From assembly GCA_943735955.1 (NCBI GenBank), contig OX030955.1:12861383-12925382 (forward strand): 64,000 nucleotides of DNA, read 5' to 3'. Positions 1 to 64,000 of the stretch are shown here, piece after piece (position 1 is the first letter of the stretch; every line of letters starts with the position of its first letter). This DNA comes from Piscicola geometra (lineage: Eukaryota > Annelida > Clitellata > Hirudinida > Piscicolidae). The notes under the pieces are model-generated. The model worked only from the letters and a program-made list of their open reading frames with translations. It searched no databases and was not told the DNA's origin. Made by a program: the position numbers and the translations under genes.

Positions 1-1040
1 TGCCGACTACTGCATCAACTACAGTGCCGACTACTGCATCGACAACAATGCCAACTACTGCATCAACTACAGTGCCAATTACTACATCGACAACAGTACC
101 GACTACTGCATCGACAACAGTGCCGACTACTGCATCAACAACAGTGCCGACTACTGCATCACCAACAGTGCCGACAACTGCATCGACAACAGTGCCGACT
201 ACTGCATCGACAACAGTGCTGAATACTGCATCAACAACAGTGCCGACTACTGCATCAACAGCAATGACGACTACTGCATCGACAACAGTGCCGACTACTG
301 CATCAACAACAGTGCCGACTACGGCATCGACAACAGTGCCGACCACTGCATTAACAACAGTGCCGACTAGTGCATCAACTACAGTGCCGACCACTGCATT
401 AACAACAGTGCCGACTAGTGCATCAACAACAGTGCTGACTACTGCATCAACAACAGTGCCGACTACTGCATCAACAACAGTGCCGACTACTGCATCAACA
501 ACAGTGCCGACTACTGCATCAACAACAGTGCCGACTACTGCATCAACAACAGTGCCGACTACTGCATCGACAACAGTGCCGACTATTGCATCAACTACAG
601 TGCCGACTACTGCATCAACAACAGTGCCGACTACTGCATCGACAACAGTGCCGACTATTGCATCAACTACAGTGCCGACTACTGCATCAACTACAGTGCC
701 GACTACTGCATCGACAACAATGCCAACTACTGCATTAACTACAGTGCCAATTACTACATCGACAACAGTACCGACTACTGCATCGACAACAGTGCCGACT
801 ACTGCATCAACAACAGTGCCGACTACTGCATCACCAACAGTGCCGACAACTGCATCGACAACAGTGCCGACTACTGCATCGACAACAGTGCTGAATACTG
901 CATCAACAACAGTGCCGACTACTGCATCAACAGCAATGACGACTACTGCATCGACAATAGTGCCGACTACTGCATCAACAACAGTGCCGACTACGGCATC
1001 GACAACAGTGCCGACCACTGCATTAACAACAATGCCGACT
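1..1040 (+). repeat. Related blocks at 672-bp and 3,720-bp offsets
   Basis: The opening bases match again at about 673 (28 units on) and at 3,721 (155 units on). The shared order of variants is an ATG CCA unit, a CCA ATT ACT ACA unit, a GTA CCG unit, a TCA CCA/ACC Thr variant, CTG AAT, an AAT GAC-bearing unit and an ACG GCA unit near 313, 985 and 4,033. These show that the first 4 kb carries at least three copies of one ancestral block. Confidence 0.75.
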
Positions 1041-4000
1041 AGTGCATCAACAGCAGTGACGACTACTGCATCAACAACAGTGCCGACTATTGCATCAACT
1101 ACAGTGCCAACTACTGCATCGACAACAGTGCCGACTACTGCATCGACAACAGTGCTGACTACTGCATCAACAACAATGCCGACTACTGCATCAACAACAG
1201 TGCCGACTACTGCATCAACAACAGTGCCGACTACTGCATCAACTACAGTGCCGACTACTGCATCAACAACAGTGCCGACTACTGCATCGACAACAGTGCC
1301 GACTATTGCATCAACTACAGTGCCGACTACTGCATCAACAACAGTGCCGACTACTGCATCGACAACAGTGCCGACTATTGCATCAACTACAGTGCCGACT
1401 ACTGCATCAACTACAGTGCCGACTACTGCATCAACAACAGTGCCGACTACTGCATCGACAACAATGCCAACTACTGCATCAACTACAGTGCCAATTACTA
1501 CATCGACAACAGTACCGACTACTGCATCGACAACAGTGCCGACTACTGCATCAACAACAGTGCCGACTACTGCATCAGCAACAGTGCCGACAACTGCATC
1601 GACAACAGTGCCGACTACTGCATCGACAACAGTGCTGAATACTGCATCAACAACAGTGCCAACTACTGCATCGACAAAAGTGCCGACCACTGCATCGACA
1701 ACAGTGCCGACTAGTGCATCAACAGCAGTGACGACTACTGCATCGACAACAGTGCCGACTTCTGCATCGACAACAGTGCCGACTACTGCATCAACCACAG
1801 TGCCGACTACTACATCGACAACAGTGCCGACTATTGCATCAACTATAGTGCCGACTACTGCATCAACAACAGTGCCGACTACTGAATCGACAACAGTGCC
1901 GACTATTGCATCAACTACAGTTCCGACTACTGCATCAACAACAGTGCCGACTACTGCATCGCCAGAAATGCCTACTACTGCATCAACTACAGTGCCAATT
2001 ACTACATCGACAACAGTGCCGACTACTGCATCGACAACAGTGCCGACTATTGCATCAACAACAGTGCCGACAACTGCTTCAACAACAGTGCCGACTACTG
2101 CATCGACAACAGTGCCGACCACTGCATCGACAACAGTGCCGACTACTGCATCGACAACAGTGCCGACTACTGCATCGACAACAGTGCCGACAACTGCATC
2201 AACAACAGTGCCGACTACTGCATCGACAACAGTGCCGACTACTGCATCGACAACAGTGTCGACTATTGCATCAACAACAGTGCCGAGTACTGCATCAACA
2301 ACAGTGCCGACTACTGCATCGACAACAGTGCCTACAACTGCTTCAACAACAGTGCCGACTACTGCATCGACAACAGTGCCGACCACTGCATCGACAACAG
2401 TGCCGACCACTGCATCGACAACAGTGCCGACTACTGCATCAACAGCAGTGACGACTATTGCATCAACAGCAGTGACGACTACTGCATCGACAACAGTGCC
2501 GACTACTGCATCAACAACAGTGCCGACTACTGCATCAACAACAGTGCCGACAACTGCATCGACAACAGTGCCGACTACTGCATCAACAACAGTGCCGACT
2601 ACTGCATCGACAACAGTGCCGACTATTGCATCAACTATAGTGCCGACTACTGCATCAACAACAGTGCTGACTACTGCATCAACAACAGTGCCGACTACTG
2701 CATCAACAACAGTGCCGACTACTGCATCAACTACAGTTCCGACTACTGCATCAACAACAGTGCCGACTACTGCATCGCCAGAAATGCCTACTACTGCATC
2801 AACTACAGTGCCAATTACTACATCGACAACAGTGCCGACTACTGCATCGACAACAGTGCCGACTATTGCATCAACAACAGTGCCGACAACTGCTTCAACA
2901 ACAGTGCCGACTACTGCATCGACAACAGTGCCGACCACTGCATCGACAACAGTGCCGACTACTGCATCGACAACAGTGCCGACTACTGCATCGACAACAG
3001 TGCCGACAACTGCATCAACAACAGTGCCGACTACTGCATCGACAACAGTGCCGACTACTGCATCGACAACAGTGTCGACTATTGCATCAACAACAGTGCC
3101 GAGTACTGCATCAACAACAGTGCCGACTACTGCATCGACAACAGTGCCTACAACTGCTTCAACAACAGTGCCGACTACTGCATCGACAACAGTGCCGACC
3201 ACTGCATCGACAACAGTGCCGACCACTGCATCGACAACAGTGCCGACTACTGCATCAACAGCAGTGACGACTATTGCATCAACAGCAGTGACGACTACTG
3301 CATCGACAACAGTGCCGACTACTGCATCAACAACAGTGCCGACTACTGCATCAACAACAGTGCCGACAACTGCATCGACAACAGTGCCGACTACTGCATC
3401 AACAACAGTGCCGACTACTGCATCGACAACAGTGCCGACTATTGCATCAACTATAGTGCCGACTACTGCATCAACAACAGTGCTGACTACTGCATCAACA
3501 ACAGTGCCGACTACTGCATCAACAACAGTGCCGACTACTGCATCAACAACAGTGCCGACTACTGCATCAACAACAGTGCCGACTACTGCATCAACAACAG
3601 TGCCGACTACTGCATCGACAACAGTGCCGACTATTGCATCAACTACAGTGCCGACTACTGCATCAACAACAGTGCCGACTACTGCATCGACAACAGTGCC
3701 GACTATTGCATCAACTACAGTGCCGACTACTGCATCAACTACAGTGCCGACTACTGCATCGACAACAATGCCAACTACTGCATCAACTACAGTGCCAATT
3801 ACTACATCGACAACAGTACCGACTACTGCATCGACAACAGTGCCGACTACTGCATCAACAACAGTGCCGACTACTGCATCACCAACAGTGCCGACAACTG
3901 CATCGACAACAGTGCCGACTACTGCATCGACAACAGTGCTGAATACTGCATCAACAACAGTGCCGACTACTGCATCAACAGCAATGACGACTACTGCATC

Positions 4001-7000
4001 GACAACAGTGCCGACTACTGCATCAACAACAGTGCCGACTACGGCATCGACAACAGTGCCGACCACTGCATTAACAACAGTGCCGACTAGTGCATCAACA
4101 GCAGTGACGACTACTGCATCAACAACAGTGCCGACTATTGCATCAACTACAGTGCCAACTACTGCATCGACAACAGTGCCGACCTCTGCATCGACAACAG
4201 TGCTGACTACTGCATCAACAACAGTGCCGACTACTGCATCAACAACAGTGCCGACTACTGCATCAACAACAGTGCCGACTACTGCATCAACAACAGTGCC
4301 GACTACTGCATCAACAACAGTGCCGACTACTGCATCGACAACAGTGCCGACTATTGCATCAACTACAGTGCCGACTACTGCATCAACAACAGTGCCGACT
4401 ACTGCATCGACAACAGTGCTGACTATTGCATCAACTACAGTGCCGACTACTGCATCAACTACAGTGCCGACTACTGCATCAACAACAGTGCCGACTACTG
4501 CATCGACAACAATGCCAACTACTGCATCAACTACAGTGCCAATTACTACATCGACAACAGTACCGACTACTGCATCGACAACAGTGCCGACTACTGCATC
4601 AACAACAGTGCCGACTACTGCATCAGCAACAGTGCCGACAACTGCATCGACAACAGTGCCGACTACTGCATCGACAACAGTGCTGAATACTGCATCAACA
4701 ACAGTGCCAACTACTGCATCGACAAAAGTGCCGACCACTGCATCGACAACAGTGCCGACTAGTGCATCAACAGCAGTGACGACTACTGCATCGACAACAG
4801 TGCCGACTACTGCATCAACAACAGTGCCGACTACTGCATCAACAACAGTGCCGACAACTGCATCGACAACAGTGCCGACTTCTGCATCGACAACAGTGCC
4901 GACTACTGCATCAACCACAGTGCCGACTACTACATCGACAACAGTGCCGACTATTGCATCAACTATAGTGCCGACTACTGCATCAACAACAGTGCCGACT
5001 ACTGAATCGACAACAGTGCCGACTATTGCATCAACTACAGTTCCGACTACTGCATCAACAACAGTGCCGACTACTGCATCGACAGAAATGCCTACTACTG
5101 CATCAACTACAGTGCCAATTACTACACCGACAACAGTGCCGACTACTGCATCGACAACAGTGCCGACTATTGCATCAACAACAGTGCCGACAACTGCTTC
5201 AAAAACAGTGCCGACTACTGCATCGACAACAGTGCCGACCACTGCATCGACAACAGTGCCGACTACTGCATCGACAACAGTGCCGACTACTGCATCGACA
5301 ACAGTGCCGACAACTGCATCAACAACAGTGCCGACTACTACATCGACAACAGTGCCGACTACTGCATCGACAACAGTGTCGACTATTGCATCAACAACAG
5401 TGCCGAGTACTGCATCAACAACAGTGCCGACTACTGCATCGACAACAGTGCCTACAACTGCTTCAACAACAGTGCTGACTACTGCATCGACAACAGTGCC
5501 GACCACTGCATCGACAACAGTGCCGACCACTGCATCGACAACAGTGCCGACTACTGCATCAACAGCAGTGACGACTATTGCATCAACAGCAGTGACGACT
5601 ACTGCATCGACAACAGTGCCGACTACTGCATCAACAACAGTGCCGACTACTGCATCAACAACAGTGCCGACAACTGCATCGACAACAGTGCCGACTTCTG
5701 CATCGACAACAGGGCCGACTACTGCATCAACAACAGTGCCGACTAGTGCATCGACAACAGTGCCGACTATTGCATCAACTATAGTGCCGACTACTGCATC
5801 AACAACAGTGCCGACTACTGCATCGACAACAGTGCCGACTATTGCATCAACTACAGCTCCGACTACTGCATCAACAACAGTGCTGACTACTGCATCGACA
5901 ACAGTGCCGACTAGTGCATCAACAGCAGTGACGACTACTGCATCGACAACAGTGCCGACTACTGCATCAACAACACTGCCGACAACTGCATCGACAACAG
6001 TGCCGACCACTGCATCGACAACAGTGCCGACTACTGCATCAACAGCAGTGACGACTATTGCATCAACAGCAGTGACGACTACTGCATCGACAACAGTGCC
6101 GACTACTGCATCAACAACAATGCCTACTACTGCATCAACTACAGTGCCAATTACTACATCGACAACAGTGCCGACTACTGCATCGACAACAGTGCCGACT
6201 ACTGCATCGACAACAGTGCCGACTACTGCATCGACAACAGTGCCGACTATTGCATCAACTACAGTGCCGACTACTGCATCAACAACAGTGCCGACTACTA
6301 CATCGACAACAATGCCTACTACTGCATCAACTACAGTGCCAATTACTACAACGACAACAGTGCCGACCACTGCATCGACAACAGTGCCGACTATTGCATC
6401 AACAGCAGTGACGACTACTGCATCGACAACAGTGCCGACTACTGCATCAACAACACTGCCGACAACTGCATCAACAACAGTGCCGACAACTGCATCGACA
6501 ACAGTGCCGACTATTGCATCAACAAAAGTACCGACCACTGCATCGACAACATTGCCGACTAGTGCATCAACAGCAGTGACGACTACTGCATCGACAACAG
6601 TGCCGACTACTGCATCAACAGCAGTGCCGACTATTGCATCAACAACAGTGCCGACTACTGCATCAACAACAGTGCCGACTACTGCATCAACAACAGTGCC
6701 GACTACTGCATCGACAACAGTGCCGACTATTGCATCAACAACAGTGCCGACTACTGCATCGACAAAAGTGCCGACTATTGCATCAACTACAGTGCCGACT
6801 ACTGCATCAACAACAGCGCCGACTACTGTATCGACAACAATGCCAACTACTGCATCAACTACAGTGCCAATTACAACATCGACAACAGTGCCGACTACTG
6901 CATCGACAACAGTGCCGACTACTGCATCGACAACAGTGTCGACTATTGCATCAACAACAGTGCCGAGTACTGCATCAACAACAGTGCCGACAACTGCTTC

Positions 7001-10000
7001 AACAACAGTGCTGAATACTGCATCGACAACAGTGCCGACTAGTGCATCAACAGCAGTGACGACTACTGCATCGACAACAGTGCCGACTACTGCATCGACA
7101 ACAGTGCCGACTACTGCATCAACAGCAGTGACGACTATTGCATCAACAGCAGTGACGACTACTGCATCGACAACAGTGCCGACAACTGCATCAACAACAA
7201 TGCCTACTACTGCACCAACTACAGTGCCAATTACTACATCGACAACTGTGCCGACTACTGCATCGACAACAGTGCCGACTACTGCATCGACAACAGTGCC
7301 GACTACTGCATCAACAGCAGTGACGACTATTGCATCAACAGCAGTGACGACTACTGCATCGACAACAGTGCCGACTACTGCATCAACAACAATGCCTACT
7401 ACTGCATCAACTACAGTGCCAATTACTACATCGACAACAGTGCCGACTACTGCATCGACAACAGTGCCGACTACTGCATCGACAACAGTGCCGACTACTG
7501 CATCGACAACAGTGCCGACTATTGCATCAACTACAGTGCCGACTACTGCATCGACAAAAGTGCCGACTATTGCATCAACTACAGTGCCGACTACTGCATC
7601 AACAACAGCGCCGACTACTGTATCGACAACAATGCCAACTACTGCATCAACTACAGTGCCAATTACAACATCGACAACAGTGCCGACTACTGCATCGACA
7701 ACAGTGCCGACTACTGCATCGACAACAGTGTCGACTATTGCATCAACAACAGTGCCGAGTACTGCATCAACAACAGTGCCGACAACTGCTTCAACAACAG
7801 TGCTGAATACTGCATCGACAACAGTGCCGACTAGTGCATCAACAGCAGTGACGACTACTGCATCGACAACAGTGCCGACTACTGCATCGACAACAGTGCC
7901 GACTACTGCATCAACAGCAGTGACGACTATTGCATCAACAGCAGTGACGACTACTGCATCGACAACAGTGCCGACAACTGCATCAACAACAATGCCTACT
8001 ACTGCACCAACTACAGTGCCAATTACTACATCGACAACTGTGCCGACTACTGCATCGACAACAGTGCCGACTACTGCATCGACAACAGTGCCGACTACTG
8101 CATCAACAGCAGTGACGACTATTGCATCAACAGCAGTGACGACTACTGCATCGACAACAGTGCCGACTACTGCATCAACAACAATGCCTACTACTGCATC
8201 AACTACAGTGCCAATTACTACATCGACAACAGTGCCGACTACTGCATCGACAACAGTGCCGACTACTGCATCGACAACAGTGCCGACTACTGCATCGACA
8301 ACAGTGCCGACTATTGCATCAACTACAGTGCCGACTACTGCATCAACAACAGTGCCGACTACTACATCGACAACAATGCCTACTACTGCATCAACTACAG
8401 TGCCAATTACTACAACGACAACAGTGTCGACCACTGCATCGACAACAGTGCCGACTATTGCATCAACAGCAGTGACGACTACTGCATCGACAACAGTGCC
8501 GACTACTGCATCAACAACACAGCTGACAACTGCATCAACAACAGTGCCGACTACTGCATCGACAACAGTGTCGACTATTGCATCAACAACAGTACCGACC
8601 ACTGCATCGACAACATTGCCGACTAGTGCATCAACAGCAGTGACTACTACTGCATCGACAACAGTGCCGACTACTGCATCAACAGCAGTGCCGACTATTG
8701 CATCAACAACAGTGCCAACTACTGCATCGACAACAGTGCCGACTACTGCATCGACAACAGTGCTGACTACTGCATCAACAACAGTGCCGACTACTGCATC
8801 AACAACAGTGCCGACTACTGCATCAACAACAGTGCCGACTACTGCATCGACAACAGTGCCGACTATTGCATCAACTACATTGCCGACTACTGCATTAACA
8901 ACAGTGCCGACTACTGCATCGACAACAGTGCCGACTATTGCATCAACTACAGTGCCGACTACTGCATCGACAACAGTGTCGACTATTGCATCAACAACAG
9001 TGCCGAGTACTGTATCGACAACAATGCCAACTACTGCATCAACTACAGTGCCAATTACAACATCGACAACAGTGCCGACTACTGCATCGACAACACAGCC
9101 GACAACTGCATCAACAACAGTGCCGACTACTGCATCGACAACATTGCCGACTAGTGCATCAACAGCAGTGACTACTACTGCATCGACAACAGTGCCGACT
9201 ACTGCATCAACAGCAGTGCCGACTATTGCATCAACAACAGTGCCAACTACTGCATCGACAACAGTGCCGACTACTGCATCGACAACAGTGCTGACTACTG
9301 CATCAACAACAGTGCCGACTACTGCATCAACAACAGTGCCGACTACTGCATCAACAACAGTGCCGACTACTGCATCGACAACAGTGCCGACTATTGCATC
9401 AACTACATTGCCGACTACTGCATCAACAACAGTGCCGACTACTGCATCGACAACAGTGCCGACTATTGCATCAACTACAGTGCCGACTACTGCATCGACA
9501 ACAGTGTCGACTATTGCATCAACAACAGTGCCGAGTACTGTATCGACAACAATGCCAACTACTGCATCAACTACAGTGCCAATTACAACATCGACAACAG
9601 TGCCGACTACTGCATTGACAACAGTGCCGACTACTGCATCGACAACAGTGTCGACTATTGCATCAACAACAGTGCCGAGTACTGCATCAACAACAGTGCC
9701 GACAACTGCTTCAACAACAGTGCTGACTACAGCATCGACAACAGTGCCGACTAGTGCATCAACAGCAGTGACGACTACTGCATCGACAACAGTGCCGACT
9801 ACTGCATCAACAACACTGCCGACAACTGCATCAACAACAGTGCCGACTACTGCATCAACAACAGTGCCTACAACTGCTTCAACAACAGTGCCGACTACTG
9901 CATCGACAAGAGTGCCGACTATTGCATCAACTACAGTGCCGACTTCTGCATCGACAACAGTGCCGACTACTGCATCAACAACAGTGCCGACTCCTGCATC

Positions 10001-13000
10001 GACAACAGTGCTGACTACTGCATCAACAACAGTGCCGACTACTGCATCGACAACAGTACCGACCACTGCATCGACAACATTGCCGACTAGTGCATCAACA
10101 GCAGTGACGACTACTGCATCGACAACAGTGCCGAATACTGCATCAACAACAGTGCCGACTATTGCATCAACTACAGTGCCAACTACTGCATCGACAACAG
10201 TGCCGACTACTGCATCAACAACAGTGCTGACTACTGCATCAACAACAGTGCCGACTACTGCATCAACAACAGTGCCGACTACTGCATCAACAACAGTGCC
10301 GACTACTGCATCGACAACAGTGCTGACTACTGCATCAACAACAGTGCCGACTACTGCATCAACAACAGTGCCGACTACTGCATCAACAACAGTGCCGACT
10401 ACTGCATCGACAACAGTGCCGACTATTGCATCAACTACAGTGCCGACTACTGCATCAACAACAGTGCCGACTACTGCATCGACAAGAGTGCCGACTATTG
10501 CATCAACTACAGTGCCGACTACTGCATCAACAACAGTGCCGACTACTGTATCGACAACAATGCCAACTACTGCATCAACTACAGTGCCAATTACAACATC
10601 GACAAAAGTGCCGACTACTGCATCGACAACAGTGCCGACTACTGCATCAACAACAGTGCCGACTACTGCATCGAGAACAGTGCTGACTACTGCATCGACA
10701 ACAGTGCCGACTATAGCATCAACTACAGTGCCGACTTCTGCATCGACAACAGTGCCGACTACTGCATCGACAACAGTGTCGACTATTGCATCAACAACAG
10801 TGCCGAGTACTGCATCAACAACAGTTCCGACAACTGCTTCAACAACAGTGCCGACTACTGCATCGACAACAGTGCTGACTACTGCATCGACAACAGTGCC
10901 GACTATAGCATCAACTACAGTGCCGACTTCTGCATCGACAACAGTGCCAACTACTGCATCAACAACAGTGCCGACTACTGCATCGACAACAGTGCCGACT
11001 ACTGCATCGACAACAGTGCTGACTACTGCATCGACAACAGTGCCGACTATAGCATCAACTACAGTGCCGACTTCTGCATCGACAACAGTGCCGACTACTG
11101 CATCGACAACAGTGCCGACTCCTGCATCGACAACAGTGCTGACTACTGCATCAACAACAGTGCCGACTACTGCATCGACAAAAGTACCGACCACTGCATC
11201 GACAACATTGCCGACTAGTCCATCAACAGCAGTGCCGACTACTGCATCGACAACAGTACCGACCACTGCATCGATAACATTGCCGACTAGTGCATCAACA
11301 ACAGTGCCAACTACTACATCGACAACAGTGCCGACCACTGCATTAACAACAGTGCCGACTACTGCATCGACAACAGTGCCGACCACTGCATCGACAACAG
11401 TGCCGACTACTGCATCGACAACAGTGCCGACAACTGCATCAACAACAGTGCCGACTACTGCATCGACAACAGTGCCGACAACTGCATCAACAACAGTGCC
11501 GACTACTGCATCGACAACAGTGCCGACTACTGCATCGAAAACAGTGTCGACTATTGCATCAACAACAGTGCCGAGTACTGCATCAACAACAGTGCCGACA
11601 ACTGCTTCAACAACAGTGCCGACTACTGCATCGACAACAGTGCCGACCACTGCATCGACAACAGTGCCGACTACTGCATCATCAGCAGTGACGACTACTG
11701 CATCGACAACAGTGCCGACTACTGCATCAACAGCAGTGACGACTACTGCATCGACAACAGTGCCGACTACTGCATCAACAACAGTGCCGACTACGGCATC
11801 GACAACAGTGCCGACCACTGCATTACCAACAGTGCCGACTACTGCATCGACAACAGTGCCGACTACTGCATCAACAACAGTGCCGACTACTGCATCGACA
11901 ACAGTGCTGACTACTGCATCGACAACAGTGCCGACTAGAGCATCAACTACAGTGCCGACTTCTGCATCGACAACAGTGCCGACTACTGCATCAACAACAG
12001 TGCCGACTCCTGCATCGAAAACAGTGCTGACTACTGCATCAACAACAGTGCCGACTACTGCATCGACAACAGTTCCGACCACTGCATCGACAACATTGCC
12101 GACTAGTGCATCAACAGCAGTGACGACTACTGCATCGACAACAGTGCCGACTACTGCATCAACAACAGTGCCGACTATTGCATCAACTACAGTGCCAACT
12201 ACTGCATCGACCACAGTGCCGACTACTGCATCGACAACAGTGCTGACTACTGCATCAACAACAGTGCCGACTACTGCATCAACAACAGTGCCGACTACTG
12301 CATCAACAACAGTGCCGACTACTGCATCGACAACAGTGCCGACTATTGCATCAACTACAGTGCCGACTACTGCATCAACAACAGTGCCGACTACTGCATC
12401 GACAACAGTGCCGACTATTGCATCAACTACAGTGCCGACTACTGCATCAACAACAGTGCCCACTACTGTATCGACAACAATGCCAACTACTGCATCAACT
12501 ACAGTGCCAATTACAACATCGACAAAAGTGCCGACTACTGCATCGACAGCAGTGCCGACTACTGCATCGACAACAGTGCCGACTACTGCATCAACAACAG
12601 TGCCGACTATTGCATCAACTACAGTGCCAACTACTGCATCGATAACAGTGCCGACTACTGCATCGACAACAGTGCTGACTACTGCATCAACGACAGTGCC
12701 GACTACTGCATCAACAACAGTGCCGACTACTGCATCAACAACAGTGCCGACTACTGCATCGACAACAGTGCCGACTACTGCATCAACAACAGTGCCGACT
12801 TTTGCATCAACTACAGTGCCAACTACTGCATCGACAACAGTGCCGACTACTGCATCGACAACAGTGCTGACTACTGCATCAACAACAGTGCCGACTACTG
12901 CATCAACAACAGTGCCGACTACTGCATCAACAACAGTGCCGACTACTGCATCGACAACAGTGCCGACTATTGCATCAACTACAGTGCCGACTACTGCATC

Positions 13001-16000
13001 AACAACAGTGCCGACTACTGCATCGACAACAATGCCTACTACTGCATCAACTACAGTGCCAATTACTACATCGACAACAGTGCCGACTACTGAATCGACA
13101 ACAGTGCCGAGTACTGCATCAACAACAGTGCCGACTACTGCATCGACAACAGTGCCGACTATTGCATCAATCACAGTGCCGACTACTGCATCAAAAACAG
13201 TGCCGACCACTGTATCGACAACAATGCCAACTACTGCATCAACTACAGTGCCAATTACAACATCGACAACAGTGCCGACTACTGCATCGACAACAGTGCC
13301 GACTACTACATCGACAACAGTGCCGACTATTGCATCAACTACAGTGCCGACTACTGCATCGACAACAGTGCCGACTACTGCATCGACAACAGTGCCGACT
13401 ATTGCATCAACTACAGTGCCGACTACTGCATCAACAACAGTGCCGACTACTGCATCGACAACAATGCCTACTACTGCATCAACAACAGTGCCGACTCCTG
13501 CATCGAAAACAGTGCTGACTACTGCATCAACAACAGTGCCGACTACTGCATCGACAACAGTTCCGACCACTGCATCGACAACATTGCCGACTAGTGCATC
13601 AACAGCAGTGACGACTACTGCATCGACAACAGTGCCGACTACTGCATCAACAACAGTGCCGACTATTGCATCAACTACAGTGCCAACTACTGCATCGACC
13701 ACAGTGCCGACTACTGCATCGACAACAGTGCTGACTACTGCATCAACAACAGTGCCGACTACTGCATCAACAACAGTGCCGACTACTGCATCAACAACAG
13801 TGCCGACTACTGCATCGACAACTGTGCCGACTATTGCATCAACTACAGTGCCGACAACTGCATCAACAACAGTGCCGACTACTGCATCGACAACAGTGCC
13901 GACTATTGCATCAACTACATTGCCGACTACTGCATCAACAACAGTGCCCACTACTGTATCGACAACAATGCCAACTACTGCATCAACTACAGTGCCAATT
14001 ACAACATCAACAAAAGTGCCGACTACTGCATCGACAGCAGTGCCGACTACTGCATCGACAACAGTGCCGACTACTGCATCAACAACAGTGCCGACTATTG
14101 CATCAACTACAGTGCCAACTACTGCATCGATAACAGTGCCGACTACTGCATCGACAACAGTGCTGACTACTGCATCAACGACAGTGCCGACTACTGCATC
14201 AACAACAGTGCCGACTACTGCATCAACAACAGTGCCGACTACTGCATCGACAACAGTGCCGACTACTGCATCAACAACAGTGCCGACTTTTGCATCAACT
14301 ACAGTGCCAACTACTGCATCGACAACAGTGCCGACTACTGCATCGACAACAGTGCTGACTACTGCATCAACAACAGTGCCGACTACTGCATCAACAACAG
14401 TGCCGACTACTGCATCAACAACAGTGCCGACTACTGCATCGACAACAGTGCCGACTATTGCATCAACTACAGTGCCGACTACTGCATCAACAACAGTGCC
14501 GACTACTGCATCGACAACAATGCCTACTACTGCATCAACTACAGTGCCAATTACTACATCGACAACAGTGCCGACTACTGAATCGACAACAGTGCCGAGT
14601 ACTGCATCAACAACAGTGCCGACTACTGCATCGACAACAGTGCCGACTATTGCATCAATCACAGTGCCGACTACTGCATCAAAAACAGTGCCGACCACTG
14701 TATCGACAACAATGCCAACTACTGCATCAACTACAGTGCCAATTACAACATCGACAACAGTGCCGACTACTGCATCGACAACAGTGCCGACTACTACATC
14801 GACAACAGTGCCGACTATTGCATCAACTACAGTGCCGACTACTGCATCGACAACAGTGCCGACTACTGCATCGACAACAGTGCCGACTATTGCATCAACT
14901 ACAGTGCCGACTACTGCATCAACAACAGTGCCGACTACTGCATCGACAACAATGCCTACTACTGCATCAACAACAGTGCCGACTCCTGCATCGAAAACAG
15001 TGCTGACTACTGCATCAACAACAGTGCCGACTACTGCATCGACAACAGTTCCGACCACTGCATTGACAACATTGCCGACTAGTGCATCAACAGCAGTGAC
15101 GACTACTGCATCGACAACAGTGCCGACTACTGCATCAACAACAGTGCCGACTATTGCATCAACTACAGTGCCAACTACTGCATCGACCACAGTGCCGACT
15201 ACTGCATCGACAACAGTGCTGACTACTGCATCAACAACAGTGCCGACTACTGCATCAACAACAGTGCCGACTACTGCATCAACAACAGTGCCGACTACTG
15301 CATCGACAACAGTGCCGACTATTGCATCAACTACAGTGCCGACTACTGCATCAACAACAGTGCCCACTACTGTATCGACAACAATGCCAACTACTGCATC
15401 AACTACAGTGCCAATTACAACATCGACAAAAGTGCCGACTACTGCATCGACAGCAGTGCCGACTACTGCATCGACAACAGTGCCGACTACTGCATCAACA
15501 ACAGTGCCGACTATTGCATCAACTACAGTGCCAACTACTGCATCGATAACAGTGCCGACTACTGCATCGACAACAGTGCCGACTATTGCATCAACTACAG
15601 TGCCGACTACTGCATCAACAACAGTGCCGACTACTGCATCGACAACAATGCCTACTACTGCATCAACAACAGTGCCGACTCCTGCATCGAAAACAGTGCT
15701 GACTACTGCATCAACAACAGTGCCGACTACTGCATCGACAACAGTTCCGACCACTGCATTGACAACATTGCCGACTAGTGCATCAACAGCAGTGACGACT
15801 ACTGCATCGACAACAGTGCCGACTACTGCATCAACAACAGTGCCGACTATTGCATCAACTACAGTGCCAACTACTGCATCGACCACAGTGCCGACTACTG
15901 CATCGACAACAGTGCTGACTACTGCATCAACAACAGTGCCGACTACTGCATCAACAACAGTGCCGACTACTGCATCAACAACAGTGCCGACTACTGCATC

Positions 16001-19000
16001 GACAACAGTGCCGACTATTGCATCAACTACAGTGCCGACTACTGCATCAACAACAGTGCCCACTACTGTATCGACAACAATGCCAACTACTGCATCAACT
16101 ACAGTGCCAATTACAACATCGACAAAAGTGCCGACTACTGCATCGACAGCAGTGCCGACTACTGCATCGACAACAGTGCCGACTACTGCATCAACAACAG
16201 TGCCGACTATTGCATCAACTACAGTGCCAACTACTGCATCGATAACAGTGCCGACTACTGCATCGACAACAGTGCTGACTACTGCATCAACAACAGTGCC
16301 GACTACTGCATCAACAACAGTGCCTACTACTGCATCGACAACAGTGCCGACTACTGCATCAACAACAGTGCCGACTTTTGCATCAACTACAGTGCCAACT
16401 ACTGCATCGACCACAGTGCCGACTACTGCATCGACAACAGTGCTGACTACTGCATCAACAACAGTGCCGACTACTGCATCAACAACAGTGCCGACTACTG
16501 CATCAACAACAGTGCCGACTACTGCATCGACAACAGTGCCGACTATTGCATCAACTACAGTGCCGACTACTGCATCAACAACAGTGCCCACTACTGTATC
16601 GACAACAATGCCAACTACTGCATCAACTACAGTGCCAATTACAACATCGACAAAAGTGCCGACTACTGCATCGACAGCAGTGCCGACTACTGCATCGACA
16701 ACAGTGCCGACTACTGCATCAACAACAGTGCCGACTATTGCATCAACTACAGTGCCAACTACTGCATCGATAACAGTGCCGACTACTGCATCGACAACAG
16801 TGCTGACTACTGCATCAACAACAGTGCCGACTACTGCATCAACAACAGTGCCTACTACTGCATCGACAACAGTGCCGACTACTGCATCAACAACAGTGCC
16901 GACTTTTGCATCAACTACAGTGCCAACTACTGCATCGACAACAGTGCCGACTACTGCATCGACAACAGTGCTGACTACTGCATCAACAACAGTGCCGACT
17001 AATGCATCAACAACAGTGCCGACTACTGCATCAACAACAGTGCCGACTACTGCATCGACAACAGTGCCGACTATTGCATCAACTACAGTGCCGACTACTG
17101 CATCAACAACAGTGCCGACTACTGCATCGACAACAATGCCTACTACTGCATCAACTACAGTGCCAATTACTACATCGACAACAGTGCCGACTACTGAATC
17201 GACAACAGTGCCGAGTACTGCATCAACAACAGTGCCGACTACTGCATTGACAACAGTGCCGACTATTGCATCAATCACAGTGCCGACTACTGCATCAAAA
17301 ACAGTGCCGACCACTGTATCGACAACAATGCCAACTACTGCATCAACTACAGTGCCAATTACAACATCGACAACAGTGCCGACTACTGCATCGACAACAG
17401 TGCCGACTACTACATCGACAACAGTGCCGACTATTGCATCAACTACAGTGCCGACTACTGCATCGACAACAGTGCCGACTACTGCATCGACAACAGTGCC
17501 GACTATTGCATCAACTACAGTGCCGACTACTGCATCAACAACAGTGCCGACTACTGCATCGACAACAATGCCTACTACTGCATCAACAACAGTGCCGACT
17601 CCTGCATCGAAAACAGTGCTGACTACTGCATCAACAACAGTGCCGACTACTGCATCGACAACAGTTTCGACCACTGCATCGACAACATTGCCGAATAGTG
17701 CATCAACAGCAGTGACGACTACTGCATCGACAACAGTGCCGACTACTGCATCAACAACAGTGCCGACTATTGCATCAACTACAGTGCCAACTACTGCATC
17801 GACCACAGTGCCGACTACTGCATCGACAACAGTGCTGACTACTGCATCAACAACAGTGCCGACTACTGCATCAACAACAGTGCCGACTACTGCATCAACA
17901 ACAGTGCCGACTACTGCATCGACAACAGTGCCGACTATTGCATCAACTACAGTGCCGACTACTGCATCAACAACAGTGCCGACTACTGCATCGACAACAG
18001 TGCCGACTATTGCATCAACTACAGTGCCGACTACTGCATCAACAACAGTGCCCACTACTGTATCGACAACAATGCCAACTACTGCATCAACTACAGTGCC
18101 AATTACAACATCAACAAAAGTGCCGACTACTGCATCGACAGCAGTGCCGACTACTGCATCGACAACAGTGCCGACTACTGCATCAACAACAGTGCCGACT
18201 ATTGCATCAACTACAGTGCCAACTACTGCATCGATAACAGTGCCGACTACTGCATCGACAACAGTGCTGACTACTGCATCAACGACAGTGCCGACTACTG
18301 CATCAACAACAGTGCCGACTACTGCATCAACAACAGTGCCGACTACTGCATCGACAACAGTGCCGACTACTGCATCAACAACAGTGCCGACTTTTGCATC
18401 AACTACAGTGCCAACTACTGCATCGACAACAGTGCCGACTACTGCATCGACAACAGTGCTGACTACTGCATCAACAACAGTGCCGACTACTGCATCAACA
18501 ACAGTGCCGACTACTGCATCAACAACAGTGCCGACTACTGCATCGACAACAGTGCCGACTATTGCATCAACTACAGTGCCGACTACTGCATCAACAACAG
18601 TGCCGACTACTGCATCGACAACAATGCCTACTACTGCATCAACTACAGTGCCAATTACTACATCGACAACAGTGCCGACTACTGAATCGACAACAGTGCC
18701 GAGTACTGCATCAACAACAGTGCCGACTACTGCATCGACAACAGTGCCGACTATTGCATCAATCACAGTGCCGACTACTGCATCAAAAACAGTGCCGACC
18801 ACTGTATCGACAACAATGCCAACTACTGCATCAACTACAGTGCCAATTACAACATCGACAACAGTGCCGACTACTGCATCGACAACAGTGCCGACTACTA
18901 CATCGACAACAGTGCCGACTATTGCATCAACTACAGTGCCGACTACTGCATCGACAACAGTGCCGACTACTGCATCGACAACAGTGCTGACTACTGCATC

Positions 19001-22000
19001 AACAACAGTGCCGACCACTGCATCGACAACAGTGCCGACTAGTGCATCAACAGTAGTGACGACAACTGCATCGACAACAGTGCCGACTACTGCATCAACA
19101 ACAGTGCCGACTACTGCATCAACAACAGTGCCGAAAACTGCATCGACAACAGTGCCGACTTCTGCATCGACAACAGTGCCGACTACTGCATCAAAAACAG
19201 TGCCGACTACTGCAACGACAACAGTGCCAACTCTTGCATCAACTACAGTGCCGACTACTGCATCAACAACAGTGCCGACTACTGCATCGACAACAGTGCC
19301 GACTATTGCATCAACTACAGTGCCGACTACTGCATCAACAACACTGCCGACTACTGCATCGACAACAATGCCTACTACTGCATCAACTTCAGTGCCAATT
19401 ACTACATCGACAACAGTGCCGACTAATGCATCGACAACAGTGCCGACTATTGCGTTAACAACAGTGCCGACAACTGCTTCAACAACAGTGCCGACTACTG
19501 CATCGACAACAGTGCCGACCACTGCATCGAAAACAGTGCCGACTACTGCATCGACAACAGTGCCGACTACTGCATCGACAACAGTGCCGACTATTGCATC
19601 AACTACAGTGCCGACTACTGCATCAACAACAGTGCCGACTACTGCATCGACAACAGTGCCGACTATTGCATCAACTACAGTGCCGACTACTGCATCAACA
19701 ACAGTGCCGACTACTGTATCGACAACAATGCCAACTACTGCATCAACTACAGTGCCAATTACAACATCGACAAAAGTGCCGACTACTGCATCGACAACAG
19801 TGCCGACTACTGCATCGACAACAGTGCCGACTACTGCATCAACAACAGTGCCGACTATTGCATCAACTACAGTGCCAACTACTGCATCGATAACAGTGCC
19901 GACTACTGCATCGACAACAGTGCTGACTACTGCATCAACAACAGTGCCGACTACTGAATCAACAACAGTGCCGACTACTGCATCGACAACAGTGCTGACT
20001 ACTGCATCAACAACAGTGCCGACCACTGCATCGACAACAGTGCCGACTAGTGCATCAACAGTAGTGACGACAACTGCATCGACAACAGTGCCGACTACTG
20101 CATCAACAACAGTGCCGACTACTGCATCAACAACAGTGCCGACAACTGCATCGACAACAGTGCCGACTTCTGCATCGACAACAGTGCCGACTACTGCATC
20201 AACAACAGTGCCGACTACTGCATCGACAACAGTGCCGACTATTGCATCAACTACAGTGCCGACTACTGCATCAACAACAGTGCCGACTACTGCATCGACA
20301 ACAGTGCCGACTATTGCATTAACAACAGTGCCGACAACTGCTTCAACAACAGTGCCGACTACTGCATCGACAACAGTGCCGACCACTGCATCGACAACAG
20401 TGCCGACTACTGCATCGACAACAGTGCCGACTACTGCTTTGAAAACAGTGCCGACTATTGCATCAACTACAGTGCCGACTACTGCATCAACAACAGTGCC
20501 GACTACTGCATCGACAACAGTGCCGACTATTGCATCAACTACAGTGCCGACTACTGCATCAACAACAGTGCCGACTACTGTATCGACAACAATGCCAACT
20601 ACTGCATCAACTACAGTGCCAATTACAACATCGACAAAAGTGCCGACTACTGCATCGACAACAGTGCCGACTACTGCATCGACAACAGTGCCGACTACTG
20701 CATCAACAACAGTGCCGACTATTGCATCAACTACAGTGCCAACTACTGCATCGATAACAGTGCCGACTACTGCATCGACAACAGTGCTGACTACTGCATC
20801 AACAACAGTGCCGACTACTGCATCAACAACAGTGCCGACTACTGCATCAACAACAGTGCCGACTACTGCATCAACAACAGTGCCGACTACTGCATCAACA
20901 ACAGTGCCGACTTTTGCATCAACTACAGTGCCAACTACTGCATCGACAACAGTGCCGACTACTGCATCGACAACAGTGCTGACTACTGGATCAACAACAG
21001 TGCCGACTACTGCATCAACAACAGTGCCGACTACTGCATCAACAACAGTGCCGACTACTGCATCGACAACAGTGACAGCTATTGCATCAACTACAGTGCC
21101 GACTACTGCATCAACAACAGTGCCGACTACTGCATCGACAACAATGCCTACTACTGCATCAACTACAGTGCCAATTACTACATCGACAACAGTGCCGACT
21201 ACTGCATCGACAACAGTGCCGAGTACTGCATCAACAACAGTGCCGACTACTGCATCGACAACAGTGCCGACTATTGCATCAATCACAGTGCCGACTACTG
21301 CATCAAAAACAGTGCCGACCACTGTATCGACAACAATGCCAACTACTGCATCAACTACAGTGCCAATTACAACATCGACAACAGTGCCGACTACTGCATC
21401 GACAACAGTGCCGACTACTACATCGACAACAGTGCCGACTATTGCATCAACTACAGTGCCGACTAATGCATCGACAACAATGCCTACTACTGCATCAACA
21501 ACAGTGCCGACTCCTGCATCGAAAACAGTGCTGACTACTGCATCAACAACAGTGCCGACTACTGCATCGACAACAGTTCCGACCACTGCATCGACAACAT
21601 TGCCGACTAGTGCATCAACAGCAGTGACGACTACTGCATCGACAACAGTGCCGACTACTGCATCAACAACAGTGCCGACTATTGCATCAACTACAGTGCC
21701 AACTACTGCATCGACCACAGTGCCGACTACTGCATCGACAACAGTGCTGACTACTGCATCAACAACAGTGCCGACTACTGCATCAACAACAGTGCCGACT
21801 ACTGCATCAACAACAGTGCCGACTACTGCATCGACAACAGTGCCGACTCTTGCATCAACTACAGTGCTGACTACTGCATCAACAACAGTGCCGACTACTG
21901 CATCAACAACAGTGCCGACTACTGCATCAACAACAGTGCCGACTACTGCATCGACAACAGTGCCGACTATTGCATCAACTACAGTGCCGACTACTGCATC

Positions 22001-25000
22001 AACAACAGTGCCGACTACTGCATCAACAACAGTGCCGACTACTGCATCGACAACAGTGCCGACTACTGCATCAACAACAGTGCCGACTTTTGCATCAACT
22101 ACAGTGCCAACTACTGCATCGACAACAGTGCCGACTACTGCATCGACAACAGTGCTGACTACTGCATCAACAACAGTGCCGACTACTGCATCAACAACAG
22201 TGCCGACTACTGCATCAACAACAGTGCCGACTACTGCATCGACAACAGTGCCGACTATTGCATCAACTACAGTGCCGACTACTGCATCAACAACAGTGCC
22301 GACTACTGCATCGATAACAATGCCTACTACTGCATCAACTACAGTGCCAATTACTACATCGACAACAGTGCCGACTACTGAATCGACAACAGTGCCGAGT
22401 ACTGCATCAACAACAGTGCCGACTACTGCATCGACAACAGTGCCGACTATTGCATCAATCACAGTGCCGACTACTGCATCAAAAACAGTGCCGACCACTG
22501 TATCGACAACAATGCCAACTACTGCATCAACTACAGTGCCAATTACAACATCGACAACAGTGCCGACTACTGCATCGACAACAGTGCCGACTACTACATC
22601 GACAACAGTGCCGACTATTGCATCAACTACAGTGCCGACTACTGCATCGACAACAGTGCCGACTACTGCATCGACAACAGTGCTGACTACTGCATCAACA
22701 ACAGTGCCGACCACTGCATCGACAACAGTGCCGACTAGTGCATCAACAGTAGTGACGACAACTGCATCGACAACAGTGCCGACTACTGCATCAACAACAG
22801 TGCCGACTACTGCATCAACAACAGTGCCGACAACTGCATCGACAACAGTGCCGACTTCTGCATCGACAACAGTGCCGACTACTGCATCAAAAACAGTGCC
22901 GACTACTGCATCGACAACAGTGCCAACTCTTGCATCAACTACAGTGCCGACTACTGCATCAACAACAGTGCCGACTACTGCATCGACAACAGTGCCGACT
23001 ATTGCATCAACTACAGTGCCGACTACTGCATCAACAACACTGCCGACTACTGCATCGACAACAATGCCTACTACTGCATCAACTTCAGTGCCAATTACTA
23101 CATCGACAACAGTGCCGACTAATGCATCGACAACAGTGCCGACTATTGCATTAACAACAGTGCCGACAACTGCTTCAACAACAGTGCCGACTACTGCATC
23201 GACAACAGTGCCGACCACTGCATCGAAAACAGTGCCGACTACTGCATCGACAACAGTGCCGACTACTGCATCGACAACAGTGCCGACTATTGCATCAACT
23301 ACAGTGCCGACTACTGCATCAACAACAGTGCCGACTACTGCATCGACAACAGTGCCGACTATTGCATCAACTACAGTGCCGACTACTGCATCAACAACAG
23401 TGCCGACTACTGTATCGACAACAATGCCAACTACTGCATCAACTACAGTGCCAATTACAACATCGACAAAAGTGCCGACTACTGCATCGACAACAGTGCC
23501 GACTACTGCATCGACAACAGTGCCGACTACTGCATCAACAACAGTGCCGACTATTGCATTAACTACAGTGCCAACTACTGCATCGATAACATTGCCGACT
23601 ACTGCATCGACAACAGTGCTGACTACTGCATCAACAACAGTGCCGACTACTGAATCAACAACAGTGCCGACTACTGCATCGACAACAGTGCTGACTACTG
23701 CATCAACAACAGTGCCGACCACTGCATCGACAACAGTGCCGACTAGTGCATCAACAGTAGTGACGACAACTGCATCGACAACAGTGCCGACTACTGCATC
23801 AACAACAGTGCCGACTACTGCATCAACAACAGTGCCGACAACTGCATCGACAACAGTGCCGACTTCTGCATCGACAACAGTGCTTACTACTGCATCAACA
23901 ACAGTGCCGACTACTGCATCGACAACAGTGCCGACTATTGCATCAACTACAGTGCCGACTACTGCATCAACAACAGTGCCGACTACTGCATCGACAACAG
24001 TGCCGACTATTGCATTAACAACAGTGCCGACAACTGCTTCAACAACAGTGCCGACTACTGCATCGACAACAGTGCCGACCACTGCATCGACAACAGTGCC
24101 GACTACTGCATCGACAACAGTGCCGACTACTGCTTTGAAAACAGTGCCGACTATTGCATCAACTACAGTGCCGACTACTGCATCAACAACAGTGCCGACT
24201 ACTGCATCGACAACAGTGCCGACTATTGCATCAACTACAGTGCCGACTACTGCATCAACAACAGTGCCGACTACTGTATCGACAACAATGCCAACTACTG
24301 CATCAACTACAGTGCCAATTACAACATCGACAAAAGTGCCGACTACTGCATCGACAACAGTGCCGACTACTGCATCGACAACAGTGCCGACTACTGCATC
24401 AACAACAGTGCCGACTATTGCATCAACTACAGTGCCAACTACTGCATCGATAACAGTGCCGACTACTGCATCGACAACAGTGCTGACTACTGCATCAACA
24501 ACAGTGCCGACTACTGCATCAACAACAGTGCCGACTACTGCATCAACAACAGTGCCGACTACTGCATCAACAACAGTGCCGACTACTGCATCAACAACAG
24601 TGCCGACTTTTGCATCAACTACAGTGCCAACTACTGCATCGACATCAGTGTCAACTACTGCATCGACAACAGTGCTGACTACTGGATCAACAACAGTGCC
24701 GACTACTGCATCAACAACAGTGCCGACTACTGCATCAACAACAGTGCCGACTACTGCATCGACAACAGTGCCGACTATTGCATCAACTACAGTGCCGACT
24801 ACTGCATCAACAACAGTGCCGACTACTGCATCGACAACAATGCCTACTACTGCATCAACTACAGTGCCAATTACTACATCGACAACAGTGCCGACTACTG
24901 CATCGACAACAGTGCCGAGTACTGCATCAACAACAGTGCCGACTACTGCATCGACAACAGTGCCGACTATTGCATCAATCACAGTGCCGACTACTGCATC

Positions 25001-28000
25001 AAAAACAGTGCCGACCACTGTATCGACAACAATGCCAACTACTGCATCAACTACAGTGCCAATTACAACATCGACAACAGTGCCGACTACTGCATCGACA
25101 ACAGTGCCGACTACTACATCGACAACAGTGCCGACTATTGCATCAACTACAGTGCCGACTACTGCATCGACAACAGTGCCGACTACTGCATCGACAACAG
25201 TGCTGACTACTGCATCAACAACAGTGCCGACCACTGCATCGACAACAGTGCCGACTAGTGCATCAACAGTAGTGACGACAACTGCATCGACAACAGTGCC
25301 GACTACTGCATCAACAACAGTGCCGACTACTGCATCAACAACAGTGCCGACAACTGCATCGACAACAGTGCCGACTTCTGCATCGACAACAGTGCCGACT
25401 ACTGCATCAAAAACAGTGCCGACTACTGCATCGACAACAGTGCCAACTACTGCATCAACAACACTGCCGACTACTGCATCGACAACAATGCCTACTACTG
25501 CATCAACTTCAGTGCCAATTACTACATCGACAACAGTGCCGACTAATGCATCGACAACAGTGCCGACTATTGCATTAACAACAGTGCCGACAACTGCTTC
25601 AACAACAGTGCCGACTACTGCATCGACAACAGTGCCGACCACTGCATCGAAAACAGTGCCGACTACTGCATCGACAACAGTGCCGACTACTGCATCGACA
25701 ACAGTGCCGACTATTGCATCAACTACAGTGCCGACTACTGCATCAACAACAGTGCCGACTACTGCATCGACAACAGTGCCGACTATTGCATCAACTACAG
25801 TGCCGACTACTGCATCGACAACAGTGCTGACTACTGCATCAACAACAGTGCCGACCACTGCATCGACAACAGTGCCGACTAGTGCATCAACAGTAGTGAC
25901 GACAACTGCATCGACAACAGTGCCGACTACTGCATCAACAACAGTGCCGACTACTGCATCAACAACAGTGCCGACAACTGCATCGACAACAGTGCCGACT
26001 TCTGCATCGACAACAGTGCTTACTACTGCATCAACAACAGTGCCGACTACTGCATCGACAACAGTGCCGACTATTGCATCAACTACAGTGCCGACTACTG
26101 CATCAACAACAGTGCCGACTACTGCATCGACAACAGTGCCGACTATTGCATTAACAACAGTGCCGACAACTGCTTCAACAACAGTGCCGACTACTGCATC
26201 GACAACAGTGCCGACCACTGCATCGACAACAGTGCCGACTACTGCATCGACAACAGTGCCGACTACTGCTTTGAAAACAGTGCCGACTATTGCATCAACT
26301 ACAGTGCCGACTACTGCATCAACAACAGTGCCGACTACTGCATCGACAACAGTGCCGACTATTGCATCAACTACAGTGCCGACTACTGCATCAACAACAG
26401 TGCCGACTACTGTATCGACAACAATGCCAACTACTGCATCAACTACAGTGCCAATTACAACATCGACAAAAGTGCCGACTACTGCATCGACAACAGTGCC
26501 GACTACTGCATCGACAACAGTGCCGACTACTGCATCAACAACAGTGCCGACTATTGCATCAACTACAGTGCCAACTACTGCATCGATAACAGTGCCGACT
26601 ACTGCATCGACAACAGTGCTGACTACTGCATCAACAACAGTGCCGACTACTGCATCAACAACAGTGCCGACTACTGCATCAACAACAGTGCCGACTACTG
26701 CATCAACAACAGTGCCGACTACTGCATCAACAACAGTGCCGACTTTTGCATCAACTACAGTGCCAACTACTGCATCGACATCAGTGTCAACTACTGCATC
26801 GACAACAGTGCTGACTACTGGATCAACAACAGTGCCGACTACTGCATCAACAACAGTGCCGACTACTGCATCAACAACAGTGCCGACTACTGCATCGACA
26901 ACAGTGCCGACTATTGCATCAACTACAGTGCCGACTACTGCATCAACAACAGTGCCGACTACTGCATCCACAACAATGCCTACTACTGCATCAACTACAG
27001 TGCCAATTACTACATCGACAACAGTGCCGACTACTGCATCGACAACAGTGCCGAGTACTGCATCAACAACAGTGCCGACTACTGCATCGACAACAGTGCC
27101 GACTATTGCATCAATCACAGTGCCGACTACTGCATCAAAAACAGTGCCGACCACTGTATCGACAACAATGCCAACTACTGCATCAACTACAGTGCCAATT
27201 ACAACATCGACAACAGTGCCGACTACTGCATCGACAACAGTGCCGACTACTACATCGACAACAGTGCCGACTATTGCATCAACTACAGTGCCGACTACTG
27301 CATCGACAACAGTGCCGACTACTGCATCGACAACAGTGCTGACTACTGCATCAACAACAGTGCCGACCACTGCATCGACAACAGTGCCGACTAGTGCATC
27401 AACAGTAGTGACGACAACTGCATCGACAACAGTGCCGACTACTGCATCAACAACAGTGCCGACTACTGCATCAACAACAGTGCCGACAACTGCATCGACA
27501 ACAGTGCCGACTTCTGCATCGACAACAGTGCCGACTACTGCATCAAAAACAGTGCCGACTACTGCATCGACAACAGTGCCAACTACTGCATCAACAACAC
27601 TGCCGACTACTGCATCGACAACAATGCCTACTACTGCATCAACTTCAGTGCCAATTACTACATCGACAACAGTGCCGACTAATGCATCGACAACAGTGCC
27701 GACTATTGCATTAACAACAGTGCCGACAACTGCTTCAACAACAGTGCCGACTACTGCATCGACAACAGTGCCGACCACTGCATCGAAAACAGTGCCGACT
27801 ACTGCATCGACAACAGTGCCGACTACTGCATCGACAACAGTGCCGACTATTGCATCAACTACAGTGCCGACTACTGCATCAACAACAGTGCCGACTACTG
27901 CATCGACAACAGTGCCGACTATTGCATCAACTACAGTGCCGACTACTGCATCAACAACAGTGCCGACTACTGTATCGACAACAATGCCAACTACTGCATC

Positions 28001-31000
28001 AACTACAGTGCCAATTACAACATCGACAAAAGTGCCGACTACTGCATCGACAACAGTGCCGACTACTGCATCGACAACAGTGCCGACTACTGCATCAACA
28101 ACAGTGCCGACTATTGCATTAACTACAGTGCCAACTACTGCATCGATAACAGTGCCGACTACTGCATCGACAACAGTGCTGACTACTGCATCAACAACAG
28201 TGCCGACTACTGAATCAACAACAGTGCCGACTACTGCATCGACAACAGTGCTGACTACTGCATCAACAACAGTGCCGACCACTGCATCGACAACAGTGCC
28301 GACTAGTGCATCAACAGTAGTGACGACAACTGCATCGACAACAGTGCCGACTACTGCATCAACAACAGTGCCGACTACTGCATCAACAACAGTGCCGACA
28401 ACTGCATCGACAACAGTGCCGACTTCTGCATCGACAACAGTGCCGACTACTGCATCAACAACAGTGCCGACTACTGCATCGACAACAGTGCCGACTATTG
28501 CATCAACTACAGTGCCGACTACTGCATCAACAACAGTGCCGACTACTGCATCGACAACAGTGCCGACTATTGCATTAACAACAGTGCCGACAACTGCTTC
28601 AACAACAGTGCCGACTACTGCATCGACAACAGTGCCGACCACTGCATCGACAACAGTGCCGACTACTGCATCGACAACAGTGCCGACTACTGCTTTGAAA
28701 ACAGTGCCGACTATTGCATCAACTACAGTGCCGACTACTGCATCAACAACAGTGCCGACTACTGCATCGACAACAGTGCCGACTATTGCATCAACTACAG
28801 TGCCGACTACTGCATCAACAACAGTGCCGACTACTGTATCGACAACAATGCCAACTACTGCATCAACTACAGTGCCAATTACAACATCGACAAAAGTGCC
28901 GACTACTGCATCGACAACAGTGCCGACTACTGCATCGACAACAGTGCCGACTACTGCATCAACAACAGTGCCGACTATTGCATCAACTACAGTGCCAACT
29001 ACTGCATCGATAACAGTGCCGACTACTGCATCGACAACAGTGCTGACTACTGCATCAACAACAGTGCCGACTACTGCATCAACAACAGTGCCGACTACTG
29101 CATCAACAACAGTGCCGACTACTGCATCAACAACAGTGCCGACTACTGCATCAACAACAGTGCCGACTTTTGCATCAACTACAGTGCCAACTACTGCATC
29201 GACATCAGTGTCAACTACTGCATCGACAACAGTGCTGACTACTGGATCAACAACAGTGCCGACTACTGCATCAACAACAGTGCCGACTACTGCATCAACA
29301 ACAGTGCCGACTACTGCATCGACAACAGTGCCGACTATTGCATCAACTACAGTGCCGACTACTGCATCAACAACAGTGCCGACTACTGCATCGACAACAA
29401 TGCCTACTACTGCATCAACTACAGTGCCAATTACTACATCGACAACAGTGCCGACTACTGCATCGACAACAGTGCCGAGTACTGCATCAACAACAGTGCC
29501 GACTACTGCATCGACAACAGTGCCGACTATTGCATCAATCACAGTGCCGACTACTGCATCAAAAACAGTGCCGACCACTGTATCGACAACAATGCCAACT
29601 ACTGCATCAACTACAGTGCCAATTACAACATCGACAACAGTGCCGACTACTGCATCGACAACAGTGCCGACTACTACATCGACAACAGTGCCGACTATTG
29701 TATCAACTACAGTGCCGACTACTGCATCGACAACAGTGCCGACTACTGCATCGACAACAGTGCTGACTACTGCATCAACAACAGTGCCGACCACTGCATC
29801 GACAACAGTGCCGACTAGTGCATCAACAGTAGTGACGACAACTGCATCGACAACAGTGCCGACTACTGCATCAACAACAGTGCCGACTACTGCATCAACA
29901 ACAGTGCCGACAACTGCATCGACAACAGTGCCGACTACTGCATCAAAAACAGTGCCGACTACTGCATCGACAACAGTGCCGACTAGTGCATCAACAGTAG
30001 TGACGACAACTGCATCGACAACAGTGCCGACTACTGCATCAACTACAGTGCCAATTACTACATCGACAACAGTGCCGACTACTGCATCGACAACAGTGCC
30101 GAGTACTGCATCAACAACAGTGCCGACTACTGCATCGACAACAGTGCCGACTATTGCATCAATCACAGTGCCGCCTACTGCATCAAAAACAGTGCCGACC
30201 ACTGTATCGACAACAATGCCAACTACTGCATCAACTACAGTGCCAATTACAACATCGACAACAGTGCCGACTACTGCATCGACAACAGTGCCGACTACTA
30301 CATCGACAACAGTGCCGACTATTGCATCAACTACAGTGCCGACTACTGCATCGACAACAGTGCCGACTACTGCATCGACAACAGTGCTGACTACTGCATC
30401 AACAACAGTGCCGACCACTGCATCGACAACAGTGCCGACTAGTGCATCAACAGTAGTGACGACAACTGCATCGATAACAGTGCCGACTACTGCATCAACA
30501 ACAGTGCCGACTACTGCATCAACAACAGTGCCGACAACTGCATCGACAACAGTGCCGACTACTGCATCAAAAACAGTGCCGACTACTGCATCGACAACAG
30601 TGCCGACTAGTGCATCAACAGTAGTGACGACAACTGCATCGACAACAGTGCCGACTACTGCATCAACAACAGTGCCGACTACTGCATCAACAACAGTGCC
30701 GACAACTGCATCGACAACAGTGCCGACTACTGCATCAAAAACAGTGCCGACTACTGCATCGACAACAGTGCCGACTCTTGCATCAACTACAGTGCCGACT
30801 ACTGCATCAACAACAGTGCCGACTACTGCATCGACAACAGTGCCGACTATTGCATCAACAACAGTGCTGACTACTGCATCGACAACAGTGCCGACTAGTG
30901 CATCAACAGCAGTGACGACTACTGCATCGACAACAGTGCCGACTACTGCATCAACAACACTGCCGACAACTGCATCGACAACAGTGCCGACCACTGCATC

Positions 31001-34000
31001 GACAACAGTGCCGACTACTGCATCAACAACAGTGCCGACTACTGCATCAACAACAGTGCCGACTACTGCATCGACAACAGTGCCGACTATTGCATCAACT
31101 ACAGTGCCGACTACTGCATCAACAACAGTGCCGACTACTGCATCGACAACAATGCCTACTACTGCATCAACTACAGTGCCAATTACTACATCGACAACAG
31201 TGCCGACTACTGAATCGACAACAGTGCCGAGTACTGCATCAACAACAGTGCCGACTACTGCATCGACAACAGTGCCGGCTATTGCATCAATCACAGTGCC
31301 GACTACTGCATCAAAAACAGTGCCGACCACTGTATCGACAACAATGCCAACTACTGCATCAACAACAGTGCCAATTACAACATCGACAACAGTGCCGACT
31401 ACTGCATCGACAACAGTGCCGACTACTACATCGACAACAGTGCCGACTATTGCATCGACAACAGTGCCGACTACTGCATCGACAACAGTGCTGACTACTG
31501 CATCAACAACAGTGCCGACCACTGCATCGACAACAGTGCCGACTAGTGCATCAACAGTAGTGACGACAACTGCATCGACAACAGTGCCGACTACTGCATC
31601 AACAACAGTGCCGACTACTGCATCAACAACAGTGCCGACAACTGCATCGACAACAGTGCCGACTTCTGCATCGACAACAGTGCCAACTCTTGCATCAACT
31701 ACAGTGCCGACTACTGCATCAACAACACTGCCGACTACTGCATCGACAACAATGCCTACTACTGCATCAACTTCAGTGCCAATTACTACATTGACAACAG
31801 TGCCGACTAATGCATCGACAACAGTGCCGACTATTGCATTAACAACAGTGCCGACAACTGCTTCAACAACAGTGCCGACTACTGCATCGACAACAGTGCC
31901 GACCACTGCATCGACAACAGTGCCGACTACTGCATCGACAACAGTGCCGACCACTGTATCGACAACAATGCCAATTACTGCATCAACTACAGTGCCAATT
32001 ACAACATCGACAACAGTGCCGACTACTGCATCGACAACAGTGCCGACTACTACATCGACAACAGTGCCGACTATTGCATCAACTACAGTGCCGACTACTG
32101 CATCGACAACAGTGCCGACTACTGCATCGACAACAGTGCTGACTACTGCATCAACAACAGTGCCGACCACTGCATCGACAACAGTGCCGACTAGTGCATC
32201 AACAGTAGTGACGACAACTGCATCGACAACAGTGCCGACTACTGCATCAACAACAGTGCCGACTACTGCATCAACAACAGTGCCGACAACTGCATCGACA
32301 ACAGTGCCGACTACTGCATCAAAAACAGTGCCGACTACTGCATCGACAACAGTGCCGACTACTACATCGACAACAGTGCCGACTACTGCATCAACAACAG
32401 TGCCGACTACTGCATCGACAACAGTGCCGACTATTGCATCAACAACAGTGCTGACTACTGCATCGACAACAGTGCCGACTAGTGCATCAACAGCAGTGAC
32501 GACTACTGCATCGACAACAGTGCCGACTACTGCATCAACAACACTGCCGACTACTGCATCGACAACAATGCCTACTACTGCATCAACTTCAGTGCCAATT
32601 ACTACATTGACAACAGTGCCGACTAATGCATCGACAACAGTGCCGACTATTGCATTAACAACAGTGCCGACAACTGCTTCAACAACAGTGCCGACTACTG
32701 CATCGACAACAGTGCCGACCACTGCATCGACAACAGTGCCGACTACTGCATCGACAACAGTGCCGACCACTGTATCGACAACAATGCCAATTACTGCATC
32801 AACTACAGTGCCAATTACAACATCGACAACAGTGCCGACTACTGCATCGACAACAGTGCCGACTACTACATCGACAACAGTGCCGACTATTGCATCAACT
32901 ACAGTGCCGACTACTGCATCGACAACAGTGCCGACTACTGCATCGACAACAGTGCTGACTACTGCATCAACAACAGTGCCGACCACTGCATCGACAACAG
33001 TGCCGACTAGTGCATCAACAGTAGTGACGACAACTGCATCGACAACAGTGCCGACTACTGCATCAACAACAGTGCCGACTACTGCATCAACAACAGTGCC
33101 GACAACTGCATCGACAACAGTGCCGACTACTGCATCAAAAACAGTGCCGACTACTGCATCGACAACAGTGCCGACTCTTGCATCAACTACAGTGCCGACT
33201 ACTGCATCAACAACAGTGCCGACTACTGCATCGACAACAGTGCCGACTATTGCATCAACAACAGTGCTGACTACTGCATCGACAACAGTGCCGACTAGTG
33301 CATCAACAGCAGTGACGACTACTGCATCGACAACAGTGCCGACTACTGCATCAACAACACTGCCGACAACTGCATCGACAACAGTGCCGACCACTGCATC
33401 GACAACAGTGCCGACTACTGCATCAACAACAGTGCCGACTACTGCATCAACAACAGTGCCGACTACTGCATCGACAACAGTGCCGACTATTGCATCAACT
33501 ACAGTGCCGACTACTGCATCAACAACAGTGCCGACTACTGCATCGACAACAATGCCTACTACTGCATCAACTACAGTGCCAATTACTACATCGACAACAG
33601 TGCCGACTACTGAATCGACAACAGTGCCGAGTACTGCATCAACAACAGTGCCGACTACTGCATCGACAACAGTGCCGGCTATTGCATCAATCACAGTGCC
33701 GACTACTGCATCAAAAACAGTGCCGACCACTGTATCGACAACAATGCCAACTACTGCATCAACAACAGTGCCAATTACAACATCGACAACAGTGCCGACT
33801 ACTGCATCGACAACAGTGCCGACTACTACATCGACAACAGTGCCGACTATTGCATCGACAACAGTGCCGACTACTGCATCGACAACAGTGCTGACTACTG
33901 CATCAACAACAGTGCCGACCACTGCATCGACAACAGTGCCGACTAGTGCATCAACAGTAGTGACGACAACTGCATCGACAACAGTGCCGACTACTGCATC

Positions 34001-37000
34001 AACAACAGTGCCGACTACTGCATCAACAACAGTGCCGACAACTGCATCGACAACAGTGCCGACTTCTGCATCGACAACAGTGCCAACTCTTGCATCAACT
34101 ACAGTGCCGACTACTGCATCAACAACACTGCCGACTACTGCATCGACAACAATGCCTACTACTGCATCAACTTCAGTGCCAATTACTACATTGACAACAG
34201 TGCCGACTAATGCATCGACAACAGTGCCGACAATTGCATTAACAACAGTGCCGACAACTGCTTCAACAACAGTGCCGACTACTGCATCGACAACAGTGCC
34301 GACCACTGCATCGACAACAGTGCCGACTACTGCATCGACAACAGTGCCGACTACTGCATCGACAACAGTGCCGACTATTGCATCAACTACAGTGCCGACT
34401 ACTGCCTCAACAACAGTGCCGACTACTGCATCGACAACAGTGCCGACTATTGCATCAACTACAGTGCCGACTACTGCATCAACAACAGTGCCGACTACTG
34501 TATCGACAACAATGCCAACTACTGCATCAACTACAGTGCCAATTACAACATCGACAAAAGTGCCGACTACTGCATCGACAACAGTGCCGACTACTGCATC
34601 GACAACAGTGCCGACTACTGCATCAACAACAGTGCCGACTATTGCATCAACTACAGTGCCAACTACTGCATCGATAACAGTGCCGACTACTGCATCGACA
34701 ACAGTGCTGACTACTGCATCAACAACAGTGCCGACTACTGCATCAACAACAGTGCTGACTACTGCATCAACAACAGTGCCGACCACTGCATCGACAACAG
34801 TGCCGACTAGTGCATCAACAGTAGTGACGACAACTGCATCGACAACAGTGCCGACTACTGCATCAACAACAGTGCCGACTACTGCATCAACAACAGTGCC
34901 GACAACTGCATCGACAACAGTGCCGAGTTCTGCATCGACAACAGTGCCGACTACTGCATCAAAAACAGTGCCGACTACTGCATCGACAACAGTGCCGACT
35001 CTTGCATCAACTACAGTGCCGACTACTGCATCGACAACAGTGCCGACTACTGCATTGACAACAGTGCCGACTATTGCATCAACTACAGTGCCAACTACTG
35101 CATCGATAACAGTGCCGACTACTGCATCGACAACAGTGCTGACTACTGCATCAACAACAGTGCCGACTACTGCCTCAACAACAGTGCCGACTACTGCATC
35201 GACAACAGTGCCGACTATTGCATCAACTACAGTGCCGACTACTGCATCAACAACAGTGCCGACTACTGTATCGACAACAATGCCAACTACTGCATCAACT
35301 ACAGTGCCAATTACAACATCGACAAAAGTGCCGACTACTGCATCGACAACAGTGCCGACTACTGCATCGACAACAGTGCCGACTACTGCATCAACAACAG
35401 TGCCGACTATTGCATCAACTACAGTGCCAACTACTGCATCGATAACAGTGCCGACTACTGCATCGACAACAGTGCTGACTACTGCATCAACAACAGTGCC
35501 GACTACTGCATCAACAACAGTGCTGACTACTGCATCAACAACAGTGCCGACCACTGCATCGACAACAGTGCCGACTAGTGCATCAACAGTAGTGACGACA
35601 ACTGCATCGACAACAGTGCCGACTACTGCATCAACAACAGTGCCGACTACTGCATCAACAACAGTGCCGACAACTGCATCGACAACAGTGCCGACTTCTG
35701 CATCGACAACAGTGCCGACTACTGCATCAAAAACAGTGCCGACTACTGCATCGACAACAGTGCCGACTCTTGCATCAACTACAGTGCCGACTACTGCATC
35801 GACAACAGTGCCGACTACTGCATTGACAACAGTGCCGACTATTGCATCAACTACAGTGCCAACTACTGCATCGATAACAGTGCCGACTACTGCATCGACA
35901 ACAGTGCTGACTACTGCATCAACAACAGTGCCGACTACTGCATCAACAACAGTGCCGACTACTGCATCAACAACAGTGCCGACTACTGCATCGACAACAG
36001 TGCCGACTACTGCATCAACAACAGTGCCGACTCTTGCATCAACTACAGTGCCGACTACTGCATCAACAACAGTGCCGACTACTGCATCGACAACAGTGCC
36101 GACTATTGCATCAACAACAGTGCTGACTACTGCATCGACAACAGTGCCGACTAGTGCATCAACAGCAGTGACGACTACTGCATCGACAACAGTGCCGACT
36201 ACTGCATCAACAACACTGCCGACAACTGCATCGACAACAGTGCCGACCACTGCATCGACAACAGTGCCGACTACTGCATCAACAACAGTGCCGACTACTG
36301 CATCAACAACAGTGCCGACTACTGCATCGACAACAGTGCCGACTATTGCATCAACTACAGTGCCGACTACTGCATCAACAACAGTGCCGACTACTGCATC
36401 GACAACAATGCCTACTACTGCATCAACTACAGTGCCAATTACTACATCGACAACAGTGCCGACTACTGAATCGACAACAGTGCCGAGTACTGCATCAACA
36501 ACAGTGCCGACTACTGCATCGACAACAGTGCCGGCTATTGCATCAATCACAGTGCCGACTACTGCATCAAAAACAGTGCCGACCACTGTATCGACAACAA
36601 TGCCAACTACTGCATCAACAACAGTGCCAATTACAACATCGACAACAGTGCCGACTACTGCATCGACAACAGTGCCGACTACTACATCGACAACAGTGCC
36701 GACTATTGCATCGACAACAGTGCCGACTACTGCATCGACAACAGTGCTGACTACTGCATCAACAACAGTGCCGACCACTGCATCGACAACAGTGCCGACT
36801 AGTGCATCAACAGTAGTGACGACAACTGCATCGACAACAGTGCCGACTACTGCATCAACAACAGTGCCGACTACTGCATCAACAACAGTGCCGACAACTG
36901 CATCGACAACAGTGCCGACTTCTGCATCGACAACAGTGCCAACTCTTGCATCAACTACAGTGCCGACTACTGCATCAACAACACTGCCGACTACTGCATC

Positions 37001-40000
37001 GACAACAATGCCTACTACTGCATCAACTTCAGTGCCAATTACTACATTGACAACAGTGCCGACTAATGCATCGACAACAGTGCCGACTATTGCATTAACA
37101 ACAGTGCCGACAACTGCTTCAACAACAGTGCCGACTACTGCATCGACAACAGTGCCGACCACTGCATCGACAACAGTGCCGACTACTGCATCGACAACAG
37201 TGCCGACTACTGCATCGACAACAGTGCCGACTATTGCATCAACTACAGTGCCGACTACTGCCTCAACAACAGTGCCGACTACTGCATCGACAACAGTGCC
37301 GACTATTGCATCAACTACAGTGCCGACTACTGCATCAACAACAGTGCCGACTACTGTATCGACAACAATGCCAACTACTGCATCAACTACAGTGCCAATT
37401 ACAACATCGACAAAAGTGCCGACTACTGCATCGACAACAGTGCCGACTACTGCATCGACAACAGTGCCGACTACTGCATCAACAACAGTGCCGACTATTG
37501 CATCAACTACAGTGCCAACTACTGCATCGATAACAGTGCCGACTACTGCATCGACAACAGTGCTGACTACTGCATCAACAACAGTGCCGACTACTGCATC
37601 AACAACAGTGCTGACTACTGCATCAACAACAGTGCCGACCACTGCATCGACAACAGTGCCGACTAGTGCATCAACAGTAGTGACGACAACTGCATCGACA
37701 ACAGTGCCGACTACTGCATCAACAACAGTGCCGACTACTGCATCAACAACAGTGCCGACAACTGCATCGACAACAGTGCCGACTTCTGCATCGACAACAG
37801 TGCCGACTACTGCATCAAAAACAGTGCCGACTACTGCATCGACAACAGTGCCGACTCTTGCATCAACTACAGTGCCGACTACTGCATCGACAACAGTGCC
37901 GACTACTGCATTGACAACAGTGCCGACTATTGCATCAACTACAGTGCCAACTACTGCATCGATAACAGTGCCGACTACTGCATCGACAACAGTGCTGACT
38001 ACTGCATCAACAACAGTGCCGACTACTGCATCAACAACAGTGCCGACTACTGCATCAACAACAGTGCCGACTACTGCATCGACAACAGTGCCGACTACTG
38101 CATCAACAACAGTGCCGACTTTTGCATCAACTACAGTGCCAACTACTGCATCGACAACAGTGCCGACTACTGCATCGACAACAGTGCTGACTACTGCATC
38201 AACAACAGTGCCGACTACTGCATCAACAACAGTGCCGACTACTGCATCAACAACAGTGCCGACTACTGCATCGACAACAGTGCCGACTATTGCATCAACT
38301 ACAGTGCCGACTACTGCATCAACAACAGTGCCGACTACTGCATCGACAACAATGCCTACTACTGCATCAACTACAGTGCCAATTACTACATCGACAACAG
38401 TGCCGACTACTGCATCGACAACAGTGCCGAGTACTGCATCAACAACAGTGCCGACTACTGCATCGACAACAGTGCCGACTATTGCATCAATCACAGTGCC
38501 GACTACTGCATCAAAAACAGTGCCGACCACTGTATCGACAACAATGCCAACTACTGCATCAACTACAGTGTCAATTACAACATCGACAACAGTGCCGACT
38601 ACTGCATCGACAACAGTGCCGACTACTACATCGACAACAGTGCCGACTATTGCATCAACTACAGTGCCGACTACTGCATCGACAACAGTGCCGACTACTG
38701 CATCGACAACAGTGCTGACTACTGCATCAACAACAGTGCCGACCACTGCATCGACAACAGTGCCGACTAGTGCATCAACAGTAGTGACGACAACTGCATC
38801 GACAACAGTGCCGACTACTGCATCAACAACAGTGCCGACTACTGCATCAACAACAGTGCCGACAACTGCATCGACAACAGTGCCGACTACTGCATCAAAA
38901 ACAGTGCCGACTACTGCATCGACAACAGTGCCGACTAGTGCATCAACAGTAGTGACGACAACTGCATCGACAACAGTGCCGACTACTGCATCAACAACAG
39001 TGCCGACTACTGCATCAACAACAGTGCCGACAACTGCATCGACAACAGTACCGACTAATGCATCAAAAACAGTGCCGACTACTGCATCGACAACAGTGCC
39101 GACTCTTGCATCAACTACAGTGCCGACTACTGCATCAACAACAGTGCCGACTACTGCATCGACAACAGTGCCGACTACTGCATCGACAACAGTGCCGACT
39201 ATTGCATCAACTACAGTGCCGACTACTGCATCAACAACAGTGCCGACTACTGCATCGACAACAGGGCCGACTACTGCATCGACAACAGTGTCGACTATTG
39301 CATCAAAAACAGTGCCGAGTACTGCATCAACAACAGTGCCGACAACTGCTTCAACAACAGTGCCGACTACTGCATCGACAAAAGTGCCGACCACTGCATC
39401 GACAACAGTGCCGACTACTGCATCAACAGCAGTGACGACTACTGCATCGACAACAGTGCCGACTACTGCATCAACAAAAGTGCCGACTACTGCATCGACA
39501 ACAGTGCCGACTACTGCATCGACAACAGTGCCGACTACTACATCGACAACAGTGCCGACTACTGCATCAACAAAAGTGCCGACTACTGCATCGACAACAG
39601 TGCCGACAACCTCTTCAACAACAGTGCCGACTACTGCATCGACAACAGTCCCAACCACTGCATCGACAACAGTGCCGACCACTGCATCGACAACAGTGCC
39701 GACTAGTGCATCAACAGCAGTGCCGACTACTGCATCAACAACAGTGCCGACTACTGCATCGACAACAATGCCTACTACTGCATCAACTACAGTGCCAATT
39801 ACTACATCGACAACAGTGCCGACAACTGCATCGACAACAGTGCCGACTATTGCATCAACAACAGTGCCGACAACTGTTTCAACAACAGTGCCGACTACTG
39901 CATCGACAACAGTGCCGACCACTGCATCGACAACAGTGCCGACTACTGCATCGACAACAGTGCCGACTACTGCATCGACAACAGTGCCGACAACTGCATC

Positions 40001-43000
40001 AACAACAGTGCCGACTACTGCATCGACAACAGGGCCGACTACTGCATCGACAACAGTGTCGACTATTGCATCAAAAACAGTGCCGAGTACTGCATCAACA
40101 ACAGTGCCGACAACTGCTTCAACAACAGTGCCGACTACTGCATCGACAAAAGTGCCGACCACTGCATCGACAACAGTGCCGACTACTGCATCAACAGCAG
40201 TGACGACTACTGCATCGACAACAGTGCCGACTACTGCATCGACAACAGTGCCGACTACTACATCGACAACAGTGCCGACTACTGCATCAATAAAAGTGCC
40301 GACTACTGCATCGACAACAGTGCCGACTACTGCATCGACAACAGTGCCGACTACTACATCGACAACAGTGCCGACTATTGCATCAACTACAGTGCCGACT
40401 ACTGCATTGACAACAGTGCCGACTACTGCATCGACAGCAGTGCTGACTACTGCATCAACAACAGTGCCGACCACTGCATCGACGACAGTGCCGACTAGTG
40501 CATCAACAGCAGTGACGACTACTGCATCGACAACAGTGCCGACTACTGCATCAACAACAGTGCCGACTACTGCATCAACAACCGTGCCGACAACTGCATC
40601 GACAACAGTGCCGACTTCTGCATCGACAACAGTGCCGACTACTGCATCAACAACAGTGCCGACTACTGCATCGACAACAGGGCCGACTACTGCATCGACA
40701 ACAGTGTCGACTATTGCATCAAAAACAGTGCCGAGTACTGCATCAACAACAGTGCCGACAACTGCTTCAACAACAGTGCCGACTACTGCATCGACAAAAG
40801 TGCCGACCACTGCATCGACAACAGTGCCGACTACTGCATCAACAGCAGTGACGACTACTGCATCGACAACAGTGCCGACTACTGCATCAACAAAAGTGCC
40901 GACTACTGCATCGACAACAGTGCCGACTATTGCATCAACTACAGTGCCGACTACTGCATCAACAACAGTGCCGACTACTGCATCGACAACAATGCCTACT
41001 ACTGCATCAACTACAGTGCCAATTACTACATCGACAACAGTGCCGACTACTGAATCGACAACAGTGCCGAGTACTGCATCAACAACAGTGCCGACTACTG
41101 CATCGACAACAGTGCCGGCTATTGCATCAATCACAGTGCCGACTACTGCATCAAAAACAGTGCCGACCACTGTATCGACAACAATGCCAACTACTGCATC
41201 AACAACAGTGCCAATTACAACATCGACAACAGTGCCGACTACTGCATCGACAACAGTGCCGACTACTACATCGACAACAGTGCCGACTATTGCATCGACA
41301 ACAGTGCCGACTACTGCATCGACAACAGTGCTGACTACTGCATCAACAACAGTGCCGACCACTGCATCGACAACAGTGCCGACTAGTGCATCAACAGTAG
41401 TGACGACAACTGCATCGACAACAGTGCCGACTACTGCATCAACAACAGTGCCGACTACTGCATCAACAACAGTGCCGACAACTGCATCGACAACAGTGCC
41501 GACTTCTGCATCGACAACAGTGCCAACTCTTGCATCAACTACAGTGCCGACTACTGCATCAACAACACTGCCGACTACTGCATCGACAACAATGCCTACT
41601 ACTGCATCAACTTCAGTGCCAATTACTACATTGACAACAGTGCCGACTAATGCATCGACAACAGTGCCGACTATTGCATTAACAACAGTGCCGACAACTG
41701 CTTCAACAACAGTGCCGACTACTGCATCGACAACAGTGCCGACCACTGCATCGACAACAGTGCCGACTACTGCATCGACAACAGTGCCGACTACTGCATC
41801 GACAACAGTGCCGACTATTGCATCAACTACAGTGCCGACTACTGCCTCAACAACAGTGCCGACTACTGCATCGACAACAGTGCCGACTATTGCATCAACT
41901 ACAGTGCCGACTACTGCATCAACAACAGTGCCGACTACTGTATCGACAACAATGCCAACTACTGCATCAACTACAGTGCCAATTACAACATCGACAAAAG
42001 TGCCGACTACTGCATCGACAACAGTGCCGACTACTGCATCGACAACAGTGCCGACTACTGCATCAACAACAGTGCCGACTATTGCATCAACTACAGTGCC
42101 AACTACTGCATCGATAACAGTGCCGACTACTGCATCGACAACAGTGCTGACTACTGCATCAACAACAGTGCCGACTACTGCATCAACAACAGTGCTGACT
42201 ACTGCATCAACAACAGTGCCGACCACTGCATCGACAACAGTGCCGACTAGTGCATCAACAGTAGTGACGACAACTGCATCGACAACAGTGCCGACTACTG
42301 CATCAACAACAGTGCCGACAACTGCATCGACAACAGTGCCGACTTCTGCATCGACAACAGTGCCGACTACTGCATCAAAAACAGTGCCGACTACTGCATC
42401 GACAACAGTGCCGACTCTTGCATCAACTACAGTGCCGACTACTGCATCGACAACAGTGCCGACTACTGCATTGACAACAGTGCCGACTATTGCATCAACT
42501 ACAGTGCCAACTACTGCATCGATAACAGTGCCGACTACTGCATCGACAACAGTGCTGACTACTGCATCAACAACAGTGCCGACTACTGCATCAACAACAG
42601 TGCCGACTACTGCATCAACAACAGTGCCGACTACTGCATCGACAACAGTGCCGACTACTGCATCAACAACAGTGCCGACTTTTGCATCAACTACAGTGCC
42701 AACTACTGCATCGACAACAGTGCCGACTACTGCATCGACAACAGTGCTGACTACTGCATCAACAACAGTGCCGACTACTGCATCAACAACAGTGCCGACT
42801 ACTGCATCAACAACAGTGCCGACTACTGCATCGACAACAGTGCCGACTATTGCATCAACTACAGTGCCGACTACTGCATCAACAACAGTGCCGACTACTG
42901 CATCGACAACAATGCCTACTACTGCATCAACTACAGTGCCAATTACTACATCGACAACAGTGCCGACTACTGCATCGACAACAGTGCCGAGTACTGCATC

Positions 43001-46000
43001 AACAACAGTGCCGACTACTGCATCGACAACAGTGCCGACTATTGCATCAATCACAGTGCCGACTACTGCATCAAAAACAGTGCCGACCACTGTATCGACA
43101 ACAATGCCAACTACTGCATCAACTACAGTGCCAATTACAACATCGACAACAGTGCCGACTACTGCATCGACAACAGTGCCGACTACTACATCGACAACAG
43201 TGCCGACTATTGCATCAACTACAGTGCCGACTACTGCATCGACAACAGTGCCGACTACTGCATCGACAACAGTGCTGAATACTGCATCAACAACAGTGCC
43301 GACCACTGCATCGACAACAGTGCCGACTAGTGCATCAACAGTAGTGACGACAACTGCATCGACAACAGTGCCGACTACTGCATCAACAACAGTGCCGACT
43401 ACTGCATCAACAACAGTGCCGACAACTGCATCGACAACAGTGCCGACTACTGCATCAAAAACAGTGCCGACTACTGCATCGACAACAGTGCTGACTAGTG
43501 CATCAACAGTAGTGACGACAACTGCATCGACAACAGTGCCGACTACTGCATCAACAACAGTGCCGACTACTCCATCAACAACAGTGCCGACAACTGCATC
43601 GACAACAGTACCGACTAATGCATCAAAAACAGTGCCGACTACTGCATCGACAACAGTGCCGACTCTTGCATCAACTACAGTGCCGACTACTGCATCAACA
43701 ACAGTGCCGACTACTGCATCGACAACAGTGCCGACTACTGCATCGACAACAGTGCCGACTATTGCATCAACTACAGTGCCGACTACTGCATCAACAACAG
43801 TGCCGACTACTGCATCGACAACAGGGCCGACTACTGCATCGACAACAGTGTCGACTATTGCATCAAAAACAGTGCCGAGTACTGCATCAACAACAGTGCC
43901 GACAACTGCTTCAACAACAGTGCCGACTACTGCATCGACAAAAGTGCCGACCACTGCATCGACAACAGTGCCGACTACTGCATCAACAGCAGTGACGACT
44001 ACTGCATCGACAACAGTGCCGACTACTGCATCAACAAAAGTGCCGACTACTGCATCGACAACAGTGCCGACTACTGCATCAACAAAAGTGCCGACTACTG
44101 CATCGACAACAGTGCCGACTACTGCATCGACAACAGTGCCGACAACCTCTTCAACAACAGTGCCGACTACTGCATCGACAACAGTCCCAACCACTGCATC
44201 GACAACAGTGCCCACCACTGCATCGACAACAGTGCCGACTAGTGCATCAACAGCAGTGCCGACTACTGCATCAACAACAGTGCCGACTACTGCATCGACA
44301 ACAATGCCTACTACTGCATCAACTACAGTGCCAATTACTACATCGACAACAGTGCCGACAACTGCATCGACAACAGTGCCGACTATTGCATCAACAACAG
44401 TGCCGACAACTGCTTCAACAACAGTGCCGACTACTGCATCGACAACAGTGCCGACCACTGCATCGACAACAGTGCCGACTACTGCATCGACAACAGTGCC
44501 GACTACTGCATCGACAACAGTGCCGACAACTGCATCAACAACAGTGCCGACTACTGCATCGACAACAGGGCCGACTACTGCATCGACAACAGTGTCGACT
44601 ATTGCATCAAAAACAGTGCCGAGTACTGCATCAACAACAGTGCCGACAACTGCTTCAACAACAGTGCCGACTACTGCATCGACAAAAGTGCCGACCACTG
44701 CATCGACAACAGTGCCGACTACTGCATCAACAGCAGTGACGACTACTGCATCGACAACAGTGCCGACTACTGCATCGACAACAGTGCCGACTACTACATC
44801 GACAACAGTGCCGACTACTGCATCAATAAAAGTGCCGACTACTGCATCGACAACAGTGCCGACTACTGCATCGACAACAGTGCCGACTACTACATCGACA
44901 ACAGTGCCGACTATTGCATCAACTACAGTGCCGACTACTGCATCGACAACAGTGCCGACTACTGCATCGACAGCAGTGCTGACTACTGCATCAACAACAG
45001 TGCCGACCACTGCATCGACGACAGTGCCGACTAGTGCATCAACAGCAGTGACGACTACTGCATCGACAACAGTGCCGACTACTGCATCAACAACAGTGCC
45101 GACTACTGCATCAACAACAGTGCCGACAACTGCATCGACAACAGTGCCGACTTCTGCATCGACAACAGTGCCGACTACTGCATCAACAACAGTGCCGACT
45201 ACTGCATCGACAACAGGGCCGACTACTGCATCGACAACAGTGTCGACTATTGCATCAAAAACAGTGCCGAGTACTGCATCAACAACAGTGCCGACAACTG
45301 CTTCAACAACAGTGCCGACTACTGCATCGACAAAAGTGCCGACCACTGCATCGACAACAGTGCCGACTACTGCATCAACAGCAGTGACGACTACTGCATC
45401 GACAACAGTGCCGACTACTGCATCAACAAAAGTGCCGACTACTGCATCGACAACAGTGCCGACTACTGCATCGACAACAGTGCCGACTACTACATCGACA
45501 ACAGTGCCGACTACTGCATCAACAAAAGTGCCGACTACTGCATCGACAACAGTGCCGACTACTGCATCGACAACAGTGCCGACTACTACATCGACAACAG
45601 TGCCGACTATTGAGTCAACTACAGTGCCGACTACTGCATCGACAATAGTGCCGACTACTGCATCGACAGCAGTGCTGACTACTGCATCAACAACAGTGCC
45701 GACCACTGCATCGACAACAGTGCCGACTAGTGCATCAACAGCAGTGACGACTACTGCATCGACAACAGTGCCGACTACTGCATCAACAACAGTGCCGACT
45801 ACTGCATCAACAACAGTGCCGACAACTGCATCGACAACAGTGCCGACTTCTGCATCGACAACAGTGCTGACTACTGCATCAACAACAGTGCCGACTACTG
45901 CATCGACAACAGTGCCGACTATTGCATCAACTACAGTGCCGACTACTGCATCAACAACAGTGCCGACTACTGCATCGACAACAATGCCTACTACTGCATC

Positions 46001-49000
46001 AACTACAGTGCCAATTACTACATCGACAACAGTGCCGACTACTGCATCGACAACAGTGCCGACTACTGCATCGACAACAGTGCCGACAACTGCATCAACA
46101 ACAGTGCCGTCTACTGCATCGACAACAGGGCCGACTACTGCATCGACAACAGTGTCGACTATTGCATCAACTACAGTGCCGACTACTGCATCGACAACAG
46201 TGCCGACTACTGCATCGACAGCAGTGCTGACTACTGCATCGACAAAAGTGCCGACCACTGCATCGACAACAGTGCCGACTACTGCATCAACAGCAGTGAC
46301 GACTACTGCATCGACAACAGTGCCGACTACTACATCGACAACAGTGCCGACTATTGCATCAACTACAGTGCCGACTACTGCATCGACAACAGTGCCGACT
46401 ACTGCATCGACAGCAGTGCTGACTACTGCATCAACAACAGTGCCGACCACTGCATCGACAACAGTGCCGACTAGTGCATCAACAGCAGTGACGACTACTG
46501 CATCGACAACAGTGCCGACTACTGCATCAACAACAGTGCCGACTACTGCATCAACAACAGTGCCGACAACTGCATCGACAACAGTGCCGACTTCTGCATC
46601 GACAACAGTGCCGACTACTGCATCAACAACAGTGCCGACTACTGCATCGACAACAGTGCCGACTATTGCATCAACTACAGTGCCGACTACTGCATCAACA
46701 ACAGTGCCGACTACTGCATCGACAACAATGCCTACTACTGCATCAACTACAGTGCCAATTACTACATCGACAACAGTGGCGACTACTGCATCGACAACAG
46801 TGCCGACTACTGCATCGACAACAGTGCCGACAACTGCATCAACAACAGTGCCGTCTACTGCATCGACAACAGGGCCGACTACTGCATCGACAACAGTGTC
46901 GACTATTGCATCAACTACAGTGCCGACTACTGCATCGACAACAGTGCCGACTACTGCATCGACAGCAGTGCTGACTACTGCATCGACAACAGTGCCGACC
47001 ACTGCATCGACAACAGTGCCGACTAGTGCATCAACAGCAGTGACGACTACTGCATCGACAACAGTGCCGACTACTGCATCAACAACAGTGCCGACTACTG
47101 CATCAACAACAGTGCCGACAACTGCATCGACAACAGTGCCGACTTCTGCATCGACAACAGTGCCGACTACTGCATCGACAACAGTGCCGACTATTGCATC
47201 ACTTACAGTGCCGACTACTGCATCAACAACAGTGCCGACTACTGCATCGACAACAGTGCCGACTAGTGCATCAAAAGCAGTGACGACTACTGCATCGACA
47301 ACAGTGCCGACTACTGCATCGACAACAGTGCCGACTACTACATCGACAACAGTGCCGACAATTGCATCAACTACAGTGCCGACTACTGCATCGACAACAG
47401 TGCCGACTACTGCATCGACAGCAGTGCTGACTACTGCATCAACAACAGTGCCGACCACTGCATCGACGACAGTGCCGACTAGTGCATCAACAGCAGTGAC
47501 GACTACTGCATCGACAACAGTGCCGACTACTGCATCAACAACAGTGCCGACTACTGCATCAACAACAGTGCCGACAACTGCATCGACAACAGTGCCGACT
47601 TCTGCATCGACAACAGTGCCGACTACTGCATCAACAACAGTGCCGACTACTGCATCGACAACAGTGCCGACTATTGCATCAACTACAGTGCCGACTACTG
47701 CATCAACAACAGTGCCGACTACTGCATCGACAACAGGGCCGACTACTGCATCGACAACAGTGTCGACTATTGCATCAAAAACAGTGCCGAGTACTGCATC
47801 AACAACAGTGCCGACAACTGCTTCAACAACAGTGCCGACTACTGCATCGACAAAAGTGCCGACCACTGCATCGACAACAGTGCCGACTACTGCATCAACA
47901 GCAGTGACGACTACTGCATCGACAGCAGTGCTGACTACTGCATCAACAACAGTGCCGACCACTGCATCGACAACAGTGCCGACTAGTGCATCAACAGCAG
48001 TGACGACTACTGCATCGACAACAGTGCCGACTACTGGATCAACAACAGTGCCGACTACTGCATCAACAACAGTGCCGACAACTGCATCGACAACAGTGCC
48101 GACTTCTGCATCGACAACAGTGCCGACTACTGCATCAACAACAGTGCCGACTACTGCATCGACAACAGTGCCGACTATTGCATCACTTACAGTGCCGACT
48201 ACTGCATCAACAACAGTGCCGACTACTGCATCGACAACAGTGCCGACTAGTGCATCAAAAGCAGTGACGACTACTGCATCGACAACAGTGCCGACTACTG
48301 CATCGACAACAGTGCCGACTACTACATCGACAACAGTGCCGACTATTGCATCAACTACAGTGCCGACTACTGCATCGACAACAGTGCCGACTACTGCATC
48401 GACAGCAGTGCTGACTACTGCATCAACAACAGTGCCGACCACTGCATCGACGACAGTGCCGACTAGTGCATCAACAGCAGTGACGACTACTGCATCGACA
48501 ACAGTGCCGACTACTGCATCAACAACAGTGCCGACTACTGCATCAACAACAGTGCCGACAACTGCATCGACAACAGTGCCGACTTCTGCATCGACAACAG
48601 TGCCGACTACTGCATCAACAACAGTGCCGACTACTGCATCGACAACAGTGCCGACTATTGCATCAACTACAGTGCCGACTACTGCATCAACAACAGTGCC
48701 GACTACTGCATCGACAACAGGGCCGACTACTGCATCGACAACAGTGTCGACTATTGCATCAAAAACAGTGCCGAGTACTGCATCAACAACAGTGCCGACA
48801 ACTGCTTCAACAACAGTGCCGACTACTGCATCGACAAAAGTGCCGACCACTGCATCGACAACAGTGCCGACTAGTACATCAACAGCAGTGACGACTACTG
48901 CATCGACAGCAGTGCTGACTACTGCATCGACAACAGTGCCGACCACTGCATCGACAACAGTGCCGACTAGTGCATCAACAGCAGTGACGACTACTGCATC

Positions 49001-52000
49001 GACAACAGTGCCGACTACTGCATCAACAACAGTGCCGACTACTGCATCAACAACAGTGCCGACAACTGCATCGACAACAGTGCCGACTTCTGCATCGACA
49101 ACAGTGCCGACTACTGCATCGACAACAGTGCCGACTATTGCATCACTTACAGTGCCGACTACTGCATCAACAACAGTGCCGACTACTGCATCGACAACAG
49201 TGCCGACTAGTGCATCAAAAGCAGTGACGACTACTGCATCGACAACAGTGCCGACTACTGCATCGACAACAGTGCCGACTACTACATCGACAACAGTGCC
49301 GACTATTGCATCAACTACAGTGCCGACTACTGCATCGACAACAGTGCCGACTACTGCATCGACAGCAGTGCTGACTACTGCATCAACAACAGTGCCGACC
49401 ACTGCATCGACGACAGTGCCGACTAGTGCATCAACAGCAGTGACGACTACTGCATCGACAACAGTGCCGACTACTGCATCAACAACAGTGCCGACTACTG
49501 CATCAACAACAGTGCCGACAACTGCATCGACAACAGTGCCGACTTCTGCATCGACAACAGTGCCGACTACTGCATCAACAACAGTGCCGACTACTGCATC
49601 GACAACAGTCCCGACTATTGCATCAACTACAGTGCCGACTACTGCATCAACAACAGTGCCGACTACTGCATCGACAACAGGGCCGACTACTGCATCGACA
49701 ACAGTGTCGACTATTGCATCAAAAACAGTGCCGAGTACTGCATCAACAACAGTGCCGACAACTGCTTCAACAACAGTGCCGACTACTGCATCGACAAAAG
49801 TGCCGACCACTGCATCGACAACAGTGCCGACTACTGCATCAACAGCAGTGACGACTACTGCATCGACAGCAGTGCTGACTACTGCATCAACAACAGTGCC
49901 GACCACTGCATCGACAACAGTGCCGACTAGTGCATCAACAGCAGTGACGACTACTGCATCGACAACAGTGCCGACTACTGCATCAACAACAGTGCCGACT
50001 ACTGCATCAACAACAGTGCCGACAACTGCATCGACAACAGTGCCGACTTCTGCATCGACAACAGTGCCGACTACTGCATCAACAACAGTGCCGACTACTG
50101 CATCGACAACAGTGCCGACTATTGCATCACTTACAGTGCCGACTACTGCATCAACAACAGTGCCGACTACTACATCGACAACAGTGCCGACTAGTGCATC
50201 AAAAGCAGTGACGACTACTGCATCAACAACAGTGCCGACTACTGCATCGACAACAGTGCCGACTATTGCATCAACTACAGTGCCGACTACTGCATCGACA
50301 ACAGTGCCGACTACTGCATCGACAGCAGTGCTGACTACTGCATCAACAACAGTGCCGACCACTGCATCGACGACAGTGCCGACTAGTGCATCAACAGCAG
50401 AGACGACTACTGCATCGACAACAGTGCCGACTACTGCATCAACAACAGTGCCGACTACTGCATCAACAACAGTGCCGACAACTGCATCGACAACAGTGCC
50501 GACTTCTGCATCGACAACAGTGCTGACTACTGCATCAACAACAGTGCCGACTACTGCATCGACAACAGTGCCGACTATTGCATCAACTACAGTGCCGACT
50601 ACTGCATCAACAACAGTGCCGACTACTGCATCGACAACAGGGCCGACTACTGCATCGACAACAGTGTCGACTATTGCATCAAAAACAGTGCCGAGTACTG
50701 CATCAACAACAGTGCCCTCAACTGCTTCAACAACAGTGCCGACTACTGCATCGACAAAAGTGCCGACCACTGCATCGACAACAGTGCCGACTACTGCATC
50801 AACAGCAGTGACGACTACTGCATCGACAACAGTGCCGACTACTGCATCAACAAAAGTGCCGACTACTGCATCGACAACAGTGCCGACTACTGCATCGACA
50901 ACAGTGCCGACTACTACATCGACAACAGTGCCGACTACTGCATCAACAAAAGTGCCGACTACTGCATCGACAACAGTGCCAACTACTGCATCGACAACAG
51001 TGCCGACTACTACATCGACAACAGTGCCGACTATTGCATCAACTACAGTGCCGACTACTGCATCGACAACAGTGCCGACTACTGCATCGACAGCAGTGCT
51101 GACTACTGCATCAACAACAGTGCCGACCACTGCATCGACAACAGTGCCGACTAGTGCATCAACAGCAGTGACGACTACTGCATCGACAACAGTGCCGACT
51201 ACTGCATCAACAACAGTGCCGACTACTGCATCAACAACAGTGCCGACAACTGCATCGACAACAGTGCCGACTTCTGCATCGACAACAGTGCCGACTACTG
51301 CATCAACAACAGTGCCGACTACTGCATCGACAACAGTGCCGACTATTGCATCAACTACAGTGCCGACTACTGCATCAACAACAGTGCCGACTACTGCATC
51401 GACAACAGTGCCGACAACTGCATCAACAACAGTGCCGTCTACTGCATCGACAACAGGGCCGACTACTGCATCGACAACAGTGTCGACTATTGCATCAACT
51501 ACAGTGCCGACTACTGCATCGACAACAGTGCCGACTACTGCATCGACAGCAGTGCTGACTACTGCATCAACAACAGTGCCGACCACTGCATCGACAACAG
51601 TGCCGACTAGTGCATCAACAGCAGTGACGACTACTGCATCGACAACAGTGCCGACTACTGCATCAACAACAGTGCCGACTACTGCATCAACAACAGTGCC
51701 GACAACTGCATCGACAACAGTGCCGACTTCTGCATCGACAACAGTGCCGACTACTGCATCAACAACAGTGCCGACTACTGCATCGACAACAGTGCCGACT
51801 ATTGCATCAACTACAGTGCCGACTACTGCATCAACAACAGTGCCGACTACTGCATCGACAACAGGGCCGACTACTGCATCGACAACAGTGTCGACTATTG
51901 CATCAAAAACAGTGCCGAGTACTGCATCAACAACAGTGCTGACAACTTCTTCAACAACAGTGCCGACTACTGCATCGACAAAAGTGCCGACCACTGCATC

Positions 52001-55000
52001 GACAACAGTGCCGACTACTGCATCAACAGCAGTGACGACTACTGCATCGACAACAGTGCCGACTACTGCATCAACAAAAGTGCCGACTACTGCATCGACA
52101 ACAGTGCCGACTACTGCATCGACAACAGTGCCGACTACTACATCGACAACAGAGCCGACTACTGCATCAACAAAAGTGCCGACTACTGCATCGACAACAG
52201 TGCAAACTACTGCATCGACAACAGTGCCGACTACTACATCGACAACAGTGCCGACTATTGCATCAACTACAGTGCCGAATACTGCATCGACAACAGTGCC
52301 GACTACTGCATCGACAGCAGTGCTGACTACTGCATTAACAACAGTGCCGACCACTGCATCGACAACAGTGCCAACTAGTGCATCAACAGCAGTGACGACT
52401 ACTGCATCGACAACAGTGCCGACTACTGCATCAACAACAGTGCCGACTACTGCATCAACAACAGTGCCGACAACTGCATCGACAACAGTGCCGACTTCTG
52501 CATCGACAACAGTGCCGACTACTGCATCAACAACAGTGCCGACTACTGCATCGACAACAGTGCCGACTATTGCATCAACTACAGTGCCGACTACTGCATC
52601 AACAACAGTGCCGACTACTGCATCGACAACAATGCCTACTACTGCATCAACTACAGTGCCAATTACTACATCGACAACAGTGGCGACTACTGCATCGACA
52701 GCAGTGCTGACTACTGCATCAACAACAGTGCCGACCACTGCATCGACAACAGTGCCGACTAGTGCATCAACAGCAGTGACGACTACTGCATCGACAACAG
52801 TGCCGACTACTGCATCAACAACAGTGCCGACTACTGCATCAACAACAGTGCCAAAAACTGCATCGACAACAGTGCCGACTTCTGCATCGACAACAGTGCC
52901 GACTACTGCATCAACAACAGTGCCGACTACTGCATCGACAACAGTGCCGACTATTGCATCAACTACAGTGCCGACTACTGCATCAACAACAGTGCCGACT
53001 ACTGCATCGACAACAATGCCTACTACTGCATCAACTACAGTGCCAATTACTACATCGACAACAGTGCCGACTACTGCATCGACAACAGTGCCGACTATTG
53101 CATCAACAACAGTGCCAACAACTGCTTCAACAACAGTGCCGACTACTGCATCGACAACAGTGCCGACCACTGCATCGACAACAGTGCCGACTACTGCATC
53201 GACAACAGTGCTGACTACTGCATCGACAACAGTGCCGACAACTGCATCAACAACAATGCCGTCTACTGCATCGACAACAGGGCCGACTACTGCATCGATA
53301 ACAGTGTCGACTATTGCATCAACAACAGTGCCGACTACTGCATCGACAAAAGTGCCGACCACTGCATCGACAACAGTGCCGACTACTGCATCAACAGCAG
53401 TGATAACTACTGCGTCGACAACAGTGCCGACTACTGCATCAACAGCAGTGACGACTACTGCATCGACAACAGTGCCGACTACTGCATCAACAACAGTGCC
53501 GACTACTGCATCGACAACAGTGCCGACTACTGCATCGACAACAGTGCCGACTACTACATCGACAACAGTGCCGACTATTGCATCAACTACAGTGCCGACT
53601 ACTGCATTGACAACAGTGCCGACTACTGCATCGACAACAGTGCTGACTACTGCATCAACAACAGTGCCGACCACTGCATCGACAACAGTGCTGACTAGTG
53701 CATCAACAGCAGTGACGACTACTGCATCGACAACAGTGCCGACTACTGCATCAACAACAGTGCCAACTACTGCATCAACAACAGTGCCGACAACTCCATC
53801 GACAACAGTGCCGACTTCTGCATCGACAACAGTGCCGACTACTGCATCAACAACAGTGCCGACTACTGCATCGACAACAGTGCCGACTATTGCATCGACA
53901 ACAGTGCTGACTACTGCATCAACAACCGTGCCGACTACTGCATCAACAACAGTGCCGATTACTGCATCAACAACAGTGCCGACTACTGCATCAACAACAG
54001 TGCCGACTACTGCATCGACAACAGTGCCGACAACTGCATCAACAACAGTGCCGTCTACTGCATCGACAACAGGGCCGACTACTGCATCGACAACAGTGTC
54101 GACTATTGCATCAACTACAGTGCCGACTACTGCATCGACAACAGTGCCGACTACTGCATCGACAGCAGTGCTGACTACTGCATCAACAACAGTGCCGACC
54201 ACTGCATCGACAACAGTGCCGACTAGTGCATCAACAGCAGTGACGACTACTGCATCGACAACAGTGCCGACTACTGCATCAACAACAGTGCCGACTACTG
54301 CATCAACAACAGTGCCGACAACTGCATCGACAACAGTGCCGACTTCTGCATCGACAACAGTGCCGACTACTGCATCAACAACAGTGCCGACTACTGCATC
54401 GACAACAGTGCCGACTATTGCATCAACTACAGTGCCGACTACTGCATCAACAACAGTGCCGACTACTGCATCGACAACAGGGCCGACTACTGCATCGACA
54501 ACAGTGTCGACTATTGCATCAAAAACAGTGCCGAGTACTGCATCAACAACAGTGCTGACAACTGCTTCAACAACAGTGCCGACTACTGCATCGACAAAAG
54601 TGCCGACCACTGCATCGACAACAGTGCCGACTACTGCATCAACAGCAGTGACGACTACTGCATCGACAACAGTGCCGACTACTGCATCAACAAAAGTGCC
54701 GACTACTGCATCGACAACAGTGCCGACTACTGCATCGACAACAGTGCCGACTACTACATCGACAACAGAGCCGACTACTGCATCAACAAAAGTGCCGACT
54801 ACTGCATCGACAACAGTGCCGACTACTGCATCGACAACAGTGCCGACTACTACATCGACAACAGTGCCGACGATTGCATCAACTACAGTGCCGAATACTG
54901 CATCGACAACAGTGCCGACTACTGCATCGACAGCAGTGCTGACTACTGCATTAACAACAGTGCCGACCACTGCATCGACAACAGTGCCAACTAGTGCATC

Positions 55001-58000
55001 AACAGCAGTGACGACTACTGCATCGACAACAGTGCCGACTACTGCATCAACAACAGTGCCGACTACTGCATCAACAACAGTGCCAAAAACTGCATCGACA
55101 ACAGTGCCGACTTCTGCATCGACAACAGTGCCGACTACTGCATCAACAACAGTGCCGACAACTCCATCGACAACAGTGCCGACTTCTGCATCGACAACAG
55201 TGCCGACTACTGCATCAACAACAGTGCCGACTACTGCATCGACAACAGTGCCGACTATTGCATCGACAACAGTGCTGACTACTGCATCAACAACAGTGCC
55301 GACTACTGCATCAACAACAGTGCCGATTACTGCATCAACAACAGTGCCGACTACTGCATCAACAACAGTGCCGACTACTGCATCGACAACAGTGCCGACA
55401 ACTGCATCAACAACAGTGCCGTCTACTGCATCGACAACAGTGCCGACTACTGCATCGACAACAGTGCCGACAACTGCATCAACAACAGTGCCGACTACTG
55501 CATCGACAACAGGGCCGACTACTGCATCGACAAAAGTGCCGACCACTGCATCGACAACAGTGCCGACTACTGCATCAACAGCAGTGACGACTACTGCATC
55601 GACAACAGTGCCGACTACTGCATCAACAAAAGTGCCGACTACTGCATCGACAACAGTGCCGACTACTGCATCGACAACAGTGCCGACTACTACATCGACA
55701 ACAGAGCCGACTACTGCATCAACAAAAGTGCCGACTACTGCATCGACAACAGTGCCGACTACTGCATCGACAACAGTGCCGACTACTACATCGACAACAG
55801 TGCCGACTATTGCATCAACTACAGTGCCGAATACTGCATCGACAACAGTGCCGACTACTGCATCGACAGCAGTGCTGACTACTGCATTAACAACAGTGCC
55901 GACCACTGCATCGACAACAGTGCCAACTAGTGCATCAACAGCAGTGACGACTACAGCATCGACAACAGTGCCGACTACTGCATCAACAACAGTGCCGACT
56001 ACTGCATCAACAACAGTGCCAAAAACTGCATCGACAACAGTGCCGACTTCTGCATCGACAACAGTGCCGACTACTGCATCAACAACAGTGCCGACAACTC
56101 CATCGACAACAGTGCCGACTTCTGCATCGACAACAGTGCCGACTACTGCATCAACAACAGTGCCGACTACTGCATCGACAACAGTGCCGACTATTGCATC
56201 GACAACAGTGCTGACTACTGCATCAACAACAGTGCCGACTACTGCATCAACAACAGTGCCGATTACTGCATCAACAACAGTGCCGACTACTGCATCAACA
56301 ACAGTGCCGACTACTGCATCGACAACAGTGCCGACAACTGCATCAACAACAGTGCCGTCTACTGCATCGACAACAGGGCCGACTACTGCATCGACAACAG
56401 TGTCGACTATTGCATCAACTACAGTGCCGACTACTGCATCGACAACAGTGCCGACTACTGCATCGACAGCAGTGCTGACTACTGCATCAACAACAGTGCC
56501 GACCACTGCATCGACAACAGTGCCGACTAGTGCATCAACAGCAGTGACGACTACTGCATCGACAACAGTGCCGACTACTGCATCAACAACAGTGCCGACT
56601 ACTGCATCAACAACAGTGCCGACAACTGCATCGACAACAGTGCCGACTTCTGCATCGACAACAGTGCCGACTACTGCATCAACAACAGTGCCGACTACTG
56701 CATCGACAACAGTGCCGACTATTGCATCAACTACAGTGCCGACTACTGCATCAACAACAGTGCCGACTACTGCATCGACAACAGGGCCGACTACTGCATC
56801 GACAACAGTGTCGACTATTGCATCAAAAACAGTGCCGAGTACTGCATCAACAACAGTGCTGACAACTGCTTCAACAACAGTGCCGACTACTGCATCGACA
56901 AAAGTGTCGACCACTGCATCGACAACAGTGCCGACTACTGCATCAACAGCAGTGACGACTACTGCATCGACAACAGTGCCGACTACTGCATCAACAAAAG
57001 TGCCGACTACTGCATCGACAACAGTGCCGACTACTGCATCGACAACAGTGCCGACTACTACATCGACAACAGAGCCGACTACTGCATCAACAAAAGTGCC
57101 GACTACTGCATCGACAACAGTGCCGACTACTGCATCGACAACAGTGCCGACTACTACATCGACAACAGTGCCGACTATTGCATCAACTACAGTGCCGAAT
57201 ACTGCATCGACAACAGTGCCGACTACTGCATCGACAGCAGTGCTGACTACTGCATTAACAACAGTGCCGACCACTGCATCGACAACAGTGCCAACTAGTG
57301 CATCAACAGCAGTGACGACTACTGCATCGACAACAGTGCCGACTACTGCATCAACAACAGTGCCGACTACTGCATCAACAACAGTGCCAAAAACTGCATC
57401 GACAACAGTGCCGACTTCTGCATCGACAACAGTGCCGACTACTGCATCAACAACAGTGCCGACTACTGCATCGACAACAGTGCCGACTATTGCATCAACT
57501 ACAGTGCCGACTACTGCATCAACAACAGTGCCGACTACTGCATCGACAACAATGCCTACTACTGCATCAACTACAGTGCCAATTACTACATCGACAACAG
57601 TGCCGACTACTGCATCGACAACAGTGCCGACTATTGCATCAACAACAGTGCCAACAACTGCTTCAACAACAGTGCCGACTACTGCATCGACAACAGTGCC
57701 GACCACTGCATCGACAACAGTGCCGACTACTGCATCGACAACAGTGCTGACTACTGCATCGACAACAGTGCCGACAACTGCATCAACAACAGTGCCGTCT
57801 ACTGCATCGACAACAGGGCCGACTACTGCATCGATAACAGTGTCGACTATTGCATCAACAACAGTGCCGACTACTGCATCGACAAAAGTGCCGACCACTG
57901 CATCGACAACAGTGCCGACTACTGCATCAACAGCAGTGATAACTACTGCGTCGACAACAGTGCCGACTACTGCATCAACAGCAGTGACGACTACTGCATC

Positions 58001-61000
58001 GACAACAGTGCCGACTACTGCATCAACAACAGTGCCGACTACTGCATCGACAACAGTGCCGACTACTGCATCGACAACAGTGCCGACTACTACATCGACA
58101 ACAGTGCCGACTATTGCATCAACTACAGTGCCGACTACTGCATCGACAACAGTGCCGACTACTGCATCGACAACAGTGCTGACTACTGCATCAACAACAG
58201 TGCCGACCACTGCATCGACAACAGTGCTGACTAGTGCATCAACAGCAGTGACGACTACTGCATCGACAACAGTGCCGACTACTGCATCAACAACAGTGCC
58301 GACTACTGCATCAACAACAGTGCCGACAACTCCATCGACAACAGTGCCGACTTCTGCATCGACAACAGTGCCGACTACTGCATCAACAACAGTGCCGACT
58401 ACTGCATCGACAACAGTGCCGACTATTGCATCGACAACAGTGCTGACTACTGCATCAACAACAGTGCCGACTACTGCATCAACAACAGTGCCGATTACTG
58501 CATCAACAACAGTGCCGACTACTGCATCGACAACAATGCCGACAACTGCATCAACAACAGTGCGGTCTACTGCATCGACAACAGGGCCGACTACTGCATC
58601 GACAACAGTGCTGACTACTGCATCGACAACAGTGCCGACAACTGCATCAACAACAGTGCCGTCTACTGCATCGACAACAGGGCCGACTACTGCATCGATA
58701 ACAGTGTCGACTATTGCATCAACAACAGTGCCGACTACTGCATCGACAAAAGTGCCGACCACTGCATCGACAACAGTGCCGACTACTGCATCAACAGCAG
58801 TGATAACTACTGCGTCGACAACAGTGCCGACTACTGCATCAACAGCAGTGACGAATACTGCATCGACAACAGTGCCGACTACTGCATCAACAACAGTGCC
58901 GACAACTCCATCGACAACAGTGCCGACTTCTGCATCGACAACAGTGCCGACTACTGCATCAACAACAGTGCCGACTACTGCATCGACAACAGTGCCGACT
59001 ATTGCATCAACTACAGTGCCAATTACTACATCGACAACAGTGCCGACTACTGCATCGACAACAGTGCCGACTATTGCATCAACAACAGTGCCAACAACTG
59101 CTTCAACAACAGTGCCGACTACTGCATCGACAACAGTGCCGACCACTGCATCGACAACAGTGCCGACTACTGCATCGACAACAGTGCTGACTACTGCATC
59201 GACAACAGTGCCGACAACTGCATCAACAACAGTGCCGTCTACTGCATCGACAACAGGGCCGACTACTGCATCGATAACAGTGTCGACTATTGCATCAACA
59301 ACAGTGCCGACTACTGCATCGACAAAAGTGCCGACCACTGCATCGACAACAGTGCCGAATACTGCATCAACAGCAGTGATAACTACTGCGTCGACAACAG
59401 TGCCGACTACTGCATCAACAGCAGTGACGACTACTGCATCGACAACAGTGCCGACTACTGCATCAACAACAGTGCCGACTATTGCATCGACAACAGTGCC
59501 GACTACTGCATCGACAACAGTGCCGACTACTACATCGACAACAGTGCCGACTATTGCATCAACTACAGTGCCGACTACTGCATCGACAACAGTGCCGACT
59601 ACTGCATCGACAACAGTGCTGACTACTGCATCAACAACAGTGCCGACCACTGCATCGACAACAGTGCTGACTAGTGCATCAACAGCAGTGACGACTACTG
59701 CATCGACAACAGTGCCGACTACTGCATCAACAACAGTGCCGACTACTGCATCAACAACAGTGCCGACAACTCCATCGACAACAGTGCCGACTTCTGCATC
59801 GACAACAGTGCCGACTACTGCATCAACAACAGTGCCGACTACTGCATCGACAACAGTGCCGACTATTGCATCGACAACAGTGCTGACTACTGCATCAACA
59901 ACAGTGCCGACTACTGCATCAACAACAGTGCCGATTACTGCATCAACAACAGTGCCGACTACTGCATCGACAACAATGCCGACAACTGCATCAACAACAG
60001 TGCGGTCTACTGCATCGACAACAGGGCCGACTACTGCATCGACAACAGTGTCGACTAGTGCATCAACAACAGTGCCGACTACTGCATCGACAAAAGTGCC
60101 GACCACTGCATCGACAACAGTGCCGATTACTGCATCAACAGCAGTGACAACTACTGCATCGACAACAGTGCCGAATACTGCATCAACAGCAGTGACGACT
60201 ACTGCATCGACAACAGTGCCGACTACTGCATCAACAACAGTGCCGACTACTGCATCGACAACAGTGCCGACTACTGCATCAACAACAGTGCCAACTACTG
60301 CATCGACAACAGTGCCGATGATTGCATCGACAACAGTACTGACTACTGCATCAACAACCGTGCCGACTACTGCATCAACAGCAGTGACAACTACTGCATC
60401 GACAACAGTGCCGAATACTGCATCAACAGCAGTGACGACTACTGCATCGACAACAGTGCCGACTACTGCATCAACAACAGTGCCGACTACTGCATCGACA
60501 ACAGTGCCGACTACTGCATCGACAACAGTGCCGACTACTACATCGACAACAGTGCCGACTATTGCATCAACTACAGTGCCGACTACTGCATCGACAACAG
60601 TGCCGACAACTGCATCGACAACAGTGCTGACTACTGCATCGACAGAAGTGCCGACCACTGCATCGACAACAGTGCCGACTACTGCATCAACAGCAGTGAC
60701 AACTACTGCATCGACAACAGTGCCGACTTCTGCATCAACAGCAGTGCCGACTACTGCATCAACAACAGTGCCGACGACTGCATCGACAACAGTGCCGACT
60801 TCTGCATCGACAACAGTGCCGACTACTGCATCAACAACAGTGCCGACTACTGCATCGACAACAGTGCCGACTATTGCATCGACAACAGTACTGACTACTG
60901 CATCAACAACCGTGCCGACTACTGCATCAAAAACAATGCCGACTACTGCATCAACAACAGTGCCGACTACTGCATTAACAACAGTGCCGACTACTGCATC

Positions 61001-63998
61001 AACAACAGTGCCTACAACTGCATCGACAACAGTGCCGACTTCTGCATCGACAACAGTGCCGACTATTGCATCGACAACAGTGCCGACTACTGCATCAACT
61101 ACAGTGCCAATTACTACATCGACAACAGTGCCGACTACTGCATCGACAACAGTGCCGACTACTGCATCAACAACAGTGCCGACTACTGCATCAACAACAG
61201 TGCCGACAACTGCTTCAACAGTGCCGACTACTGCATCAACTACAGTGCCAATTACTACATCGACAACAGTGCCGACTACTGCATCGACAACAGTGCCGAC
61301 TACTGCATCAACTACAGTGCCGACTACTGCATCAACAACAGTGCCGACTACTGCATCAACAACAGTGCCGACAACTGCATCGACAACAGTGCCGACTTCT
61401 GCATCGACAACAGTGCCGACTACTGCATCAACAACAGTGCCGACTACTGCATCGACAACAGTGCCGACTACTGCATCGACAACAGTGCCGACTACTACAT
61501 CGACAACAGTGCCGACTATTGCATCAACTACAGTGCCGACCACTGCATCGACAACAGTGCCGACTAGTGCATCAACAGCAGTGACGACTACTGCATCGAC
61601 AACAGTGCCGACTACTGCATCAACAACAGTGCCGACTACTGCATCAACAACAGTGCCGACAACTGCATCGACAACAGTGCCGACTTCTGCATCGACAACA
61701 GTGCCGACAACTGCATCAACAACAGTGCCGACTACTGCATCGACAACAGTGCCGTCTATTGCATCAACTACAGTGCTGACTACTGCATCAACAACAGTGC
61801 CTTCTACTGCATTGACAACAATGCCTACTACTGCATCAACTACAGTGCCAATTACTACATCGACAACAGTGCCGACTACTGCATCGACAACAGTGCAGAC
61901 TATTGCATCAACAACAGTGCCGACAACTGCTTCAACAACAGTGCCGACTAGTGCATTGACAACAGTGCCGACCACTGCATCGACAACAGTGCCGACTACT
62001 GCATCGACAACAGTGCCGATTACTGCATCGACAACAGTGCCGACAACTGCATCAACAACAGTGCCGACTACTGCATCGACAACAGGGCCGACTACTGCAT
62101 CGACAACAGTGTCGACTATTGCATCAACAACAGTGACGACTACTGCATCGACAACAGTGCCGACTACTGCATCAACAACAGTGCCGACTACTGCATCAAC
62201 AACAGTGCCGACAACTGCATCGACAACAGTGCCGACTTCTGCATCGACAACAGTGCCGATTACTGCATCAACAACAGTGCCGACTACTGCATCGACAACA
62301 GTGCCGACTATTGCATCAACAACAGTGCCGACTACTGCATCGACAACAGTGCCGACTACTGCATCGACAACAGTGCCGACTACTACATCGACAACAGTGC
62401 CGACTATTGCATCAACTACAGTGCCGACCACTGCATCGACAACAGTGCCGACTAGTGCATCAACAGCAGTGACGACTACTGCATCGACAACAGTGCCGAC
62501 TATTGCATCAACAACAGTGCCGACTACTGCATCGACAACAGTGCCGACTACTGCATCGACAACAGTGCCGACTACTACATCGACAACAGTGCCGACTATT
62601 GCATCAACTACAGTGCCGACCACTGCATCGACAACAGTGCCGACTAGTGCATCAACAGCAGTGACGACTACTGCATCGACAACAGTGCCGACTAGTGCAT
62701 CAACAACAGTGCCGACTACTGCATCAACAACAGTGCCGACAACTGCATCGACAACAGTGCTGACTTCTGCATCGACAACAGTGCCGACAACTGCATCAAC
62801 AACAGTGCCGACTACTGCATCGACAACAGTGCCGTCTATTGCATCAACTACAGTGCTGACTACTGCATCAACAACAGTGCCTTCTACTGCATCGACAACA
62901 ATGCCTACTACTGCATCAACTACAGTGCCAATTACTACATCGACAACAGTGCCGACTACTGCATCGACAACAGTGCCGACTATTGCATCAACAACAGTGC
63001 CGACTACTGCATCGACAACAGTGCCGACTACTACATCGACAACAGTGCCGACTATTGCATCAACTACAGTGCCGACCACTGCATCGACAACAGTGCCGAC
63101 TAGTGCATCAACAGCAGTGACGACTACTGCATCGACAACAGTGCCGTCTATTGCATCAACTACTATGCTGACTACTGCATCAACAACAGTGCCTTCTACT
63201 GCATTGACAACAATGCCTACTACTGCATCAACTACAGTGCCAATTACTACATCGACAACAGTGCCGACTACTGCATCGACAACAGTGCCGACTATTGCAT
63301 CAACAACAGTGCCGACAACTGCTTCAACAACAGTGCCGACTAGTGCATTGACAACAGTGCCGACCACTGCATCGACAACAGTGCCGACTACTGCATCGAC
63401 AACAGTGCCGATTACTGCATCGACAACAGTGCCGACAACTGCATCAACAACAGTGCCGACTACTGCATCGACAACAGGGCCGACTACTGCATCGACAACA
63501 GTGTCGACTATTGCATCAACAACAGTGACGACTACTGCATCGACAACAGTGCCGACTACTGCATCAACAACAGTGCCGACTACTGCATCAACAACAGTGC
63601 CGACAACTGCATCGACAACAGTGCCGACTTCTGCATCGACAACAGTGCCGATTACTGCATCAACAACAGTGCCGACTACTGCATCGACAACAGTGCCGAC
63701 TATTGCATCAACAACAGTGCCGACTACTGCATCGACAACAGTGCCGACTACTGCATCGACAACAGTGCCGACTACTACATCGACAACAGTGCCGACTATT
63801 GCATCAACTACAGTGCCGACCACTGCATCGACAACAGTGCCGACTAGTGCATCAACAGCAGTGACGACTACTGCATCGACAACAGTGCCGACTAGTGCAT
63901 CAACAACAGTGCCGACTACTGCATCAACAACAGTGCCGACAACTGCATCGACAACAGTGCCGACTTCTGCATCGACAACAGTGCCGACAACTGCATCA
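3..63998 (+). CDS. Giant Thr/Ser/Pro-rich octapeptide-repeat protein, internal fragment (mucin-like), open at both ends
   Basis: Reading codons from base 3, I found no in-frame stop across 21,332 codons; the frame runs off both window edges, so start, signal peptide, any anchor and stop are not visible. The product is a repeat of consensus PTTASTTV. Thr is about 50%, with Ser, Pro, Ala and Val making up nearly all the rest. Common variants put Ile, Ser, Asn or Phe at repeat position 3, Leu at position 1, and Met, Leu or Gly at position 8. Lys, Glu, Arg and Gln are rare, and I saw no Cys, Tyr, Trp or His. Such PTS-rich repeats are typical of mucin O-glycosylation domains, so a secreted or surface gel, glue, cuticle or stalk role is inferred, not shown. 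Silent differences (TCA/TCG, ACA/ACT, CCG/CCA) dominate only in this frame. ATG codons occur in frame (first at 48-50) but are internal repeat residues. There is no T-rich pyrimidine tract for an intron acceptor, so a single mega-exon is likely. An assembly-inflated array or a bacterial Thr-rich adhesin are the alternatives. Confidence 0.82.
1921..3552 (+). repeat. Tandem duplication, period 816 bp (34 units)
   Basis: Copy 1 is about 1,921-2,736 and copy 2 about 2,737-3,552. Shared barcodes are a TTC/CCG-junction variant with GTT before CCG at 1,921 and 2,737, a rare Ser-Pro-Glu-Met unit (TCG CCA GAA ATG) near 1,957 and 2,773, and the GTG CCT ACA ACT variant. A related block recurs 3,120 bp (130 units) downstream of copy 1, near 5,026-5,480, where the Pro codon of the SPEM unit reads ACA instead. 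Confidence 0.85.
6745..8328 (+). repeat. Tandem duplication, period 792 bp (33 units)
   Basis: Copy 1 is 6,745-7,536 and copy 2 is 7,537-8,328. Both carry an ACA AAA Lys unit at the start, a GCG CCG Ala unit with GTA TCG, an unusual GCA CCA (Pro for Ser) unit near 7,214 and 8,006, and a GTG preceded by ACT near 7,249 and 8,041. By eye the two copies look identical or nearly so. Confidence 0.85.
8605..9612 (+). repeat. Tandem duplication, period 528 bp (22 units)
   Basis: The TTG CCG ACT AGT marker lies at 8,617 and 9,145, each followed by GTG ACT ACT ACT. A rare ACA TTG (Leu for Val) unit near 8,878 recurs near 9,406, and the GAG/GTA TCG pair recurs near 9,003 and 9,531. The second copy degrades after about 9,600. 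Confidence 0.8.
12001..14976 (+). repeat. Tandem duplication, period 1,488 bp (62 units)
   Basis: Copy 1 is about 12,001-13,488 and copy 2 about 13,489-14,976. Barcodes found in both are CCG ACT CCT GCA with TCG AAA, GTT CCG, a CCC ACT unit, a TCG ATA Ile unit, a TCA ACG unit, ACT TTT GCA (Phe), ACT GAA TCG (Glu) and TCA ATC. Only scattered substitutions separate the copies. Confidence 0.88.
14881..16272 (+). repeat. Tandem duplication, period 696 bp (29 units)
   Basis: Copy 1 is 14,881-15,576 and copy 2 is 15,577-16,272. The variant GCA TTG ACA ACA TTG CCG occurs at 15,061 and 15,757 and is a private barcode: the parental 1,488-bp block has TCG there. That orders the events, with the TTG change arising before this duplication but after the 1,488-bp one. 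Confidence 0.85.
15865..16920 (+). repeat. Overlapping tandem duplication, period 528 bp (22 units)
   Basis: The CCC ACT unit, TCG ACA AAA unit, GCA GTG unit and TCG ATA unit recur in the same order 528 bp apart (for example near 16,018 and 16,546). It overlaps the 696-bp duplication, so the two events are nested. A GTG CCT ACT ACT unit near 16,321 and 16,849 is shared. Confidence 0.8.
17641..18984 (+). repeat. Copy of the 13.5-14.9 kb block at 4,104-bp offset
   Basis: About 1.35 kb matches 13,537-14,880 at an offset of 171 units. Shared barcodes include the TCA ACA AAA unit near 18,112 (TCA where most relatives have TCG), the ATA and Phe units and the Glu unit. Private changes include AAT AGT near 17,692 in place of ACT AGT. 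Confidence 0.75.
18361..21460 (+). repeat. Block repeated at 22,057-25,150 (offset 3,696 bp, 154 units)
   Basis: About 3.1 kb of unit order matches 154 units downstream. Barcodes include ACT TTT GCA, the GTA GTG ACG marker, TCA AAA, ACT CTT GCA, TCA ACT TCA (Ser) near 19,384 and 23,080, ACT AAT GCA (Asn), and the Leu-Lys unit GCT TTG AAA near 20,437 and 24,133. Copies differ at single bases, for example GCG versus GCA before TTA near 19,452. Confidence 0.85.
23020..25370 (+). repeat. Block repeated at 27,580-29,930 (offset 4,560 bp, 190 units)
   Basis: Shared barcodes are the TCA ACT TCA unit, ACT AAT GCA, GCT TTG AAA near 24,133 and 28,693, the ACT GAA TCA unit near 23,651 and 28,211, and the ACA TCA GTG TCA pair near 24,642 and 29,202. 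The match spans about 2.35 kb with few differences. It is later than, and laid over, the 3,696-bp relation. Confidence 0.85.
23689..27960 (+). repeat. Abutting tandem duplication, period 2,136 bp (89 units)
   Basis: Copy 1 is about 23,689-25,824 and copy 2 about 25,825-27,960. Both carry the rare GTG CTT ACT unit (23,881 and 26,017), the GCT TTG AAA unit (24,133 and 26,269) and the ACA TCA GTG TCA pair. Copy 2 has a private TCC for TCG near 26,968, still Ser. This is one of the cleanest large duplications in the window. Confidence 0.88.
30601..31940 (+). repeat. Block repeated at 33,001-34,340 (offset 2,400 bp, 100 units)
   Basis: About 1.34 kb matches line for line, with one difference seen: ACT ATT near 31,830 versus ACA ATT near 34,231. 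Both contain CCG GCT ATT, TCA ACA ACA before CCA ATT, and GCA TTG/ACT ACA TTG units. The near identity implies a recent event or recent gene conversion. Confidence 0.85.
31720..33171 (+). repeat. Duplicated block, offset 816 bp (34 units)
   Basis: About 31,720-32,355 matches 32,536-33,171. Shared barcodes are TCA ACT TCA, ACT ACA TTG, ACT AAT GCA and ATG CCA ATT ACT (31,969 and 32,785). The period equals that of the duplication near 2-3.5 kb but the unit contents differ, so the shared length is probably coincidental. Confidence 0.75.
33165..35170 (+). repeat. Block repeated at 36,021-38,026 (offset 2,856 bp, 119 units)
   Basis: Two kilobases match with only a few differences, for example CCG AGT TCT near 34,921 against CCG ACT TCT near 37,777. 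The GCC TCA unit (GCA to GCC, silent) near 34,404 and 37,260 is a private shared mark, as are CCG GCT and the ACT ACA TTG unit. Confidence 0.85.
36313..45432 (+). repeat. Large abutting tandem duplication, about 4.56 kb per copy
   Basis: Copy 1 is about 36,313-40,896 and copy 2 about 40,897-45,432. The offset is 4,584 bp at the start, 4,560 from about 38.3 kb and 4,536 from about 39.7 kb, so copy 2 has lost two blocks of exactly one unit each. Shared marks are CCG GCT, GCC TCA, GTA CCG ACT AAT (39,051 and 43,611), ACC TCT TCA (39,611 and 44,147), GTC CCA ACC and TCA ATA AAA (40,288 and 44,824). Copy-specific changes include GTT TCA near 39,874 in copy 1 and CCA TCA near 43,572 in copy 2. Confidence 0.88.
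45577..46990 (+). repeat. Duplication, period 744 bp (31 units)
   Basis: About 45,577-46,260 matches 46,321-47,004. Both share CCG TCT ACT, ACA GGG CCG, GTG TCG and the GCA GTG CTG unit. Differences include GAG TCA near 45,612 (Glu) and GTG GCG near 46,777. Confidence 0.8.
46990..50812 (+). repeat. Four-copy higher-order repeat, about 960 bp (40 units)
   Basis: The TCG ACG ACA variant followed by ACT AGT lies at 47,473, 48,457, 49,417 and 50,377, giving spacings of 984, 960 and 960 bp. Each copy has TCA CTT ACA (Leu), TCA AAA GCA GTG, ACA GGG CCG, GTG TCG, TCA AAA ACA and ACA AAA GTG in the same order. The first interval is one unit longer. Copy-specific marks are GGA TCA near 48,036, GTC CCG near 49,610, GCA GAG ACG near 50,398 and CCC TCA near 50,715. 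Confidence 0.88.
52681..54000 (+). repeat. Block repeated at 57,217-58,536 (offset 4,536 bp, 189 units)
   Basis: Shared barcodes are CCA AAA ACT (52,851 and 57,387), CCA ACA ACT, TCG ATA ACA GTG TCG, GTG ATA ACT with GCG TCG (53,401 and 57,937), and CTG ACT AGT. Intervening blocks near 54.1-57.0 kb show a second relation at 2,304 bp (96 units), with GTG CTG ACA ACT at 54,553 and 56,857. Confidence 0.8.
57553..60040 (+). repeat. Tandem duplication, period 1,440 bp (60 units), second copy shorter
   Basis: Copy 1 is about 57,553-58,992 and copy 2 about 58,993-60,040. Both carry GTG ATA ACT with GCG TCG, CTG ACT AGT, ACT CCA TCG (Pro), ATG CCG ACA and the very rare GTG CGG TCT (Arg) unit at 58,561 and 60,001. 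Similarity stops just after the CGG unit. Confidence 0.85.
61201..61221 (+). repeat. The single 21-bp unit (in-frame loss of one Thr codon)
   Basis: This unit reads P-T-T-A-S-T-V: one of the two ACA Thr codons between Ser and Val is missing. It is the only unit of non-24 length I found. All downstream units are offset by 3 bp but remain in the same coding frame. Slippage between adjacent ACA codons is the simplest origin. Confidence 0.95.
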
Positions 63999-64000
63999 AC
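61222..64000 (+). repeat. Distal array segment with 1,392-, 1,080- and 312-bp internal duplications
   Basis: Downstream of the 21-bp unit, GTG CCT TCT ACT GCA units occur at about 61,799, 62,879 and 63,191. These spacings are 45, 13 and (overall) 58 units. The TTG-for-TCG form at this site is in the first and third copies only, so the third is the closer relative of the first. ACT AGT GCA TTG ACA near 61,948 and 63,340 agrees with the 58-unit offset. The array continues past the window end. Confidence 0.8.

Follow-up and report, generated by a model that had tools for sequence, protein, structure and literature searches.

The record-sized proteins of eukaryotes are PKZILLA-1, of about 45,000 residues, and titin, of about 35,000 residues. 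A bacterial protein of 85,804 residues has reportedly been predicted in a preprint. Human MUC12 has up to 23,080 residues and is encoded by the largest human exon (PMC13345508). Among the bacterial Omnitrophota, one giant open reading frame codes for 39,678 residues, 42 transmembrane helices being predicted for it, and peptides have been mapped to a giant ORF (PMC10066038).

Here we describe a locus of the leech Piscicola geometra. The analysis started from a 64,000-nucleotide stretch of contig OX030955.1 (positions 12861383-12925382; assembly GCA_943735955.1), below called the window. The COX1 of the same genome, on a contig of 15,135 bases and read with TGA as Trp and AGA as Ser, shares 97% identity with that of Codonobdella, a piscicolid leech from Lake Baikal, and 89% with Notostomum cyclostomum. 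Judging by the arrangement of sequence features, the window is very probably part of the repeat exon of a gene, present at a single locus, for a transmembrane mucin. Evenly poised is the further proposal that a single exon of about 1.18 Mb is translated without interruption. The chain would then have at least about 392,000 residues and, before glycosylation, a mass of about 38 MDa, and the protein, the mRNA and the coding exon would each be the largest known.

Results

Repeats and reading frames of the window

The entire window is occupied by a 24-bp tandem repeat (TRF rows 1-64000; 89% matches, 0% indels), and its frame +3 reads as (PTTASTTV)n, that is, in units of eight residues. The initial annotation, made on the window alone, had described a stop-free frame encoding 2.0 MDa of peptide and not bounded inside the window. 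Indeed, translation yields no stop and a computed mass of 2.04 MDa; with 100 kb added on each side, 88,000 of 88,000 codons are open, and on the whole contig the frame reaches the length given in Table 1. Serine and threonine constitute 59.8% of the window residues and proline 11.1%, as in the Thr/Ser/Pro-rich repeats of mucins. The mean divergence from the consensus unit is 7.0%, or about 1.7 changes per unit, in agreement with the one to three substitutions noted originally. The statement that every unit carries a serine codon TCA or TCG is nearly right: such a codon is present in 10,544 of the 10,998 complete units in the 264 kb formed by the window and its flanks. Weak higher-order periods vary along the array: in the window the best lags are 192 and 72 bp, whereas the left-hand flank of 100 kb gives 1,464 and 2,184 bp.

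Openness alone does not decide the strand, because frame -1 is also open through the window. The remaining four frames contain 403, 123, 2,662 and 1,323 stops.

Layout of the locus

The features of the locus are listed in Table 1; a contig coordinate is the window position plus 12,861,382. As the initial annotation had supposed, the ends lie beyond the window. Its frame is continued by a unique N-terminal stretch on one side and by a second repeat on the other, with the transmembrane helix and the tail past a scaffold gap.

Table 1. Features of the giant-exon locus and of a nearby control array (contig or window coordinates as indicated)
Feature	Coordinates	Strand	Remarks
Signal-peptide-like exon, 58 bp	contig 12512291-12512348	+	ATG, phase-1 end, GTATGT donor
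Opening of the big-exon frame, after TGA	contig 12513253	+	
K/E-rich unique region	contig, to about 12514660	+	
24-bp array	contig, about 12514663-13158333	+	about 26,800 units of 8 residues, about 644 kb
66-bp array	contig, from 13158334	+	about 8,040 units of 22 residues in all
Scaffold gap, inside the 66-bp array	contig 13184383-13184582		exactly 200 N
Unique region and transmembrane helix	contig, ending at donor after 13689438	+	
Candidate last exon, 29 bp	contig 13689566-13689594	+	
20-bp minisatellite	contig 13898385 to at least 13901500		stops in all six frames; 0.2 Mb downstream; small noncoding control
Part of giant repeat exon, PTTASTTV units, frame +3	window 3..63998	+	21,332 codons without a stop; whole frame open for 223,780 codons
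Loss of one codon (3 bp), frame kept	window 61216..61218	+	sole break of the 24-bp register in the 264,000 bases read
Antisense frame -1, few codons one step from a stop, read as noncoding	window 1..64000	-	0 stops in 21,333 codons; 7 stops in 264 kb

On the plus strand, one frame is open from the beginning of the big exon to the gap, and an open frame continues from the gap to the donor at the 3' end. The first leads without a stop from a lysine-rich stretch through the 24-bp repeats into the 66-bp repeat; the second, of 173,346 codons and with no stop inside, ends in the transmembrane helix. The two overlap, since the second extends upstream beyond the gap in another phase. Counted without the overlap, and summed across the 200-N gap where the phase changes, the assembled coding sequence amounts to about 392,000 codons, or about 38 MDa of protein, so that the original expectation of a protein ranking with the largest known was an understatement. 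Provided that the array is not spliced internally, both open frames agree with repeats encoded in one large exon, as in a transmembrane mucin.

The K/E-rich N-terminal stretch is non-repetitive and comprises 449 codons with no stops, whereas the two remaining frames on this strand contain 40 and 48; by composition, the probability that it is open by chance is about 9e-19. The 24-bp array passes in frame into the 66-bp repeat (ESTSVPTAVSTTVPTTVSMMTT), whose 22-residue unit consists of serine and threonine to 54.5%. Probes were stop-free in the frame of the window at 20 of 20 places in the 24-bp array and at 4 of 4 places in the 66-bp array before the gap, while after the gap all 14 probes were stop-free in one other phase. 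This switch of phase within the 66-bp array falls at exactly 200 N, which we take for a scaffold join whose true size is not given by the number of N's. The part of the 66-bp array sampled as letters (21,956 bases) has no stops in 7,306 codons. For its remainder the absence of stops rests on the open-frame figures, one or the other of which is carried by all matches listed (the best 150 of 7,878 candidates scored).

Both arrays are head-to-tail and together span about 1.17 Mb. Searched for across the whole genome (171,024,195 bases, 66 contigs), the exact unit patterns have 11,020 and 5,393 plus-strand copies, respectively, and none on the minus strand. The C-terminal end has one match in the genome (8 of 8 candidates scored), and the N-terminal end has at least one among the best 150 of 2,146 candidates.

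Ends of the gene

The short exon at the 5' end, located 0.9 kb upstream of the big exon, would encode MTLTRGILLLAGLLSLLSA from its ATG. The acceptor of the big exon, at 12513257, is phase-compatible and has a poor pyrimidine tract. Because of this tract, a signal peptide supplied by the MTLTRGILLLAGLLSLLSA exon through a phase-1 splice is a strong suggestion, not a result. The putative first intron contains a degenerate minisatellite with 5% indels (about 12512944-12513097). Upstream of the gene, at 12480000-12500499, there are stretches of CA-repeats and of His-codon-like CAT/CAC repeats.

At the 3' end, the 66-bp array is followed in the same frame by about 60 unique residues and then by LLLWYVGFVFCLLLLLLLLFITRQY. 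The in-frame C-terminal segment LLLWYVGFVFCLLLLLLLL, with a 19-residue mean hydropathy of 2.93, is a helix as judged by hydropathy alone, and it is followed by the short tail ITRQY. A GTGAGT donor immediately adjoins the last base of the big exon, and an acceptor is found at 13689566. From these sites we infer a 29-bp last exon that would give the tail RQYARETLEAEE, adding ARETLEAEE and a stop. AATAAA signals are present at 13689590 and 13689703. Further downstream, at about 13690000-13692000, visual inspection suggests pieces of a hAT-type or zinc-finger MYM-type transposase, interrupted by stops; at 13825000-13825499, all 500 of 500 bases are N.

Extension of the contig in both directions, proposed in the initial annotation as a way to find the start, signal peptide, stop and flanking domains, thus gave a signal-peptide-like exon, a helix and a candidate last exon, but the domains did not materialise: the 98 C-terminal and 450 N-terminal residues match no Pfam family at E up to 1. 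The scanned end pieces contain neither the SEA or EGF domains seen in many, not all, transmembrane mucins, nor the VWD and cystine-knot domains of gel-forming mucins. No homologues of the N-terminal piece were found at E 1e-5 among 7,993 candidates scored, and none of the C-terminal piece at E 1e-3 among 202 candidates. An invented Thr-rich query, a kind of query for which there is no positive control, gave no match.

The first 1,000 of the 21,332 window residues score 171.1 bits with Cornifin (SPRR, PF02389; cut-off 34.8) and 49.7 with Gp5_trimer_C (cut-off 30.9). Both identities were rejected as low-complexity matches, although the scores exceed the cut-offs. Cornifin repeats are rich in Pro, Gln, Cys and Lys. 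This make-up is not matched here, as Gln and Lys account for at most 0.4% each in 264 kb and Cys is absent among the residues listed there.

None of the titles listed in a literature survey reports this gene, nor is it mentioned in the available part of the genome paper (PMC11134150).

Avoidance of stop codons

The initial annotation had counted zero stops in about 2,667 chances, and had interpreted this as purifying selection on an intact protein. This number of chances is too high, because the units are copies of one another. We therefore counted events, an event being a stop with a distinct context of 30 bases on each side; such contexts only approximate independent events. In the 264 kb, the sense frame contains 11,791 codons one substitution away from a stop, and no stops. 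Per 1,000 one-step codons, the numbers of stop events in the other five frames are 1.95 (only two events), 5.16, 8.57, 27.8 and 49.1. Thus stops are avoided in the sense frame only, and the five other frames collect them, which is not the pattern of a noncoding satellite.

The same can be considered at the serine codons. There the change C>T is common (71 events before A and 37 before G), and neither C>A nor C>G occurs in the 10,544 TCA/TCG codons. The rates of these changes at four control positions (three preceding A, one preceding G), which are few and lie in other sequence context, lead to an expectation of 25.5 stop events at the mean control rate and 11.1 at the lowest one (Poisson P 8e-12 and 1.5e-5, respectively). 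Part of this deficit may be mutational, since C>G at the serine codon is missing even where the product would be Trp. A lone C>A event (two copies), giving Tyr, was observed among the 35 serine codons ending in T or C. For the 64-kb window by itself, proportional scaling gives an expectation of only about 3 to 6 stop events. Hence selection on an intact protein is supported by the event-based comparison with the five other frames (11 to 25 stops expected over 264 kb, none seen), whereas the window by itself makes a weaker case and the flanks are needed.

The third codon position is the most variable (0.168, versus 0.078 and 0.096 at the other two), which speaks for a coding frame. Other tests of selection discriminate little. 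The observed-to-expected ratios of synonymous and nonsynonymous changes are 1.09 and 0.92 in the sense frame and 1.09 and 0.93 in the antisense frame, a weak contrast that is not frame-specific. The single 3-bp loss in 264 kb of the 24-bp array stands amid 18,500 mismatches. However, the noncoding 20-bp control array also has no indels, in 1,501 bases with 61 mismatches, and all of the 100 places listed of 174 in it keep step; for this reason the scarcity of indels was not counted as evidence.

Discussion

Proposed mechanism and alternatives

If the mucin gene is translated throughout, the following scheme can be proposed. Firstly, the chain would enter the secretory pathway via the signal peptide, and its threonines and serines, 60% of the window residues, would be O-glycosylated. 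Secondly, the C-terminal helix would anchor the chain, making a bottle-brush about 0.1 mm long; the extended chain is calculated at about 98-141 micrometres (0.25-0.36 nm per residue). Such a bottle-brush might coat the surface or, after shedding, feed the slime, and by analogy either would be a natural role for a tethered mucin. Finally, unequal exchange may lengthen the array by entire units of 24 or 66 bp, a process that cannot shift the frame. The only anchor is encoded at the far 3' end, up to 392,000 codons further on. A chain ended by a stop anywhere upstream would lack it, so that the entire array would be visible to selection; stops would be removed along the whole length, and the gene would be kept open.

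One possibility, less probable than translation in full and yet a serious one, is that the mucin gene is real and no full-length chain is made. Transcription or translation may end early, or the array may be mostly spliced out, so that the ends and some repeats reach the protein. Indeed, the full chain would take about 22 h to translate at 5 residues per second, and its message about 10 h to transcribe at 2 kb per minute, both rates being assumed. On the other hand, an array that for the most part escapes translation would hardly account for the avoidance of stops in 264 kb or for the open frames of both repeats.

It is improbable that the locus is a noncoding satellite or minisatellite, kept open by composition and homogenisation and lying by chance between coding sequences. 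Such an origin would account for a head-to-tail array of over 1 Mb, for an antisense frame open through the window as well, and for small indels being as few as in the noncoding 20-bp array. However, it leaves unexplained why unique coding-like sequence continues in frame at both ends, why two repeat families are joined in frame, and why the avoidance of stops is confined to the sense frame.

An assembly artefact, with a real array much shorter and expanded or misjoined by the assembler, appears more improbable still. Near-identical arrays collapse more often than they expand in assemblies, which speaks against it. In its favour, the 200-N join falls within the 66-bp array, where neighbouring units are 97-99% alike in most probes. 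Because of this similarity, and because only samples of it were read (21,956 bases), this array may have been collapsed, and the length assembled for it is less certain. For the 24-bp array, 1.1% of start positions in 264 kb repeat at 1,500 bases, and there is no exact 3,000-base repeat. According to the genome paper, the assembly combines 76-fold HiFi coverage from 12-20 kb fragments with Hi-C scaffolding (PMC11134150). The 24-bp part should thus be resolvable with the published read lengths, which again argues against an artefact.

The chance that antisense frame -1 is the coding one is negligible. Its openness in the window reflects a scarcity of codons one substitution away from a stop. 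Of its 87,999 codons in 264 kb only 1,028 are of this kind, and even so it acquires seven stops there (two distinct-context events), on which it was rejected. The open unique sequence and the helix, too, belong to the plus strand.

Comparison with known systems

The preferred reading remains a transmembrane mucin gene. A product made in one piece would be several times the size of the largest proteins known, and translation in full would raise the upper limit of protein size about five- to tenfold. Each ribosome would need most of a day of continuous translation. Several limits would become testable: the keeping of frame by the ribosome, the handling of a 1.2 Mb exon by RNA polymerase and export, the handling of a 0.1 mm chain by the secretory pathway, and the way in which selection clears a megabase of stops. 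About 7% of a chromosome scaffold is occupied by this locus, which could escape gene prediction wherever repeats are masked or both ends of a gene are required.

Like satellite DNA, the locus consists of head-to-tail 24- and 66-bp units over about 1.17 Mb; unlike satellite DNA, it is stop-free, in frame with unique open sequence at both ends, and avoids stops in one frame only. Its predicted product would share record size among eukaryotic proteins with PKZILLA-1 and titin, but these are folded and multi-domain, whereas the predicted leech chain is made of low-complexity repeats and would be eight to eleven times longer. The Omnitrophota giant ORFs are likewise very long single ORFs with a proposed role in a surface coat, but they are bacterial, have 42 predicted helices in one case, and reach about a tenth of the leech length. 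The closest analogy is with the tethered mucins, human MUC12 and MUC4. The leech locus is similar to these in having Thr/Ser/Pro-rich tandem repeats in one large exon and a C-terminal transmembrane helix, and it may also have a signal peptide. In contrast to MUC12 and MUC4, its ends have no SEA or EGF domain in the scanned pieces and no detectable sequence relative, and its predicted product is about 17 times as long as that of the longest MUC12 allele. In architecture this product is a transmembrane mucin; its size is of a new order.
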